A DNA stretch of 64,000 nucleotides from Wenjunlia vitaminophila DSM 41686. Lineage in GTDB: Bacteria; Actinomycetota; Actinomycetes; Streptomycetales; Streptomycetaceae. The notes below the pieces were generated by a model. That model ran no database searches. It worked only from the letters and a program-made list of their open reading frames with translations, and was not told the DNA's origin. This document shows, in pieces, positions 1-64,000 of this stretch (its first letter is position 1; each line of letters starts with the position of its first letter). Location of the stretch: the NCBI RefSeq assembly GCF_000380165.1, contig NZ_KB904636.1, positions 62,001-126,000 of the forward strand, read 5' to 3'. The position numbers were made by a program, and so were the translations under genes.

Positions 1-957
1 ACGGCGCCTGCGGGACGGTGGGTCCGCGTATCGGTCACGGCGAGCGGTGTGTGCCACGCCGACATCTCAACGGCTGCAGCCGCCGGCGCCGGCGTCTCCT
101 TCCCGGTCACCCCGGGCCACGAGGTCGCGGGTGTGATCGCCGAGATGGGCGATCAGGTGGAGGGCTGGTCGGTCGGGGATCGGGTGGCCGTCGGCTGGTT
201 CGGCGGGAGCTGCGGGCGCTGCGCCTCCTGCCGGGCGGGCGATGTCGTCCACTGCCCGGACCGCAAGATCCCCGGCCTGTCCTACCCGGGTGGCTGGGCG
301 CAGAGCATCACCGTGCCCGCGGACGCGCTCGCGCGCGTCCCCGACGAGCTCGACCTGTTCGACGCGGCCCCGTTCGGCTGCGCGGGCGTGACCGCCTTCA
401 ACGCGGTCCGCAACGCCGGCGTCCCCGCGGGCCGACGGGTCGCCGTGTTCGGTCTCGGCGGCCTGGGGCACTTCGCCGTCCAGTTCGCGGCGAAGCTCGG
501 GTACGAGACCGTCGCCGTCGCCCGGGGGAACGACCGCGACCGGCTCGCCCGCGGCCTCGGCGCCCACCACTACATCGACAGCACCGCCCAGGCGCCGGGC
601 GCCGCCCTGAAGGCACTCGGCGGCGCCGACCTCATCGTCCACACCGCCTCCTCCACCGCCCCCGTGGACGAACTCCTCTCCGGGCTCGACGTGCACGGGC
701 GGCTCACCCTCGTCGGCGTCGACGCGGGGTCGGTGAGCCTGTCGGTGGCCCGGCTGGTCATGAACGGCCACACCCTCACCGGACACCTGACCGGCAGCCC
801 ACGGGAAACCGAGGAGGCGATGCGGTTCGCCATCACCAACGGCGTCCGCCCCCTCATCGAGCGCATGCGACTGGAGCAGGCCGGTGAAGCGGTCGCCCGG
901 CTGCGCTCCGGAGCTCCCCGGTTCCGCGTCGTCCTGGACACCGCCGCCGACGGCTGA
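1..957 (+). CDS. Zinc-dependent alcohol dehydrogenase, 5' truncated by window edge
   Basis: The reading frame is open from base 1, so the N-terminus (roughly the first 30 residues) lies outside the window. The visible part begins just before the catalytic zinc Cys (GVCHAD), followed by the GHEVAGVI segment and the structural zinc cluster CGRCASCRAGDVVHC. The NAD(P)-binding Rossmann motif is GLGGLGHFAVQFA. This is a standard medium-chain dehydrogenase/reductase, NAD(P)-linked, acting on alcohols or aldehydes; the substrate is not readable. It ends 109 nt before an amine oxidase on the same strand, followed by an MFS transporter and a TusA-like protein, so it probably belongs to one operon. The enzyme class is secure, the physiological role is not. 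Confidence 0.9.
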   Translation, partial: TAPAGRWVRVSVTASGVCHADISTAAAAGAGVSFPVTPGHEVAGVIAEMGDQVEGWSVGDRVAVGWFGGSCGRCASCRAGDVVHCPDRKIPGLSYPGGWAQSITVPADALARVPDELDLFDAAPFGCAGVTAFNAVRNAGVPAGRRVAVFGLGGLGHFAVQFAAKLGYETVAVARGNDRDRLARGLGAHHYIDSTAQAPGAALKALGGADLIVHTASSTAPVDELLSGLDVHGRLTLVGVDAGSVSLSVARLVMNGHTLTGHLTGSPRETEEAMRFAITNGVRPLIERMRLEQAGEAVARLRSGAPRFRVVLDTAADG

Positions 958-1066
958 CCAACCCCCGTTTCCACGTCTGCGTCCCGACGCGCAGCCGCCC
1001 GCCCCGGCTCCGACGGCACCCGCGCGCCCTCGAAGGGCGAGTGCCGGCCTGCAGAAAGGATTCCTC

Positions 1067-2161
1067 ATGTCCCACCGGCACAGTCACGACGTGATCGTCG
1101 TCGGCGCCGGCGCCTCCGGACTGGCCGCAGCCAGTTCGCTCCACGCCGCCGGTCTCGACACGGTCTGCCTGGAGGCACGTGCCCGCGTCGGCGGCCGCAT
1201 GCTCTCCGTGGCCACCTCGTACCCAGGGCGGGCTCTCGACCTGGGAGCCACCTGGTTCTGGGACGGCGAGGAGCGCATACGCACCCTCGCCGCGCGCAGC
1301 GGAATCGCGACCTTCGACCAGCACCTCGCCGGCGACACCCTCCTCCAGGAGACCACCGGCACCCGCCGGCTCACCGGCAACCTGCTCGACGCCCCCTCCC
1401 ACCGCTTCACCTCCGGGTCCCAGAGCGTGGCCACCGCCCTCGCCGGCACGCTGCCCGCCGAGTCCCTGCTGCTCAACACGCCGGTCACCGCCATCCGCCA
1501 GGTCAGCCAGCACAGGCTCACCGTGCTCACGCCAGCCGGCCCCTCACACGCCAGGCACGTCATCCTGGCCATTCCGCCGGCCCTGGCGCTGGAACGCATC
1601 GACTTCCACGACGCCCTCCCCGCTGACCTCGTGCGCCTCGCCCGGTCCACGCCGGTCTGGATGGGCACCGTCACCAAGGTGGTCGCCCACTACCCGGCCG
1701 TCTTCTGGCGCGAGCGGGGACTGGCCGGCGCGGTATTCAGCAGGACGGGTCCGCTCCAGGAGATCCACGACATGTCAGGGCCCGACGGGCGGCCCGCCGC
1801 ACTCCTCGGATTCGCCCACGCCCGCGCTGTCCGCCCAGGATTCGACAAGGCCGTCACCGGGCAGCTCGCGCGGCTCTTCGGTCCTGCCGCACCAGCCCCA
1901 GACGTCCTGCACGTGCAGGACTGGAGCACCGAACGCTGGACCGCCCCTCCCACCGTCCACCGCCTCACCGACTACTCCCTCCTCGGCCACGCCCTCTATC
2001 AGCGGCCGGCACTCGACGGCCGCCTGCACTGGGCCTCGACCGAGACGGCCACCGAGAACGCCGGACACATCGAAGGTGCCCTCGCCGCCGGAGAACGGGC
2101 CGCACGATCCGTCCTGGCGAGCGCCGGGCTGCTGAACGGCGTCACAACCACGCGCCGCTGA
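1067..2161 (+). CDS. FAD-dependent amine oxidase family flavoprotein
   Basis: The ATG at 1067 follows AGAAAGGA at 1053-1060, which decides the start; the longer open frame upstream lacks flavoprotein features. The 364-residue protein opens with the dinucleotide-binding motif VVGAGASGLAAA, then the second FAD motif ARARVGGRM, and near the C-terminus has the HIEGAL-type FAD-contact segment of monoamine-oxidase-like enzymes. At 364 residues it is shorter than typical 430-460-residue amine oxidases. It has no signal peptide and should be cytosolic. It lies between a zinc dehydrogenase and an MFS exporter on the same strand. An amine or amino-acid-like substrate is likely but unproven. Confidence 0.85.
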   Translation: MSHRHSHDVIVVGAGASGLAAASSLHAAGLDTVCLEARARVGGRMLSVATSYPGRALDLGATWFWDGEERIRTLAARSGIATFDQHLAGDTLLQETTGTRRLTGNLLDAPSHRFTSGSQSVATALAGTLPAESLLLNTPVTAIRQVSQHRLTVLTPAGPSHARHVILAIPPALALERIDFHDALPADLVRLARSTPVWMGTVTKVVAHYPAVFWRERGLAGAVFSRTGPLQEIHDMSGPDGRPAALLGFAHARAVRPGFDKAVTGQLARLFGPAAPAPDVLHVQDWSTERWTAPPTVHRLTDYSLLGHALYQRPALDGRLHWASTETATENAGHIEGALAAGERAARSVLASAGLLNGVTTTRR

Positions 2162-2284
2162 CCCAGTTCCGCCGGTCCGCGTTCCGCCCCGCACTCCTCA
2201 GACCACGGCCGACGAGACGGCCCGCCCCCACTCCGCCCCACCACGGACCCGCCCGGCACGCACGCAGCGTTACTGAAGGAACCG

Positions 2285-3556
2285 ATGACCAACACCTCAC
2301 CCGTCCGAAGCGACATACCCACGGTTGTCGCCCAGCGCCGTGTCCTGCGCGTCCTCGTCGCCTCCCAGATCCTCAGCGGGGCCGGGCTCGCCGCCGGCGT
2401 CACCGTCGGCGCGCTCCTCGCCAAGGACATGCTCGGCACCACCAGCCTCGCCGGGCTGCCCAGCGCCCTGGTCACCGCCGGATCAGCACTCACCGCCATC
2501 GCCGTCGGCCGCGTCTCCCAGGCCCACGGCCGCCGCCCCGGCCTCGCCGCCGGCTACTTCGCCGGCTCCGTCGGTTCGGCCGGCGTCATCCTCGCCGCCG
2601 TCCTCGACAGCCCCCTGCTGCTGTTCACCGCCCTGTTCGTCTACGGGGCCGGGTCCGCCACCAACCTCCAGGCCCGCTACGCCGGAGCCGACCTCGCCGC
2701 TCCCAACCACCGGGCCCGCGCCGTCTCCACCGTCCTGGTCGCCACGACCCTCGGCGGCGTCGCCGGCCCCAACCTCGCCGCACCAACCGGCGCCCTCGCC
2801 GAACACCTGGGCATCCCCAACCTCGCCGGCCCCTTCATCCTCTCCGGCCTCGCCTACGCACTCGCCGCCCTCGTCCTCGCCCTGTGGTTGCAGCCCGACC
2901 CCCTCGTCCTCGCCCGCACGAGGGCCGCGGCCACTGAAGCCGCGGCCACTGAACCGGGCTCCGCGACCGGTCCGGCGACCGCCGACGGTCCCGACACGAA
3001 CGAGGCCCGCGGCGGGCTCGTCCTCGGCGCGCTCGCCATGATCCTCACCCAGCTCGTCATGGTCGCGATCATGACCATGACGCCGGTCCACATGCACGAC
3101 CACGGCCATGGCACGGCCGCCTCCGGCCTCGTCATCGCCATCCACATCGGCGCCATGTACCTGCCGTCGCCCCTCACGGGATGGCTCGTCGACCACTACG
3201 GCCGCACGAAGATCGCTGCTGCCTCCGGGACCGTCCTCCTGGCCTCCGGTGCCCTCGCCGGGCTCGCGCCCGCCGACTCCGTCGCCCTGCTCGCGCTCGC
3301 ACTCGCCCTGCTCGGCCTCGGCTGGAACTTCGGCATCGTCTCCGGCACCGCGATCATCACCGACACCGTGCCACTCGCCACCCGCGCCAAGACCCAGGGC
3401 CTGGTCGACGTCTCCATCGCCGTCTCGGGCGCCACCGGCGGCATGGCATCCGGCATCATGGTCGCCGCCACCAGCTACCCCGCCCTCGCCCTCACCGGCG
3501 GCATCCTCTCCCTCGCCCTGCTGCCCGCCGTCGCCGCGACGGCGTACCGCCGATGA
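2285..3556 (+). CDS. Major facilitator superfamily transporter
   Basis: The 423-residue membrane protein starts at ATG 2285 after GAAGGA. It has many hydrophobic segments and a hydrophilic Ala/Thr/Pro-rich central loop at about residues 207-243 between its two halves. A loop motif with an Arg-rich stretch (GRVSQAHGRRPG) after the second segment resembles MFS motif A, and a second copy (GWLVDHYGRTK) follows the central loop. This fits an MFS drug or metabolite exporter. A His-rich stretch (MHDHGHG) precedes a later helix. The stop codon overlaps the start of the TusA-like gene (ATGA), so the two are translationally coupled. Confidence 0.9.
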   Translation: MTNTSPVRSDIPTVVAQRRVLRVLVASQILSGAGLAAGVTVGALLAKDMLGTTSLAGLPSALVTAGSALTAIAVGRVSQAHGRRPGLAAGYFAGSVGSAGVILAAVLDSPLLLFTALFVYGAGSATNLQARYAGADLAAPNHRARAVSTVLVATTLGGVAGPNLAAPTGALAEHLGIPNLAGPFILSGLAYALAALVLALWLQPDPLVLARTRAAATEAAATEPGSATGPATADGPDTNEARGGLVLGALAMILTQLVMVAIMTMTPVHMHDHGHGTAASGLVIAIHIGAMYLPSPLTGWLVDHYGRTKIAAASGTVLLASGALAGLAPADSVALLALALALLGLGWNFGIVSGTAIITDTVPLATRAKTQGLVDVSIAVSGATGGMASGIMVAATSYPALALTGGILSLALLPAVAATAYRR

Positions 3557-3864
3557 ACCCGGCGGACTCCGGTGTCCCCGCCCCCGACCTCGTCGTCGAC
3601 GGAACCGGCCTGCACTGCGTCGCGCTCCTCCTCCGCCTCCGCAGCGAGATCGACTGTGCCGGGCCCGGCACAGTCGTCCACGTCGTCACCACCGACCCCG
3701 CCGCCCCGCTCGACCTGCCCGCCTGGTGTCACATGACCGGCCACCACTACCGCGGCCCCGTCCCCGGTGCCCAGCAGTCGGTGCACGCGCTCGTACTGGC
3801 CGCCGACGCACTGCCCACCAGAGCCGACGCCCCCTGGCACCCCCGTGACGAACACGTGCCGTGA
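3553..3864 (+). CDS. TusA/SirA-like sulfur carrier family protein
   Basis: This 103-residue protein starts at an ATG that overlaps the MFS stop codon (ATGA). Residues 12-60 match the TusA fold pattern: a DGTGLHC strand with Cys22, then a helix (VALLLRLRSEI), then HVVTTDPAAPLDLPAWCHMTGH. Classical TusA has a CPxP motif at the active Cys; here the Cys is kept but both prolines are replaced (CVAL). Known TusA proteins relay persulfide sulfur. Whether this variant does so is uncertain. It may be a specialised carrier or redox partner for the oxidases in the operon. Confidence 0.7.
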   Translation: MNPADSGVPAPDLVVDGTGLHCVALLLRLRSEIDCAGPGTVVHVVTTDPAAPLDLPAWCHMTGHHYRGPVPGAQQSVHALVLAADALPTRADAPWHPRDEHVP

Positions 3865-4059
3865 CCGGAGCCGGCGGCGGCCGGCGGGCACGGACCGGCG
3901 CCAACCCGGAACGTTTCGCCACTCACACAGGTGCTCGAAGCCGCTCTCGCCCACGCAACCATCACGCCGAATGCCAGCCGAATGGAGCTGAATGCCCGAT
4001 GATGGGGACCGCCCGGGGCAATGAGGCAACCAAGGTGCAGCAAAGAGGGAGGTACGCAC

Positions 4060-5700
4060 ATGGTGGAGGCCGGCACACGGCACGAGGAGCGTGTAGCGGG
4101 GCGGGTGTGGACGGTGCGCTTGGATCCCTACGGCCGCCCGTCCGCCGGCACGGTGAGGCTTTCGTGCTCCCGCCCGGCCTGTGCCGATCAGCGGTTCCCC
4201 GGCGGCACCGCCGTGGGGCGCAAGGCTGCGGTCAGTCACGTCAACACGCACCTGGCCCGCATCCGCGCGGGCGGGGGGCCGCGCGGCGAGGCATGGTGCG
4301 CCTGCCGCGCCGCCGACTGCGCGTGGCACACTCCCGAGCCCGTCGCCGGGCGGCCCGGCCGGCCGGCGGCAGGGGCGGTGCGGTGCGAGGGCCCGGTGGT
4401 GTTGACGGTGTACGCGGACCGTGCCGGACGGTTATGGCGGATCGCGGAAACGTGCGCGCGCTGCGCGGCCGCCACTCCGAACTGCCGCGTCCTGGACACC
4501 GCCCGCCCCCCGTCCCGCACCGCCCCGCCCGGGGTGGACCAGGCGACGAAGGCGCACACCGCGGAGCGGGGGCCCACCGGCGGCGCGGTCAGGGCTGGTG
4601 TGGAAGCGGTGTTCTCCGACCACGGCCCCTCCCCCGCAGCCGACGCATCTCGTTCACCGGCCGCCGGGGCGGCTTCGTTCCCTCGCGCCCGCACCGCCCC
4701 ATCGCCGGCCCAGGCGTCCCGGCGGGCGAACCGGTGGGGGAAGATCGCGCAGCGGATCGTGCCGAGCGATCTCCAACCCGACGCCCTGCGCCTTGAGCTG
4801 ATCGAACTGGGGGACGCGTTCCGCACCTACCAGCAGCGCACCGAGCCCGACCTCGTCCTGCTGGCCGAGCTTCACGAGCGCAAGGCCCGCGCGTTCGCCC
4901 TGTGGGCGGACGTGAGTGGCGACGTCTCCCTGCGTCACGAGGCGGAGCGTGCCGAGAAGGCCGCGCAGACCACCCGCGAGATGCACGAGAACCGTGTCGG
5001 CCTGCCCTTCGGCGACACGGCGGGCCGGAACGGACCCGTGGTGGTGCGGCTGTTGACACGCAAACAGGCCACGCATGCCCGTGCCGTGCTGGACTACGTG
5101 GCCAGGGCCCCGCACCCCGAGCCCGAGGTGCGCCTCGCGGTACTCATGCTGACCCTGCGCGCCGCGCGCGCCGGCACCGGGAACATCACCGGCCAGGACC
5201 TGATCGGCTGGCTCCAGAACCATGCCGAGCGGGTGCTGGAGTTGCTGGTCGCGGCCGACTGGCTGCGTCTGCCCGGCACCGTTGCCGAGGTCATGGCCTC
5301 GCGGCCCGAAGCCCCCACCGCCATCACCGTCCCCACGCTGCTGCCCGAGCAGCCCCGCCCGTTCGACTTCGGCAAGACCACCCGTTCCAGGATCTCCGGC
5401 TGGGCGCAGAAGGCCGTGGGTGACCGGAAGATCCGCAAGAAGAAGGGCGGGGCCGCCACGCGCCTGCTGGCCCTGTACACCGCGGCCCACACCCGCCCCG
5501 ACGGACGGCTCAGCAGTCCCGAGGACGGCGGGCTGCACCTGGACCACGTCGCGGCGTTCTGCGCCCTGCCTCCCGAACTCGTCGCCGAGCACGCCGAACT
5601 GCTGGTCGCTGCCGACTGGCTGGTCGAGGCCGACACCACCGGAGGAAGACTCAGCGGACAGCTCACCGAGCGCGTCCTGCCGCTGTCAGGGCTGCTGTAG
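4060..5700 (+). CDS. Unrecognised 546-residue protein with Cys-rich N-terminus
   Basis: The start is ATG 4060, preceded at good spacing by GAGGGAGG at 4045-4052. I do not recognise the family. The N-terminal 150 residues contain several Cys pairs (CSRPAC, CACRAADC, CARC), suggesting metal binding. A Pro/Ala-rich linker follows, then an alpha-helical half. The segment LVAADWL occurs twice, in ERVLELLVAADWLRL and in AEHAELLVAADWLVE, hinting at duplicated winged-helix-like modules. A basic patch (DRKIRKKKGG) lies between them. There is no signal peptide or membrane segment. The make-up would suit a nucleic-acid-binding protein, but no function is assigned. It stands alone with no obvious operon partner. 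Confidence 0.7.
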   Translation: MVEAGTRHEERVAGRVWTVRLDPYGRPSAGTVRLSCSRPACADQRFPGGTAVGRKAAVSHVNTHLARIRAGGGPRGEAWCACRAADCAWHTPEPVAGRPGRPAAGAVRCEGPVVLTVYADRAGRLWRIAETCARCAAATPNCRVLDTARPPSRTAPPGVDQATKAHTAERGPTGGAVRAGVEAVFSDHGPSPAADASRSPAAGAASFPRARTAPSPAQASRRANRWGKIAQRIVPSDLQPDALRLELIELGDAFRTYQQRTEPDLVLLAELHERKARAFALWADVSGDVSLRHEAERAEKAAQTTREMHENRVGLPFGDTAGRNGPVVVRLLTRKQATHARAVLDYVARAPHPEPEVRLAVLMLTLRAARAGTGNITGQDLIGWLQNHAERVLELLVAADWLRLPGTVAEVMASRPEAPTAITVPTLLPEQPRPFDFGKTTRSRISGWAQKAVGDRKIRKKKGGAATRLLALYTAAHTRPDGRLSSPEDGGLHLDHVAAFCALPPELVAEHAELLVAADWLVEADTTGGRLSGQLTERVLPLSGLL

Positions 5701-5925
5701 CACGCCGCCTCCATGCCGACGTCACGTTCGCACGACACCGCGTTCACTGCTGGGAACGCCGCTCCGTCCCTGACGCGGGCACCTCGCACGGCCTCGAAGC
5801 CGACTGCGCGCCGCACGCCGAAGAGCGTGCGGGCAGGTGCCGAGGCAGAAAGGGGGACTGCCCCGGAAGGAGTTGGAGTGTGGACTCCGTGGACGACGCG
5901 TGCTCGAGGGATACCCGCGCCACCC

Positions 5926-6054
5926 CTAGATGTGCTGACCGAGGAACCTTTCGATCAGTGCCCAGAGGGCACGCGCCCCCAAGGCGATCGCAAGCCGACC
6001 AGCAACGTCGCGGATCTTCCCCTTGGCTTCCGGGGAAGGGCGCGATTCATCCAT
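5926..6054 (-). CDS. Small 42-residue hypothetical protein
   Basis: A short open frame on the minus strand starts with ATG at 6054 and ends with TAG at 5926. It has a strong ribosome binding site (GAGGTGGAG at 6057-6065) three bases upstream. The product starts MDESRPSPEAKGKIRDVAGR and ends in an amphipathic stretch with hydrophobic Ala, Leu, Ile and Trp residues (LAIALGARALWALIERFLG). The Shine-Dalgarno site and the helix-like composition argue for a real gene. I recognise no family. It could be a small membrane-associated peptide. It fills part of the otherwise empty interval 5701-6359. Confidence 0.5.
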   Translation of the reverse strand: MDESRPSPEAKGKIRDVAGRLAIALGARALWALIERFLGQHI

Positions 6055-6359
6055 CACTCCACCTCATCTCTGGGGCTGCGTCCCGTCACCATGCGCGACG
6101 GGGCGCCCCCCTTTCAGAGGTGAGGCGGTATCAGGTTAGCTCGCCCTTCGATTGATCACCGAGGAATGCCCGAGAGCGGTCAGCCAACAACCGTCCGGGC
6201 CAGGATGCGGCGCGCCCACCGCACGGTCACGGGTCGTCCGGCCGCAGACGGTGTGTCCGTCGCGTCCGCGCGAGCCGGGGCCCACGCCCGGCCCCGGGCC
6301 GCCCCAACCGGCCCCGGGCCGAGCAGCGAAGAGCCGCCCGGACCGGGACCGGGGTGGGT

Positions 6360-6953
6360 TCAGCCCGTGATGAACCAGTCGTCGTCGAGGTACTCCAGGG
6401 TGGAGTCCCCGAGTTCGTCCTCCCCGAAGGTGACGTCCGCCCGGATGGCCCCCACCGGAATGTCGACCTTCACCGGCGACCCCACGATCACCCGCGCCGG
6501 GTCGACCGTTGCGGTGACCAGCGCCGCCTTCTGCACAGGCGAGATCATTTGGAAGACCATCCGGAAGGTGACCTCACACGGACCGAAGCCCTCCGCCTCT
6601 GCCTGCTTGGCGCCGGGGCCTGCGATCTCGCACACCGTGTCGATGTCCTGGCGGCCCAGCGCGTGCAGGTACTCCTCGTACCTCTCGATCGCCGCCTCCT
6701 TCGTCTTCGGCGCCGGCACGGACCCGGCGGGTACCGACGCCGACTCGGAAGGCTTCGATGTCGACTCGGAAGGCTTCGACTCCCGCTGGGAGGGCGCCGA
6801 GGCCGAAGCTGTCGGCGCCGAGTCGGGAGCCTTCGGCGCTGACGGAGCAGACGCAGGCGCCGACTCGCCGGTGGCCTTCTCGTCCGTATCCTTCGGCCCA
6901 CACGCCGTCAGCACCGCGACAGCAAGGAGCACTACACCCACTCTGGTCCGCAC
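6360..6953 (-). CDS. Secreted lipoprotein with Ser/Pro-rich linker
   Basis: The GTG start at 6953 follows GGAGGG and gives a 197-residue protein. It begins with a type II signal peptide with lipobox LTAC, so the mature lipoprotein starts at Cys18. A low-complexity linker rich in Ser, Ala, Pro, Lys and Glu (repeats like SKPSES) spans about residues 25-80 and probably crosses the cell wall. The C-terminal part (from TKEAAIERYEEYLHALG) is a compact domain with two Cys that may pair (DTVCEIAG and FGPCEVTF). The domain looks like a small alpha+beta NTF2-like fold, but that is only an impression. Function unknown. Confidence 0.8.
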   Translation of the reverse strand: MRTRVGVVLLAVAVLTACGPKDTDEKATGESAPASAPSAPKAPDSAPTASASAPSQRESKPSESTSKPSESASVPAGSVPAPKTKEAAIERYEEYLHALGRQDIDTVCEIAGPGAKQAEAEGFGPCEVTFRMVFQMISPVQKAALVTATVDPARVIVGSPVKVDIPVGAIRADVTFGEDELGDSTLEYLDDDWFITG

Positions 6954-7334
6954 CCGAGTCCCTCCGGAGAAATCACATCTGTCTGCAGGGGGACACGCAC
7001 TCAGCGCCCCGGCGGTTCTCCGCGCGGCCGGCGTATGCGGCGATGCTCCCCACACCCGGGCCGTTCCCCCCGGCGAAGGAGCACGCAGCCAGCGGGTGGA
7101 GATGGCTGGTCGTCGAGGGCCGGAGTACCCCGGCTGACAGCTCCCACGGCCGGCCACCGGCGGCGCCGAGGACGGCGGCGTCGGGTTTCCACGCCGGTCA
7201 CACCACACCCGGTGAGCCGGGGCCAGCACTCCGACGGACCAATCAGATTCCGGTGCTCCGGACCTCCGCCCGTACGTCGCGCTTCCTCCCGTTGACCGCG
7301 CGGACTGGTGCGACGCCGCGGCCCCGCGGGGCTG
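6954..7334. other. Gene-free interval upstream of lipoprotein
   Basis: This 381-bp interval lies between the lipoprotein start and the 3' end of the methyltransferase, both on the minus strand. It should hold the lipoprotein promoter and the methyltransferase terminator. I found no convincing ORF, repeat or clear hairpin. Confidence 0.4.
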
Positions 7335-8162
7335 TCAGTCGTCCAAGGGCAGTTGGTCTCCGGTGGCACCGGTCTCCAGACGCGCGTAGTCAGGGTGGTC
7401 CAGGCGGTGGTGGGCATAGATCTGGTCGGCCCACGGCGGATCAAAGGGTGTGAACGCGCGTAAGCCGAGGACCCGGCCGATCGGCCGATCGGGATGGGCG
7501 GCGTTGAAGTCGGTGACCGCCGCCGCTTCGCCGATCTGCTCGATGGTGCCCGGCAGGTCGTCGAGGTAACAGGTGACCCTCGGCAGCAGGTGTTCGTGCT
7601 CGGGGCCGCGGAACAGGTCCAGGGCGGTCGTCGTCGAGGAGTAGTAGTCCAGGTCGAGGCAGACGAACCCGACCGGGTGATCACGCAGCAGGTCCGATCG
7701 GGCGTCCAGGTAGTGCGGCAACGTCTCGGCGATGTCGCCGATCACCAGTTCGGCCGCGCCCAGACGGGCCCGCAGCCGCTCGTGGTCCATGGTGTAGAAG
7801 CCGGGGCCGTACAGGTAGGGCACGTCTCGGAGGTCCCCGGCGGGGGGCATGCCCACGCCGCTGTCGAACCCGACGACCCGCACGGCCACACCGGTAGCGG
7901 TGGCGTAGTACTGGGCGTGCTCGGCCAGGGCCAGCAACCCGTTCCCCCCGGCCACCCCGAACTCCACCACCGTCACACCCCGGTGCCCCAGCCGCGCGGC
8001 CAACTCGGTGGCCCGGCGAACGCCATAGGCGTAGTGGGGCCGCTCGACCAGACCGAACCGATACGCCGAGGCGACACTGACCCCGGGCAGCCGCCTCAGC
8101 AGTCGGTTGCGCACGGCGTTCCGGGTGCCGGACTTCGACCAGTCCCACAGCACCTCAGCCAT
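7335..8162 (-). CDS. TylF-like SAM-dependent methyltransferase
   Basis: The 275-residue call starts at ATG 8162; the much longer open frame upstream overlaps the lipase gene and is a shadow. A class I SAM-binding motif is visible in VTVVEFGVAGGNGLLAL, followed by an acidic strand end (VVGFDSGVGMP). Later comes CLDLDYYSSTTTAL, typical of TylF/macrocin O-methyltransferase-like proteins in which acidic residues bind a metal. The ribosome binding site before this ATG is weak, and a GTG further upstream cannot be excluded. The gene is divergent from the lipase and close to the lasso peptide cluster. A tailoring role there is possible but unsupported. Confidence 0.7.
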   Translation of the reverse strand: MAEVLWDWSKSGTRNAVRNRLLRRLPGVSVASAYRFGLVERPHYAYGVRRATELAARLGHRGVTVVEFGVAGGNGLLALAEHAQYYATATGVAVRVVGFDSGVGMPPAGDLRDVPYLYGPGFYTMDHERLRARLGAAELVIGDIAETLPHYLDARSDLLRDHPVGFVCLDLDYYSSTTTALDLFRGPEHEHLLPRVTCYLDDLPGTIEQIGEAAAVTDFNAAHPDRPIGRVLGLRAFTPFDPPWADQIYAHHRLDHPDYARLETGATGDQLPLDD

Positions 8163-8519
8163 CCCACCGGTGGGCCGACGACCGAACGGAAGACCCCTCT
8201 GGGCAGTCGTACGTGAACCCCTGCGCACCACAACGCTCCCCCAGCCCGACGGACAACGATCAGCGGCAGCCTTCCCGCTCACGCACCCCGCCCAATCCCG
8301 TGCTCTAGTCCGCGGCGAGTTGGGCGCTGCGGGGGCCGGGCGATACTGGTGGACACGTGAGCCCCCCGGTCCCCGACATGGTGTGGCAGGCCTGTCCCTA
8401 CCGGGGGGTGTGTTCCTGTCCGGAGCCACGGCACCGATCCGGCAGGCACCACCGCACGGCGCACCACCGTCCGGCCGCGGTCGCCCTGGCCGGTCTCGAA
8501 CCCACGGGGAGGAACATCG
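8163..8519. other. Divergent promoter interval, methyltransferase/lipase
   Basis: These 357 bp separate the minus-strand methyltransferase from the plus-strand lipase and must contain both promoters. I see no additional gene or recognisable operator. Confidence 0.4.
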
Positions 8520-9779
8520 GTGAGAACCGCCGCACGCAAGAAGGCCGCCGGCGCCGTCTGCACGGCGCTGGCTCTGTGCTTCGCCACCGCCCACACCGCT
8601 GAGGGTGCCGCCGGTCCCAGTCACGCGGAGACCCGCGGGTCGCTGGTCTCCGCCGAGGCCCTCTACACGTTGGAGACACCGAAGGACGTCACCTCGCAAC
8701 TGAGGGGCCTCGGTTTCCCCAGCGATTCCACGCGGTACGGAGTCGATGCGTACCGGCTGGTCTACAACACCGTCGACGCGCACGGCAGCCCCACCACCGC
8801 CAGTGGACTGCTCGTCCTCCCCCACGACGTCAAGGGCACGCTGGTGCCCGTGTCGTACACGCATGGCAGTGAGCTCTTCGACAAGGACGCTCCTTCCACC
8901 GATCCGTTGGGGTTCAACGCCGGCGCCCCCATCACCTACGCGTCCGCCGGTTTCGCCAGCGTCGCCCCCGACTACCTGGGCATGGGCACGGGGCCCGGCA
9001 CCCATCCGTGGCTGGACGTCCCCTCGGGGACCACCGCCTCGCTCGACATGCTGCGCGCAGCACGTGAGTTCATGCCCCGCACGGGCAGCACCATGGGGCG
9101 GGACGTGCTGGCGACGGGCTTCTCGCAGGGAGCGGAGACGGCTCTGGGGCTCGGCCGTGCCCTGCGGAAGGGCGAGGACCCGCGGTTCCGGCTGGCGGCG
9201 CTCGCTCCGGTGAGCGGCGCGTACGCCCTCCGCGACGCCCAGATACCGGCGATGTTCTCGGGCGAGGTCTCCGCCAAGGCGAGCGTGGTCAACGCGGCCT
9301 ACGCCTATGCCGCGTTCGACCGGACCTACGATGTCTACGACGAGCCCGCGGATGTCTTCCAGCAGCCGTACGCGGACTCGGTGGAGGCCCTGACCGAGGG
9401 GCGGCACAACTGGCAGGACCTGGCCGAGGCGACTCCGGGCACGCTTGCCGAACTGCTCACCGCCAGGGGTCGGGACCTGCTGGAACACCCGCGGGGAAAC
9501 ATGGCGAAGGCGCTGTGGGCGGCGGACAACTCCTGCGAGGAGTGGTCACCGCAGGTCCCGCGCCGCATGTACTTCTCCGCTGGTGACGAGCAGGTCGTCA
9601 ACGCGAACACGAGGCAGTGCCTGGCCGACTTCGCGTCGCAGGGCGTACGGTTCCCGACCGTCGACGTCGGGCTCGAAGAGTGGCACGGCTCGCGCCATTT
9701 CGGTTCCAACGTGGCAGCCACCAGACAGATCGTCACATGGTTCCTGTCGCTCGACAGCGGTCCGGGGACCACGAGCTGA
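8520..9779 (+). CDS. Secreted lipase-like alpha/beta hydrolase
   Basis: The GTG start at 8520 follows GGGAGGA and gives 419 residues with an N-terminal Sec signal peptide (basic start, hydrophobic core with CTALALCFATAHTA). The nucleophile elbow is GFSQG with Ser202. The likely acid lies in the FSAGDEQVV region, and the catalytic His in EEWHGSRHF near the C-terminus. The layout (VSYTHGS region, GYTG-like ASVAPDYLGMG before the elbow) matches the secretory lipase family known from fungi and actinomycetes. It should hydrolyse lipid or other esters outside the cell. A hairpin terminator follows the gene. Confidence 0.85.
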   Translation: MRTAARKKAAGAVCTALALCFATAHTAEGAAGPSHAETRGSLVSAEALYTLETPKDVTSQLRGLGFPSDSTRYGVDAYRLVYNTVDAHGSPTTASGLLVLPHDVKGTLVPVSYTHGSELFDKDAPSTDPLGFNAGAPITYASAGFASVAPDYLGMGTGPGTHPWLDVPSGTTASLDMLRAAREFMPRTGSTMGRDVLATGFSQGAETALGLGRALRKGEDPRFRLAALAPVSGAYALRDAQIPAMFSGEVSAKASVVNAAYAYAAFDRTYDVYDEPADVFQQPYADSVEALTEGRHNWQDLAEATPGTLAELLTARGRDLLEHPRGNMAKALWAADNSCEEWSPQVPRRMYFSAGDEQVVNANTRQCLADFASQGVRFPTVDVGLEEWHGSRHFGSNVAATRQIVTWFLSLDSGPGTTS

Positions 9780-9848
9780 GTCGCTGGGGTCGGCGGGGCC
9801 AGCGGCGTCCCCCGCCCCCCCCGTTCACTGGTGTTCACGTCGTGACGT

Positions 9849-9889
9849 GCCAGCGCCAGACACCGGGTGGGTCAGTGTCTGACGCTGGC
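9849..9889 (+). terminator. Hairpin terminator after lipase gene
   Basis: GCCAGCGCCAGACAC at 9849-9863 pairs with GTGTCTGACGCTGGC at 9875-9889 with one mismatch and an 11-nt loop. It lies 70 nt after the lipase stop and upstream of the lasso precursor. It has no T-tract, which is common for Streptomyces terminators. Confidence 0.65.
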
Positions 9890-10018
9890 GCGGGCACCGA
9901 ACACCCCGGTGCAAACAGCAGTCCACCGGCCACTCGAAGGGGTCCAACGCACATCTCGTCACGCACTCAGGGGAATGGCTCACTTGCAAGCAGTAGCCAA
10001 CTGGAAGGGTGGTCGGTG

Positions 10019-10168
10019 ATGGAACGGGAGACGCGCGGGGAGACGGCCGAGGTGTACGAGCCTCCGGTGCTGGTGGGGATCGGGGACTTCGCTGATGAGA
10101 CACAGGGGCAGTGGATCGGTGCCGAGCCCGACGGAAGTTGGGGGCACCACTTCACTCCCCCGAGCTGA
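10019..10168 (+). CDS. Lasso peptide precursor (A protein)
   Basis: The 49-residue precursor starts at ATG 10019. Its leader matches the actinobacterial lasso leader pattern Yx2PxLx3Gx5T exactly: Tyr13, Pro16, Leu18, Gly22, Thr28. Thr28 at the penultimate leader position predicts cleavage after Gln29. The predicted 20-residue core starts with Gly; its first nine residues read GQWIGAEPD and the tail reads GSWGHHFTPPS. The isopeptide ring would close from Gly1 to Asp9 (nine-residue ring, commonest in actinobacteria) or to Glu7 (seven-residue ring). There is no Cys, so no disulfide. The tail carries two His and ends Pro-Pro-Ser. The cyclase gene begins 9 nt downstream. Confidence 0.9.
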   Translation: MERETRGETAEVYEPPVLVGIGDFADETQGQWIGAEPDGSWGHHFTPPS

Positions 10169-10177
10169 CCCGGCTCC

Positions 10178-12022
10178 GTGACATCGCGGTGTGGCGGGCG
10201 GTGGTTCGTGGTTCTCCCGGATCACGAGGCGGCGCCCGCCGTTCTCGATCGTGTGCGGCGCTTCGCGTGCAGGGTCGTGTCACACGCCTCAGGCCGGCCG
10301 TGGCTCGTTGGTTGCTGGTCGGAGCAGGAGTCGGTGGCGTCGACAGCCGGGAGGGACCGCACCGTTCTGATCGGCTCCTCCCCGCTCAGCCACGGGGAGC
10401 TCGCGACACCCGACCTCGCCGCGGGGACGGCGGGGAGCTTCCACCTGCTGGCCTCCCGCGACGGCAGGGTTCTGGCACGGGGAACCAACGCCGGGGACCG
10501 ACGGTTGTACACCGCACGGGTCCACGGGATCACGGTGGCCGCCGACCGGGCGCTGACCCTGGCGTGGCTGGTCGGGGCCGAACCCGACCCGACCCAGCTC
10601 GCCGTCGGCCTGCTGGTCCCGTGCGTCCCCCACCCGCTGGACGCCGCGGCCGTGTGGTCGGGCGTCGCTGCGGTGCAGCCCGGGGATGCCCTCCTCCTGG
10701 GAACCGACGGCACAGCGCGTACCGAGCGGTGGTGGCACCCCCCGTCGGCGGACCTCCCGATCGCCGAGGCCGGGCGAGGGTTGCGGGAGGCGCTGCGTGC
10801 GGCGGTCGCGGTGCGGGTTCGTCCCGGCGAGGTGTGGGGAGCGGACCTCTCCGGCGGAATGGACTCCACGTCCCTGTGCTTCCTCGCCCACGAGGCCGGC
10901 GCCCGTCTGGTGGCCGTGACGATGGAGCTGGCCGCTGTCGGCAGCCAGGACGCCCACTACGCCCGCGAAGCCGCGCGCCACCTACCGGGTGTCACCCATC
11001 TGACGGTTCCCACCAGCGAGCTTCCGGACTTGTTCGCCGAGCTCGAGCAGCGCAACCCTCCGGGGGACGCGCCCACCGCACTGGTCCGCAACCGTGCCCA
11101 GCAGAACGAGACGGCGCGCATGCTGGTGCGGCACGGCGCACCGCGACGGCTGTGCGGCCACGGCGGAGATGACGCCGTGATCCCGCCGCCCGCCTATCTG
11201 CACCGGCTGCTGCGGGACCGTCCCGCGGCAGCGTGGCGAAGCGCCGCCGAACACCGCGCCGCCGGGCGGTGGCCGCTGACAGCGACGGTCGGTCAGTTGC
11301 TCTCCCGGCGCGGACTGGCCGGCTGGCTCGCCGAGCAGGCCGCCACCCTGGGTGGCGTCCACCGTGGTGCCGCCCCCGGGTGCGACTGGGGTCCCCGTCT
11401 GGCGCTTCCCCGCTGGGCCACCCGGGAGGCGCGTGACCTGGTGGCGGCACGCCTGCGCGCGGTGGCCGAAGGGTGCGAGGCCCTCGCCGCGGACCGTGGC
11501 TCCCACGCCTGGGCCCAGTCCTTTCGTGCCGCCGGAAGCCTGGCCGGTCAGATCGCGGACTGGTCGCACCACGTCGGGCTGCCCACCGACATGCCGTTCT
11601 GCGACGACGCGGTGTTCGATGCCTGCCTCCGCGTCCGTCCCCAGGAGGCCGGGGATCCCGCCAGGTTCAAACCCCTGTTGACGACGGCGATGCGTGGGGT
11701 CGTCCCGGAGGCGGTCCTGCGGCGCACCACCAAGGACCACGCCGGGCACGAGTGGTACGCGGGGCTGACGGCACAGCGCCGCGTCCTCGCGTCCTGGGCG
11801 GAGGACTCGCGCCTCGCGAACCTGGGGTTGGCCGACCCTGTCGTCCTGCGTCGAACGCTGCTCGCCCCGGCCTTGCTGACCGGCGGTGTCAGCGAACTGG
11901 AACCCACCCTGGCCACCGAGGAGTGGCTGCGGGACCTCGAAGCCCGCCCTTTCCCACCTCACCTGAAGGAGCATCGCTGTGATCTCTCCAGCACACCGGG
12001 CGGGCCTGCGACTCCGCCGTGA
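10178..12022 (+). CDS. Lasso macrolactam synthetase, asparagine synthetase-like (C protein)
   Basis: This 614-residue protein starts at GTG 10178, just after the precursor. The ATP pyrophosphatase motif SGGMDST (residues 225-231) identifies the asparagine synthetase domain; the N-terminal third resembles the glutaminase-like domain without an N-terminal catalytic Cys. In lasso biosynthesis this enzyme adenylates the Asp/Glu side chain and closes the ring onto the core N-terminus. A CGHGGDDAV segment in the C-terminal half is typical of the fold. The 3' end overlaps the B1 gene by 44 nt, so translation is tightly coupled. No good ribosome binding site precedes the GTG, which suits coupling to the precursor. 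Confidence 0.92.
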   Translation: MTSRCGGRWFVVLPDHEAAPAVLDRVRRFACRVVSHASGRPWLVGCWSEQESVASTAGRDRTVLIGSSPLSHGELATPDLAAGTAGSFHLLASRDGRVLARGTNAGDRRLYTARVHGITVAADRALTLAWLVGAEPDPTQLAVGLLVPCVPHPLDAAAVWSGVAAVQPGDALLLGTDGTARTERWWHPPSADLPIAEAGRGLREALRAAVAVRVRPGEVWGADLSGGMDSTSLCFLAHEAGARLVAVTMELAAVGSQDAHYAREAARHLPGVTHLTVPTSELPDLFAELEQRNPPGDAPTALVRNRAQQNETARMLVRHGAPRRLCGHGGDDAVIPPPAYLHRLLRDRPAAAWRSAAEHRAAGRWPLTATVGQLLSRRGLAGWLAEQAATLGGVHRGAAPGCDWGPRLALPRWATREARDLVAARLRAVAEGCEALAADRGSHAWAQSFRAAGSLAGQIADWSHHVGLPTDMPFCDDAVFDACLRVRPQEAGDPARFKPLLTTAMRGVVPEAVLRRTTKDHAGHEWYAGLTAQRRVLASWAEDSRLANLGLADPVVLRRTLLAPALLTGGVSELEPTLATEEWLRDLEARPFPPHLKEHRCDLSSTPGGPATPP

Positions 12023-12272
12023 CGTCACCGCCTGCGACACCGGCACGGGCATGGTCCTGCTCGACGAACGGGCCGGCCGTTACTGGCAACTGAACAGCAC
12101 CGGCGCCCGAGTCCTCCGTGCCCTCCTCGACGGCGACACCCCCGACCAGGTCACCGACGCGCTCACGGCGACCGCCGGTGGAGTTCCTCGTGCCCGGGTC
12201 GCCGCCGACGTCCACGGCCTGCTGACCCGGCTCGCGGCGGCCCGCCTCACGGAACCGGCTCCGGCACGGTGA
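11979..12272 (+). CDS. PqqD-like RiPP recognition element (lasso B1)
   Basis: This 97-residue protein starts at GTG 11979 after AAGGAG inside the end of the cyclase gene. The pattern GMVLLDERAGRYWQLNSTGARVLRALLDG is the hallmark of PqqD-type RiPP recognition elements, which fold as a winged helix and bind the leader peptide. In split lasso systems this B1 protein delivers the precursor, through the leader Tyr/Pro motif, to the B2 protease. Its stop overlaps the B2 start (GTGA). Confidence 0.92.
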   Translation: MISPAHRAGLRLRRDVTACDTGTGMVLLDERAGRYWQLNSTGARVLRALLDGDTPDQVTDALTATAGGVPRARVAADVHGLLTRLAAARLTEPAPAR

Positions 12273-12679
12273 ACCGGCCCCTGGACGCCGCCCGGCCCCG
12301 GCTGTCCCCGCGCCGCCGCCTGCCCGCCCGGACCGCCGTCGCCGCCGCCTGCCTCCTGGCCCGGCTCTCCCCGCGCCACCTCAGAGCCGTGCTGTCCCTG
12401 CTGCGCCGCGGGGCCCGCCCGGCCACCCATGACCAGGCGCTCGCCGCTCGCCGGGACGTCACGGCCACGTCCACCCTCTGCGCCGGCCGGTACTGCCTCC
12501 AACGTTCCCTCGCCGTGGTGCTGCTGTGTCGGCTGCGTGGCACCTGGCCCGCCTGGTGCACCGGGGTGCGGATGCCGCCGTTCGCCGCCCACGCCTGGGT
12601 CGAGGTGGACGGACGGCCGGTGGGTGAGCCGGAGGACGTCGCCACCTACCACGTCCTGATCACCGTCCCACCGAAGTGA
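12269..12679 (+). CDS. Lasso leader peptidase, transglutaminase-like (B2)
   Basis: The 136-residue protein starts at GTG 12269, overlapping the B1 stop. It has the lasso B2 features: a catalytic Cys76 in YCLQRSLAV, a His108 in AHAWVEVDG, and a C-terminal acidic region. The family (transglutaminase-like cysteine protease) removes the leader after the Thr-x site so the new N-terminus can be cyclised. It is the last gene of the four-gene cluster. No ABC transporter (D) follows. Confidence 0.92.
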   Translation: MNRPLDAARPRLSPRRRLPARTAVAAACLLARLSPRHLRAVLSLLRRGARPATHDQALAARRDVTATSTLCAGRYCLQRSLAVVLLCRLRGTWPAWCTGVRMPPFAAHAWVEVDGRPVGEPEDVATYHVLITVPPK

Positions 12680-12953
12680 CCGACGCCGGGGGCGGGCTCC
12701 CACGGCGGGGCGGGCGTGGTGGGGAGCTCTCCCTCGTTCCCGGTGCGCGACGGGCGGGTCCCTTCCCGCCCCGGCCGACCCGTGTGGTGGGGCTCATTGG
12801 GATGCCGTTGCCCACACCCGGGGTCCTTGCATGTCACCGTGTACGGGTACCGTTCCGCACGGCACGACCGCACTCGACGACCACGGCTCCGTCGCCTACC
12901 GTGGCACGCGTTCGTGAGGGTCCGCGCGTCGGCGAGGATCGATCAGCGCGGGG

Positions 12954-13394
12954 GTGGGCGTGGAGGAGCACGAGCCGTTCGCGTTGCTGCGCATCGTGGG
13001 CACGCACGGCGGCAGTGTGGTGGTCCAGATGAATGACTCGTACGCCCCGGGCATCCCCGACGTCAGCGGACAGCTCTTCGTCCACAACGACTTCGTGACC
13101 GGCATTCACGACACCTATGTCGCTCCCGAAGACCTGGCTGGCTGGGCGCACGTGTTGGACGAGGTCGCCGCGGGGCGTGACGCCGTCTGGCGCGAGGCGG
13201 CGCGGGTGTCCGAGGTCGGCATCCGCCTGGACTGGCGGGAGGACGACCACGATCGCATCACGGTGACCATCGACGACCAGCAGACGACGAGGCTGTCCGT
13301 CTCGCTGCACGTGGACCGCGGCTGGATCGACGAACAGCGTGCCCTGCTGGAGAGGCTACGTGCCGCGTGGGCACGTCTCATCCCTGAGGACTGA
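12954..13394 (+). CDS. DUF5959 family protein
   Basis: This is a 146-residue acidic protein of the small actinomycete family I recall as DUF5959, with conserved stretches LLRIVGTHGGSVVVQM and LDWREDDHDRITVTI. It has no signal peptide, membrane segment or catalytic motif. The start is either GTG 12954 or GTG 12960. It lies 274 nt after the lasso cluster and is probably independent of it. It is convergent with the GH84 gene. Function unknown. Confidence 0.75.
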   Translation: MGVEEHEPFALLRIVGTHGGSVVVQMNDSYAPGIPDVSGQLFVHNDFVTGIHDTYVAPEDLAGWAHVLDEVAAGRDAVWREAARVSEVGIRLDWREDDHDRITVTIDDQQTTRLSVSLHVDRGWIDEQRALLERLRAAWARLIPED

Positions 13395-13569
13395 GACGTT
13401 TCCCGGGTCCTCGTGGGGTGGGCCGGCAGCCGAACGGGCGCGACACCACGTCGCCCGGCTCCGGTCCTGACCGTGGGGAAAGCGCCGCACCCGCGGACCA
13501 CCTCGCCTGGTCGGCACCGTGGCCGGGCCGAACAGGCGAGGTGGCGGGTGGCGGTGGCGCCACGCCGGG

Positions 13570-16557
13570 TCAGCGCACCCGCAGCGTCACCTGCTCGGTG
13601 ACGGCGGGGCCGTCGTGCGGGGTGAAGGTCACCGGGACGGTGTGGGTGCCGGGCGCCGTCGCGGTGAGCGTGAGCTCGATCTCCAGGCGTCCACCGCGCC
13701 TCAGCAGGACCGGTGAGGACGCCGGCGAGGCGGTGACGCCGGACGGCGGGGTCACCGCCAGCAGCCCCCGCACGTCGGTCGGCCGCACCGCGGACAGGGT
13801 CGCCGTCACCGTGGTCGGCGCACCGACCTGCGCGTCGGCGGTGGCCGGCGAGAGCCGCAGTTGGGCGGCCGGGGCGTCCGTGTACCAGGGCGCGACCTCG
13901 GCGATGACCGGCGCCGGGGAACCCGGCGTCCACTGCAGACGGATCGCGTCGACGCGGACGCCGTCCGCCGGGAGTTCGGTGAGGCCGCCACTGTCCAGCG
14001 AACCGATGGTGCGCCACTCCCCTTCCCCGGCCCGGACCTGTACGGCGGCGGCGCCCGTGCCCACCACGGTCACCCGGTCCAGCGGGCGCTGCTCGGGAAG
14101 GTCAACGACGAGCGCGTCACCGGCCCCCGGCGTGGAGGCCGCCCGGTACGTGGTGTCCACGGTGCCGTCCACCACGGACGCCAGCGAGGAGCCCGCGGCC
14201 GGGGCGGGCGTGCCGCTGGCCACCGGCTGCGATCCGGTCACCCGGAACTCGCGCACCACCAGCCAGTACTCCTGCCCCTGTGTGGCGCGCAGCCGCACGT
14301 ACCTGGCAGTGGTGCCGGGCGGCAGGGTCGCCTGGATCTCGGGTTGCCCGGTGTACGTGCCGGCGGTCGTCCAGTTCGTGCCGTCCTGCGAGTACTCGAG
14401 CACACCGGAGTGGACGTAGTCGTTGGTGCTGGTGGGCTTGCCCATGTGGATCGAGACGGCGTTGACCGGCTGGACCGCACCGAGGTCCACGCCCACGTAG
14501 TCGCCGCGGCCCACCGACGCCGCGGACCAGAAGAAGGTCGAGTCCTGGCCGTCGAGCATGGCGGCCGGCCCGTAGCCCTGGTACGTGGGGAGGGAGGTCA
14601 TCGCGGAGCCGCGGGTGGAGGGGGTCAGCCAGCGGTCGTTCTCGGCGAGCGCGTCGCTGACGAACTGGTCGAGCACACCGGAGCCGATACTGACCTTGAC
14701 CTTGCCCCACATGCCGGTGTGTTCGACCGACCTCGCCTTGTCCATCAGCTCCCGGACCTGCTTGCGGTGGGCGAGGGCGCCGACGCCGTCACCGTCGCGC
14801 TCGGCAGCCAGCATGCGCAGTGCCGCCTGGGCCGACTGGGCCCAGTACTGGGCGGATTCCAGCCAGGGCCCGGTCTCCTCGACGAAGGCCGGGTTGTGCA
14901 TGCGCTCGCCAAGGGTGGCCCGTGCCCCCTCGATGACCTTCAGGTAGGCCACCAGTTCGGCGGACGCGCTGCGGTCACCGCGCGCCCCGGCCCGCCAGAA
15001 CGCGGAAACCTTCTCCTCGAGCACCGGTGCCTGCTTCGGGTCGAGCGTCGAGGAGTACCCCAGGTCGGCCAGCGCGGCGAGGGCGGCTCGGGCCTGCGGG
15101 TCGCCACCTGCCAGCTCCGTGATGCTGGCCTGCCAGGACCGTTCCGCGTCGTACGCGGTGTCGTTCCAGGTGTAGTCGGCGACGTTGAAGAGCGGGAGCT
15201 TGGACGCCTCGGCCTGGTTCATCGGGTTCGCGGTGATGCCGTGCAGCACCTCGGACAACCCCGGGTCCCGCCCCACGTAGGGGCCGAGGAAGAGGCGGTC
15301 GGTCGCGTAGTCGTTGACCGGGTAGTTGTCCCAGACGAGGATCGAGTGCCCGAACACGTCCTTGGCGGCGGCCGCCTGTTCCCCGGTGATCTGCGAGGCG
15401 ACCACGCCGACACCGGTCCACTCGACGATGACGTCCGGGTCGAGCTTGGTCTTCAGGGCCTCCTTGTACGGGCTCGGCGAGGTGTCGTAGTACTCGGTCG
15501 GCACCGTTTGCAGCCGGGCCGCGCCGGGGTGGGTCTCGATGAAGTCCCGTTGTACCGCGTTGACCAGGTGTGCCTGCGCCGTGCCCGCGGCGGCTCCGCC
15601 GGTGCCGAACTTCTCCCCGTCCGCCGCGCAATTCCACTTCTGGTAACTGATGTCGTCCAGCGGCACGGCGAAGTCGCGCACCCCGACGTCCCACAGGGTC
15701 TGGAACTTCTCGATCAGGGCGTCCTTGTCCTCCTCCGAGCTGTAGCAGACCGAGAGGCCGGGCGAGATGGCGTAGGTGAACCTGACGTGGTTGGCCTGCG
15801 ACCGTTCGACCAGTTCCTCGATCCGTCCGAGTTCGGCAGCCGGGTAGGGATCGCGCCACTTCTCGCGCAGGTACGGGTCGTCCTTGGGCGAGTACACGTA
15901 GGTGTTCATCTTGTGCGCGCCGTAGAAGTCCAGTTGGGACAGGCGTGCCTGATGTGACCACGGCGTGCCGTAGAAGCCCTCGATCGTGCCGCGCAGCGGG
16001 AACGCCGGCCAGTCCCGGATGTCCACTCCGGGCACGCTGGCCTGCTGGCCCGGCCCGCCGACGAGCTGGCGCAGGGTCTGTGCCGCGTAGAAGGTACCGG
16101 TGGCGTCGCGTCCGTCGAGCGCGACCACGCCGTGGCTGCCGGTGCGGCCGGTGGTGAGCACGTAGCCCTCTGCGGGGAGCTCGCTGGCGTCCCGCGTCCC
16201 GACCGCCCTGGCCGCGTCGCGGCCGATGGCGATCACGCTGTCGCCGTCGCCCGCCTGGTCGAGGGTGCTCACCCGTTCGACGTTGGCTATCCCTGCGCCT
16301 TCCAGGGCCTGCTGGGCCACGCGCACGGCCGCCGGGTCGGCGTCCTGGTCGGCGAGGACGGCGACCGTGGAGCCCAGCACCACCGGCGGCCCCTGGGCCT
16401 CCATGGACCTGGGCACCGGGTAGACGGAGGGCAGCGACGCGGGAGTCTCGGTTCCTGGGGGTGGGGGTGCCTCAGCGGATGACGCGGGCGCTACCGGCCC
16501 GCTGGCCAGACCGACGCCGAGCGCGACGGCGGCGGCGACGGTGCGGAGACGGGGCAT
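13570..16557 (-). CDS. Secreted GH84 beta-N-acetylglucosaminidase
   Basis: The 995-residue protein starts at ATG 16557 with a strong AGGAGG. A Sec signal peptide is followed by a GH84 N-terminal alpha/beta domain (residues about 45-180), then the GH84 barrel. The tandem catalytic aspartates are Asp301-Asp302 in FAVPLDDISYQKW; the RGTIEGFYGTPWS segment is the family's substrate loop. C-terminal to the barrel are a helical region, an F5/8C-type (CBM32-like) lectin domain around residues 645-770, and further beta-sandwich modules. It should remove terminal N-acetylglucosamine or act as a hyaluronidase-type enzyme outside the cell. It lies 42 nt behind the GH15-like gene and shares its DasR-type operator. 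Confidence 0.9.
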   Translation of the reverse strand: MPRLRTVAAAVALGVGLASGPVAPASSAEAPPPPGTETPASLPSVYPVPRSMEAQGPPVVLGSTVAVLADQDADPAAVRVAQQALEGAGIANVERVSTLDQAGDGDSVIAIGRDAARAVGTRDASELPAEGYVLTTGRTGSHGVVALDGRDATGTFYAAQTLRQLVGGPGQQASVPGVDIRDWPAFPLRGTIEGFYGTPWSHQARLSQLDFYGAHKMNTYVYSPKDDPYLREKWRDPYPAAELGRIEELVERSQANHVRFTYAISPGLSVCYSSEEDKDALIEKFQTLWDVGVRDFAVPLDDISYQKWNCAADGEKFGTGGAAAGTAQAHLVNAVQRDFIETHPGAARLQTVPTEYYDTSPSPYKEALKTKLDPDVIVEWTGVGVVASQITGEQAAAAKDVFGHSILVWDNYPVNDYATDRLFLGPYVGRDPGLSEVLHGITANPMNQAEASKLPLFNVADYTWNDTAYDAERSWQASITELAGGDPQARAALAALADLGYSSTLDPKQAPVLEEKVSAFWRAGARGDRSASAELVAYLKVIEGARATLGERMHNPAFVEETGPWLESAQYWAQSAQAALRMLAAERDGDGVGALAHRKQVRELMDKARSVEHTGMWGKVKVSIGSGVLDQFVSDALAENDRWLTPSTRGSAMTSLPTYQGYGPAAMLDGQDSTFFWSAASVGRGDYVGVDLGAVQPVNAVSIHMGKPTSTNDYVHSGVLEYSQDGTNWTTAGTYTGQPEIQATLPPGTTARYVRLRATQGQEYWLVVREFRVTGSQPVASGTPAPAAGSSLASVVDGTVDTTYRAASTPGAGDALVVDLPEQRPLDRVTVVGTGAAAVQVRAGEGEWRTIGSLDSGGLTELPADGVRVDAIRLQWTPGSPAPVIAEVAPWYTDAPAAQLRLSPATADAQVGAPTTVTATLSAVRPTDVRGLLAVTPPSGVTASPASSPVLLRRGGRLEIELTLTATAPGTHTVPVTFTPHDGPAVTEQVTLRVR

Positions 16558-16599
16558 CGATCCTCCTGGTGAGAGCGGAAAGGTGTGGTGGGTGCCGCG

Positions 16600-18555
16600 T
16601 CAGTCGTGGCACGCTCCCTCGGGCCTGCCGGGCGGGTCGCACGGGGCGGGAGGCACGGGGATGGGTCCGCCGTCGAGCTGGTCGAGGGTGAGCACGAGCA
16701 GCGAGTCGGTCCAGCCGAGCGGGACCACGGACGCCGGGTTGCCCGCGGCGTCGATCTGTTCCGGAAGCTCCCCGAGCACGTTGCGGTGGGCGAGCAGCCA
16801 GTCCACGACCCGGTCGGCCTTGTCGTCTTCGCCCGTTCCGGCCCAGGCCAGGGCGAAGAAGGCCGTCTCGGGGGTCCAGGTGTTCCGCCACTTCTGGCCC
16901 GGGTCGTCGCCCGGGACGACCCCGCCGTTCGGTCGCAGCAGGGCCGCGTAGGTGTCGTCCATGGCCACGGCGAGGTCGTCGGGGGCGGTGTTGTAGGGGG
17001 GCGCCAGGAAGGTGACGGCGGAGTCGCGGCCGTGCTTGCCGTCGACCGTGCGCTGGTAGCCGAGCGGCGCGAAGTGTTCCTCGATGCCGTCGGCGAGCCT
17101 GGCGGCGGCGGCGCGCCACCTCTCGGCGTCCTGGGGGTGCCCGGTGACCCGGGCGAGGTCGGCGGAGGCGTTCAGGCCGGAGAGCAGGATGGCGGAAGTA
17201 CTGATGTTGGGGGTGCTGGTGGGGATCTCCCAGTAGTCGGGGGCGGCCGGCGGCAGACCGCGTTCGTCCAGGGAGGCGGCGGCGTAGTCGGCGGCCTTCC
17301 GCACCGTCGGGTACAGGTCGCGGGTCAGCTCGGCGCGGTGGGCGCCGGGCGCCGCCTGGTACCACTCCCAGATAGACCAGGGCACCCAGCCGTTGGCGTC
17401 GAGCTGCCAGTGCCGGCCGTCGGGCGGGCCCGAGCCGTCGAGCTTGGTGCGTGCCTCCCAGGTGCCGTCGGGGCGCTGGGTGCGGCGGTTGTAGTCGAGG
17501 ATCCGGTAGGCCTCCTCGTCGTGGCCGGTGCGGGCGAACGCCACCGCGGCGACGCTGGAGTCCCGCGGCCACGAGTAGCTCCAGGCCCCGTGCCAGGCGG
17601 CTGCCATGGCTCCGTTGGGCTGGGTGAGCAGCCGCAGCGAGAGCAGCGCCCGCTTGGCCGCGGCCCGCTCCTCGAGGGTCTCTCCGGGCACCGAGCCGGA
17701 CGCCAGCCAGTCCTGCGACTCCGCGATCTGGGCGGCCGCCCCGGGGTCCCCGGCGGGCACGGTCCTGGGCTCGGTCGCCCCGGCGGGCAGGTAGCGCCAG
17801 TCGCCGTTGGGCAGCCGCAGCACGTTGCTGTCCGGTACGTAGGTGGCGCCGTGCGCCTCGAGCGGGGTGATGGCGGCCGTGGTCCGCCCGTTGCCGAGCA
17901 GGCCGGCGGTGTACGCCACGAGCTCGCCGGGGGGTACGGACTTGTAGCAGGTGTTGGTCGCCGCGCAGGCCTGGGCGCCGGAGGGGTCGATCGCGAAGGC
18001 GAGGTGGGTGGTGGCCCAGGGGTCGGTGTCGTAGGCCTTCCAGCCGCCCCAGTAGGGCACGTCGTAGTTCCACGACGGCAGCGCCCCGGCGAGGGCGCCC
18101 TTCCAGCCGTTCCACACCACCTTGCCGGCGGCGTCCTCGGCCTCGACCACGAGGTAGTACTTCGTGTCCGCGGTCAGCTCCGCGTCGACGGGGAACTCGA
18201 CCCAGCCGGTGCCGGAGCCGCCGAGTTCGGCGATGTCCAGCCGGCTGTCGGCGACGGTGGTGGACTCGTCGGCCACCTCGGTGCGGATCTGGGCGTGGAA
18301 GGTGCCGGTGGACGCGTTGCTCGTCAGGTAGGCGCTGACCGTCTCCACGCGTCCTTCGGAGGTCACGAACTCCTGGGCTCCCGCGTGGTCGGAGGCGTTG
18401 ATCAGGAACAGGGCGTTCGTGGCGATCGGCTGCCTGTCGTAGCCGGCCACGGCACGCGCCGGGGTGGCGGTGGCCACCAGCGTGCCGGTGAGCAGCGAGA
18501 GCACGGCTGCCACCAGGGTCGGCCGGCGTCTGGTGCGCCGTGCGGCGAAGCCCAT
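16600..18555 (-). CDS. Secreted GH15-like glycoside hydrolase
   Basis: The start is ATG 18555 after GAGGAG, giving 651 residues with a Sec signal peptide ending near TPARA. Residues about 35-200 form a beta-rich N-terminal domain. The rest is an (alpha/alpha)6 barrel like GH15 glucoamylases: WSYSWPRDSSVAAVAF is the characteristic WPRD segment. Glu443 (PDYWEIPTS) is a candidate general acid and Glu563 (WTPETAFFALAW) a candidate base. It is the first gene of an operon with a GH84 enzyme. GH15 enzymes usually act on alpha-glucans; control by a GlcNAc-responsive operator raises the question of a different substrate. C-terminal Cys residues flank a Pro-rich tail. Confidence 0.85.
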   Translation of the reverse strand: MGFAARRTRRRPTLVAAVLSLLTGTLVATATPARAVAGYDRQPIATNALFLINASDHAGAQEFVTSEGRVETVSAYLTSNASTGTFHAQIRTEVADESTTVADSRLDIAELGGSGTGWVEFPVDAELTADTKYYLVVEAEDAAGKVVWNGWKGALAGALPSWNYDVPYWGGWKAYDTDPWATTHLAFAIDPSGAQACAATNTCYKSVPPGELVAYTAGLLGNGRTTAAITPLEAHGATYVPDSNVLRLPNGDWRYLPAGATEPRTVPAGDPGAAAQIAESQDWLASGSVPGETLEERAAAKRALLSLRLLTQPNGAMAAAWHGAWSYSWPRDSSVAAVAFARTGHDEEAYRILDYNRRTQRPDGTWEARTKLDGSGPPDGRHWQLDANGWVPWSIWEWYQAAPGAHRAELTRDLYPTVRKAADYAAASLDERGLPPAAPDYWEIPTSTPNISTSAILLSGLNASADLARVTGHPQDAERWRAAAARLADGIEEHFAPLGYQRTVDGKHGRDSAVTFLAPPYNTAPDDLAVAMDDTYAALLRPNGGVVPGDDPGQKWRNTWTPETAFFALAWAGTGEDDKADRVVDWLLAHRNVLGELPEQIDAAGNPASVVPLGWTDSLLVLTLDQLDGGPIPVPPAPCDPPGRPEGACHD

Positions 18556-18578
18556 GAGCGACTCCTCACGTTCAGTCA

Positions 18579-18594
18579 AGTGGTCTACACCAGT
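18579..18594. promoter_or_regulatory. DasR-responsive element (dre) upstream of GH15/GH84 operon
   Basis: The 16-bp sequence AGTGGTCTACACCAGT lies 24-39 nt upstream of the GH15-like start codon. It agrees with the DasR operator consensus (A[CG]TGGTCTAGACCA[CG]T) except for one central base. DasR is the GntR-family GlcNAc/chitin regulator of streptomycetes. The GH84 gene in this operon, which handles GlcNAc, fits that regulon. Confidence 0.8.
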
Positions 18595-19133
18595 TGACCG
18601 CAACGCGGTCGCTCACCGGAACGCGCGGTCGTCGATCTGGCCGGATCCGGCCACTCACCCACACGCTTCGTGCCGCCGGCGACGCACGGGGTGCCGTCCG
18701 GAACGAGGGCGACCGACTCGCGGCCCCGGTCGCACCGCGCGCTCCACCAAGCTGGCGCCCGGCGCGGCAACCTCACCTCGCCGAACCGCAGTGACCTGCG
18801 CATACGCGAACGGGGCCACGATCCGCCGCAGGGCTGTCCAGCACCCCGGGGCCGCACTCGACGGCTCCCGGGGCGGGCGCGGCGCGGGCCGAGCAGTGAG
18901 GTCGTCGGCGGGGCCGTCATCGTTGTCGCGCTGGTTCCGTACCGCAGCCACCCGGGCTGGAAGTCGGCCTTGCTGACCCTGGGTTGACGGCCTGCCAGCC
19001 CACCGAAGCATTGGTCTGGACCTTCGGTGTGCGCCCGCACGGCCCCGTGACTTCAGGGGTGGTCCGGCCCGCCGTTGCACTCGGCCCGGCGCCGGCTACG
19101 CCTACCGGAGCGCGCCCATCGTGCCGTCCCCGC
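18595..19133. other. Gene-free interval
   Basis: This is about 540 bp between the GH15/GH84 operon promoter and the 3' end of the LuxR-type gene. The open frames here lack ribosome binding sites and recognisable products. I see no repeat, RNA gene or clear operator apart from the dre site at its left edge. Confidence 0.4.
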
Positions 19134-19427
19134 TCACAGCAGTCCCCGGTGGGCGGCCCACACGATGGCCTGGACCGCGGTCCGCATGCCCAACCGGTCG
19201 CAGACCGCCTTGGTGCGGCGCCGCACGGTGCGTTCGGACAGGTTGAGCCGGCGGCCCACCGCGTCCACCGACAACCCGTCAGCGAGCAGGCGCAGGACCG
19301 AGAGTTCCTGGGACGTCACTGTGGCCGTGGGATCTGTCACCGTGGACACGAATGCTCTCCCGATCGTCGAGTGTGGGATGGCGGATCCGCGCCGGAACGT
19401 CGCGGCCCTCACCGGAGTCACCGGCAT
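19134..19427 (-). CDS. Small LuxR-type helix-turn-helix protein
   Basis: The C-terminal 65 residues form a LuxR/FixJ-type DNA-binding domain (VTSQELSVLRLLADGLSVDAVGRRLNLSERTVRRR in overlapping view, ending AAHRGLL). There is no receiver or sensor domain. The ATG at 19427 gives 97 residues but lacks a ribosome binding site. The internal GTG at 19349, preceded by GGGAGAG, would give 71 residues containing only the HTH domain and may be the real start. Such stand-alone HTH proteins are frequent in streptomycetes. Target unknown. Confidence 0.75.
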   Translation of the reverse strand: MPVTPVRAATFRRGSAIPHSTIGRAFVSTVTDPTATVTSQELSVLRLLADGLSVDAVGRRLNLSERTVRRRTKAVCDRLGMRTAVQAIVWAAHRGLL

Positions 19428-19808
19428 GAACGCGCTCAGCAGCGCCCGCAGGATCCAACGTCCCCGGTGAGTAAGTCAACCTTCGCGAAGGGACACGCCT
19501 CGAAGTCCTGTGGGACTCCAGCGGTCCTGACCGTGCCCCAACACCACGTCGCGCCCCGCGACGTACCTGGGAACGAGAACGAGCGGTAGCTGCTGGACCA
19601 GTGGCGCGTCGCCGAGCTGCTCCACCGTCGCCGTGCCCTGGCGAAGGGGCTCGCCGGTCCGGGAACAGCGCGGGCACGGGTGACGGTCGACGTCGTCCAG
19701 GTCGCCCGGCAAGGGGTTGCTCCGGCAAAGGACACCCCGGGTGAGGTGTCGATTCCCACCGCGCTACCTGTTACGTTGGCCTGCTTTGCTCCGATCGGAA
19801 GGAAAGCC
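19428..19808. other. Divergent promoter interval, LuxR-type gene/nucleotidyltransferase
   Basis: This 381-bp interval separates two divergent genes and should hold both promoters. I found no ORF with coding features and no recognisable operator. Confidence 0.4.
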
Positions 19809-20603
19809 GTGGACGTCCCCTCCTTGCACAGCGAGTTCCTCAGCGAGGCGCTTCCCCGGATTCGGCAGGACGCGCGCGTGGCCGGCGTGGCGATCACCGG
19901 GTCCATCGCGGAGGGCCGCTCCGATGCCTACTCGGACGTGGACCTGATCCTGGTCATCGACGACGACGCGTACGAAGCGGTCATGGGGGAACGGCTCGCG
20001 CTGATCGGCTCCTGGTCCTCCCTGGTGGCCGGATTCACCGGGGAGCACGTCGGTGAACCGCGTCTGATCGTCACGCTCGTCGGGCCACCCCTCCTGCACG
20101 TCGACTTCACGTTCGTGCGCGCTTCCGACATCGCCGCGCGCACCGACAGTCCGGAGGTCCTGTGGGACCGGGACGGAGTCCTGACCGGTGCCCTCGCCCA
20201 GCAGCCGCCGACCACTCCGTCGCTCGACCTCCAGTGGGTCGAGGACCGGTTCTGGATCTGGGTGCACTACGGCGCGACGAAGCTCGGCCGCGGTGAACTG
20301 TTCGAGACCATGGGTTTCCTCAACTACCTGCGCGAGACCGTGCTCGGCCCCCTGGCCGCCCGCCGGGCGGGCGCACTCCCCCGTGGTGTGCGCCACCTCG
20401 AAACCATCGCGCCCGAAGAGGCCCGCGACCTTCGGGCGACCCTGTGCGGCTACGACCGCCACGAGGCCGGACAGGCCCTGCTCGCCGCCGTCGATCTCTA
20501 CCGCAGGTGGTCCGATGTCGGTGGGGCAGTCGTTGAACGCCGCCACCAGGCCGAGAGGCTCGCCCTGCAGTACCTCCACGACGTCATCGATCAGGGACGC
20601 TGA
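19809..20603 (+). CDS. Nucleotidyltransferase-fold protein
   Basis: The GTG start at 19809 follows GGAAGGAAAG and gives 264 residues. The N-terminal half carries the pol-beta-type nucleotidyltransferase signature GSIAEGRSDAYSDVDLILV, in which the two Asp of DVDL bind metal, with a third acidic position around LLHVDFTF. The C-terminal half is helical, as in aminoglycoside adenylyltransferase-like proteins. It probably transfers a nucleotide to a small molecule or protein; the substrate cannot be read. It is convergent with tpg, with 73 nt between them. Confidence 0.8.
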   Translation: MDVPSLHSEFLSEALPRIRQDARVAGVAITGSIAEGRSDAYSDVDLILVIDDDAYEAVMGERLALIGSWSSLVAGFTGEHVGEPRLIVTLVGPPLLHVDFTFVRASDIAARTDSPEVLWDRDGVLTGALAQQPPTTPSLDLQWVEDRFWIWVHYGATKLGRGELFETMGFLNYLRETVLGPLAARRAGALPRGVRHLETIAPEEARDLRATLCGYDRHEAGQALLAAVDLYRRWSDVGGAVVERRHQAERLALQYLHDVIDQGR

Positions 20604-20676
20604 CCCATCGGGTCGGGGATCCGGCGGAGCTTCTGCTCATCAGCCTGGCGGCGCCCGGGTGGGTCGGGTAGGGGCG

Positions 20677-21234
20677 TCAGAAGGAGACGTCGAAGTAGTC
20701 GATGTCGGTGATGTCCACCTGGAGGTCCTGGGCACGGGTGCCGTGGTCCTGGAAGTACACCTCCTGGAGTCCCCGGGCGACGATGCCGCGCAGACGGTGG
20801 TCACTGGCCCCCTGGTCGTGGGCCTGGAGCAGGGGGCGGGCGTGCTCGGGGGGCAGATGGACCGTCAGGCGGCGCAGGCGCGGGTCGTCGGTGGTGCCGA
20901 TGGGGGCGGTGTAGCCGAACCGGGCCCTGGTCTCGATGGTGAGGCCGGTGGTGGTGGCGGCCTGCCGGCGACGCCGCGCCCGCACCCGGGGCTGCCACGC
21001 CTTGCGCACCTCACGATCCAACGCTTCCCGCAGTGCGCGCCTCGGGCGTTTGCGCTGGCCGGCGAGGTACCGCTCCACCGTACGTCGGGACACCCCCAGG
21101 CGCTGGGCGACGGCCTTGGTGGAGCCCTTCTCGGCACGCATCAGCAGCCGGAACTGGGCGAGCGGGGTCTTGGGCGGCTGCCGGGTGAACAGCTCGGTGT
21201 CGGCGCGTTCCAGAGCGTCGTCGATGTCCCCCAC
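20677..21234 (-). CDS. tpg: Telomere terminal protein Tpg
   Basis: The 185-residue product matches the terminal proteins of linear Streptomyces replicons in length and sequence pattern: an N-terminal helix-turn-helix (AVAQRLGVSRRTVERYLAGQ), the conserved WQPRVRAR segment, then GLTIETRARFGYTA, and the C-terminal DITDIDYFDV. Tpg is covalently linked to the 5' ends of the chromosome and primes end-patching synthesis. The GTG start at 21234 is 3 nt after the tap stop with AAGGGGAG inside the tap end, so the two are co-translated. The order tap then tpg is the usual one. This supports a linear replicon. Confidence 0.92.
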   Translation of the reverse strand: MGDIDDALERADTELFTRQPPKTPLAQFRLLMRAEKGSTKAVAQRLGVSRRTVERYLAGQRKRPRRALREALDREVRKAWQPRVRARRRRQAATTTGLTIETRARFGYTAPIGTTDDPRLRRLTVHLPPEHARPLLQAHDQGASDHRLRGIVARGLQEVYFQDHGTRAQDLQVDITDIDYFDVSF

Positions 21235-21237
21235 CGT

Positions 21238-23355
21238 CTACTCCCCTTCGTCGAGGACGGCGTCGCCGCCCTTGATGTGCCGGGCCGGGTTGTGGCCCTG
21301 CTCCATCAGGTCCACCGCCCACGCCATGTCCTGCACTCCCTCCAGCTTCGCCGCGCCCGGGTTCGCGCCGAGGCGGAACGTACCGGGCAGGACGCGGCCT
21401 TCCGGCGTGAGGGGGAGGAAGTCCAGCGGGGACCGGCCGGGCGAGGGGTAGACCACGCAGTCGGACAGCACAGCCAGGGGGTACCGGCCCGTCGCCTTGG
21501 CCACGTTGGCCATCTTGCGGTGCATGTTCACCCGCGCCTTGGAGATCACCGCCGCACGGATGTCGGGGCGCCAGGTGGGGCGTTCCAGGGCCGGCCACCG
21601 TTGGCCGTCCCGGTAGCCACGCCCCTGGGGACGCTCACGCAGTTTGCCGATGCCGCCCTTGACGGTGGACTTGACGGCCGAGAGCACACAGGCCGTCGCC
21701 GGGTCCGTCTCCCTGTGCTGTTCCATCGCGGCCAGGAAGGCCCGCTCGTCGACGTCCCTGTCGGTGGGCACTCCGAGGTCGGCCATCGTCGCCAGGTACG
21801 CGGTCCTGAGCCGGTCGTGCCACGGATCCAGGTACGCCCCCGTCTCGTGCCGCAGGTACGCCTCGACCGGATCGACCGCGTGCCCGAGCTCGGCCGCGTA
21901 GGCGACGGTCGGCGTGGCGTACCACGCCGGACCGGTCGGTCGCTGCCCGGAAGAGGTGAACGGGGACGGCAGCCGCGGGTCCAGGTCGATCCCGGACAGG
22001 TCCACCAGCCAGCAGCCGGGGAGCTTCTTGTCGAAGGCGGGTCGGGTGACGTGGGCTGGCCCGCCGATACCGACCGCCAGTCGGGAGGCGGCGGCGAGGA
22101 ACGCGGTGTTGATGTCGATGCCGACCGCGTGGGGCAGCAGACATTCGGCGTCGTCCAACAGGGCCGGGTCGCGGACCCACTGGTACGCCTCCTCATCCAG
22201 GAACTGGTCCTTCGGCCACCCCTGGGCGACCGGGTGCTCCGGCGTCGCCTCCGGCGGCGCGGGATCGACCGGGCAGGTGAGCGCGCCGGGGTTCGGCCCG
22301 GAGCCCCAGCCGCCGCTGGCCTCGTCCCGCACCGCCCTGGTCGGCGGGCGCAGCGCGGTCATCAGCTCCAGGCCGGTGACGGCGGTGGAGCCGCGGGGGG
22401 TCAGGACACGGGTGGCGTAGACGGCGAGGGCCCGGGCGAGGTCAGCCGGGTGCAGTTCGGTGGCGTTGCTCCAGGCACGGGCGTCCAGGGCGTCCCAGGG
22501 CAGGACGGCGAGCTGCACGCACTGGCGCTGCCCGCCGGCGGGCACGGGACGGTACACCCGTGCCCACGGCCCGAAGCCACGCCGGGTGAGCTTCCACTGC
22601 CGGCGGGCGAGCTGTCTGACCACCGGGTGGTCGTCCGGCAGCCGCAGCCCCCGACGGTCCTCCAGGTGCGGTGGGAGGCCCAGCCGTTGCGCGGCGGAGG
22701 CGGTGATGACGATCAGCGGGTCGGAGTCCCTGCCGTGCCGGTGCAGCCGGGGGGCGCCAAGACCCGACTCGGCCAGCGTCCACTCCACCAGAGCCGGGAG
22801 CGTGGTCGCCGGACACGTCAGGACGGTGCCGCCGGCGCAGTACAGGGTGCCGTCGCCGTCCAGGACCCCGAGCGGTCCGTGACGGAACCGCTGGTCCGTC
22901 GGGGCCGGCGCCGCGGTGGAGGCGGGGGCGGCCTGGTTCGCCGGGCGGCGCGGCGCCGGCGAGCGCCTGGCCGTGTCCGAGGACTCCGGGTGTGACGCCT
23001 CGTCCGTGGCCGTGGACTCCGCCGGGTCAGGGGTGGTGGCCGGAGGCGGGACGGCCGCGGACCCGGTGGGCGCCTCCGGCGGGTCGGCTGGCTGTGCGGC
23101 GGGGAACCGGGCAGCGAGGCCCTCCAGGAGCCGGACGTACGCGGCGCGCTTCGGCGGACGCGGCTCCTTCCGGCCGGCCTCCCAATCGGCCACCGTCTCC
23201 CGTCGGACCTTCAGGGCCCTGGCGACCTCCGTCTGTGTCAGGCTCCCGGCCTGCCGCAACCGCACGCGTTCCGCGGGCGGGGGCAACACGCCCGCGGCCT
23301 GTTCCAACAGCGCGTCCACCGCTGCGAACAGACCCTCCTGCTCGGTCCTGGGCAC
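21238..23355 (-). CDS. tap: Telomere-associated protein Tap
   Basis: The GTG start at 23355 has an ideal AGGAGGTGA upstream. The 705-residue product has an N-terminal helix-turn-helix (SLTQTEVARALKVRRETVADWEAG), a Pro/Ala/Thr-rich linker at about residues 85-150, and a long C-terminal region with the conserved GIDINTAFLAAASRLAVG segment. Tap binds telomeric 3' overhang DNA and recruits Tpg. Its length and its pairing with tpg identify it. Three 11-bp direct repeats lie 31-63 nt upstream of the start codon. Confidence 0.9.
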   Translation of the reverse strand: MPRTEQEGLFAAVDALLEQAAGVLPPPAERVRLRQAGSLTQTEVARALKVRRETVADWEAGRKEPRPPKRAAYVRLLEGLAARFPAAQPADPPEAPTGSAAVPPPATTPDPAESTATDEASHPESSDTARRSPAPRRPANQAAPASTAAPAPTDQRFRHGPLGVLDGDGTLYCAGGTVLTCPATTLPALVEWTLAESGLGAPRLHRHGRDSDPLIVITASAAQRLGLPPHLEDRRGLRLPDDHPVVRQLARRQWKLTRRGFGPWARVYRPVPAGGQRQCVQLAVLPWDALDARAWSNATELHPADLARALAVYATRVLTPRGSTAVTGLELMTALRPPTRAVRDEASGGWGSGPNPGALTCPVDPAPPEATPEHPVAQGWPKDQFLDEEAYQWVRDPALLDDAECLLPHAVGIDINTAFLAAASRLAVGIGGPAHVTRPAFDKKLPGCWLVDLSGIDLDPRLPSPFTSSGQRPTGPAWYATPTVAYAAELGHAVDPVEAYLRHETGAYLDPWHDRLRTAYLATMADLGVPTDRDVDERAFLAAMEQHRETDPATACVLSAVKSTVKGGIGKLRERPQGRGYRDGQRWPALERPTWRPDIRAAVISKARVNMHRKMANVAKATGRYPLAVLSDCVVYPSPGRSPLDFLPLTPEGRVLPGTFRLGANPGAAKLEGVQDMAWAVDLMEQGHNPARHIKGGDAVLDEGE

Positions 23356-23385
23356 GGGTCACCTCCTCACCGACGCACGCTAGCA

Positions 23386-23418
23386 GAACGCTCATGGAAC
23401 GCACGTGGAACGTACGTG
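23386..23418. repeat. Three 11-bp direct repeats upstream of tap
   Basis: Three head-to-tail copies of an 11-bp unit read GAACGCTCATG, GAACGCACGTG and GAACGTACGTG. The spacing is exactly 11 bp, about one helical turn, so a protein could bind all three on one DNA face. They lie 31-63 nt upstream of the tap start codon. They may be an operator, perhaps for autoregulation by the Tap HTH domain. The function is inferred only from position. Confidence 0.6.
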
Positions 23419-23522
23419 CTCTCCTGTGGGTGGTCCCGGGTGGCGCGCGGGCCGCGACGGCCACGGACCCGACCGGACCACCGTTCGCTTCCGCACCGAT
23501 CCGGTGCGGGAACACGGCTGCC

Positions 23523-26132
23523 TCATCCGCGCCGGCGGCGCCTCGAACGGGGGCGTGACGCGTCGGGTTCCGGGGGTGGCGGAACGGGGGCGGGGACGCC
23601 CAAGGACGACGCCAGCTCCCGGGCTAGCTCGGGACCCAGCCGCGCCGCGTTGCACTCGAGGGCATACGTCGCGTATTCCCGCAGCCCCGCTCGTACCAGC
23701 GCATATACGAAGTCGCGGTACATCTCGGGGAACATCCAGCCCGCGCCGCGGACGACGGCGTGTGCGGCCGCTGTGTGACCGTTCCGGTGCTGGTGGACCA
23801 GGAGTTGGACGACCTCGGTCGTTGACGTGCCTCGGACGAAGTCCGCCAGCGCTGTTCCGAGTGGGCCGTCGAGTCCCGCCCCGGACAGCGTGGAGATCAC
23901 TGCGCTGCGTTCCTCTGCGGGCATGCCCGCCCGCCCCACCATCGCCCGGAGGGCCTCGGCCGACAGTTCATCGACCGAGTCCTTGACCGAGCTGCCTGCC
24001 GACCTCAGCAGCCCCCTCAGCGCGGCCGCGTCGACCTGGGCGCCCGCTCTGGTGAGGAGTTCCAGCCTGGTGAGCGCCAGGGCCGGGTCCCGGTGCACCA
24101 GCCGTGCCAGGGCCAGCGGCACCAGATCGTGGTCGCCTCCCTGGTGCAGCAGCCGGAGCATGTCGAGGAACTCGGTTACCGGCAGGGCGGCCCACGAATC
24201 CACGATGTCGAGGTGCTCGGCGCCCGCGGCCCGCAGCGCGGAGACCAGTCCGATCAGTAGGGAGTCGGCCGTCCCGCGCCGCGCGGCAAGCACCCGGTCC
24301 CTGTCCCGGCCCTCCAGGAGCGTCACCAGCGCGGCGACCTCCTCCGCCGGGCGTCCCGCCGCGTCGGTCAGCAGCTGATGGGCATCCAGCGGCCGGCCCA
24401 TCCCGCGCAGGGCCGCGACCAGGGCGACGGTCTCAGCCGCCGGCCGGCTCAGGGCCGAGCGCCGCAGCAGATCCAGCATCGCCTCGTCCCGCCCCTCGGC
24501 GTGCAGCACATCGGCGAGATCGATGACCTGCTCCTTCGGCATGACCGAGGCCGCCTGCGACAGTACGTCGAGCACCCGGTCGCCCATGCCCGCGGCCCAC
24601 AGCGTCTCGCACAGCGCCGTCAGGGCAGGGACCGTCATGGGCGTCGCGGACGCGGACCGCAGCAACTCCTCGGCGTCGGTCGTGCGACCGGCCTCGTCCA
24701 TCATCTGCAACACATGCACCAGTTGGGTGGGCCGGGACACGACGGCCGCCCTGCCCAGCAGATAGAGGTCGAGGGCGTTCTCCTTACGACCGATGGTCAG
24801 CAGCGCGTCCGCCAGCCGCACTGTCTCCTCCGGTGAGTCGATCACTGCCGCCCGCAGAACCCGCTCGGCGTGGCGGTCCATCTCGGACGACCAGAAGGCC
24901 CCCGCCAGTCCGAGGATCGTCTCCGTGGTCCGCGCACGGCGCATCGCGGCCGTCATCAGCCGGTGGGCTTCGGCGGTGTCGCCCGCGGTGTCAAGGGACC
25001 TGATCGTCGCCGCGACGTCCTCGGGATCGCGGCGTGCCGCCAGCAACGTCAGCTGCTCCGCGTCGTCACCATCGTCCATCGCGCGCAGCGCCCGGATGCA
25101 CACGGCGAGATCCTTCGGCTCCCGTTCCGCGCCCGCGGCCTGAAGGACGGTAGCGGCGTCCGTGCCCCGGTCCTCCCCACGCAGCAGCCACACCAGTGCC
25201 GCCACCTCCTGGGCGGGACGCAGCGCGGCGGCCAGGGTCAGCAGCTCCTGGGCCGCGGCGGCGTCCTCGTCCCGCAGTCGCGCCGAGTGCTCCGCGATGA
25301 GCTGTGGGCGGGCACGGAGCGTGTGGGCGAGGTGCTGGGGCACGGAACGCCGCACAGGAGCCACAGCCTGGGCGGCGGGCCGTGTACGGGCGATTCCGTA
25401 GCGGTTGCGCACAAAGGCCAGCGTGCGGCCGGTGTTGCTCGACCGCTGCTGCGGCAAGGGCCGTCCCTTGGCGCGCAGTTCCTCGACGAGATGCTCGTAG
25501 ATCCTGTCGGCCTCGATCAGCTGGCCTCCGCCCGGCAGCCCCTCGTCCAGGAGGCGGATGAGCTCGCCGGTGAAGGCGGTGTGCTCTTCTCCTGGCGGGG
25601 ACAGAGCCTGGCGGTTGGCGTCCGAGGCCGTCAGCAGGTACGTCCCCGCGATGCGCGCCTGCTCGGCCATGGTGACAGCGCCGCTCATACCCCCGGTCAT
25701 GGCTTGTCCGCTGTAGCAGCAGTCCAGGATCGCCATCTTGTTCACCCTGCGGCCCGCGTTGAGGATTTCGCGGCGGACGCCGTCGTAGGCGATGGACGAA
25801 TAGGGGCGGTCGACGTCGGAGGAGGGGAGGGTGAGCAACAGGCTGTCGAAGTCGGGGTCTATGAGGCCGTGGCCCGAGTAGTACACGAGCAGGGTGTCCG
25901 TGGCACGACGCGCTGCGGTGCGGATCGTGTCGAGGACCTGCTCGGCGGACGACGGCTGCGACAGACGCAGGCAGTGGCCGGGTGGCAGCCCCCAGACCGT
26001 CGGGTCCTCGAGCAGCTCCGCCAGCCGGGCCACGTTGTTGGCGACGGCCGGGAGGTCGTCGAGCGCGGCGCTGTCGTAGGTGGAGCAGCCGATGAGCACG
26101 GCGTACGACGCGCGCGGTTCGGCCAGGCCCAC
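23523..26132 (-). CDS. EACC1-associated caspase-family protease with helical repeats
   Basis: Residues 1-240 form a caspase/metacaspase (C14) domain: catalytic His88 in YYSGHGL and catalytic Cys139 in LDCCYSG. The remaining 600 residues are alpha-helical repeats of about 35 residues with the recurrent pattern LxxxGRxxDAxxLLxxA, resembling TPR or similar solenoids, and end in a Pro/Arg-rich tail. The likely start is GTG 26132 with GGGAGG at proper spacing; a TTG at 26138 is too close to it. The upstream EACC1 gene ends 3 nt before this start. The caspase-EACC1 pairing is a known predicted conflict or programmed-death module in multicellular bacteria. The protein is cytosolic. Confidence 0.88.
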   Translation of the reverse strand: MGLAEPRASYAVLIGCSTYDSAALDDLPAVANNVARLAELLEDPTVWGLPPGHCLRLSQPSSAEQVLDTIRTAARRATDTLLVYYSGHGLIDPDFDSLLLTLPSSDVDRPYSSIAYDGVRREILNAGRRVNKMAILDCCYSGQAMTGGMSGAVTMAEQARIAGTYLLTASDANRQALSPPGEEHTAFTGELIRLLDEGLPGGGQLIEADRIYEHLVEELRAKGRPLPQQRSSNTGRTLAFVRNRYGIARTRPAAQAVAPVRRSVPQHLAHTLRARPQLIAEHSARLRDEDAAAAQELLTLAAALRPAQEVAALVWLLRGEDRGTDAATVLQAAGAEREPKDLAVCIRALRAMDDGDDAEQLTLLAARRDPEDVAATIRSLDTAGDTAEAHRLMTAAMRRARTTETILGLAGAFWSSEMDRHAERVLRAAVIDSPEETVRLADALLTIGRKENALDLYLLGRAAVVSRPTQLVHVLQMMDEAGRTTDAEELLRSASATPMTVPALTALCETLWAAGMGDRVLDVLSQAASVMPKEQVIDLADVLHAEGRDEAMLDLLRRSALSRPAAETVALVAALRGMGRPLDAHQLLTDAAGRPAEEVAALVTLLEGRDRDRVLAARRGTADSLLIGLVSALRAAGAEHLDIVDSWAALPVTEFLDMLRLLHQGGDHDLVPLALARLVHRDPALALTRLELLTRAGAQVDAAALRGLLRSAGSSVKDSVDELSAEALRAMVGRAGMPAEERSAVISTLSGAGLDGPLGTALADFVRGTSTTEVVQLLVHQHRNGHTAAAHAVVRGAGWMFPEMYRDFVYALVRAGLREYATYALECNAARLGPELARELASSLGVPAPVPPPPEPDASRPRSRRRRRG

Positions 26133-26134
26133 GG

Positions 26135-26500
26135 TCAACTGCCTCCCGGGGCCGTCCTCTGCGCGTCCGCGGCGGAGAGGGCGTCGACCAGCAGCCGGAC
26201 CGCTTGCTCCGAGCCGTCCTCCACGGTCACTGAGAGCCCGTCGGACGCCCTGGTGAACGTGAGCACCGCCCGGCTCCTGCGCGCCCTCCGCCAGCCCGCG
26301 TACACCAGGGCGAAGTTGGCCAGGCCCACGCCGTGGGTCAGCGTGACGTTGATGACGTCCAGCGCGCCCATGGCGCCCGGCGAGGACTCAGTCACGAGCC
26401 GCACGTCAGTGGGTGCGTCGTCGTCCTGGCGTAGCCAGCGGAAGAAGTCCCGCAGGGCGTCCGTGTCATCGGCATCGAGCACGCTGATCCTGAGCAGCAT
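26135..26500 (-). CDS. EACC1 (effector-associated constant component 1) protein
   Basis: The ATG at 26500 gives 121 residues beginning MLLRISVLDADDT, a good fit for the small EACC1 domain; a longer frame runs to 26644. The body has the family pattern LRDFFRWLRQDDD, then a MGALDVINVTL segment with a hydrophobic stretch, then a final beta-rich part ending in a helix. EACC1 proteins are small adaptors always found next to an effector gene, here the caspase that starts 3 nt downstream. They are predicted to couple effector activation to an unknown trigger. Confidence 0.8.
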   Translation of the reverse strand: MLLRISVLDADDTDALRDFFRWLRQDDDAPTDVRLVTESSPGAMGALDVINVTLTHGVGLANFALVYAGWRRARRSRAVLTFTRASDGLSVTVEDGSEQAVRLLVDALSAADAQRTAPGGS

Positions 26501-26706
26501 TCCCGGCCCCCGGTTCAGATGGACGGCCCCGCGTTGCGGTGCAGGGATTCCTGGCTGATTGTCCCACAACTCGACACGAAAGACTGCTGCTTCGGGCTGC
26601 GACAGGAACAGCGGCACGGCCTGTACGGTCGCGTTGCCGCCCACGCCGCCCCGGAACCCGGACCGGCGTCGGGTCGGGCGTCCGAGGGGCGGGAGCAGGG
26701 CTCGGG

Positions 26707-29336
<2,630 letters not shown>

Positions 29337-29936
29337 TCAGTCGGCCCTGGCCTCGATGCGCCGGGCGTACGCCCGGGCCGCGCGGGCGCGGTCGCCGCAG
29401 CGTGTCGAGCACCAGTGGCGGCGCCCGGCGCGGAGCAGGTAGCGGTTGCACGGTGGGGAGCCGCAGGCCGTGAGGCGTGCGGCATCCGGACCCGTGAGCA
29501 GGTCCGCGGTGTCGGCGGCCAGGGCGCCGAGGGCGTGATCGACGATCTGGTCGGTGGGGTGCGGAGCAGCACGGTGCAGGCCGCGGACCTCGTCCCAGTG
29601 CAGCGGGGCGGCGGTGGGGACGCGGGTCAGCGCCTCGTTGACCGCGGCGAGGGCTTCCCGTGGGGCGGGGGTCCGGTCGATCCGGGAGGCGAGCAGCGCC
29701 CTGACCTGCTGGCGCAGTGCCCGCATCCGTGCCGCGCACACCTCGTGGAGTCCGGCGTCCGCCGGGGCGAGGCCGCGTTCGGCCAGCCACCGCCCCGCGG
29801 ACCTCGGTGTGCCGAGGAGGTCGAGGAGGCGGCCTCCGGGGAGGGCGATGACGCTGTCCGCGAAGTCGAGTGCGGGGTACTGCTCTGCGCCGGGCGCGGG
29901 CGGCGGCGCCGGTTGGGCGTTCGCGGTCTCCTCCAT
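29337..29936 (-). CDS. CGNR zinc-finger (ABATE domain) regulator
   Basis: The ATG at 29936 gives 199 residues. The C-terminus carries the CGNR zinc finger: CGSPPCNRYLLRAGRRHWCSTRCGDR, listed here by its parts CGSPPCNRYL and WCSTRCGDR. The N-terminal helical part is the ABATE (stress-response) domain, with a conserved start DFADSVIALPGGRLLDLL. CGNR proteins are DNA-binding stress or antibiotic-response regulators. The gene is divergent from an MBL-fold hydrolase, with three copies of a TATCCGTGA motif in between, which suggests it controls itself and its neighbour. Confidence 0.88.
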   Translation of the reverse strand: MEETANAQPAPPPAPGAEQYPALDFADSVIALPGGRLLDLLGTPRSAGRWLAERGLAPADAGLHEVCAARMRALRQQVRALLASRIDRTPAPREALAAVNEALTRVPTAAPLHWDEVRGLHRAAPHPTDQIVDHALGALAADTADLLTGPDAARLTACGSPPCNRYLLRAGRRHWCSTRCGDRARAARAYARRIEARAD

Positions 29937-29959
29937 GGTTATCACGGTACGGCTTGCCG

Positions 29960-30010
29960 TTATCCGTGACAAGGAGCTATGCTCACGGATAATCATCTTT
30001 CTATCCGTGA
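29960..30010. promoter_or_regulatory. Operator repeats between CGNR regulator and MBL hydrolase
   Basis: TTATCCGTGA at 29960-29969 is inverted as TCACGGATAA at 29983-29992, and a third direct copy, TATCCGTGA, lies at 30002-30010 beside the ribosome binding site of the MBL gene. The region is AT-richer than its surroundings. The arrangement in a divergent promoter beside a DNA-binding regulator argues for an operator. Confidence 0.65.
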
Positions 30011-30019
30011 GGTTTACTT

Positions 30020-30790
30020 GTGGCTACCGCAGGCACTTCCCGCGAGCCGGTCCCCGTACGCGTTGTCGGCGGCCCGACCGCCCTCATCGAGTACGGCGGG
30101 GTGAGGTTCCTCACCGATCCGACCTTCGACGCCCCGGGCGACTACCCCCTGGGTGACGGGCGAGCCCTCACCAAGACGGCCGCTCCCTCCGTGGCCCCCG
30201 GCGACCTGGGCCGCATCGACGCGGTCCTGCTGTCGCACGACCAGCACCCCGACAACCTCGACCGCTCCGGCCGGACCCTGCTCGCCGATGTCCCCCTGGT
30301 GCTGACCACCCCCAGCGGCGCCGGCCGCCTGGGCGGCACCGCCCGAGCCCTGAGTCCCTGGGACACGGTCGAACTGGACCGTCCGGGCGGGGGCACCGTG
30401 ACCGTCACGGGCGTGCCCGCCCTGCACGGACCCGAGGGAGCCGAGGAGGTCGTCGGTGAGGTGGTCGGCTTCGTGCTGACCGGAGTCGACCTGCCGACGG
30501 TCTACGTCAGCGGGGACAACGCCTCGCTGGACCTGGTCAGGGAGATCGCCGACCGTTTCGCACCGGTCGACACCGCCGTGCTCTTCGCCGGTGCCGTCCG
30601 CACGGCCCTTCTCGACGGCGCGCTGCTCACGCTCGACAGCGTCCAGGCCGCCGAGGCCGCACGGATCCTCGGTGCTCGCCGGATCGTCCCCGTCCACTTC
30701 GACAGTTGGGCGCACTTCACCGAGGGCCGCAGCGCACTCGTGGACGCCTTCACCGCCGCGGGGTTGGTCGACCGCGTCGAGTTCGACTGA
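30020..30790 (+). CDS. UlaG-like MBL-fold metal-dependent hydrolase
   Basis: The 256-residue protein starts at GTG 30020; GTGAGG at 30007-30012 is the ribosome binding site and overlaps an operator repeat. The metal-binding motif is LSHDQHPDN, a variant of HxHxDH seen in UlaG-like lactonases, with further ligands in PALHGPEG, YVSGDNAS and VPVHFDSW. It is cytosolic and likely hydrolyses a lactone, ester or phosphoester; the substrate is unknown. It is divergently paired with a CGNR regulator, so its expression is probably inducible. Confidence 0.85.
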   Translation: MATAGTSREPVPVRVVGGPTALIEYGGVRFLTDPTFDAPGDYPLGDGRALTKTAAPSVAPGDLGRIDAVLLSHDQHPDNLDRSGRTLLADVPLVLTTPSGAGRLGGTARALSPWDTVELDRPGGGTVTVTGVPALHGPEGAEEVVGEVVGFVLTGVDLPTVYVSGDNASLDLVREIADRFAPVDTAVLFAGAVRTALLDGALLTLDSVQAAEAARILGARRIVPVHFDSWAHFTEGRSALVDAFTAAGLVDRVEFD

Positions 30791-30821
30791 TCGGACAGCC
30801 GTGGGGGGTTCCGCTCCGGCT

Positions 30822-30868
30822 GCTCCCCGTCATGCGCCCTGCCCGGGGCCGGGCGCGTGACGGGGAGC
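30822..30868. terminator. Bidirectional hairpin terminator
   Basis: An 18-bp inverted repeat, GCTCCCCGTCATGCGCCC at 30822-30839 against GGGCGCGTGACGGGGAGC at 30851-30868, pairs fully with one G-T wobble. It lies between the convergent MBL hydrolase and M23 peptidase genes and can serve both. Confidence 0.8.
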
Positions 30869-30897
30869 GGGGCACCCGCTCGTGGAGCCGGGCCCCA

Positions 30898-31704
30898 TCA
30901 GCAGTTGGGGATCACCGTTCCGTTGTTGTCCCTGGCCTCGTCGTTGCCCCAGCGGGAGAGGTAGTAGGCCGATACCCACTGGTTGGCCGGGCCGACGTCG
31001 AGATCGGTCTTCAACCACCAGTGGTTGTAGTTGCCGCTGCCGTCCCTGATCTCGCGGCCCCACGCCTTGCAGAACACGTAGTTCGTGCCCGCGTACAGCG
31101 TGCCCGTCTGGGTGGTGCTGGTCGGCGAGGCGTAGCCGGGGGCGTTGGCGAAGGTGTCCACCCAGTACTTGCCCGTCCCCGAACAGCCGTTGTCGCTGGT
31201 CAGGTACTTCTGGTAGTAGGAGCCCGGGTAGGGGGCCAGGGACTGGCCGTTGATGTGGATGGTCTGGCCCACGCCGTTGTAGAGCTGCTCGTAGTGGATG
31301 TGCGCGCCGGAGCTGTTGCCCGTCGATCCGGTGCTGCCGATCTGCTGTCCCTGGGACACGCCCTGCCCGTGGCTGATCGCGAACGACGAGAGGTGGAGGT
31401 AGTAGGTCTTCCATCCGCCGCCGTGGTCGATGACGACGTAGTTCCCGGCGCCGCCCGCCTCGTAGTAGCGGTACGCCGTGCCCGAGGCGGAGGCGAGGAC
31501 CGGGGTGCCCGCGGTCGAGCCGCCGTCGGAGCGGACGAAGTCCAGCGCCAGCCGGACCTCGGCCGAGTGGTGGCTGTAGGTCCAGGTCTGCCCGCAGGGG
31601 TAGGGCGCCTTGAAGTTGGGCGCCGCGTGTGCGGGTGGTGGTGCGAACAGCAGGCCCGCCAGGATCGCGGCCAGGCCCACCAGGACGGTACGCAGTCGTC
31701 GCAT
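30898..31704 (-). CDS. Secreted M23-family (LytM) metallopeptidase
   Basis: The ATG at 31704 lies 4 nt after AGGAGG. The 268-residue protein has a Sec signal peptide cleaved near AHA-AP. The M23 zinc-site elements are visible: a His/Asp pair in YSHHSAEVRLALDF, and HxH in AHIHYEQ, with the GNYVVIDHGGGWKTYYLHL strand typical of LytM folds. The last 80 residues form a separate beta-rich, Trp-rich domain with two Cys (VFCKAWG and the C-terminal PNC), probably SH3-like. It should cut peptidoglycan peptides or related substrates at the cell surface. Confidence 0.85.
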   Translation of the reverse strand: MRRLRTVLVGLAAILAGLLFAPPPAHAAPNFKAPYPCGQTWTYSHHSAEVRLALDFVRSDGGSTAGTPVLASASGTAYRYYEAGGAGNYVVIDHGGGWKTYYLHLSSFAISHGQGVSQGQQIGSTGSTGNSSGAHIHYEQLYNGVGQTIHINGQSLAPYPGSYYQKYLTSDNGCSGTGKYWVDTFANAPGYASPTSTTQTGTLYAGTNYVFCKAWGREIRDGSGNYNHWWLKTDLDVGPANQWVSAYYLSRWGNDEARDNNGTVIPNC

Positions 31705-32035
31705 CAAACCTCCTGGGACAAGGGTCTGTTCGTACGCAACGACAGCGATGGTAGGCGGAGATCCATCAATCTGGCGCGCTCATGTCAGGCTTTTTTTGAT
31801 CTCGTACCGTTCGGGCGACGCCGTCGAGGTCCGGGACGAGCCGTCCGCGGCGACCCCGGGTGGAACGGACCCTGGGAAACGATGCGTTGGGGCACGATGG
31901 CGGGAACGCACGGACCGACCGACGCGTCTGTTCAGGCGTCGGTCCTGGCCCTAGCGACACCGACACCGACGACACCACTGGCGCCGGCACCGTCCCGCGT
32001 GGCCGGCGCGGAAACATCCTGCGAAGGGACACCCC
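31705..32035. other. Divergent promoter interval, M23 peptidase/formamidase
   Basis: This is 331 bp between divergent genes. A run of eight or so T residues at about 31789-31798 is unusual for this genome and may lie near the peptidase promoter. I looked for a ydaO/cyclic di-AMP riboswitch, common upstream of streptomycete wall hydrolases, and could not recognise one. Confidence 0.4.
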
Positions 32036-33055
32036 GTGAGCCTGCCCGACCCCGTCTCCCTGAGGCCCGCTGCGGACGACTACGCCTACACCTTCGGCGG
32101 CCGTCAGCCCCTGGTCACCGTCCAGCCCGGAACCGTGGTCGAGCTGAGCACCGAGGACTGCTTCGGCGGCAACGTACGAGGCGTCGGCGACCTGCCCAGC
32201 CAGGTGTGCACCTTCCCGTACCTCAACCCGGTCACCGGTCCCGTCATGGTGGCCGGCGCCGAACCCGGCGACACCCTCGTGGTGCACTTCGTGGAGATCA
32301 CCCCGGCCCGCGACTGGGGCGTCTCCAGCACCTTCCCCCACTTCGGGGCACTCACCACCACCCACAGCACCGCCATGCTGCATCCCCCGCTGGAGGAGCG
32401 GGTGTGGGTGTACGACGTCGACGTACCGGCCGGCGTCTGCCGGTTCCGGGCACGTCGCGGTGACTTCACGGTGGAGCTCCCCCTGGACCCGATGCACGGC
32501 ACGGTCGGCGTCGCACCAGCCGGCGGGGAAACCCTGATGTCGATCACTCCGGGCGCCCACGGCGGCAACCTCGACACCCCCGAGATGCGTGCCGGGACCA
32601 CGGCCTACTTCGGGGTCAACGTCCCCGGCGCCCTGCTGGCCATCGGCGACGGCCATGCCCGGCAGGGCGAGGGGGAGGTGTGCGGGACGGCGGTGGAGAC
32701 GGCCATGCGCACCACCGTCATCGTCGACGTGGTCAAGGGCGGCGCCCCGGCCTGGCCCCGGCTGGAGAACGACCGCTTCCTGATCAGCACCGGTTCCGCA
32801 CGGCCCCTGGAGGACGCGTTCCGGATCAGCCAGCACGACCTGGTCGGCTGGACCCGCGACCTGCTCGGCCTGGAGGAGCTCGACGCCTACCAGCTCGTCA
32901 GCCAGGCCGGGCTGGCACCGGCGGCCAACGTCTGCGACACCAACTACACGATGGCCGCCAAGCTGCCGAAGGGCCTGCTGGGCCGCGTCCGCGCCTACGA
33001 CGGGGTGCACGATCGCCTCCGCGAGAGCGCCGCGGCGTACCTGCGCGAGCGGTGA
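32036..33055 (+). CDS. Acetamidase/formamidase family protein
   Basis: The GTG start at 32036 follows GAAGGG and yields 339 residues. The family pattern is clear: EDCFGG near residue 40, then MVAGAEPGDTLVVHF, the central PLDPMHGTVGVAP and GAHGGNLDTPEM segments with metal-binding His, and GDGHARQGEGEVCGTAVE. These zinc enzymes hydrolyse formamide, acetamide or related short amides to ammonia and the acid in the cytosol. It appears to be a single-gene unit. Confidence 0.9.
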   Translation: MSLPDPVSLRPAADDYAYTFGGRQPLVTVQPGTVVELSTEDCFGGNVRGVGDLPSQVCTFPYLNPVTGPVMVAGAEPGDTLVVHFVEITPARDWGVSSTFPHFGALTTTHSTAMLHPPLEERVWVYDVDVPAGVCRFRARRGDFTVELPLDPMHGTVGVAPAGGETLMSITPGAHGGNLDTPEMRAGTTAYFGVNVPGALLAIGDGHARQGEGEVCGTAVETAMRTTVIVDVVKGGAPAWPRLENDRFLISTGSARPLEDAFRISQHDLVGWTRDLLGLEELDAYQLVSQAGLAPAANVCDTNYTMAAKLPKGLLGRVRAYDGVHDRLRESAAAYLRER

Positions 33056-33198
33056 GAGCGGGCGCGAGGTGGTCCAGGGGTGGCGGGAGCGAGCCCAGGG
33101 GAGGAAACACGATCTGGGGGCTGCCGCACCGATGAGTTCGGCTGGCCGGGAGAGTCTCACAGGTGAGAGAACCACCAACGACGTCTCGGGGAGCCCGC

Positions 33199-33816
33199 AT
33201 GAGGAAGGTCATCGCACAACTGTTCATCTCACTCGACGGAGTGGTGGAGGCGCCTGACCAGTGGCACTTCTCCTACTACAACGAGGAGATGGGGGCGGCC
33301 GTGGACGCGGTCCTCGGTGCGACCGACACGTTGCTCCTCGGCCGCAGGACCTATGACACCTTCGCCGGGGCCTGGCCCGAGCGGGAGGCAGCCGGTGGGG
33401 AGGACGCCCCCTTCGCCAAGGCCCTCGGCGACGCCCGGAAGATCGTCGTGTCGAACCGGCAGCTCGCGTTCACCTGGCGGAACTGCGAGCAGCTCAGGGG
33501 CGATTTCGCCGAGGCGGTCACGGCGGTGAAGAACGAGTCGGGCACCGGTCCCATCGCGGTGAGCGGCTCGGTGTCCGTGGTCCGCCAACTGCTGGCCGCG
33601 GGGTTGCTGGACGAGTTGCACCTGATGGTGCACCCGATCGCCGTCCGGAAGGGGATGCGGCTGTTCGAGGAGGACGAAACTCCCGTCCCGCTGGCGCTCA
33701 TCTCCTGCGAGACCTTCCGGACCGGGGTGCTGAACCTCGTCTACGCCCCCGCGGGGGCACCTGCCGAGGGGACCTACGACGACGCCAAGGTGCACCTGTC
33801 CCAGCCCGCGCCGTAG
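33199..33816 (+). CDS. Dihydrofolate reductase/RibD C-terminal family protein
   Basis: The ATG at 33199 gives 205 residues starting MRKVIAQLFISLDGVVEAP, the typical N-terminus of this family. The NADPH-site segments LLLGRRTYDTFAGAWP and IAVSGSVSVVRQLLAAGLLDELHL follow. These proteins are NAD(P)H-dependent reductases of unknown substrate, related to RibD and DHFR but not the housekeeping DHFR. A hairpin terminator immediately follows the stop. Confidence 0.9.
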   Translation: MRKVIAQLFISLDGVVEAPDQWHFSYYNEEMGAAVDAVLGATDTLLLGRRTYDTFAGAWPEREAAGGEDAPFAKALGDARKIVVSNRQLAFTWRNCEQLRGDFAEAVTAVKNESGTGPIAVSGSVSVVRQLLAAGLLDELHLMVHPIAVRKGMRLFEEDETPVPLALISCETFRTGVLNLVYAPAGAPAEGTYDDAKVHLSQPAP

Positions 33817-33817
33817 G

Positions 33818-33843
33818 CCGGGGCGTGCCGGCGGTCGCCCCGG
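33818..33843 (+). terminator. Hairpin terminator after DHFR-like gene
   Basis: CCGGGGCG at 33818-33825 pairs perfectly with CGCCCCGG at 33836-33843 around a 10-nt loop, starting 2 nt after the stop codon. Confidence 0.6.
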
Positions 33844-33934
33844 GCCGAACGTTTCTGGACCACCGGCGTCGAGAGTCCAAACATACGTCACATAGGAGGG
33901 CATAAGGAGCATAAGACTCGGGTAGGGCAAGGAG

Positions 33935-34864
33935 GTGGACGTCGATGCGGACGCTGCCGTTGACGAGCTGTACGGGCTCGCCCCGGGCGACTTCACCGCT
34001 GCCCGGGACGAGTGCGCGACGGCCGCCCGTCGGCGTGGCGACCGCGCGCTGGCGCGGCGGATCGGCCGCCTCCGACGCCCGACGTTGGCGGCCTGGGCCA
34101 GCAATCTCCTGGTCCGCGAGCGCCCCCGGGAGGTGGCGTCGCTCCTGCAGCTCGGCGAGGCGCTGCGGCGGGCACACCGCGAGCTGGACGGGGAGCGGTT
34201 GCGTGCCCTGTCCACGCGGCAACACCAGGTGGTCGCCGCGCTCGCCCGTCAGGCCGGGGAACTGACCGCCCGGGCGGGGCGGCGGATCAGCGAGGGCACC
34301 CTGCGCGAGGTGGAAGGGACCCTGCACGCGGTGCTCGCCGACTCCGACGCCGCCCGCCAGTGGGCCACCGGCCGCCTGTCCGCACCGCTGGCCGCCCCCG
34401 CTGGCCTGCCGCCGACCGCGGAACCCACGGGACGCGCCCGCACCGGTGGGGCGCACCGCGGCGTGGCCGAGCCGGCCGGGTCGGACGCCGACGTCCGTGG
34501 CCGTGAGCGGCGCGAGGGACTCGCGCGGGCCCGGCGGCAGGCGCGGGATGCCGAGCGGGACCTGCACGCCCGCGAGCAGGAGGAGCGCGCCGCACGACGC
34601 GAGCTGAGCGGCGCGTCACAGCAACACGAGGACCTGCGGCAGCAGATCGCGGACCTCACCACACGGCTGGCGCGGGCCAGGGACGAGCTGCGGCAGGCCC
34701 GCCGGCGGGAGCGGGAGGCGCGTGAGCGAGTGCGGCGTGCCGACCGGGAGGTGGACAGGGCGAGGAGCCAGGCGGAGGAGGCGGCCCGGACGGTGGAGCG
34801 GCTCTCCGGTGCGCCTGGCGCGGCGACGTCCCCCGGCCAGCGCGCGGGGGGCCGTGCACGCTGA
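33935..34864 (+). CDS. Hypothetical coiled-coil protein
   Basis: The 309-residue protein starts at GTG 33935, with Shine-Dalgarno-like AAGGAGG directly abutting the start, so the exact start is uncertain. The N-terminal half (VDELYGLAPGDFTAARDE, RRPTLAAWASNLLVRERP) is a conserved helical domain seen in many streptomycetes. A Pro/Gly linker precedes a long Arg/Glu/Ala-rich stretch at residues 190-290 that is strongly predicted by eye to form a coiled coil. No enzymatic motif is visible. Function unknown. Confidence 0.8.
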   Translation: MDVDADAAVDELYGLAPGDFTAARDECATAARRRGDRALARRIGRLRRPTLAAWASNLLVRERPREVASLLQLGEALRRAHRELDGERLRALSTRQHQVVAALARQAGELTARAGRRISEGTLREVEGTLHAVLADSDAARQWATGRLSAPLAAPAGLPPTAEPTGRARTGGAHRGVAEPAGSDADVRGRERREGLARARRQARDAERDLHAREQEERAARRELSGASQQHEDLRQQIADLTTRLARARDELRQARRREREARERVRRADREVDRARSQAEEAARTVERLSGAPGAATSPGQRAGGRAR

Positions 34865-35066
34865 CGGGTGACCACGACGCCCCGGCTTGCTGACCGCGGG
34901 CCCGGTCGGCACCGCGGTCGTCGCCCCCCCGAGGAACGTCCACGCCGTCCAACGGGTCGCGAGCACGAGCGGAACTCGGTGCCCCCTCCCCCGCCGCACC
35001 TCCCTCTGTGCACGGCGGCGATGATGGCCCACGACGCGGGCGACGGCACGGGGAGGGCGACACACG

Positions 35067-35936
35067 GTGGAGATACGGCTCCTGGGGACCGGTTCTGGTG
35101 ACGGATGGCCCAACCCGTGGTGCTCCTGCCGTTCCTGCGCCTGGGCGCGGGACACCCCGGGGGCCGCCCGCGGCCAGACCAGTGTGCTGGTCGACGGCAC
35201 CCTTCTGATCGACACCGGAGGCGCCCGCAGCACCGGCATCCCCCTGGATGCCGTCCGCACGGTGCTGTTCACCCACGCCCATCCCGACCACACCGATCCA
35301 CAGCTCCTCCTGTGGCGGCAGACCGCCCAGACTCACACCGGCTCCCCCGCGCACCCGCTGGAGATCGCCGGGCCCCCGGCCGCCCTGGACCTGTGTCGTC
35401 CCTGGGTCGCCCCCGGCGCCCCCGTCACCTGGGTCGAGCTGCTGCCCGGAGACGAGCGTCAACTCGCCAGCGGTCACCAGGTGCGTGCGCTCGCCGCCAA
35501 GCACTGGAACGACGACCCCCATGTCGGCCCCGCCCTGCTCTACGACGTCGACGCCCAGCTCCTCGCCGCCTGGGACACCGGGGCGCCCCTTCCTCCCGCC
35601 GACCACCCCACCTACGACTTCGTCCTGCTGGACTGCAACGACGGTCTGCGCCGCGCCTTCAGCGAACACCACAACCTCGACGCCTTCGCCGGGACCGTGG
35701 CCGGCCTCCGGGCGCAGCACGCCATCGACGACCACACCCAGGTCGTCGCCGTTTCGCTCAGTTGCGGCAATCCTCCGGGACCCGAACTCGACGCCGTCCT
35801 CGCACCTCTCGGGGCGTCCGCTCCCCCCGACGGGTCCCTCCTGACCTCTCACCGGCCCCCACCAGCGGTCGTGCCTGGTGTCCGGACGGCGCGGGCCGGC
35901 TCGCGGCGGCACGAGCGACCTGGCGGCACGGGCTGA
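35067..35936 (+). CDS. PhnP-like MBL-fold hydrolase
   Basis: The GTG start at 35067 gives 289 residues beginning MEIRLLGTGSGDGWPNPWC, as in PhnP-type MBL proteins with a Cys pair (CSCRSC) near the N-terminus. The metal-binding HAHPDHTD motif is present (residues 70-77) and further ligands lie in AKHWNDDPH, AWDTGA and the C-terminal SHRPPP. It probably hydrolyses a phosphodiester or cyclic nucleotide-like substrate. In streptomycetes similar domains can be fused to cobinamide kinases; here it stands alone. Confidence 0.85.
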   Translation: MEIRLLGTGSGDGWPNPWCSCRSCAWARDTPGAARGQTSVLVDGTLLIDTGGARSTGIPLDAVRTVLFTHAHPDHTDPQLLLWRQTAQTHTGSPAHPLEIAGPPAALDLCRPWVAPGAPVTWVELLPGDERQLASGHQVRALAAKHWNDDPHVGPALLYDVDAQLLAAWDTGAPLPPADHPTYDFVLLDCNDGLRRAFSEHHNLDAFAGTVAGLRAQHAIDDHTQVVAVSLSCGNPPGPELDAVLAPLGASAPPDGSLLTSHRPPPAVVPGVRTARAGSRRHERPGGTG

Positions 35937-35991
35937 CGGGCCGGGCCGCTCGGCGTCAACGGGGCGTACCAGGACCTGCCGGCCGTCGGAC

Positions 35992-36678
35992 TCAGCCGCT
36001 GGTCCCCTCGGTCAACTCGACCGGGTCCCGCGGCGCTCCGTCGCCCTCGGGCGGCAGGTCGCCGCGCTCGGGGCCGCTCTGCTCGGGGCCGCTCTGCTCG
36101 GGGCCGCTCTGCTCGGGGCCGCTCTGCTCGGGGCCGCTCTGCTCGTCTGCGGGACCCTCCGGCATCGCCTCGGCCAGCTCGTCGGTGCCGGCGTGGCGGG
36201 TGTTGTCCGCGGCCTCGCGGAGGGTGTCGCGCGGGACGCCGTCGCGGTCCGCGGACAGGCGGATGACGCGTCCGCTGTCCTCGCGCACGTACTCGTGGGT
36301 GGTGCTCGTCGTGCGGTACCAGCTCTCGCCGTCCCGCTCGCACGTCATTTCCTGCCCCGCGGCTTGGGGGGTGCCGTGTTGCGTGCAGTCCGCGGGGTCA
36401 CTCCTGCGCTCGTCGACACTGAGTTGGATCACTCCGCCGCCAGCGGACCGGACGTAGGAGCTGCCGAAGCCGTGGTCGCCGGTCACGGTGACGGACTGGG
36501 GCACGAGGGTGTAGCCGGGTATCTCGGTCAGGTACACCATGTCCGATGCCACACCCATGGCCTGGAGCCTGGCCTCCAGCGCGGAGCGGTCCGCCCCGGT
36601 CGCGCTCGTCCCCTCCCCGCAGGCGGCCACGGCCAGCGGCAACAGGAGCAGCGGCAGGGCTCTTCGCAGACGTCTCAT
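35992..36678 (-). CDS. Lipoprotein with pentapeptide repeat tail
   Basis: The ATG at 36678 gives 228 residues. A type II signal peptide with Cys20 (LAVAAC) marks a lipoprotein. The central domain (residues 30-150) contains two Cys, DCTQHG and MTCERDG, that could pair. The C-terminal region holds five identical copies of the pentapeptide EQSGP followed by an acidic Pro-rich tail, probably a flexible wall-spanning segment. No known domain is recognised. It is convergent with the PhnP-like gene. Confidence 0.8.
   Translation of the reverse strand: MRRLRRALPLLLLPLAVAACGEGTSATGADRSALEARLQAMGVASDMVYLTEIPGYTLVPQSVTVTGDHGFGSSYVRSAGGGVIQLSVDERRSDPADCTQHGTPQAAGQEMTCERDGESWYRTTSTTHEYVREDSGRVIRLSADRDGVPRDTLREAADNTRHAGTDELAEAMPEGPADEQSGPEQSGPEQSGPEQSGPEQSGPERGDLPPEGDGAPRDPVELTEGTSG
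36066..36140. repeat. Five tandem 15-bp repeats inside lipoprotein gene
   Basis: Five perfect copies of GCTCGGGGCCGCTCT lie head to tail and encode EQSGP on the minus strand. A partial sixth unit follows. The identical copies point to recent slippage, so copy number may vary between strains. Confidence 0.9.
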
Positions 36679-36742
36679 CTGCTCATCTTCCCAGAGGGGC
36701 CGCTGTCCCGTGTGCTGTTCCGGCCCGCCCACGGGGGCCGGG

Positions 36743-37195
36743 TCAGCTCGTTCCCGCAGGTGGATCGGCGAAGACGCCCCGCACCATGCCGGTGGCCTGC
36801 CCGACCTCGATGAGGTAGCCGTCCGGGTCCCGCAGGTAGCACCGCAGCTCGGCCCTGCGGTCCAGGGGAGGCGTGAGGAACTCGGCTCCCCTGGCACTCC
36901 ACTGCCGGTGGCACTCCTCGATGTCGGCGACGCGGAGGTTGAGGAAGCTGCTGGCCGTGCTCGGGTCGGTGGGCGGCCGAAGGGTGACTCCGGGTTTGTC
37001 CGGCGTGGGGCCGCCTCCGGGGTTCATGATGATCCATCCGTTGGCGAGCCTGACGATGCACGGGTTCTCCTCGAGCACCACCTCACCGCCGAGGACATCG
37101 GTGTAGAACCCGCGTGATCGCGCCACGTCGGCCACGGTCAGGAAGTGGGTGAGGAGCAGTCCGGTCTCCGGCGCGGGAAGTTCGTCACGGCGCAC
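36743..37195 (-). CDS. VOC family (glyoxalase-like) protein
   Basis: The GTG start at 37195 follows GGAGGTG. The 150-residue protein shows the two beta-alpha-beta-beta-beta modules of the VOC fold: FLTVADVARSRGFYTDVLGG at the start of the first and LNLRVADIEECHRQWSARG in the second, ending CYLRDPDGYLIEVGQ with the metal-binding Glu. It may be a dioxygenase, glyoxalase or bleomycin-type resistance protein. No partner gene is evident. Confidence 0.88.
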   Translation of the reverse strand: MRRDELPAPETGLLLTHFLTVADVARSRGFYTDVLGGEVVLEENPCIVRLANGWIIMNPGGGPTPDKPGVTLRPPTDPSTASSFLNLRVADIEECHRQWSARGAEFLTPPLDRRAELRCYLRDPDGYLIEVGQATGMVRGVFADPPAGTS

Positions 37196-37294
37196 GCAGC
37201 ACCTCCAGGCATTTTACGGATATTTCTCTCCATAGTGGTGTATGGATGTCCGTGTCGATGGAGGAACACGGGCGGAGAGGGAAGCAGCGCAGCC

Positions 37295-38017
37295 GTGGCA
37301 GACGAAGGGGCCCGAAGGCACCCCGGCGAGGAGCCCGGCGCGGAGGGCGGAACCCGCGGGGGCGAGGGGTTCGTTCGCACCGAGACGGGCCGGGTGGAGG
37401 CGTTCAGCGACGCGGTGATCGCGATCGCCGTCACCATCCTGGCGCTGGAGATGCGTCCGCCGGAGCACGACGAGGGGCAGTTGCTGCCAGCGCTGTTGGA
37501 CCAGTGGCCGGTCTACTGCGGCTACCTGACCTCGTACGCCTACATCGCGGTGATCTGGCTCAATCACCATCAGGCCTTCACCCGCATCCGCACCGTCGAT
37601 CGGGGCCTGCACGTGGCGAACCTGACGCTGCTGCTGACCACCGCGGCCCTGGCGTTCCCCACCGCCGTCGTCTCCGAGGCGCTGCAGGAGGGCCTTTCCG
37701 GCGCCGACGTCCGTGCCGCCGTCGCCCTGTACGCCCTGGTCGCCGCGGCCATGTGCAGCAGTTGGTTGTGGATCTACGCCCACCTCGCCCGCCACCCCGA
37801 CCTGCTCACTGATCGGGCTGAGCCGCACTACGTCCGGCACGGCCAGCTCCGCTCCCTCACCGGTGTCGTGGGCTACGGGCTCGGCGGCGTCCTGGGCTGG
37901 GCGGTGCACCCCGCCGTGGCCCTGGCCGTCTTCGTGACGCTGCCGCTCTTCTACTTCGTGACCAGTGAGGGGTTCCGTGGAACGCCGTGGCGGGGACGCC
38001 ACCGGGCGGCGGAATGA
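37295..38017 (+). CDS. TMEM175-family potassium channel-like membrane protein
   Basis: The GTG at 37295 gives 240 residues; GGAGAGGGAAG lies upstream. After a charged N-terminus comes the family signature GRVEAFSDAVIAIAVTIL (FSD motif) in the first helix, followed by five more hydrophobic segments including LTSYAYIAVIWLNHHQAF. One six-helix unit is the size of bacterial TMEM175 proteins, which assemble as tetrameric potassium-permeable channels. The ORF extends upstream without coding features. Confidence 0.85.
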   Translation: MADEGARRHPGEEPGAEGGTRGGEGFVRTETGRVEAFSDAVIAIAVTILALEMRPPEHDEGQLLPALLDQWPVYCGYLTSYAYIAVIWLNHHQAFTRIRTVDRGLHVANLTLLLTTAALAFPTAVVSEALQEGLSGADVRAAVALYALVAAAMCSSWLWIYAHLARHPDLLTDRAEPHYVRHGQLRSLTGVVGYGLGGVLGWAVHPAVALAVFVTLPLFYFVTSEGFRGTPWRGRHRAAE

Positions 38018-38238
38018 CGCCACCCGTAGGAGAACGCCGCCGGCCTTCCCGCGAAAATCAGGCGCGGTGAATTGCCTGTCAGCGGCGGCCACGATGATTT
38101 AAAAACTAAATTGCTATCATTGCACGCGCCATAAAACACATGAGTTTGCGTTCTCTGAGAACGGGTTCCTGGTCGGCCTATGTGGGAACTATTCTGAACG
38201 GCCCGATATTCGGCCATGAGGCTCCCACAGAAAGTTCC

Positions 38239-38709
38239 ATGATGATGAAGCCCACAATGTTTCCGACCGTGGCTCTGGCGACCGCGCTGCTGGCGGTTGG
38301 TGGCGTGCTGACCGGCGCCGCACAGGCCTCCGCCGCGGGTTCCCAGGCACCGGCCGCCGTGGAGCGGACCACGGCCGACACCCACGTCTACCCGCGGGCC
38401 ACCCTCCACAGGAACCAGGCCTGGACCTCGGGCAACGGCCGAGCGATCCTTCGGGTCCAGTCAGACGGCAACTTCGTCCTGTACAAGGAGGGCCGGCCGG
38501 TGTGGCAGGCCCCGGGTGCCTATCCCAACGGCGACCACGCGGTCATGCAGGAGGACGGCAACTTCGTCCTCTACGATCGCCAGGGCCGGCCGCTCTGGGC
38601 CTCCGGCACCTGGCGCAAGGGCGCCTACCTCGCGATTCAGGACGACGGCAACGTCGTGGTCTACACCCGCGAGGGCAGGCCCGTCTGGGCGACGAACACC
38701 GGGGACTGA
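38239..38709 (+). CDS. Secreted B-type (bulb) mannose-binding lectin
   Basis: The start is the first of three consecutive ATGs at 38239. A Sec signal peptide ends near ASA-AG. The mature 115 residues form one B-lectin beta-prism with three QxDxNxVxY mannose-binding motifs, QSDGNFVLY, QEDGNFVLY and QDDGNVVVY, all intact. Three intact sites suggest real mannose or mannan binding. No catalytic domain is attached. The upstream 38030-38140 segment is strikingly AT-rich for this genome and probably contains the promoter. Confidence 0.9.
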   Translation: MMMKPTMFPTVALATALLAVGGVLTGAAQASAAGSQAPAAVERTTADTHVYPRATLHRNQAWTSGNGRAILRVQSDGNFVLYKEGRPVWQAPGAYPNGDHAVMQEDGNFVLYDRQGRPLWASGTWRKGAYLAIQDDGNVVVYTREGRPVWATNTGD

Positions 38710-38867
38710 CACCCGTCGACAGTTCCCTCCCGCGCCGGCCCGCTCCCCCGGGACACCCCGTGGGGCGCGGGCCGATCCGCGGGCACGCTCGTCGTTCCGC
38801 CGCCGTTGGTTCGCGCCCCCCGGGGGCGTCGGGCCCGGCGTGGCATGCGTGTGGTTGGCTACGCGGC

Positions 38868-39812
38868 ATGGAACTCACCGGAGCGGTCCTGGCGACGCGC
38901 GGCGACGACGTCGTACTCGAGGCGTACGGGGGCGTGGCCGATCCGACCACGGGGGCGCGCTGTGGACCGCGATCCCGTTTCCAGATCGCCTCCCTGAGCA
39001 AGCAGTTCGCGGCGGCGGCCGTCCTCCTGCTCGTCGAGGACGGCGTGCTGGCCCTGACGGACCGGCTCAGCGATCGACTCACCGACTGCCCCGTCGCCTG
39101 GGCGGACATCACGCTCCACCACCTGCTGACGCACACCTCGGGGCTGCCGCACTGGGACGGCATACCCGACTTCGACTTCGACACCCCTCCCCCCTTGGCG
39201 GAGACCGTCGCCCGGATCACGCGGTGCACACCGTTGACCGAGCCCGGCCACCGGTGGCACTACAGCAGCGTCGGGTACGTCCTGACAGCGCTGGTCGTCG
39301 AGCGCGCGTCCGGCAGCGGGTACCAGGACTTCCTGCGGGAACGCGTCATCCGGCCGTTGGGCCTGGTGGGCACCGGCGTCGGGGCGGCGCCCCCGGCGGA
39401 CGTCGCCCGGGGCCGCAGGGCCGGACAGACATACGACTTCCAGGACCTGACCACGATGCCCGGAACCGGTGACGTCTGGTCCACCGCACGCGACCTGGCC
39501 CGCTGGGCCCGCGCCCTGGAGCGGGGCGCCCTGTTGGCCCCGGACTCGCTGCGCGCGATGTTCACCACGCACTTCCGGCAGCACCAGCAGCGCCCCCCGC
39601 TCACGGTGACCGGCTACGGCTACGGCGTCTTCCTCGGCGACCTCGCCGGGCGGCCGGCGCGCTTCCACGACGGCCACAACATCGGCTACCGGTCCCTGCT
39701 CGTCCGGCTCCCCGAACAGGACGCCAGCATCGTCGTGCTCGCCAACGACGACGACGCCGACCCGTACGCGTCGGTGCCCGACGTCGCCCGGGCCCTGGGG
39801 CTCAAGCCGTAG
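38868..39812 (+). CDS. Beta-lactamase-fold serine hydrolase
   Basis: The ATG at 38868 gives 314 residues. The active-site SxxK motif is Ser42-Leu-Ser-Lys45, the second motif is the Tyr in WHYSSVGYVL, and the third is HDG in RFHDGHNIG. LLTHTSGLPHWDG is the usual class C/esterase loop. There is no signal peptide from this start, so it may be cytosolic, unlike most D-peptidases of this fold. It could be an esterase or peptidase. Confidence 0.85.
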   Translation: MELTGAVLATRGDDVVLEAYGGVADPTTGARCGPRSRFQIASLSKQFAAAAVLLLVEDGVLALTDRLSDRLTDCPVAWADITLHHLLTHTSGLPHWDGIPDFDFDTPPPLAETVARITRCTPLTEPGHRWHYSSVGYVLTALVVERASGSGYQDFLRERVIRPLGLVGTGVGAAPPADVARGRRAGQTYDFQDLTTMPGTGDVWSTARDLARWARALERGALLAPDSLRAMFTTHFRQHQQRPPLTVTGYGYGVFLGDLAGRPARFHDGHNIGYRSLLVRLPEQDASIVVLANDDDADPYASVPDVARALGLKP

Positions 39813-39847
39813 CCGGACCGTGCGCCACGCGTCGCTCCCGGCCGGGG

Positions 39848-41395
39848 TCAGTCGCGGCGGTACTGGGCGGGTGAGTTCTTCGTCGCCCGGTCCTCGTAGG
39901 CGCCCACCGTGCCCCGGTCCACGTGGAAGGTGGTCAGGGTGCTGACGGGTGAGACGGGATCGCGCAGGTCACCGATCACCCGCAGGTGGGTGCTCCACCG
40001 TTCGGGAGTGACCTCGTACAGGTCGTAGCCGTAGCGGTTCCCCTCGAAGTACTGCAGGTGCGGGTTGGCCGCTCCCATGCGGGGACCGTTGGCCGCGTTC
40101 CAGGCCGGTGAGTAGGCGTTCGACGAGATGGAGTGGGACGTGAACTCCGTGCCGATCACCGGTGAGGAGGTGTCGTCGAAGTCCGGCCGGATGTCGTCGA
40201 TGAAGGCCGAGTGCCAGTCGCCGGTGATGACCACCAGGTCCTCCAGCCCGGACCGGTGCGCGTGGGTCAGCACGTCCTTGCGCTCGGACAGGAAGCCGTC
40301 CCACTGGTCGGTGAACATGAAGCCGCCGCCCGGCCTGCCGCGGAGCTGGCTGAGCATGATCGAGTTGACCCAGCAGTGCCAGGCGTCCGGTGCGCGGTCG
40401 ATCCCCTGTTTCAGCCACTCCTTCTGGCGGGCGCCGAGGATCGTCCCGTCCGGGAGGTTCTGCGCGGAGCGGTACGAGCGCAGGTCGAGGACGGTCAGTT
40501 CGAGCAGGTCGCCCCAGCGGCGCACCCGGTGGATCTGCGGGTCGGGCAGGGTGGCGTCACTGCCGTCCCGGTGCGGCATGTTCTCGTACCACGCCTGGTA
40601 GGCGGCGGCCCGGCGCTGCAGGAAGGGAGCGCCGCCACCGGCGCTGCTGTAGTCGTTGACGACCTCGTGGTCGTCCCAGGTCAGGAACCAGGGGTGGGCG
40701 GCGTGGGCCTCCCGCAGCGACGGATCGCCCTTGTACAGCGCGTGGCGACGCCGGTAGTCACCGAGGCTGAAGTCCTCCGCGGTGCCGTTGCCACGGGGCC
40801 CGGTGACCGGCCCGCCCTCGTAGATGTAGTCGCCGAGGTGGACGACGAAGTCGAGGTCCTCGCGGGCGATGCCGCGGTGGGCGGCGTAGTAACCACCGTG
40901 GAACGCCTGGCAGTTGGCGGAGGCGAAGCGGACCTTCGACACCGGGCCGACCGGGGCGGTTCGCGTCCGTCCGAGCCGGCTGCGCCGTCCCAGAGCGGAG
41001 AAGGCGTACCAGTAGCGCTGACCGGCCTGCAGGCCGTCGACCGACACGTGGACGCTGTGGCCGAGGGTCGCGGAGGCGGGTGCCGTACCGCGGGCCACCA
41101 CGCGCCTGAGGTCGCGGTCCTCGGCGACGACCCACCTGACCTCGACGACCTCGGGGAGCTGTTGTTCGGCGGCCAGCGGCTCGGGGGCGAGGCGGGTCCA
41201 CAGGACGACCCCGGTCGGGGTCGGGTCGCCCGAGGCCACGCCGAGGGTGAAGGGTGCGGGGTCGTAGCTGGCGCCCAGTTCCTCGGCGGCCTCGACGGCC
41301 TGCGCCGGGGACAGGCCGCCGGCCAGCGGCCAGGCCACGCCGAGCGCCCCCGCTGTCGCTGCGGCCCTCAGCAGGTCACGACGGTTCAGTTTCAC
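39848..41395 (-). CDS. phoD: Alkaline phosphatase D, Tat-exported
   Basis: The GTG start at 41395 follows AAAGGAAAG. The 515-residue protein begins with a twin-arginine signal (NRRDLLRAAA). A fibronectin-like N-domain precedes the PhoD catalytic domain with metal-ligand segments FASANCQ, HLGDYIYEG, WDDHEVVNDY and VITGDWHS. PhoD is a calcium/iron phosphomono- and diesterase that releases phosphate outside the cell. The gene start overlaps the stop of the upstream small gene (GTGA), forming a two-gene operon. A PHO box was not identified. Confidence 0.92.
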   Translation of the reverse strand: MKLNRRDLLRAAATAGALGVAWPLAGGLSPAQAVEAAEELGASYDPAPFTLGVASGDPTPTGVVLWTRLAPEPLAAEQQLPEVVEVRWVVAEDRDLRRVVARGTAPASATLGHSVHVSVDGLQAGQRYWYAFSALGRRSRLGRTRTAPVGPVSKVRFASANCQAFHGGYYAAHRGIAREDLDFVVHLGDYIYEGGPVTGPRGNGTAEDFSLGDYRRRHALYKGDPSLREAHAAHPWFLTWDDHEVVNDYSSAGGGAPFLQRRAAAYQAWYENMPHRDGSDATLPDPQIHRVRRWGDLLELTVLDLRSYRSAQNLPDGTILGARQKEWLKQGIDRAPDAWHCWVNSIMLSQLRGRPGGGFMFTDQWDGFLSERKDVLTHAHRSGLEDLVVITGDWHSAFIDDIRPDFDDTSSPVIGTEFTSHSISSNAYSPAWNAANGPRMGAANPHLQYFEGNRYGYDLYEVTPERWSTHLRVIGDLRDPVSPVSTLTTFHVDRGTVGAYEDRATKNSPAQYRRD

Positions 41396-41970
41396 GGCTT
41401 TCCTTTGTCGGCGCTGAGGGTGAGGGAGATCGCGTCGGCGTATCCGTCGTTGGACTGCCCGGAACCGGCGCGGGTGAGGACCAGCAGGACGCGGGCGGTG
41501 CGGGCGCCGGGGGGCAGCGCCGCGGTGGCGCTCCGCTCGAACAGTCCGGTGCGCGCCAGACGTTCGCCCGCGGTCACGGGCCCGAGGACGGCGAGGGCGA
41601 CCGGGGTCCCGGTGGCGTCCCGGAACTCGACGGACAACCGGGCGCCGTCCTCCTGCGTCGCGTACCCTCCGAGCCACGCGCTCACGGTGAACCGGACGCG
41701 CCCGGCGTCCACCGGCCCGCGACCGGTGGGGCCCACGGCCGGGAGGTCCACGTCCTGGACGAGCGCGGTGCGGGGCGCGTTGCCGCCGGCGAAGAACCGC
41801 TTCCCGCGCGGGGCCGGTCCGGGATCGGAGACGGACGGGTATCCCTGGCCGACGTCGTATCCGATGAGGGCGGGTGCCCCCTCCGCGATCCGCCACCCCG
41901 TGACCGAGTGGACCGGTTCCGCGGTCCCTCCCGGCCCGGCCTCGGCGTCGCCGTTGACAACAAGATTCAT
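41392..41970 (-). CDS. Carbohydrate-binding-like beta-sandwich protein
   Basis: The 192-residue protein starts at ATG 41970 (GGAGGCG upstream). It begins MNLVVNGDAEAG, the NGDAE/NGGFE-type opening of CBM-like jelly-roll domains, and continues with strands such as VRFTVSAWLGG and ARVLLVLTRA. There is no signal peptide, odd for a domain normally found outside the cell, so export might depend on partnership with Tat-exported PhoD or an unannotated start. It overlaps phoD by 4 nt. Confidence 0.7.
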   Translation of the reverse strand: MNLVVNGDAEAGPGGTAEPVHSVTGWRIAEGAPALIGYDVGQGYPSVSDPGPAPRGKRFFAGGNAPRTALVQDVDLPAVGPTGRGPVDAGRVRFTVSAWLGGYATQEDGARLSVEFRDATGTPVALAVLGPVTAGERLARTGLFERSATAALPPGARTARVLLVLTRAGSGQSNDGYADAISLTLSADKGKP

Positions 41971-42197
41971 GCTCAAGCGCCTCCACTGATCGGGCAGTGA
42001 TGCCGACAGGAAGCTCAGCAGCTCCGAGTGAACCACGGGGGGATGGTCGAGGAACAGCCGTGGAAGGTGTCGCCCGGGGGTCGGGGTCGCCCGTGGCCCT
42101 CCGGGCACGCGCGCGTCGCCCCGCCCCCGGGGCCGGGGACGGGGCGACGTGGGTCCCACCGCGCCGAGCCGGGCTCTGACGCGGTGGGGTCAGCGGG

Positions 42198-45002
42198 TCA
42201 GGTGTGCAGCGTGAAGCCGTCGAGGGTGGCGTAGACGCCGCTGCGCTTGACGATCTGCACCGTGTGCTCCCCCCGGGGAAGTCCCTCGACGGTGAAGATG
42301 GCCTGTTGCACCTGGCGCTCGGCCGAGGTGGTGTCCACCAGCCCCTGGGAGACGCCGTCGAGGAAGACCTCGACGTCGCCCTGGTCGGAGTACTTCTCGC
42401 CGAGGACGGTGATCCCGGTCCCGTGGAAGGTGAGTGAGGCGGAGGCACCGTCGGTGGTCGTGTACTGGACGTCGTCGACCAGGTCGCCGGCACCGCGGTT
42501 CGGGGAGAAGCCCCAGCCTTCCGAGTACGCGACTCCCGAGGTGTTGTTGATCACCTCGACGCCTGACGGCTTGGCGAGGGTGACCTCGACGGCCGCCTGG
42601 TTGCGCCAGACACCCAGCGTGAACGTGCTGCCGCCCGGGAGCCTGTTGTACGCCGTCCAGAAGCTGTTGCGGTCGGTGACCTCCTGGCCGTTGATCTGGC
42701 GGATGACGTCGTTGGTCCGCAGGCCCTGGGCGTAGGCGTGCGACGTGTCGGGAACGGACTTCAGGTACAGGCCGTCGTAGTCACCGAGCGCCACCGCCGA
42801 CTTGATCTCGTCTGAGTAGATCTGGGTCGCCCGCGCGCCGAGCAGGGGCTCCGGAAGTGCCTTGTACGGGTCGGGCGGAACGACTCGCCACTGGAGCGGC
42901 GGTGGCGTGGGGGCGCCCTGCCTGCCGAAGCCGGTCATGGAGATGTTCTGGAAGCCGAGCTGCAGGGCGGGGGAGTCGTCCTGCACGGTGTAGTCGAGCT
43001 TGCCGAGATCGGAGAACGGGCTCGTCCCGGTGAACAGCGGGTCGGCGACCAAGGAGTTGACGTCGAGGCCCGCGGCACGCCAGGACTCGTTGATGTCGGC
43101 GACGGGCTTGCCGTTGTTCCAGAACAGGTTGCGGTCAATGAGCGGCTTGCTCTTCGCGAGGTCCACCGAGATCAGGTCGTACGGGTCGTCGGTGACGAAG
43201 ACGTTCTTCTCGACGACGTCGCCGTTGTCGGCGTACCAGACGTGGAAGTGCCCGCCGCCGTTGACGAAGATGTTGTTCCGCACCGTCCGGTAGAAGCCCT
43301 CACGGAGTTTCACCCCGCCGTTCAGCAGCAGGTTGTCCTCGATCAGGTAGTTCGAGGAGCCGTCGTCGAGGTCGATGTCCCACTGCGAGGAGTGCCAGAT
43401 CCGGTTGTGCCGGATGACCGTGGTCTCCATGGCGTCGAGCTTGGCGTACGACTTCTTGGTGGCGTCGTCGGCGTCCAGCGGCCAGAAGCGGTCGCGGCCC
43501 CAGGCGTTGAAGGGACCGTGGTCCGAGGTCTCCTTGACGCAGTTGAAGATGTCGTTGTTCTCGATGACGTGCCCGCCCCACGTGCCGTCGTTGACGTCGA
43601 CGCAGGCCCGCGGGCCGTCGTGGATGGTGTTGCCGGAGACGGTGATCCGACGGCTCATCGATATCTGGACACCCGAGGTCTGCTTCTCGAACTGTCCGTT
43701 GTCGTGCATCCAGTTGTCACTGATGCGGATGTCGCGGGGGTAGTTCTCGGACTTCGGGCCCGGGGTGGTGTCGGTGAGGGTCCTGCGGAAGTCGTCCCAG
43801 GTGGAAGGGTCGCGCACGGCGTCGGGGTTGCCGATGACCGCGACGTCCGAGGCGCCGGAGTGGCTGAACTCGTTGTCCGAGACGACGTCGTGCCTGTTGT
43901 AGCCGTCCAGGAAGACGGCGTTGCCGCCGACCTGGTCGAAGCGCGAGTTCCGGATGTCCACGTGCTCGGTGTTCTTCAGGTACGCGGCTCCTGTCCGCGC
44001 GATGGCCCAGTCGCCGAGTTGGAGCTTCTCGTACGGGCGGGTGAAGAGCGTGCGGTGGGTCTGGGTGAAGGTGAAGCCGGAGAAGGTCAGGTGCCGCACC
44101 GGCCGCTCCGGGCTCTCGCCCTGGACCCGGATCAGTTCCTCCCGCTCGGCCGTCTCGATGCGCGAGGTGGACAGGTCCGCGCCCTCGGGGGCGTAGAGGT
44201 ACAGCTTGCCCGCGTCCTTGTCGTAGAACCACTCACCGGGCGCGTCCAGTTCCTCGAAGACGTTCTCCACCATGAGGTAGCTGCCGTGCATACCGCTGCC
44301 ACGGTTGTTGTCGCCCACCCAGTCCAGCTTGGCGGTGCCGTCCTCGTTGACACCGGTGACCCTGAAGGAGTTGCCTCCCCACATGTGCTGGTGCAGGGCT
44401 CGGACCAGGGCCGTCGTGGGGTTCTTCCACGTCGCCACGCGGGCGGGGGAGATGGCGTCCGCGGCCGTGCCGCCGAGGATCGCCTGGGAGGGGTCGTAGT
44501 TGGGGTAGCGGGCCAGGACCTGGCGCTCCCCGTCGAGGAAGAGTTCGTCGAAGGCGAGTCCGGTGCCGATGTCGGCGACCTTGACGTCTCCGGAGTGCGT
44601 GCGCCACCGGGGCTTCAGCACCCGACCGCCGCTGAGCACGACCTTCTCGCCCGGGGCGGCGGTGTAGCTGACCGGAGCGGCGGCGGTGCCGGAGTCCTGC
44701 GGTCCGAAGGTCAGGGTGCGGGGGAGGTGGTAGGTACCGCCGCGCACGACGACCTGGACGGCCACACGCTTGGTCAGGGTCAGGGCGCGGACCGCCCTCT
44801 GGGCGCGCTCGATGGTCCGGAACGGGTGGTTCACGGTGCCCTGCGCCTGGTCGTTGCCGACCGGGGACACGTACAGCCGGACGCTGGCGGACGCGTCCGC
44901 GGGAGCCGTGGGCAGCAGGACGAGACCTGCTGCCAGGGCAGCGGTGGTCAACGCCACTGACAGTCGGCGAGATGCCCGCCCTGGCTGTGTGGTTCTGTTC
45001 AA
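42198..45002 (-). CDS. Secreted GH141-like right-handed beta-helix protein with PDZ domain
   Basis: The likely start is TTG 45002 with AGGAG at proper distance, giving about 934 residues and a Sec signal peptide. The N-terminal part (LYVSPVGNDQAQGT, then RGGTYHL) and the long parallel beta-helix up to about residue 680 resemble GH141 enzymes, which include alpha-L-fucosidases. A PDZ-like domain (GLYLKSVPDTSHAYAQGL, NDVIRQINGQEV) follows, and a C-terminal jelly-roll module ends the protein. Next to a GH29 fucosidase, an exo-acting fucosidase role is likely. GH110 or another beta-helix family cannot be excluded. Confidence 0.8.
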   Translation of the reverse strand: MNRTTQPGRASRRLSVALTTAALAAGLVLLPTAPADASASVRLYVSPVGNDQAQGTVNHPFRTIERAQRAVRALTLTKRVAVQVVVRGGTYHLPRTLTFGPQDSGTAAAPVSYTAAPGEKVVLSGGRVLKPRWRTHSGDVKVADIGTGLAFDELFLDGERQVLARYPNYDPSQAILGGTAADAISPARVATWKNPTTALVRALHQHMWGGNSFRVTGVNEDGTAKLDWVGDNNRGSGMHGSYLMVENVFEELDAPGEWFYDKDAGKLYLYAPEGADLSTSRIETAEREELIRVQGESPERPVRHLTFSGFTFTQTHRTLFTRPYEKLQLGDWAIARTGAAYLKNTEHVDIRNSRFDQVGGNAVFLDGYNRHDVVSDNEFSHSGASDVAVIGNPDAVRDPSTWDDFRRTLTDTTPGPKSENYPRDIRISDNWMHDNGQFEKQTSGVQISMSRRITVSGNTIHDGPRACVDVNDGTWGGHVIENNDIFNCVKETSDHGPFNAWGRDRFWPLDADDATKKSYAKLDAMETTVIRHNRIWHSSQWDIDLDDGSSNYLIEDNLLLNGGVKLREGFYRTVRNNIFVNGGGHFHVWYADNGDVVEKNVFVTDDPYDLISVDLAKSKPLIDRNLFWNNGKPVADINESWRAAGLDVNSLVADPLFTGTSPFSDLGKLDYTVQDDSPALQLGFQNISMTGFGRQGAPTPPPLQWRVVPPDPYKALPEPLLGARATQIYSDEIKSAVALGDYDGLYLKSVPDTSHAYAQGLRTNDVIRQINGQEVTDRNSFWTAYNRLPGGSTFTLGVWRNQAAVEVTLAKPSGVEVINNTSGVAYSEGWGFSPNRGAGDLVDDVQYTTTDGASASLTFHGTGITVLGEKYSDQGDVEVFLDGVSQGLVDTTSAERQVQQAIFTVEGLPRGEHTVQIVKRSGVYATLDGFTLHT

Positions 45003-45181
45003 CTGGGTCTCCTGGAGGTGGGTCAGGCGCACGTGCGACGGGACCGCCCTGTGCCGCGGTGACGAGCCTGTGGGCGGACGCCGCCTGTTGCTCGGTCCAC
45101 CGAGTAGGCCGCCGCCCTGGAGCATTGTTCCGATGTCCGGACTGTTGCGGCGGCGCGCGGTCAGAGAAGCAGGGACGAGAA

Positions 45182-45195
45182 GGTCGGATGAATCA
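45182..45195. promoter_or_regulatory. Candidate GntR operator upstream of GH141-like gene
   Basis: The sequence GGTCGGATGAATCA shares the 10-mer TCGGATGAAT with the operator-like site at 53186-53197 of the fucose block. It lies about 180 nt upstream of the GH141-like start codon. The left half-site is degenerate (GGTC instead of CATC). Confidence 0.45.
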
Positions 45196-45267
45196 GGGTT
45201 GTGCGGGGGCCGGCGTCGGCAGCGGTGCCGACGCCGGCCTGGTGGTGCGGACGAGTGGGGGTTCTCG

Positions 45268-47625
45268 TCAGTTCTGCCACTCCACCTTGAACACCCACAC
45301 GTGCTTGCCGGCCTTGCGGGCCGCCTCCGGAACGTCGATGACCAGGGCGCCGTTGCGGACGGTCCAGGTCAGGGGGCGCTTGTAGCCGAGCAGGGTGACC
45401 TTGTCCCCGCTGCGGATCGGCACCGGCGCCTCGACGGTGAGCTTCGCGCCGGGTGCGGCGAGCGAGTGGATGTAGAAGGCCTCGTTCTGCCGGACCGTGA
45501 ACCGCAGGTCCTCGCCGAGCTGCGCCATCCGCGCCCAGTAGGTGGTGTCGTAGATGGCCTCGCCGTTGACCGCCAGCCACTCCCCCGTCTCGCGCAGCCG
45601 GGTCTGCATGACCTCGGGGATGGTGCCGTCGGCGCGCGGGCCGATGTCGAGGAGGAAGTTGCCGTTCTTGGAGACGATGTCGACGAGGCTGTGCACGATG
45701 GCCTCGGCGGTCATATACATGTCGTCGGGGGTGGCCTGGTTGTAGCCGTAGCTGTACGGGTCCAGGCCACGGCTCGACTCCCACTTGGCGACGACCGTGT
45801 TGTCGTAGGTCGTGTACTCGGGGGTCGTGAAGTCGTGGATGGGGATGCCGCCGCGGTTGTTGACGGTCACCTCGTACGGCTTCGGGCGGTTCTTGCCGTG
45901 GTTGAAGTACTCGGCGAAGACGTTGTAGCTGTCGTTCACGCCGCCGATGTCGCACCACATGATCTGGGTGTCGTACCGGTGGATCAGCTCCAGCATCTGC
46001 GCGGCCTGGACGTCCTTCACGTAGTCCTTGCCCGCCGTGTAGCCGGTGTACGGGACCGGCTCGAGGGTGTAGGGGTTGCGCGGGGCGTGGCCCATCCACG
46101 GGTTGTCCGGGTTGAACCACTCGGGCATGGAGAAGTAGAGCCCGCGGTGGAGTTCCGGGGTGTACGCGCGGGACGCGTCGAAGAGTTCCTTGACCAGGTC
46201 GCGCCTGGGTCCCATCTTGACGGAGTTGCGGTCCGAGACCTTGGTGTCCCAGAGCGCGAACCCCTCGTGGTGCTTGGACGTGAGGACGTGGTACTGGGCG
46301 CCCGCGTCGCGGAACAGCTCCACCCAGGAGCGCGGGTTGAACCTCTGCGCCGTGAACATCGGGATGAAGTCGTCGTACGCGAAGTCCGTGCCGTACTTCT
46401 CCGCGTGGTACGCGTGCGCCGGGTTGTTCGGGTTCTGCATCTGGTCCCAGTACCACTCGGCGTACTGCTTGCCCACCGGCGCCCAGGCCGGCACCGAGTA
46501 GACGCCCCAGTGGATGAAGATGCCAAACTTGGCGCCGTGGAACCAGTACGGCGCCTGGTGCTGCGACAGGGACGCGTCGGTCGGCTGGTAGTCGCCGACC
46601 CCGAGGGTGAGCTGGCGGGCGCTCGACGCGGCGGTCCCGCCCGTGCCCGCCGCGACGACACGCCCGTCCTGGACCGTTCCCGGACGCACCCCGACGCGGT
46701 TGCGGATGCCGACGCGGACGCGGACCTCCTCCCCGGGCTCCAGACGGGTGATGGGCGCGGGCTGCACGGTGCGGGCACCCGGCACCTGGACGCTCACCGT
46801 GAGCTCGTCCCCGGCCAGGATGGCGACCGAGCCGGCGTTGATCACGGTCGCCTCGACGCTCTGCGCACCCGAGTCCTCCAGCAGCGACACGGTGGAGTGC
46901 GCGTCGCGGAGCAGGACCGCGCGGCCGGTGGCGGCCGGCTGGAGGGTGAGCGCGAAGACGTGCAGGGAGGTCTTGTACTCCTGCGCGGGGTTGGTGACGG
47001 GCAGCGTGATGGCCACCGCCTCGCGCTGCGGGTCGATGTACAGGTCACTGGTGCCCAGGCCGACCTGGTGCTCGTCCTTCGTGCCGTCCGGCCGGTACCG
47101 GTAGGGGGCCGAGAGGCGACCACCGGCCCCGTACCAGTCCGGTCCGCTGACGCCCCCGGTGGACGTGGAGCCGTCGGCGTAGTGCACGGTCGCCAGCCCC
47201 GAGGCGTGGCCGTAGCTGCCGGCGGTGAGGAACAGCGCCGACAGGTACCGCGCCTTGGGGATGTCGATGCGCTGGCCCATGGCGACGACGTTGTTGTTGG
47301 CACCCGCGGCCGACGAGGGGAACGCGAACGGGACGCCGTTGACCTCGACGCGGCCCGCCGGGAGTTCCTCACCGGGGAAGGTGTAGCCCGAGCCGTCGAA
47401 GTTGCCTCCCCGCGCGTCGGCGGTGTCGATGGCGTCGTTGTCGAAGTACGCCTCCAGCGGGACCACCACCGGGTCGGGGACGGTTCCCCACGCGGGGTCC
47501 GTCGCCGCGGACCGGGTCGCGGAGGAGGGCGCGGCGGAGGCGTGGCCCGCGGCGAGCGGCACGGCGGCCACGGCGGCGACTCCTGCTGCTGCTCCGAGGA
47601 CTTGGCGTCTTGGATAGGTGCTCAC
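45268..47625 (-). CDS. Secreted GH29 alpha-L-fucosidase
   Basis: The GTG start at 47625 gives 785 residues with a Tat-type signal (YPRRQVLGAAAG). Residues 45-340 form beta-sandwich modules. The GH29 barrel starts at KFGIFIHWGVYSVPAW and continues with SKHHEGFALW; the nucleophile is Asp559 in IMWCDIGG. NFLLDIGPRADG is another family hallmark. It removes terminal alpha-L-fucose from glycans outside the cell, supplying fucose for the catabolic operon nearby. A C-terminal beta domain completes the GH29 architecture. Confidence 0.93.
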   Translation of the reverse strand: MSTYPRRQVLGAAAGVAAVAAVPLAAGHASAAPSSATRSAATDPAWGTVPDPVVVPLEAYFDNDAIDTADARGGNFDGSGYTFPGEELPAGRVEVNGVPFAFPSSAAGANNNVVAMGQRIDIPKARYLSALFLTAGSYGHASGLATVHYADGSTSTGGVSGPDWYGAGGRLSAPYRYRPDGTKDEHQVGLGTSDLYIDPQREAVAITLPVTNPAQEYKTSLHVFALTLQPAATGRAVLLRDAHSTVSLLEDSGAQSVEATVINAGSVAILAGDELTVSVQVPGARTVQPAPITRLEPGEEVRVRVGIRNRVGVRPGTVQDGRVVAAGTGGTAASSARQLTLGVGDYQPTDASLSQHQAPYWFHGAKFGIFIHWGVYSVPAWAPVGKQYAEWYWDQMQNPNNPAHAYHAEKYGTDFAYDDFIPMFTAQRFNPRSWVELFRDAGAQYHVLTSKHHEGFALWDTKVSDRNSVKMGPRRDLVKELFDASRAYTPELHRGLYFSMPEWFNPDNPWMGHAPRNPYTLEPVPYTGYTAGKDYVKDVQAAQMLELIHRYDTQIMWCDIGGVNDSYNVFAEYFNHGKNRPKPYEVTVNNRGGIPIHDFTTPEYTTYDNTVVAKWESSRGLDPYSYGYNQATPDDMYMTAEAIVHSLVDIVSKNGNFLLDIGPRADGTIPEVMQTRLRETGEWLAVNGEAIYDTTYWARMAQLGEDLRFTVRQNEAFYIHSLAAPGAKLTVEAPVPIRSGDKVTLLGYKRPLTWTVRNGALVIDVPEAARKAGKHVWVFKVEWQN

Positions 47626-47656
47626 GAGTCGGTACTCCAAGGAGGGTTGAGCCGAG

Positions 47657-47670
47657 TATTCATCGGAGGT
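47657..47670. promoter_or_regulatory. Candidate GntR operator upstream of GH29 gene
   Basis: Read on the minus strand, the site contains TCCGATGAATA, close to the operator sequences near 53080 and 53186. It lies about 35-45 nt upstream of the GH29 start codon. One half is imperfect (CATCGGAGG). Confidence 0.55.
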
Positions 47671-48135
47671 CTGATGATTGAGGGAGGCCGAAAGCCTGTC
47701 AATAGCCCGCGCAAGAATCCGTGATTGGTCCGATGTCCCCGCGGCTCGGACCGTGCCTGTCGTCATCGGGGCGGCGCGTCCGCCCCGCCCACTCCGGGCA
47801 GCCGGACCCGCGCCTCCCGGCGTGCCGGGCGACGGGGTGCGGAAGCCGACGCACCGCACGGCGCGGCGCGGGCACCGGCCGCGACGGGGGCGGCGCGTGA
47901 GCAACCACCGTGACGGGTGGCGGCGCTGGGGTGCCGACGGTGACCCGGACGGCGGACCGCGAGCCGATCGGCCTCCGTTTGAGCAGGTGAGGTGAAGGAT
48001 GGCGTGCCGGCGGCCGGCAGCCTCCACCCTGTAGCAGGATGTGATCGCCCCGACTCGACGGGTTCACGGCGCGGTGGGGATCCCGCTGGCCGTCCGGCGG
48101 GAGCACGGCCCTGCTCGCGGCAGGAGCCGGGTGAC

Positions 48136-48146
48136 ACATCGGATGT
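48136..48146. promoter_or_regulatory. Palindromic operator upstream of GntR regulator
   Basis: ACATCGGATGT is a perfect 11-bp palindrome about a central G-C pair and is followed by TATAG. It lies about 85-95 nt upstream of the regulator start and fits autoregulation by a FadR-type GntR protein. Confidence 0.65.
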
Positions 48147-48229
48147 ATAGTGGCAAGCACGTCACCGTGCTGGTCAACAGGCCGCCGCCGCGTCTGTGTA
48201 TCTGGTTGAGACTGCAGGGGAGGTCTGTG

Positions 48230-48901
48230 ATGGCTGTGACCGACGAGGCCATCGGAAAGATCAAAGAGATGATCCTTTCCGGTGCGCTGCGCCCCGGGGA
48301 CCGGCTTCCCAAGGAGGCCGACCTCGCCGCCGAACTCGGGCTGTCCCGCAACTCCCTGCGCGAGGCGGTGAAGGCCCTGTCCCTGCTGAACGTCCTCGAC
48401 GTGCGCCAGGGGGACGGGACGTACGTCTCCAGCCTGGAGCCGCACCTGCTGTTGGAGGCCGTCTCCTTCGTCCTGGACTTCCACCGGGACGACCAGGCCC
48501 TCCAGGCACTGAAGGTCCGGGGGATTCTCGAGCCCGCGGCGACGGGCCTGGCCGCCGAGCGGATCGAGGACGGGGCGCTGGCGGAGCTGCGCGAGCTGCT
48601 CGACAGCCTCGGCGACAAGCCGAGCCTGGAGGAACTCGTCGCCAACGACCTGGAGTTCCACCGGCGGATCGCCAGGGCCTCCGACATTCCCCTGCTGTGC
48701 TCCCTGCTGGACTCACTGTCCGCCGCGACGGTGCGCGCCCGGGTGTGGCGCGGCATCACCGAGGAGGCGGCCGTGGCCCGGACGCTGGCCGAGCACCGGG
48801 CCATCCTCGACGCCCTGACCGAGCACGACGCGAAGACCGCGGAGGCCTGGGCGACGATCCACATCGCCAACGTCGTGCGGTGGCTGGACACCGCGCTGTG
48901 A
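48230..48901 (+). CDS. FadR-subfamily GntR transcriptional regulator
   Basis: The ATG at 48230 follows GGGGAGG and gives 223 residues. The winged-helix domain has the GntR signature ALRPGDRLPKEADLAAELGLSRNSLREAVKAL (in parts: LPKEADLAAELG and SRNSLREAVKAL). The C-terminal FCD ligand domain has metal-binding residues in LEFHRRIAR and EHRAILDAL. It sits between the fucosidase genes and the fucose transporter, with matching palindromes in front of each transcription unit, so it most likely represses the fucose regulon until a pathway intermediate binds. Confidence 0.92.
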   Translation: MAVTDEAIGKIKEMILSGALRPGDRLPKEADLAAELGLSRNSLREAVKALSLLNVLDVRQGDGTYVSSLEPHLLLEAVSFVLDFHRDDQALQALKVRGILEPAATGLAAERIEDGALAELRELLDSLGDKPSLEELVANDLEFHRRIARASDIPLLCSLLDSLSAATVRARVWRGITEEAAVARTLAEHRAILDALTEHDAKTAEAWATIHIANVVRWLDTAL

Positions 48902-48903
48902 CA

Positions 48904-48953
48904 CCGCGCTGCCGGTGACGGGGCCCGCCAGGGTCCCGTCACCGGCAGCGCGG
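48904..48953. terminator. Strong bidirectional hairpin terminator
   Basis: A perfect 19-bp inverted repeat at 48904-48922 and 48935-48953 starts 3 nt after the regulator stop. It lies between two convergent genes and should terminate both the regulator and the transporter transcripts. Confidence 0.85.
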
Positions 48954-49083
48954 TTCGGCCGGCCGGGGGTCTCCCCCGGCCGGCCGCCGCCATGAGGGCT
49001 CCGTCGTGCCTTGGGCACGCCTTCCCGGGCAGGACCGTCGGTCTCCGGGCCCTGACCGCTCCGGAGACCGACGTCACGACGGG

Positions 49084-50121
49084 TCATTCCTGCTTCTGCC
49101 CGGAGGCGAACCGGGAGATGATCAGGGCGACGATGATGATCACCCCGTTGAGGAACTGGTTCCACAGCGGGGGCACGCCGCCGAGCGTCATGATGTTGAC
49201 CACGAGCTGCAGGGTCAGGACACCGGTGAGCGCCCCGAACAGGGTGCCCTTCCCGCCGTTGAGGCTGACGCCTCCGATCACGGTGGCGGCGAAGACCTGG
49301 AAGATCCAGCCGCTGCCCTGGTTCGCCGACACCGAGCCGTAGTGGCCGGTGTAGAGGATGCCCGCCAGCGCCGCAAGCACACCGGCGAGGATCAGGACGA
49401 CGCAGACCACGCGGTCGACGCGGATGCCCGCGGTGCGGGCGGCCTCGGGGTTGCCGCCGATCGCGTACAGGGCCCTGCCGTGCTTCAGCCAGGCCAGTGC
49501 GGCGCCACCGAGGGTGAACAGCAGCACGGAGATCCAGATGGAGGCGGGGACGTCGAGCCAGGAGGCCTGCCCGAGGTAGGTGAACGACGACGGGAGGTCA
49601 ACGATCGACTGGCCCTCGGAGATCGCGATCTGCAGACCGCGCAGCATGGTCAGCATGCCCAGCGTGACGATGAAGCCGTTGAGTCGCAGCTTGAGGATGA
49701 GGAAGGCGTTCAACGCGCCGATCAACGCGCCCACGAGCAGGCACAGCGGCACGGAGAAGGAACCGGGGAGGAGTCCGAGGCCGCTGAACCGCCCGGCGTC
49801 CGCGGGCAGCACCATCCACACCGCGATGACGGGGGCGACACCGATGGTGGACTCCAGTGACAGGTCCATCCGTCCGGAGATCAGGATCAGTGCCTGGGCC
49901 AGCACCAACAGGCTGAGTTCGGTGGACTGCTGGGCGACGCCGATCAGGTTGTCGTTGGTGAGGAACGCCGGCGAGACGATGAACCCGATGACGCCGAGCA
50001 CCAGCAGCACCGGCACCAGGGACAGGTCGCGGAACCTCGCCAGGTCGGGGGCCCTGCTGGGCCCCGCGGCCCTCTTCAGCGGTGTTTCCTTGATCGTGGG
50101 TGCGTCAGTCGTGGTCGGCAT
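49084..50121 (-). CDS. RbsC-type sugar ABC transporter permease
   Basis: The 345-residue protein has about 8-10 hydrophobic segments and the permease signature GGNPEAARTAGIRVDRV typical of the RbsC/XylH family, where the cytosolic loop contacts the ATPase. The ATG at 50121 overlaps the ATPase gene end by 17 nt. Together with the ATPase and binding protein it would import a monosaccharide; fucose is inferred from the surrounding fucosidases and fuconate dehydratase. Confidence 0.92.
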   Translation of the reverse strand: MPTTTDAPTIKETPLKRAAGPSRAPDLARFRDLSLVPVLLVLGVIGFIVSPAFLTNDNLIGVAQQSTELSLLVLAQALILISGRMDLSLESTIGVAPVIAVWMVLPADAGRFSGLGLLPGSFSVPLCLLVGALIGALNAFLILKLRLNGFIVTLGMLTMLRGLQIAISEGQSIVDLPSSFTYLGQASWLDVPASIWISVLLFTLGGAALAWLKHGRALYAIGGNPEAARTAGIRVDRVVCVVLILAGVLAALAGILYTGHYGSVSANQGSGWIFQVFAATVIGGVSLNGGKGTLFGALTGVLTLQLVVNIMTLGGVPPLWNQFLNGVIIIVALIISRFASGQKQE

Positions 50122-51661
50122 CGCTGCCCTTCCTTTCGTGCGTGCCGGCCATGCCCTCGATGGCGGCGACCAGTTGTTCGTCGCTCCAACCGCGGTCGAA
50201 CTCGGCGGTGATCCGGCCCTGGAACATGACCACGACCCGATCGCACGCCCGGAGGTCGTCCAACTCGTCAGAGACGATCAGTGCGGCCTTGTCCTCCTCG
50301 GCGATCCTGCGGATCCTGCCGAGGAGGAACTCCTTCGACTTCACGTCCACACCGTTGGTGGGGCGGATGGCCACCAGGACGTGCGGGTCGGTGGCGAGGG
50401 CCCGGGCGATCACGACCTTCTGCTGGTTGCCGCCGGACAGGGCCGACACCGGGGTGCGCTCGTCGGGCGTCTTGATGTCGAGGTCCTTGATCATGCGTTC
50501 GGCGAACCTCCTGGAGCGGGAGGGAAGCACGGTCCCGAACGGTCCCAGTTGGTCGCCGACGCTCAGGGTGGCGTTCTCCGTCACGCTGCGACCGGGCACC
50601 AGCCCCTGGAGGTGGCGGTCCTCGGGCACCAGGGCCACACCGGCGGCGAGCGCGGTCGGCACGTCGCCGGTGCGGATCTGTCGGCCCGCGACGGTGGCCC
50701 CTCCGCTGGCGCGGTGCAGTCCGGCGAGCGTCTCGCCGAGCTGGACGCTGCCGCTGCCGGCAGAACCGGCCACGCCCACGACCTCCCCGGACCGGACGGT
50801 CAGGGACACGTCGTCGTACACCCCGGGGAGGGTCAGCCCGTCCAGGGACAGCAGGGGGCGGCCGGCCGTCGCCGAGCTGAACTCGGACCAGACGTCGGAG
50901 GTCTGCGTGGCCTCCCCGGTCATCGCCTCCACCAGTGCGTCACGGTCAAGCTCCGCGACCGGGGCGGTCACGATGTGACGGGCGTCCCGGAAGACGGTGA
51001 CGCTGCTGCACAGGTCGTAGACCTCCTGCAGGTGGTGGGAGATGAACAGGAAGGCGACGTGGTGCTGCTGGAGGTCGCGCAGCTTGCCGAAAAGGCGGTC
51101 GATGCCCCGGGCGTCGAGTTTGGCGGTGGGTTCGTCGAGGATGATGAACTGGGCCCCGAAGGACAGGGCGCGGGCGATCTCCACGAACTGCCGCTGCTCC
51201 ACCGTGAGGTCGCGGGCACGCGCGTCGGGGTCCAGCTCGACACCGTACTCGGCCAGCAGGTCCCTCGCCTGTCGGCGCAGGTCCTTCCAGCGGATGGGAC
51301 GCAGCGCCGAGGGGCTCTGCCGGTGGAGGAACAGGTTCTCGGCGACGGTGAGCTCGGGCAGGATCGTGGAGTGCTGGTAGACACAGGCCACGCGGGACCG
51401 CCAGGCGTTGATGTCGCCGTGGGCCGGCGCGGGCTCGCCCTGGAAGGCGAGGCTGCCCGCGTCGGGCTTCTGCAGGCCGGTGAGGATGGAGACGAGGGTG
51501 GACTTGCCGGCCCCGTTGCGCCCGACGAGGGCGTGGGCCTCACCGGGCATGACGGTGATGTGCGCGTCGCGCAGGGCGACGGTGGCGCCGAAGCGTTTGG
51601 AGATACCGGTCGCCTGGGCCACGGGGGTGGTGGTGACCGGGGGGGTCGCCGTGTTCACCAT
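50105..51661 (-). CDS. RbsA-type sugar ABC transporter ATPase (two NBDs)
   Basis: The 518-residue protein contains two nucleotide-binding domains. The first has Walker A GRNGAGKST, signature LTVEQRQFVEIARAL and Walker B FIILDEPT. The second has a degenerate Walker A (AGSAGSGSVQLGE), as in RbsA and MglA, and signature LSGGNQQKVVIARAL. The normal Walker B of this second domain is altered (VLVAIRPTNGVD). It energises sugar uptake with the adjacent permease and binding protein. Confidence 0.92.
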   Translation of the reverse strand: MVNTATPPVTTTPVAQATGISKRFGATVALRDAHITVMPGEAHALVGRNGAGKSTLVSILTGLQKPDAGSLAFQGEPAPAHGDINAWRSRVACVYQHSTILPELTVAENLFLHRQSPSALRPIRWKDLRRQARDLLAEYGVELDPDARARDLTVEQRQFVEIARALSFGAQFIILDEPTAKLDARGIDRLFGKLRDLQQHHVAFLFISHHLQEVYDLCSSVTVFRDARHIVTAPVAELDRDALVEAMTGEATQTSDVWSEFSSATAGRPLLSLDGLTLPGVYDDVSLTVRSGEVVGVAGSAGSGSVQLGETLAGLHRASGGATVAGRQIRTGDVPTALAAGVALVPEDRHLQGLVPGRSVTENATLSVGDQLGPFGTVLPSRSRRFAERMIKDLDIKTPDERTPVSALSGGNQQKVVIARALATDPHVLVAIRPTNGVDVKSKEFLLGRIRRIAEEDKAALIVSDELDDLRACDRVVVMFQGRITAEFDRGWSDEQLVAAIEGMAGTHERKGSDADHD

Positions 51662-51743
51662 GGCGGGTGTGCCGTCCTTTCCTTGCGGGGCACCGGCCGT
51701 CGCCGGTCCGGCCGAGCGGGGGCCCTGGGGGGCGCCGGCAGGG

Positions 51744-52787
51744 TCACTTGACGGTGTTGCCCCACAGGGCGGCGTCGTCCACGTTCTCCTTGGTCACCAG
51801 AGGCGCGGGGAGCTGGTCCTCCAGGCCGTTGGGGATCTTGACGATGGTGGAGTCGTGGTCGGTGGGCCCGGGCTTGAAGGTCTTGCCCTCGGCCGCGGCC
51901 TTGGCGTAGTACAGCGCGTACTTGGCGTAGAGGTCGGCGGGCTGGGAGACGGTGGCGTCGATGTGGCCCTTGCGGATCGCGTCGAACTCCTGGGGGATGC
52001 CGTCGTTGGAGATGATCGTGATGTGGCCCTTGGTCCCGGCCGGCTTCAGCAGGCCCTTCTGCTTGAGCAGGGCGAGGGTGGGCTGGAGGAAGACGCCGCC
52101 GGCCTGCATGTAGACGCCGTTGAGGTCGGGGTGCTGGGCGAGCAGGCTCTGCAGCTTGGCGGAGGCCACGTCGCCCTTCCAGTCGGTGGGCAGCTCGAAG
52201 ACCTTGATGTTGGGGAATCGTTCCTTCATGCATGAGGCGAAGGCCTCGGAACGGTCCCGCCCGTTGATGGAGTCCAGCGCGCCCTGCAACTCGGCGACCT
52301 TGCCCTTGCCGCCGAGCTGCTCGCCGAGGAACTCGCACGCCTTGGTGCCGTAGGCCCGGTTGTCGGCGCGCACGACCATGTAGACGTCGCCCTTGTCGGG
52401 GCGGGTGTCGACGCTGACCACGGGGATGTCCTTGGCGGCGAGCTGGTCCAGGGTGGAGGCGATGGCGCCGGTGTCCTGGGGGGCCATGACCACGGCCTTG
52501 GCGCCGCTGTTCTGGAAGACCTGGACGTTGGCGACGAGCTTGGTCACGTCGTTCTGCGAGTTGCTGGTGGGCAGCAGGTTCAGGTCGCCCTTGTCCTTCT
52601 CCTTGGTGATGTACTGGGCGTAGGAGTTCCAGAAGTCGGAGTCGGAGCGGGGGAGGTCAACCCCGATCTTCGGCTTGCTCTCGCTGCCCCCGTCCGTGGA
52701 GCTCTCACGGTTGCAGGCCGTGACGAGCCCGGCCACCATCAGTACCGCGGAGGCCGCGGCGGCTGTACGAATGCTCGTGAGCTTCAT
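51744..52787 (-). CDS. Sugar ABC transporter substrate-binding lipoprotein
   Basis: The ATG at 52787 follows AAAGAGAG. The 347-residue protein has a lipobox LVTAC with Cys25, so it is a surface lipoprotein. The remainder is a periplasmic-binding protein of the ribose/galactose type: KIGVDLPRSDSDFWNSYAQ at the start of the first lobe and ISNDGIPQEFDAIRKG in the second. It is the first gene of the transporter operon and captures the imported sugar, predicted to be L-fucose. Confidence 0.92.
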   Translation of the reverse strand: MKLTSIRTAAAASAVLMVAGLVTACNRESSTDGGSESKPKIGVDLPRSDSDFWNSYAQYITKEKDKGDLNLLPTSNSQNDVTKLVANVQVFQNSGAKAVVMAPQDTGAIASTLDQLAAKDIPVVSVDTRPDKGDVYMVVRADNRAYGTKACEFLGEQLGGKGKVAELQGALDSINGRDRSEAFASCMKERFPNIKVFELPTDWKGDVASAKLQSLLAQHPDLNGVYMQAGGVFLQPTLALLKQKGLLKPAGTKGHITIISNDGIPQEFDAIRKGHIDATVSQPADLYAKYALYYAKAAAEGKTFKPGPTDHDSTIVKIPNGLEDQLPAPLVTKENVDDAALWGNTVK

Positions 52788-53079
52788 GGCGCACACTCTC
52801 TTTGTGGGGCCGGCGCTCGTGCGTCGGCGGGTTGTCATGGTGTGTTACCGGTCGGAGGTCCAGGCCGGGTCCGCTGCCGTCGGCACGTCCGGCTGACACG
52901 CGCGGGGCGTGTCCTGCGGCGCGGTGAGATCCGTGCTGACGGCTGCTTCGCTCGCGCTGTGCTGGTGGCGTTCTGCGCCTGACATGGAAGAGACTCCCTC
53001 TGTGCCATCCGAGGAATAGGCCCTCCGATGGGCGCATGTCGGGGAGGTTACGGGAACAGGAGCAACGGTGACAAGATAT

Positions 53080-53090
53080 TCATCGGATGA
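53080..53090. promoter_or_regulatory. Palindromic GntR operator, transporter side
   Basis: TCATCGGATGA is a perfect 11-bp palindrome. Read towards the transporter it continues GAATATCTTG, matching the site 100 bp away. Confidence 0.7.
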
Positions 53091-53185
53091 CTTGCTGCTG
53101 TAGCCTCATCGCAACCCGAGCGATACACAGGCAGTCCCAACCCTCTCGCACAGCGTGTCACCACGAGGAAGACCCGACCTGAAAA

Positions 53186-53199
53186 CATCGGATGAATAC
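53186..53199. promoter_or_regulatory. GntR operator, catabolic operon side
   Basis: CATCGGATGAATAC contains the palindromic core CATCGGATG. It lies about 140 nt upstream of the fuconate dehydratase start and shares its right flank with the transporter and GH29 sites. Confidence 0.7.
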
Positions 53200-53333
53200 T
53201 TGCCTGTTCCGGTGTCGCAGCGTAGTGTCCCACCCATCGCCACCCAATCATCCGATCTATGCTCTCGGTTGGTGCTGTTCCGTCTTCGCCGTGGGGCTGA
53301 AGCACCACAGTGGAGGGTGTGAAAGGAATCCCG

Positions 53334-54722
53334 TTGTCCCCAGACCTCGCGCGGATCATCGCGATGGACACCTTCGATGTCCGCTTCCCCACCTCACGGG
53401 AGCTGGACGGGTCCGACGCGATGAACCCGGACCCGGACTACTCGGCCGCGTACCTGGTGCTGCGCACCGACTCCCCCGACGAGCTCGCCGGTCACGGCTT
53501 CACCTTCACCATAGGCCGGGGCAACGACGTCCAGGTGGCGGCCATCGAGGCCCTCAGGAGCCACGTCGTGGGCCGCTCCGTGGACGAGCTGTGCGCGGAC
53601 CCAGGACTGGTCAGCCGTTCCCTCGTCGGTGACAGCCAACTGCGGTGGCTCGGCCCGGAGAAGGGCGTCATGCATATGGCGATCGGTGCCGTGGTCAACG
53701 CCGTGTGGGACCTGGCGGCCAAGCGGCAGCGCAAACCCCTGTGGAAGCTGCTCGCCGACGCCGACCCCGAGTGGCTGGTGTCACAGGTCGACTTCCGGTA
53801 CCTCACCGACGCGCTCACCCCGGCGGAGGCCCTCGACCTGCTGCGCCGGGGCAAGGAGGGACGCGAGGAACGCGAGGACGCCCTGCTGCGCAAGGGCTAC
53901 CCCGCCTACACCACCTCGCCCGGCTGGCTGGGCTACTCCGACGAGAAACTCGCCCGGCTCGCCCGGGAAGCGGTGGCCGCCGGCTTCGCCCAGATCAAGC
54001 TGAAGGTCGGCGCCGACCTCGACGACGACATCCGCCGTTGCCGGGTCGCCAGGTCCGTGGTCGGACCGCACGTCCGGATGGCCATCGACGCCAACCAGCG
54101 GTGGAACGTCGACGACGCCGTCGCGTGGGTGGGAGCCCTGGCCGAGTTCGACCCGTACTGGATCGAGGAGCCCACCAGCCCCGACGACATCCTCGGGCAC
54201 GCGGCGATCCGCGACGCCGTGGCCCCCGTCAAGGTGGCCACCGGCGAGCACGTCCAGAACCGCATCGTGTTCAAGCAGCTCCTGCAGGCCGGGGCGATCG
54301 ACGTGCTCCAACTGGACGCGGCACGGGTCGGCGGGGTGAACGAGAACCTGGGAATCCTGCTGCTGGCCGCCAAGTTCGGCGTCCCGGTCTGCCCCCACGC
54401 CGGCGGGGTGGGCCTGTGCGAGCTGGTCCAGCACCTGTCGATGTTCGACTACGTGGCGCTGAGCCGCACCACGCAGGACCGGGTCATCGAGTACGTCGAC
54501 CACCTGCACGAGCACTTCACCGCACCGGTGGTGATCCGCGACGGCCACTACGTCGCCCCGACCGTGCCCGGCTTCTCCGCCGACATGGAACGCGCCTCGC
54601 TCACCGCCTACACCTACCCCGACGGGGCGTTCTGGGTGGCCGACCGCGCGGCGGTCCCGGGTCCGTCGGCCGCCGAGGGTTCGGACGACACCCCCCGCGA
54701 CAGCCTGGGGGTGCGCGCATGA
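53334..54722 (+). CDS. fucD: L-fuconate dehydratase
   Basis: The probable start is TTG 53334 after AAAGGA; GTG 53310 is the alternative and adds 8 residues. The enolase-superfamily barrel shows the fuconate dehydratase pattern: QIKLKVG with Lys222/Lys224, metal ligand Asp252 in [15 protein letters not shown], and His355 in [11 protein letters not shown]. The long insert [23 protein letters not shown] near the N-terminus is characteristic of the FucD/ENOSF1 branch. It dehydrates L-fuconate to 2-keto-3-deoxy-L-fuconate. The stop overlaps the SDR start (ATGA). Confidence 0.9.
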
Positions 54723-55480
54723 CGACCAACGGTCTGGCCGGGTTGCGCGCCGTGGTCACCGGCGGCGCCTCGGGCATCGGGAGGGCCACGGCGCTGGCGC
54801 TCCAGGCGCACGGCGCCCGGGTGGCGGTCCTGGACCTCACCCCCGAGGCCGTCAGCGCACCGCTCGTGGGCCTGCGGGTGGACGTCGCCGACGACGCCAG
54901 CGTCCGCACCGCCGTCGAGGCCGCGGCGACGGAGCTGGGCGGCATCGACATCCTCGTCAACAACGCCGGGGTCGGCGCCGCCGGCACCGTGGAGGACAAC
55001 CCCGACCAGCAGTGGCGTTCCGTGCTGGACGTCAACGTCCTCGGCGTGGTCCGCACCACCCGCGCCGCCCTCCCCCACCTGCGCCGGTCCGCGAACGCCG
55101 CGGTCGTCAACACCTGCTCGATCGCCGCCACCGCTGGCCTGCCGCAGCGCGCCCTGTACTCCGCGAGCAAGGGCGCCGTGCTGTCCCTCACCCTCGCGAT
55201 GGCCGCCGACCACGTCCGGGAGAACATCCGCGTCAACTGCGTCAACCCGGGCACGGTGGACACGCCCTGGGTGGGCCGGCTGCTGGACGCCGCCGAGGAC
55301 CCGGCCACGGAACGCGCCGCGCTGTGTGCCCGGCAACCCACGGGCAGGCTGGTCACCGCGGACGAGGTGGCCGCGGCCATCGTCTACCTGGCCTCCCCGG
55401 CCGCCGCCAGCGTCACCGGCACCGCGCTCGCCGTCGACGGCGGCATGGCGGGCCTGCGGTTGAGGCCCGCCAGCCGGTGA
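54719..55480 (+). CDS. Short-chain dehydrogenase, likely 2-keto-3-deoxy-L-fuconate dehydrogenase
   Basis: The ATG at 54719 overlaps the dehydratase stop. The 253-residue protein is a classical [13 protein letters not shown] cofactor loop, NNAG, catalytic Ser in NTCSIAAT, and YSASK with the catalytic Tyr/Lys. An Asp at the end of the second strand (VLDLTP) favours NAD. In the known non-phosphorylative fucose pathway an SDR oxidises 2-keto-3-deoxy-L-fuconate to the 2,4-diketo acid, so this is the best assignment. A role as fucose dehydrogenase is possible. Confidence 0.85.
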
Positions 55481-56478
55481 ACGCCGGCATCCAGCGCGCG
55501 GCGGTCGGCCGCGGCACCGCCTGGACGACGCGGCTCGCGTTCGGCTCGGCGGGCATCGGGAACCTCTACACCGCCGTCACCGACGACGACGCGGCCCGTA
55601 CCCTCTCCACCGCGTGGGACGTGGGCATCCGCTCCTTCGACACCGCCCCGCACTACGGCCTGGGCCTGGCCGAGCGGCGCCTCGGCGCTTTCCTGCGCGA
55701 GCGCCCCAGGGCCGAGTACACGATCTCCACCAAGGTCGGCAGGCTCCTGGTCCCCACTCCCGGGAACACCGGTGACGACCTGGCCAACGGCTTCGCCGTC
55801 CCCGCCACCTCCCGCCGGGTGTGGGACTTCAGCGCCGACGGCGTGCGGCGGAGCCTGGACGCCAGCCTGGAGAGGCTCGGGCTCGACCGGGTGGACATCG
55901 TCTACCTGCACGACCCCGACGACCACGCCGAACAGGCGCTGCGCGAGGCGTACCCCGCGCTGGAGCGGCTGCGCGCCGAGGGGGTGGTCCGGGCCATCGG
56001 CGTCGGCATGAACCAGACCGCCCTGCCCACGCGGTTCGTCACCGACACCGACATCGACGCGGTTCTGCTGGCCGGCCGCTACACGCTGCTCGACCAGAGC
56101 GGACTGGCCGAACTGCTGCCCGCCGCGGCGCGGCGGGGCACCTCGGTGATCGCCGGCGGGGTGTTCAACTCCGGCCTGCTCGCCGACCCCCACCCCGGCT
56201 CGAGGTACGACTACGCCGCGGCCCCCGCACCGGTGCTCCAGCGGGCCCTGCGCATGCGGGACCTCTGCGAACGCCACGGGGTGCCGCTGCGCGCCGCCGC
56301 CGCGCGGTTCCCCCTGGGGCACCCCGCCGTCGCCGGGGTCCTGCTGGGCCTGCGCAGTGCCTGGGAGGTCACCGACGCGGCCACCCTCGCCGAGCGGGAG
56401 ATCCCCGACGCCCTGTGGGAGGAGCTGCGGGCCCGACACCTCATCGCCTCCGACGCTCCTGTCCCGGGGAGGGGGTGA
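55477..56478 (+). CDS. Aldo/keto reductase, likely L-fucose dehydrogenase
   Basis: The GTG at 55477 overlaps the SDR stop (GTGA). The 333-residue protein follows the AKR pattern: FDTAPHYGLGLAERRLG with catalytic Asp and Tyr, STKVGR with the Lys, and VDIVYLHDPD with His. It resembles D-threo-aldose/L-fucose 1-dehydrogenases. It would oxidise L-fucose to L-fucono-lactone with NAD(P). It ends 6 nt before lutA. Confidence 0.85.
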   Translation: MNAGIQRAAVGRGTAWTTRLAFGSAGIGNLYTAVTDDDAARTLSTAWDVGIRSFDTAPHYGLGLAERRLGAFLRERPRAEYTISTKVGRLLVPTPGNTGDDLANGFAVPATSRRVWDFSADGVRRSLDASLERLGLDRVDIVYLHDPDDHAEQALREAYPALERLRAEGVVRAIGVGMNQTALPTRFVTDTDIDAVLLAGRYTLLDQSGLAELLPAAARRGTSVIAGGVFNSGLLADPHPGSRYDYAAAPAPVLQRALRMRDLCERHGVPLRAAAARFPLGHPAVAGVLLGLRSAWEVTDAATLAEREIPDALWEELRARHLIASDAPVPGRG

Positions 56479-56484
56479 CGTCGC

Positions 56485-57222
56485 ATGCGGATCGCGCTGT
56501 TCATCACGTGCTTCAACGACACCATGTTCCCCGGCACGGGCCGCGCCGTGCTGCGCGTGCTGGAACGCCTCGGCCACACCGTGGAGTTCCCGCAGGAGCA
56601 GACCTGCTGCGGCCAGATGCACGTCAACACCGGTTACCGGCGTGCGGCCGTGCCCCTGGTCGCCAGGTTCGCCGAGGCGTTCGCCGGCTACGACGCGGTG
56701 GTGACGCCCTCCGCCTCGTGCGCCGGCACGGTCCGGGAGAGCCACCCGCTCCTCGCCGGGCTCGGCGGCGCCGGGCTGCCGGACGCCGTGGCCGCGGTCG
56801 CGCCCCGGGTGTACGAACTGACCGAGTTCCTGGTCGACGTCCTGGGCGTCACCGACGTCGGCGCCCACTTCCCGCACCGGGTCACCTACCACCCCACCTG
56901 CCACTCCCTGCGGGGGCTGCGCCTGGGTGACCGGCCGCTGCGACTGCTCCGCGCCGTCAGGGGCATCGACCTCGTCGAGCTGCCCAGGGCCGACGCCTGC
57001 TGCGGCTTCGGCGGCACGTTCGCGATCAAGAACGCGGACACCTCCACCGCCATGCTCGCGGACAAGATGAGTGACGTGCTGAACACCGGCGCGGAGGTCG
57101 TGTGCGCCGCGGACAACTCCTGTCTGATGCACATCGGTGGCGGACTCGACCGACTCAGCGCCGGCGTCCGCACCATGCACCTGGCGGAGATCCTGGCCGC
57201 CACGGGAGGGCAGCGACCTTGA
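56485..57222 (+). CDS. lutA: LutA, Fe-S subunit of L-lactate oxidation complex
   Basis: The 245-residue protein has two CCG-type cysteine-rich domains: TCCGQMHVNTG in the first with an upstream CFND Cys, and TYHPTCHSLRG plus ACCGFGGTF in the second. These ligate Fe-S clusters in LutA/YkgE. With LutB and LutC it oxidises L-lactate to pyruvate at the membrane. The stop overlaps the lutB TTG start. Confidence 0.92.
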   Translation: MRIALFITCFNDTMFPGTGRAVLRVLERLGHTVEFPQEQTCCGQMHVNTGYRRAAVPLVARFAEAFAGYDAVVTPSASCAGTVRESHPLLAGLGGAGLPDAVAAVAPRVYELTEFLVDVLGVTDVGAHFPHRVTYHPTCHSLRGLRLGDRPLRLLRAVRGIDLVELPRADACCGFGGTFAIKNADTSTAMLADKMSDVLNTGAEVVCAADNSCLMHIGGGLDRLSAGVRTMHLAEILAATGGQRP

Positions 57223-58682
57223 GCACCGGCAGCGACGGGCGGGTCTGGCTGGGCACGCCCGCCTTCCCCAAGGCGGCACGCACCGCCCTGACCGACACCC
57301 AACTGCGCCGCAACCTGCGGCACGCCACGTCAACCATCCGCGCCAAACGCCTCCAGGCAGTGGAGGAGCTGACCGACTTCGAGGCGCTGCGGGAGGCCGG
57401 CTCCGCACTCAAGCGGCGTACCGCGCGCCACCTGGACCGGTACCTCGAGCAGCTCGAGCGGTCCGTCACCGACGCCGGAGGCACCGTCCACTGGGCGGCC
57501 GACGCCGCGGAGGCCAACCAGATCGTCACCCGACTGGTGCGGGCCACCGGTGAGCGCGAGGTGGTCAAGGTCAAGTCCATGGCCACGCAGGAGATCGGTC
57601 TCAACGAGGCGCTCGCCGAGGCGGGCATCACCGCGTACGAGACGGATCTGGCGGAGCTGATCGTCCAACTCGGCGAGGACCGTCCCTCCCACATCCTTGT
57701 CCCGGCCATCCACCGGAACCGTGCGGAGATCCGGGACATCTTCCAGCGCGAGATGGGCGCGTGGGGACGCGCCGCCCCGCGGGACCTCGACGACGGCCTC
57801 GAGTCGCTCACCGAGGCGGCCCGTCAGCACCTGCGCGAGAAGTTCCTGACCGCGAGGGTCGCGGTGTCCGGGGCCAACTTCGCCGCGGCGGACACCGGCA
57901 CCGTAGTGGTGGTGGAGTCGGAGGGCAACGGGCGGATGTGCCTGACCCTGCCGGAAACACTGATCACGGTGATGGGCATCGAGAAGGTCGTGCCGCGGTT
58001 CACCGACCTGGAGGTCTTCCTCCAGCTCCTCCCCAGGAGCTCCACGGGCGAACGCATGAACCCGTACACCTCCACGTGGACGGGCGTGGTGGCCGGGGAC
58101 GGCCCGCAGGCCTTCCACCTCGTCCTGCTCGACAACGGGCGCACCGACGTGCTGAAGGACACCGTGGGGCGCCAGGCCCTGGCGTGCATCCGCTGTTCGG
58201 CCTGCCTGAACGTCTGCCCGGTGTACGAGCGGACCGGTGGCCACTCCTACGGCTCGGTGTACCCGGGGCCGATCGGTGCGGTGCTGACCCCCCAGTTGGT
58301 GGGGGTGGGGCAGGCCGCGTCCCTGCCGTTCGCCTCCACCCTGTGCGGTGCCTGTTACGACGCCTGTCCTGTGAAGATCAACATTCCGGAGGTGCTGACG
58401 CACCTGCGGGCCGAGGTGGTCGAGGGCGGGCGGCAGGGCCTCAGACCGCCAACGGCGGAGGCGGTGGCCATGAAGGCCGCGGCGGCGGTGCTGAACTCGC
58501 CGCGGCTGTGGAGGATGGCACAGCGGGCCGCCGCGGTGGGGGGAGGGGTGGTCGGTCGCGGGGGACGCGTCCGGCGGCTCCCCGGCCCGCTGCGCGGCTG
58601 GTCGAACGCGCGGGACACCGCGGTGCCGCCGCGGGAGTCGTTCCGCGACTGGTGGCGGAAGAACCGGGAGGGTGGAGGATGA
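57219..58682 (+). CDS. lutB: LutB, Fe-S and LUD-domain subunit
   Basis: The TTG start at 57219 overlaps the lutA stop, with GGGAGGG upstream. The 487-residue protein has an N-terminal LUD domain (KVKSMATQEIGLNEAL, then GANFAAADTGTVVVVE) and two 4Fe-4S motifs, CIRCSACLNVCP (323-334) and CGACYDACP (376-384). This is the LutB/YkgF architecture. The C-terminal 90 residues are basic and specific to this family branch. It overlaps lutC by 4 nt (ATGA). Confidence 0.92.
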   Translation: MSTGSDGRVWLGTPAFPKAARTALTDTQLRRNLRHATSTIRAKRLQAVEELTDFEALREAGSALKRRTARHLDRYLEQLERSVTDAGGTVHWAADAAEANQIVTRLVRATGEREVVKVKSMATQEIGLNEALAEAGITAYETDLAELIVQLGEDRPSHILVPAIHRNRAEIRDIFQREMGAWGRAAPRDLDDGLESLTEAARQHLREKFLTARVAVSGANFAAADTGTVVVVESEGNGRMCLTLPETLITVMGIEKVVPRFTDLEVFLQLLPRSSTGERMNPYTSTWTGVVAGDGPQAFHLVLLDNGRTDVLKDTVGRQALACIRCSACLNVCPVYERTGGHSYGSVYPGPIGAVLTPQLVGVGQAASLPFASTLCGACYDACPVKINIPEVLTHLRAEVVEGGRQGLRPPTAEAVAMKAAAAVLNSPRLWRMAQRAAAVGGGVVGRGGRVRRLPGPLRGWSNARDTAVPPRESFRDWWRKNREGGG

Positions 58683-59326
58683 GCAGCCGCCGAACCGTAC
58701 TCGGCCGGATCAGGGCCGCCCTCGCCGACGTGCCGCGGGACGAGACCCCCGACCAGGTGGGTGTGGTGCGCGACTACCTGCGCAGCCACGCGGGCCACGA
58801 CGTGGTCGGCCTCTTCGTCGAGCGGGTGGCCGACTACGGTGCCACAGTGGTGCGGTGCGCCCCCGACGAGGCGGCCGGTGCCGTCGCCGCCGCGTTGGAG
58901 CGGCACGGCGCACGACGCGTGATCGTCCCCGAGGGGTTCCCGGCCGGTCTGCTGCCGGACGGCGACTGGGGGTGGGTGAGGGACGACCCGCCGCTGGGCG
59001 TCACGGAACTCGACGCGGCGGAGGGGACGTTGACCACGGCGGCGGTGGCCATCGCGGTCACCGGGACGGTGGTGCTGGACGCCGGGCCGGGTCAGGGCCG
59101 CCGCGCCCTGACCCTGGTGCCCGACTACCACCTGTGCGTGGTGCACGCCGACCGGATCGTTCCGGACGTGCCGGACGCCCTGGGCGGGCTCGACCCGCGC
59201 CGGCCGCTGACCTTCGTGTCCGGCCCGTCCGCGACCAGTGACATCGAACTGGAGCGGGTCGAGGGCGTGCACGGGCCGCGCACCCTCGATGTGATCGTCG
59301 TCGAATCCCGAGGGGCGGGGGCGTGA
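58679..59326 (+). CDS. lutC: LutC, LUD-domain subunit
   Basis: The ATG at 58679 overlaps the lutB stop. The 215-residue protein consists of a LUD domain with the conserved VTELDAAEGTLTTAAVAIAVTGTVVLD run (in parts: VTELDAAEGTLT, GTVVLDAG) and ends SATSDIELERVEGVHGPRTL, the LutC/YkgG hallmark. It is the last gene of the operon. The presence of a full lactate-oxidising complex in a fucose operon fits a pathway that releases L-lactate. Confidence 0.92.
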   Translation: MSSRRTVLGRIRAALADVPRDETPDQVGVVRDYLRSHAGHDVVGLFVERVADYGATVVRCAPDEAAGAVAAALERHGARRVIVPEGFPAGLLPDGDWGWVRDDPPLGVTELDAAEGTLTTAAVAIAVTGTVVLDAGPGQGRRALTLVPDYHLCVVHADRIVPDVPDALGGLDPRRPLTFVSGPSATSDIELERVEGVHGPRTLDVIVVESRGAGA

Positions 59327-59501
59327 CACCCTCCCACCGCTGACGGGCGGGGCGTCCGCGGTCGCACCGACCGCCCGGGCCGGGCCCCGTCACCGGTCCG
59401 GGCGGCTGCGGAACACCTGACTCGGTGTCGGGCGCCCCTCTTCCACCATGTGGTTACCCGGCGGTAGCGTGCTGGGTCCCCACCGTGCGAGGGGGCGTGT
59501 C

Positions 59502-60062
59502 ATGGCCACTGCCGGCAGCTTCGACCCCGTGGCGAACACGAGGCCACCCGCGCGGCGTTGCGTGCCGTCGTCCCCCGTCTGGCCGACCTGTTGAGGGCGG
59601 TGCCCGACGTGGGGGCGCCCTCGGGCCTCCCGGTGTGGTCGGTGGGTGACGTCGGCGCGCACGTCGGCGGTGTACCTGGCGTACTGCTCCGCCTTCACCC
59701 GCGGGTTCGAGGACTGGGACAGCGTCCTGCCGCCGGGCGACGGTCCCTTCACCGAGCGGCTCGCGGCCGTCAACACGCGGGCGCTGGGACTGTTCGGCGA
59801 CGACGAACGCCTGCGGCTCGGCGAGTTCGTCACCGAACGAGGGGAAGCGTTCCTGCGGGCCTCTGAAGGTCTTGCGCCCGACACCACCGTGGCGACGCCC
59901 TGGCACGGGGAACAGGGCGAACTGACGTTGGCGACCGCGACCGGGCTGCTGCTCGGTGAGAGCCTCCCGCACGGTTTCGACATCGCGCGCGGTCAGCTAC
60001 GGTCCAGTGGTCGCAAACCGTGGCTCGGCCCACGCCTGGGGCAGCTCTTCGTCAGCCCGTGA
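59502..60062 (+). pseudogene. Frameshifted maleylpyruvate isomerase/DinB-like gene
   Basis: Three segments in two frames read as one protein: a start MATAGSFDPVAN from ATG 59502, then EATRAALRAVVPRLADLLRAV to WSVGDVGAHVGG in frame shifted by two, then VYLAYCSAFTRGFEDWD to the end at 60062 back in the first frame. The WSVGDVGAHVGGV segment matches the W-T-V-x-D-x-x-A-H-L motif of mycothiol-dependent maleylpyruvate isomerase/DinB proteins. Shifts lie near 59538-59550 and 59665-59680 and cancel out. This is either a recent pseudogene or two sequencing errors. Confidence 0.65.
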
Positions 60063-60143
60063 GACCAGTGCCGGGGGACCCGCCGCTGGGGCGGGCCGCG
60101 GCTGACCGCGCGGCCCTGTCACGGCGGGCTCGGCGCGGAACGC

Positions 60144-60344
60144 TCACCGGTGGCTGCCGGGACGTTCGCCCTTGGGGCCCCGGCCGCGTTCGGTTCGGGG
60201 ACCGTGGGTGCGCCATCCGGGGTCGGACTGGAGGGTCTCGTTGGCCCGCTCGTTGGCGTGCTGGTCGGGCACCCCCTCGTCCTCGGCCTTCTTGCGGAGC
60301 TTGGCCCGCCGCTTGTCGTACTTCTTGCTTCCGGGCTCGGGCAC
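60144..60344 (-). CDS. Small basic hypothetical protein
   Basis: The GTG at 60344 follows GGGAGTGAG and gives 66 residues. The N-terminus PEPGSKKYDKRRAKLRKKAED is followed by GVPDQHANERANETLQ, a pattern found in small streptomycete proteins sometimes labelled plasmid-stabilisation-like. It is very hydrophilic and ends in an Arg/Gly-rich tail. Function unknown. Confidence 0.7.
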   Translation of the reverse strand: MPEPGSKKYDKRRAKLRKKAEDEGVPDQHANERANETLQSDPGWRTHGPRTERGRGPKGERPGSHR

Positions 60345-60902
60345 GGCGCTCACTCCCTCATCTCGGGTCCTTCCCCGGTGCCCGCGACGGACGCCGGTAA
60401 ACCGGCATCGGAACCGACACCGCCCCGCGGTCGACGCCCGGTTTCCCGACCCGGCACACCCCCGCCGTGCGGGACATCGCATATCTCATTCCAGGCGAAC
60501 ACCGTCGACCAATTGCCCGAGCTGCTGAGACGTCGCTGATTCCGCCATCTCCGCACGGCCGCGAACCGAGCTTTTGACAGCGCTTTCCGTCGAGAGTTCC
60601 CTCCTGCGACCAATGCCTCCACCGCACCCGCGAAACGATGGTTCACCAGGGAGGACGCCCGTCCCACCTGGGCCTTGTGCGTGCAGGTCAGCGCCTTCCG
60701 CGCGTGCGAAGAGAAGGGAACCCGACGTTACCCGGGAAAAGGGAGCACGGAACGCGATCATACGGTTGACGAAAAGGCATTCGCCCTATCGACTTCCCCT
60801 GTACCAGTGGTTACCGTGAGGAGCCTCACCACCCTCAGGTGCCCACCGCGCAGGCAAAGGCGCCGCACAGGTCGTGGGCATCCCAACGGAAGGGGTTTCG
60901 TC
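60345..60902. other. Gene-free interval upstream of lanthipeptide genes
   Basis: This 558-bp interval has lower GC than its surroundings, especially 60480-60800. It should hold the promoter of the lanthipeptide genes; TTGACG at 60766-60771 is a possible -35 element, but no convincing -10 is at standard spacing. I see no second precursor peptide. Confidence 0.4.
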
Positions 60903-61106
60903 ATGCAGGCCATTCCCCTGGCAGAAACGAAGGACATCGTCTCCGGCTGGCGTGCCGGTGCCGAGAGCGTGGGCGCGTTCGACAACCCGGCCGGCCCCCT
61001 GTACGTCGGGGGCGCCGCCACCGAGGCCGGGCTCACCCGGCCCGACGTCGCTGCCGTCACCGGCCTGAGCCCCTGCACCGGCTCCGGCCCCATCGACTGT
61101 TGCTGA
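60903..61106 (+). CDS. Class II lanthipeptide precursor (LanA)
   Basis: The ATG at 60903 gives a 67-residue precursor. The leader has the W...NPAG pattern of mersacidin/actagardine-type leaders (Trp16, DNPAG at 27-31). The C-terminal core contains Thr53, Ser56, Cys58, Thr59, Ser61, Cys66 and Cys67, in TGLSPCTGSGPIDCC. Three Cys and four Ser/Thr allow up to three thioether rings. The cleavage site is unclear: there is a VGG at 35-37 and a DVAA at 48-51. The lanM gene starts 9 nt downstream. Confidence 0.88.
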   Translation: MQAIPLAETKDIVSGWRAGAESVGAFDNPAGPLYVGGAATEAGLTRPDVAAVTGLSPCTGSGPIDCC

Positions 61107-61114
61107 CGTCGGAC

Positions 61115-63979
61115 ATGTCGCCCGCCGGTGCCGCCCGGGAGGAGAGCCCGACGGACAGCACCGGCGGGTTCGACTCCGTCCACTCCGCGCTGACACGTCC
61201 GGCGCTGCGGGATCTCGATGAACGGCTCGCCGGCCTCCTGAAGCCCGCCGAGCGCGCCGTCGTGCTCGCCGGCGCCCGGTCGTCCCTGCTCACCGCGGTG
61301 CGGCTGAGGCTCAACCGGGTGCTCCTGCTGGAGCTCCACGCCGCCCGCATCGCCGGGCGGCTGGACGCCCCCACGCCCGAGGCCCGCTGGGAGCAGTTCC
61401 TCGAGCTGGCCCGCCGCCCCTCGTTCCACCGGGCCCTCGACACCGACTACCCGGCGCTGCGCCCCCGGCTGGAGCGCGTGGTGCACCACCGCGTGACGGC
61501 CATGGAGGTCCTCGCGCGGCGGCTGGTGGCGGACCGGCACCTCCTCCCCGCCCTCCTGGGTCGCGACCCCGGGCCGCTGGTCGGCGTCACCTCGGACGCC
61601 GGGGACGCCCACCGCGGTGGCCAGAGCGTGGTGCTGCTGGACTTCGCGCACGGCAGGGCCGTCTACAAACCCCGCCCCATGGGCGTGGACACGGCGCTGG
61701 CCGGGCTGCTCGCCACCCTCCAGGCGGACCGTCCGGACGTCGAACGCCTCCGGGTGCCCGCGGCGTTGCCCCGCGACGGCTACGGCTGGGCGGCGTTCGT
61801 GGCGCACCGGTGGTGCGCCGACCCCGGCCAGGTCGAGGAGTTCTACCGGAACCTCGGCCGGTGGCTGGCCGTCGTCCACCTCCTTGGCGGCACCGACATG
61901 CACGCCGAGAACGTCGTCGCTGACGGGCCCGTGCCGGTCGTCGTGGACTGCGAGACCCTGTTCAGCCCGGAGTCCGACCCGCTGCGCAGCGGCCTGGGGG
62001 ACGCCTTCGACCGCTCCACCGTCCTGCTGCGCCGCACCGTGGTGCGCACCGGCCTGCTGCCCATGCGCATGGCCGAGCTCGCCCTGCGCGGGGTGGACCT
62101 GTCCGCCGCCGGGTGCCTCCCCGGGCAGCAGCCCGAGGTGTTCTCACCGGTCATCGTGGATGCGGGGACCGACCGGGCCCGGCTGGGCATGCGGGCCGCC
62201 CCCAGGCACCGCACCGCACACCTGCCGGTCCCCTCCCCCGACCCGCTGGCCCACCGCGAGGAGGTCGTGGACGGGTTCGGGGAGATGCGCGCGCGCATCG
62301 ACGCCCTGGACCGCGCCGGTGCGCTGCGACCCGCTGTCGTGGCCGGGTTCACCGGGTGCGAGCTGCGCGTGGTGCTGCGACCCACGCAGGTCTACGTCGA
62401 GCTGGGCCGCATGCTGTGGCACCCCTCCTCCCTGCACGACCAGGACGCGGCCGTGGAGCGCGCCAGGGACGTCCTGGCCCGGCAGGCGTCGGTCATCACC
62501 GGGGCGCCGCGGGAACCCGAGGTGATCGCGGCGGAGGTGGACGACATGCTCGTCGGCGACGTCCCGTTCTTCTCGTTCCTCCCCGAGCAGGGACGCGTCC
62601 TCGGTCCCGGGGGAACGGTGACGGGCGGGGCGGGCAACCTCATCGATGCCGCGCTGGACCGGTGGCGGGGCAGTGACCCGGCGGAGGAGGAGGCCGTGAT
62701 CAGGGCCTCACTGCTGGGCGCGTACCGGGACCCGGCGTCGGTGGCCCCGCTGCGGCGCCGCACGACGGCCCCACGCGAGGACGACCTGCTCGGGCGGCGC
62801 CGCACGCTGGTCGCGCGGCTGGCCGGTGAACTGTGCCGGCAGGCGGTGACCGGTGAGGACGCCACCGCCACCTGGATCGGCCCGGTCTACAGCGAACACG
62901 GGTACTGCCTGCGCTCGCTGTCCACCGACCTCTACAGCGGCATCGGCGGCGTCGCCGTCGCCCTTTCGGACTACCGGCACCTCTGCGAGCGGGGCGACGT
63001 GCCGGCCGTCGCCGGTCTCGACGCGGTGGTCGACGGCGCCGTACGCACCCTCGTGCTCATGGAGGACGCCGCGGCTCCCACCCGGCTGGGTGCCTACGAG
63101 GGCGTCGGCGGCGGCATCCTGACCTGGCTGGCGCTGCACCGGGTCAACGGTGGGGACCTCCCGTTGCGCCGGGCGGCGGCCCTGGCCGCCCACGCACCCG
63201 AGCTGATCGCCCAGGACACCCACATCGACGTGCTCTCCGGCGTCGCCGGGCTGCTGGTTCCGCTCGTCGGCCTGGCGGAACGCACCGGCGACCGCGGCTG
63301 GCTCGACCTGGCCGGCGCCGCGGCGCGCCGCCTGGCCGCGCTGGCGGTGACCGACGGGACCACCGCGCGCTGGGGCACCGAGCTGTACCCGGGTGGGACG
63401 GGCGGCTTCGCCCACGGGGTGGCGGGGGTCGGCTGGGCCCTGGCCCGTCTCGGCCTGGCTGCCGGTGACCAACGGTGGCTCGACCTGGCTGACGCCGCCT
63501 TCGCGTTCCAGGAGGCCCTCTACCGGCCCCGGGCGGGGAACTGGCGGGACATGCGCGAGTCGGACCCCGACCGGTACGTCACCTCCTGGTGCCACGGGAG
63601 CACCGGCACGGGCCTGGCCGCCTGGGACCTGTACCGCGTGACGGGCCGGGACACCTGGCTGGACGTGGCGGTCCGGGCCGCCGAGGCCACCCGCCGCGAC
63701 GGACTGGGGTGGAACTCCACGCTGTGCCACGGTGACCTGGGCGCGTGGGAGTTACTCGAGCAGGTACCCGCCGACGCCCTGCGGACCCCGGTGGACCGGG
63801 GGGTCCTGGACGCCACCGTGCTCACGGCGCTGGAGGACACCGGGCCGCTGTCACCGGGGGAACGCCGCCCCGCCTCCCCGGGACTGCTCATCGGGACGGC
63901 GGGAGCGATCCACCACCTGCTGCGCACGGGCCGTCACCGGGACGCGCCGCCGACGGTGCTGCTGCCGGAAGGCCGCTGA
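61115..63979 (+). CDS. Class II lanthionine synthetase LanM
   Basis: The ATG at 61115 gives 954 residues; no ribosome binding site is obvious, so translation may be coupled to the precursor. The N-terminal dehydratase domain (DUF4135) has a kinase-like site with Lys185 in VYKPRPM, His263/Asn266 in DMHAENV and Asp278 in VDCETLF. The C-terminal LanC cyclase domain has zinc ligands Cys826 (SWCHG), Cys871 and His872 (LCHGD). It dehydrates Ser/Thr in the core and adds Cys to form lanthionine rings. A transporter/protease (LanT) would lie beyond the window edge. Confidence 0.95.
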   Translation: MSPAGAAREESPTDSTGGFDSVHSALTRPALRDLDERLAGLLKPAERAVVLAGARSSLLTAVRLRLNRVLLLELHAARIAGRLDAPTPEARWEQFLELARRPSFHRALDTDYPALRPRLERVVHHRVTAMEVLARRLVADRHLLPALLGRDPGPLVGVTSDAGDAHRGGQSVVLLDFAHGRAVYKPRPMGVDTALAGLLATLQADRPDVERLRVPAALPRDGYGWAAFVAHRWCADPGQVEEFYRNLGRWLAVVHLLGGTDMHAENVVADGPVPVVVDCETLFSPESDPLRSGLGDAFDRSTVLLRRTVVRTGLLPMRMAELALRGVDLSAAGCLPGQQPEVFSPVIVDAGTDRARLGMRAAPRHRTAHLPVPSPDPLAHREEVVDGFGEMRARIDALDRAGALRPAVVAGFTGCELRVVLRPTQVYVELGRMLWHPSSLHDQDAAVERARDVLARQASVITGAPREPEVIAAEVDDMLVGDVPFFSFLPEQGRVLGPGGTVTGGAGNLIDAALDRWRGSDPAEEEAVIRASLLGAYRDPASVAPLRRRTTAPREDDLLGRRRTLVARLAGELCRQAVTGEDATATWIGPVYSEHGYCLRSLSTDLYSGIGGVAVALSDYRHLCERGDVPAVAGLDAVVDGAVRTLVLMEDAAAPTRLGAYEGVGGGILTWLALHRVNGGDLPLRRAAALAAHAPELIAQDTHIDVLSGVAGLLVPLVGLAERTGDRGWLDLAGAAARRLAALAVTDGTTARWGTELYPGGTGGFAHGVAGVGWALARLGLAAGDQRWLDLADAAFAFQEALYRPRAGNWRDMRESDPDRYVTSWCHGSTGTGLAAWDLYRVTGRDTWLDVAVRAAEATRRDGLGWNSTLCHGDLGAWELLEQVPADALRTPVDRGVLDATVLTALEDTGPLSPGERRPASPGLLIGTAGAIHHLLRTGRHRDAPPTVLLPEGR

Positions 63980-64000
63980 CGGCGCCCGGCCGCCGGGGCG

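Follow-up and report, generated by a model that had tools for sequence, protein, structure and literature searches.

A predicted L-fucose regulon with LutABC genes for L-lactate oxidation in Wenjunlia vitaminophila

The non-phosphorylating L-fucose pathway known as route 3 has pyruvate and L-lactate as its end products, according to the available sections of PMC11199699, and a locus of Wenjunlia vitaminophila DSM 41686 in which fucose-type genes run directly into lutABC raises the question of whether sugar breakdown and L-lactate oxidation are joined there. The locus lies in a window of 64,000 nucleotides, the whole stretch of DNA that was analysed, on contig C3 of a 6.4-Mb assembly; coordinates are window positions. 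The reading favored here, which we regard as probable, is an L-fucose regulon under a GntR/FCD repressor, in which route-3 oxidation would yield pyruvate and L-lactate and LutABC would then convert the latter to pyruvate.

All of the genes listed in the original prediction, comprising a GH29 enzyme, a beta-helix protein, an importer, a GntR regulator, and an operon, were recovered by Pfam, NCBIfam, and PDB matches (Table 1), and the four overlaps that it reported are seen directly in the sequence. The operon (53334-59326) has the order FucD, SDR, AKR, LutA, LutB, LutC. Start and stop codons overlap at FucD/SDR (ATGA, 54719), SDR/AKR (GTGA, 55477), LutA/LutB (TTGA, 57219), and LutB/LutC (ATGA, 58679), and a gap of 6 bp separates the AKR gene from lutA. 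The “direct fusion” of lutABC to fucose genes described earlier is one of operon adjacency but not of fused proteins.

Table 1. Genes and predicted operators of the fucose locus, in window positions.
Feature	Position	Strand	Matches and remarks
Parallel beta-helix protein, BT_1002-like (GH141-type), apparently secreted	42198..45125	-	Pfam Beta_helix, PDZ_2, CE2_N
GH29 alpha-L-fucosidase	45268..47625	-	PF01120, E 8.5e-101
Predicted operator TATTCATCGGAGGTCTG, upstream of GH29	47657..47673	.	PWM 23.8; about 30 bp before inferred start codon
Predicted operator GACACATCGGATGTATA, upstream of GntR gene	48133..48149	.	PWM 24.0
GntR/FCD-family regulator, proposed fucose repressor	48227..48901 (in ORF 48041-48901)	+	PF00392, PF07729
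CUT2 (Rbs/Ara-type) ABC permease	49084..50121	-	PF02653; NCBIfam AraH/MglC/RbsC-like, below cut-offs
CUT2 ABC ATPase	50105..51661	-	NCBIfam AraG/YtfR/RbsA-like, below cut-offs
Sugar-binding protein (SBP), periplasmic-binding-protein type	51744..52838	-	PF13407, E 1.2e-50
Weak operator-like site, divergent SBP/fucD promoter	53002..53018	.	PWM 15.3
Best predicted operator TATTCATCGGATGACTT	53077..53093	.	PWM 28.3
Predicted operator AAAACATCGGATGAATA	53182..53198	.	PWM 25.2
Operator-like site CAATCATCCGATCTATG	53245..53261	.	PWM 20.9
FucD, L-fuconate dehydratase (enolase superfamily)	53334..54722	+	1yey comparison
SDR, type-2-like L-2-keto-3-deoxyfuconate (L-KDF) 4-dehydrogenase	54719..55480	+	PDB 4dqx, E 8e-53
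Aldo/keto reductase (AKR), probable L-fucose 1-dehydrogenase	55477..56478	+	PF00248
LutA, two CCG cysteine-rich domains	56485..57222	+	PF02754, two stretches, E 4.2e-34
LutB, LUD + 4Fe-4S + LutB_C	57219..58682	+	PF02589, PF13183, PF11870; TIGR00273
LutC, LUD domain	58679..59326	+	PF02589, E 8.5e-22

The beta-helix protein, a GH141-type candidate, resembles BT_1002 with its parallel beta-helix (5mqp, E 3e-21) and also matches 9rx2 (E 2.1e-31), and its C-terminal part consists of PDZ and CE2_N-like domains by Pfam. The GH29 protein matches the alpha-L-fucosidases of the PDB, with 1hl8 at the top (E 4.7e-77); its gene probably starts with GTG at about 47625, and its N-terminal signal is presumably of the twin-arginine type, judged by motif. 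The GntR gene would start at GTG 48227 or ATG 48230, and nine NCBIfam families match its product, all below cut-off. By description rather than orthology, the importer resembles the CUT2-type L-fucose importer of Herbaspirillum seropedicae, in which an RbsA/MglA-like ATPase likewise lies beside oxidative fucose genes (PMC11378808, in part).

The sugar handled by the cluster is very likely L-fucose, because FucD identity, the ligand residues of the SDR, and the other genomic targets of the operator point the same way. FucD is identical to Xanthomonas campestris FucD (1yey) at 299 of 436 aligned residues (69%) and in all six motifs compared, whose role we assume to be catalytic, and it would provide the route-3 L-fuconate dehydratase (FucC/FucD); none of the NCBIfam families that it matches is named for this enzyme. 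The SDR is a predicted route-3 L-KDF 4-dehydrogenase. Its closest comparison, 4dqx, is a structure close to the type-2 L-KDF dehydrogenase, an assignment made in section 10 of PMC11199699, and the comparison with the four-residue pattern of that paper leaves out its two middle positions. The SDR retains the two arginines for which a ligand role has been proposed in 4DQX, together with Ser-Tyr-Lys: R144, R205, S134, Y147, and K151 align with R170, R231, S160, Y173, and K177. The AKR is more distantly placed, its closest PDB relatives being L-galactose dehydrogenases (E 2.2e-30), and is probably an L-fucose 1-dehydrogenase.

The regulon is not as complete as it had appeared, in that the cluster lacks both a hydrolase for C-C cleavage and a fuconolactonase, for which candidates occur on other contigs. 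The genome’s four FAH-hydrolase, four DHDPS-aldolase, and six amidohydrolase-2 family matches all lie outside contig C3. The claim that the pathway is contained within one operon is likewise not supported, with the candidate hydrolase on contig C33 and the candidate lactonase on C24. The former is an FAH-family protein whose top PDB match is the L-2,4-diketo-3-deoxyrhamnonate hydrolase 8gsr (E 3.3e-84) and which reaches 359 bits against NCBIfam NF053535 (cut-off 500). Its context was examined in 80 named fucD loci, the best 80 of at least 597 and mostly from Streptomyces, 78 of which extend downstream of fucD by 5 kb or more. Counterparts with at least 55% identity are found in 29 of these, and in 26 the counterpart precedes fucD by no more than 300 bp in the same orientation; the genome’s own FAH4 has no match in the 80 loci, and its DHD2 has two. 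The C33 gene has no operator, the best PWM score around its start being below 0. That the hydrolase needed for L-lactate formation is both unlinked and operator-less weighs against the main reading. The C24 candidate fuconolactonase, paired with an SDR and preceded by an operator-like site, reaches 227 bits against NCBIfam NF052480 (cut-off 400).

Three promoters of the cluster carry a palindromic predicted operator, TATTCATCSGATGAATA, which may be bound by the GntR/FCD protein, here called FucR; the copy upstream of its own gene suggests autoregulation. The 6.4-Mb assembly contains a single copy of TCATCNGATGA, the core of the best site. When the PWM was built from relatives alone, the six top window matches all fell at fuc promoters. 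Among ten shuffled 64-kb windows (not genome shuffles) one reached 18.6, and the weak site at 53002..53018 and two sites on C16 (17.1 and 16.9) are the least certain because they score below this. With a consensus derived from the window’s fucD promoter, the 80 loci gave 52 matches at up to four mismatches, 47 of them in the 900 bp preceding a FucD, FAH, SBP, or GntR match, stretches that together account for 10.8% of the sequence; these matches are not independent, because the loci are related. Thirty scrambled palindromes gave 0-9 upstream matches each, the value of 9 coming from one palindrome.

Within the genome itself, a 15-mer with up to one mismatch identified ten sites, and the same pattern read backwards identified none. 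Five lie in the cluster, one upstream of the SDR-fuconolactonase pair (C24), two upstream of a second GH29 gene (C37), one upstream of a GH95 fucosidase gene (C16), and one directly before a GntR/FCD gene (C48); the C24 site was found before the pattern was set, and those on C37, C16, and C48 afterward. The stretches around the C33 hydrolase, a second cassette on C22, and the lutABC set on C57 contain no operator at up to five mismatches, with best PWM scores of 8.0, 11.3, and 3.2, respectively. The predicted operator is conserved at promoters of pathway genes, the C33 hydrolase excepted.

The three subunits of the LutABC/LldEFG complex are all represented, with their domains, by adjacent genes whose products are predicted to be LutA (two CCG), LutB (LUD, 4Fe-4S, LutB_C), and LutC (LUD), lldEFG being an alternative name of lutABC. 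LutB exceeds the cut-off of the LutB/LldF family TIGR00273 (465.6 against 444.8 bits), and the complex probably oxidizes L-lactate to pyruvate in this host. The comparative search suggested for fucD-lutABC adjacency found the arrangement in other members of the order: of the 293 genomes sampled, at least 17 have fucD and lutB no more than 4 kb apart, and at least 162 have fucD. Peterkaempfera griseoplana and Kitasatospora sp. MAA19 are relatives that share this operon. The 17 is a lower bound because the fucD and LutB matches are the best of longer lists; LutB scoring in the g8 genomes covered the five top candidates of each. Another three loci, in which lutB has an AKR or lactonase gene as its neighbor (G289, G023, and G029), were left out of the 17, as no fucD is among the matches listed on the same contig. 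Within the stretch compared, lutABC is present in 7 of the 80 named fucD loci, which is not a prevalence, since these are the best 80 of at least 597 relatives and mostly Streptomyces; with just seven such loci, Lut is dispensable for the fucose pathway in general. In two Dyella loci, fucD is followed by an LldD-type L-lactate dehydrogenase gene, whose product lies above the cut-off of the L-lactate dehydrogenase subfamily NF008398 and reaches 391 bits against the narrower NF033901 (cut-off 550), so that fucose operons contain L-lactate oxidation genes of two kinds, LutABC and LldD. The fucose and lactate reading of the original prediction is supported in part by these comparisons, which favor L-fucose and place Lut or LldD in fucose operons, but its assumption that one operon completes the pathway is not supported.

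Two further lutABC sets occur in the genome, on C57 and C22, the latter in a second SDR-AKR-LutABC-lactonase cassette alongside a different dehydratase. In a LutB tree of 39 rows, 27 operon-linked copies and the C22 paralogue are separated from 11 unlinked copies with support of 100/100; the sample rows are 30 of the LutB matches most similar to that of the window, so distant linked copies could be missed, and L081, without a LutB match, was left out. It is conceivable, though rather doubtful, that a distinct LutABC lineage was recruited to Streptomycetales-type deoxysugar operons, moves with the SDR-AKR module, as far as Actinoplanes and the different dehydratase on C22, and has a specialized function in these operons. 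Its substrate could then be the L-lactate that the diketo-acid hydrolase releases, or some related 2-hydroxy acid, with external lactate left to the unlinked lutABC.

What the sequence itself shows, namely the genes with their relatives, the operator sites in the promoters, and linked Lut copies that recur and form a lineage of their own, can be assembled into a scheme whose substrates, transport, reaction directions, and delivery of fucose-derived lactate to LutABC are predictions from sequence. Secreted fucosidases would release L-fucose, which would enter through the CUT2-type ABC importer. The AKR would oxidize it to the lactone, which could open spontaneously or through the C24 fuconolactonase in trans. 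FucD would dehydrate L-fuconate to L-2-keto-3-deoxyfuconate, the SDR would oxidize this at C4 to the 2,4-diketo acid, and the C33 FAH-family hydrolase, also in trans, would release pyruvate and L-lactate. Dedicated LutABC would convert L-lactate to pyruvate, so that both C3 halves of fucose would become pyruvate, and FucR would repress the regulon through the predicted operator.

There is a small chance that the cassette is broader than fucose. D-Arabinose and L-galactose have the L-fucose configuration at the relevant carbons, so the same enzymes might run either sugar, with Lut oxidizing glycolate or L-glycerate instead of L-lactate. Two papers describe an AKR with D-arabinose, L-fucose, and L-galactose as substrates, with pentoses yielding pyruvate and glycolate (PMC6336799), and D-KDP as the physiological substrate of KDF dehydrogenase (PMC11199699); the L-galactose dehydrogenases nearest the AKR and the different dehydratase of the C22 cassette fit as well. 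However, the operator’s other targets are alpha-L-fucosidase genes and the SDR-fuconolactonase pair, LutB lies above its family cut-off, and LldD occupies the Dyella fucose operon, all of which favor fucose and L-lactate.

Less credible still is route 1, in which an aldolase would split KDF into pyruvate and L-lactaldehyde, the SDR would be a sugar 1-dehydrogenase, and Lut could act only once a lactaldehyde dehydrogenase had done so. Four DHDPS-family matches are present in the genome, but a KDF aldolase as the cleaving step was set aside because all four lie on contigs other than that of the window and lack an operator within 1.5 kb (best PWM score 3.6); the ligand arginines of the SDR and the hydrolase gene directly before fucD in 26 of the best 80 loci also oppose it. 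It would be similarly surprising if lutABC were a chance neighbor with its own control and an unrelated physiology. The low count among the named fucD loci (7 of the best 80 of at least 597) and the two further lutABC sets are compatible with this, whereas the tight spacing of the operon, with its 6-bp gap and 4-nt overlaps, the presence of the same arrangement in at least 17 of 293 genomes, and the single supported lineage of linked copies argue against it.

Compared with route 3 of X. campestris, Herbaspirillum, and others, the genome has relatives of FucD, the KDF 4-dehydrogenase (SDR), the FAH-type hydrolase, and the lactonase, but it differs in having an AKR as the probable aldose dehydrogenase, an SDR of the 4dqx type, hydrolase and lactonase genes outside the cluster, and lutABC inside the operon. 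The coupling had been thought unusual; it is uncommon, but it recurs, and a counterpart was published in 2013, when RhaR regulons of some Actinomycetales and Rhodobacterales were reported to include lldD or lldEFG (PMC3870299, in part). In both cases a 6-deoxyhexose regulon is extended by L-lactate oxidation to pyruvate, although the RhaR regulons concern rhamnose, RhaEW genomes, and a phosphorylating route, while the present one concerns fucose and a non-phosphorylating route. The idea of such a coupling was already in print for rhamnose, and the pairing of fucose genes with LutABC is an uncommon but recurrent variant built of known components. It was not described in the titles and abstract openings searched, a weak test with subscription journals mostly outside its coverage. 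The locus provides a fucose operator and a regulon spanning an actinobacterial genome, both open to testing, predicts that pyruvate would arise from both halves of fucose, and offers a concrete explanation for the several lutABC sets of some bacteria, one of which may serve as the end module of a sugar pathway.

The genes named in the original prediction are present according to protein family searches. The draft assembly (6.43 Mb, 111 contigs, 99.2% complete) carries them on contig C3, and in the fucD–lutC operon neighbouring genes overlap by 4 bases at four junctions and are 6 bases apart at the fifth. The cluster also includes a GH29 protein similar to α-L-fucosidases of solved structure and a β-helix protein similar to BT_1002 (PDB 5mqp, E 3e-21). 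The PDZ and CE2_N-like domains of the β-helix protein appear to us an odd pairing for a glycosidase. The DUF4135/LANC-like gene downstream of the operon is of the class II lanthipeptide synthetase type.

Positions and settings of the cluster and related features
Feature	Sequence	Position	Strand	Setting
β-helix protein; C-terminal PDZ and CE2_N-like domains	window	42198-45125	-	
GH29 fucosidase	window		-	
SBP-ATPase-permease set	window		-	
GntR/FCD regulator	window		+	between GH29 gene and permease
fucD-SDR-AKR-lutA-lutB-lutC	window	53334-59326		divergent from SBP gene
DUF4135/LANC-like protein	window	60839-63979		downstream of operon
TMEM175-type potassium channel domain protein	window	37145-38017		
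TATTCATCSGATGAATA, six matches (<=5 mismatches)	window			four at the SBP/fucD promoter, one each at the GH29 and GntR promoters
Second SDR-AKR-LutABC-lactonase cassette	L140 (C22:36001-56000)	8147-19999		
lutA and lutC matches	L081 (Streptomyces griseoflavus)	13124-13955		between AKR and lactonase
ANWCATCSGATGWNT site	C24			upstream of SDR-fuconolactonase pair
ANWCATCSGATGWNT, two sites	C37			upstream of apparently secreted GH29
PF07555 β-N-acetylglucosaminidase gene	L202 (C37:29001-44000)	5669-11251		adjoins operator-marked GH29 gene
ANWCATCSGATGWNT site	C16			upstream of GH95
ANWCATCSGATGWNT site	L203 (C48:16001-28000)	about 5555		directly before another GntR/FCD domain

FucD matches the Xanthomonas campestris L-fuconate dehydratase (1yey) at 299 of 436 aligned residues and in all six motifs compared, which we take to be catalytic. 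The closest solved relatives of the AKR are L-galactose dehydrogenases and, because L-fucose is 6-deoxy-L-galactose, a role as L-fucose 1-dehydrogenase would be compatible with this. LutB scores 465.6 bits, above the LutB/LldF family cut-off of 444.8. The closest solved relative of the SDR is 4dqx; PMC11199699, a 2024 paper that includes assays of a Paenibacillus enzyme of this kind, puts the type-2 L-2-keto-3-deoxyfuconate (L-KDF) 4-dehydrogenases near this structure and gives its Arg170 and Arg231 as likely substrate ligands. R144 and R205 of the SDR align with these arginines, and Ser134, Tyr147 and Lys151 are retained.

The genome holds matches to the FAH (four), DHDPS (four) and amidohydrolase-2 (six) families, none of them on C3, and the cluster therefore lacks both an enzyme splitting the six-carbon acid and a fuconolactonase. 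The description of the cluster as complete-looking thus fails for the cluster itself but may apply to the genome, since a candidate hydrolase lies on contig C33 and lactonase relatives on C22, C24 and C86. The C33 FAH protein is closest to L-2,4-diketo-3-deoxyrhamnonate hydrolase (8gsr, E 3.3e-84), whose substrate, like the products formed from it, is common to the rhamnose and fucose routes according to PMC11199699. Counterparts (>=55% identity) occur in 29 of the 80 named fucD loci (the best 80 of 597), 26 of which have the gene upstream of and codirectional with fucD at a distance of <=300 bp, and a lactonase-type amidohydrolase (cluster 2 in single-linkage clustering) in 49 of the 80, often behind AKR or LutC.

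Three lutABC sets were found in the genome, in the window operon, on C22 and on C57. The C22 set belongs to the second cassette, which also holds an SBP and permease/ATPase and lies beside a RhaM-type mutarotase and a different enolase-type dehydratase (30% to FucD), with a GH29 gene close by; no fucose gene was found in the 20 kb surrounding the C57 set. In a LutB tree of 39 rows, 27 operon-linked proteins and the C22 copy separate from 11 unlinked ones, the C57 copy included, with support of 100/100. At E 1e-150 or better, the matches listed place fucD in 162 and lutB in 277 of 293 genomes of the order, the two lying 2.4–3.8 kb apart in at least 17, own genome counted; lutABC occurs in seven of the best 80 of 597 fucD loci (Peterkaempfera, two Streptomyces, Kitasatospora, Streptacidiphilus, Catenulispora, Actinoplanes). 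The genome counts are minimum figures drawn from the matches listed, and the locus counts refer to a similarity-ranked sample. In genus g8 (family f3), the AKR-adjoining copy is the sole lutB at this threshold among the matches listed in 10/10 sampled genomes and so may also serve general lactate utilisation. In S. griseoflavus, the lutA and lutC matches are partial and of low identity and no lutB match was found in the locus, which suggests decay.

The best sequence-only argument for L-lactate as the substrate is that fucose operons carry two unrelated enzyme types, LutABC and LldD, for the same reaction, the latter above cut-off in two of the best 80 of 597 loci, both from Dyella. There an LldD-type FMN-dependent dehydrogenase gene follows fucD, overlapping it in L111 and about 280 bp away in L121; the proteins score 442 and 440 bits against the L-lactate dehydrogenase subfamily NF008398 (cut-off 376), whereas NF033901, a narrower family, gives 391 bits, below its cut-off of 550. 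A weaker LldD-like gene adjoins the SDR in Nocardia vulneris (305 bits, under cut-off).

The fucD promoter contains TCATCGGATGA, and TCATCNGATGA has a single match in the whole assembly. All window matches to the extended TATTCATCSGATGAATA fall in three fuc promoters. Among the best 80 of 597 loci, 47 of 52 matches (<=4 mismatches), spread over 31 loci, fall into the 900-bp stretches upstream of matches to FucD, FAH, SBP or GntR. These stretches make up 10.8% of the sequence, and 30 scrambled palindromes gave 0–9 matches each in them. With a PWM whose training set consisted of relatives alone, the six window sites score highest (28.3 to 15.3), the weakest overlapping the best scores of ten shuffled windows (4.7–18.6). 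With <=1 mismatch, ANWCATCSGATGWNT has ten sites in the genome and its backward reading none; five, among them all three exact ones, lie in this cluster. The C24 site was already known from the TATTCATCSGATGAATA scan; the C37 and C16 targets were newly found and, as both encode α-L-fucosidase families, provide strong independent support for L-fucose. The GntR/FCD gene on C48 is possibly a second regulator using the same operator. Mismatch scan and PWM gave no operator site for the C57 lutABC or the C33 hydrolase, which, also being unlinked, is the chief loose end. The C37 GH29/PF07555 region is perhaps a glycan-degradation locus.

The best reading is that fucose would be oxidised by the non-phosphorylating route (route 3) to pyruvate and L-lactate, with LutABC acting next. 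The pairing had seemed unusual in the original prediction, a view tempered by its recurrence in the order and by a similar published idea: in certain Actinomycetales and Rhodobacterales, RhaR regulons include lldD and lldEFG, so that the addition of lactate oxidation to a deoxysugar regulon is already on record for rhamnose (PMC3870299). PMC5507952 shows oxidative loci for fucose in microbial-mat bacteria, together with their predicted FucR sites; its main text does not contain the terms L-lactate, lld or lut. The apparently new elements are the fucose version by the non-phosphorylating route, the separate Lut lineage and the actinobacterial operator.
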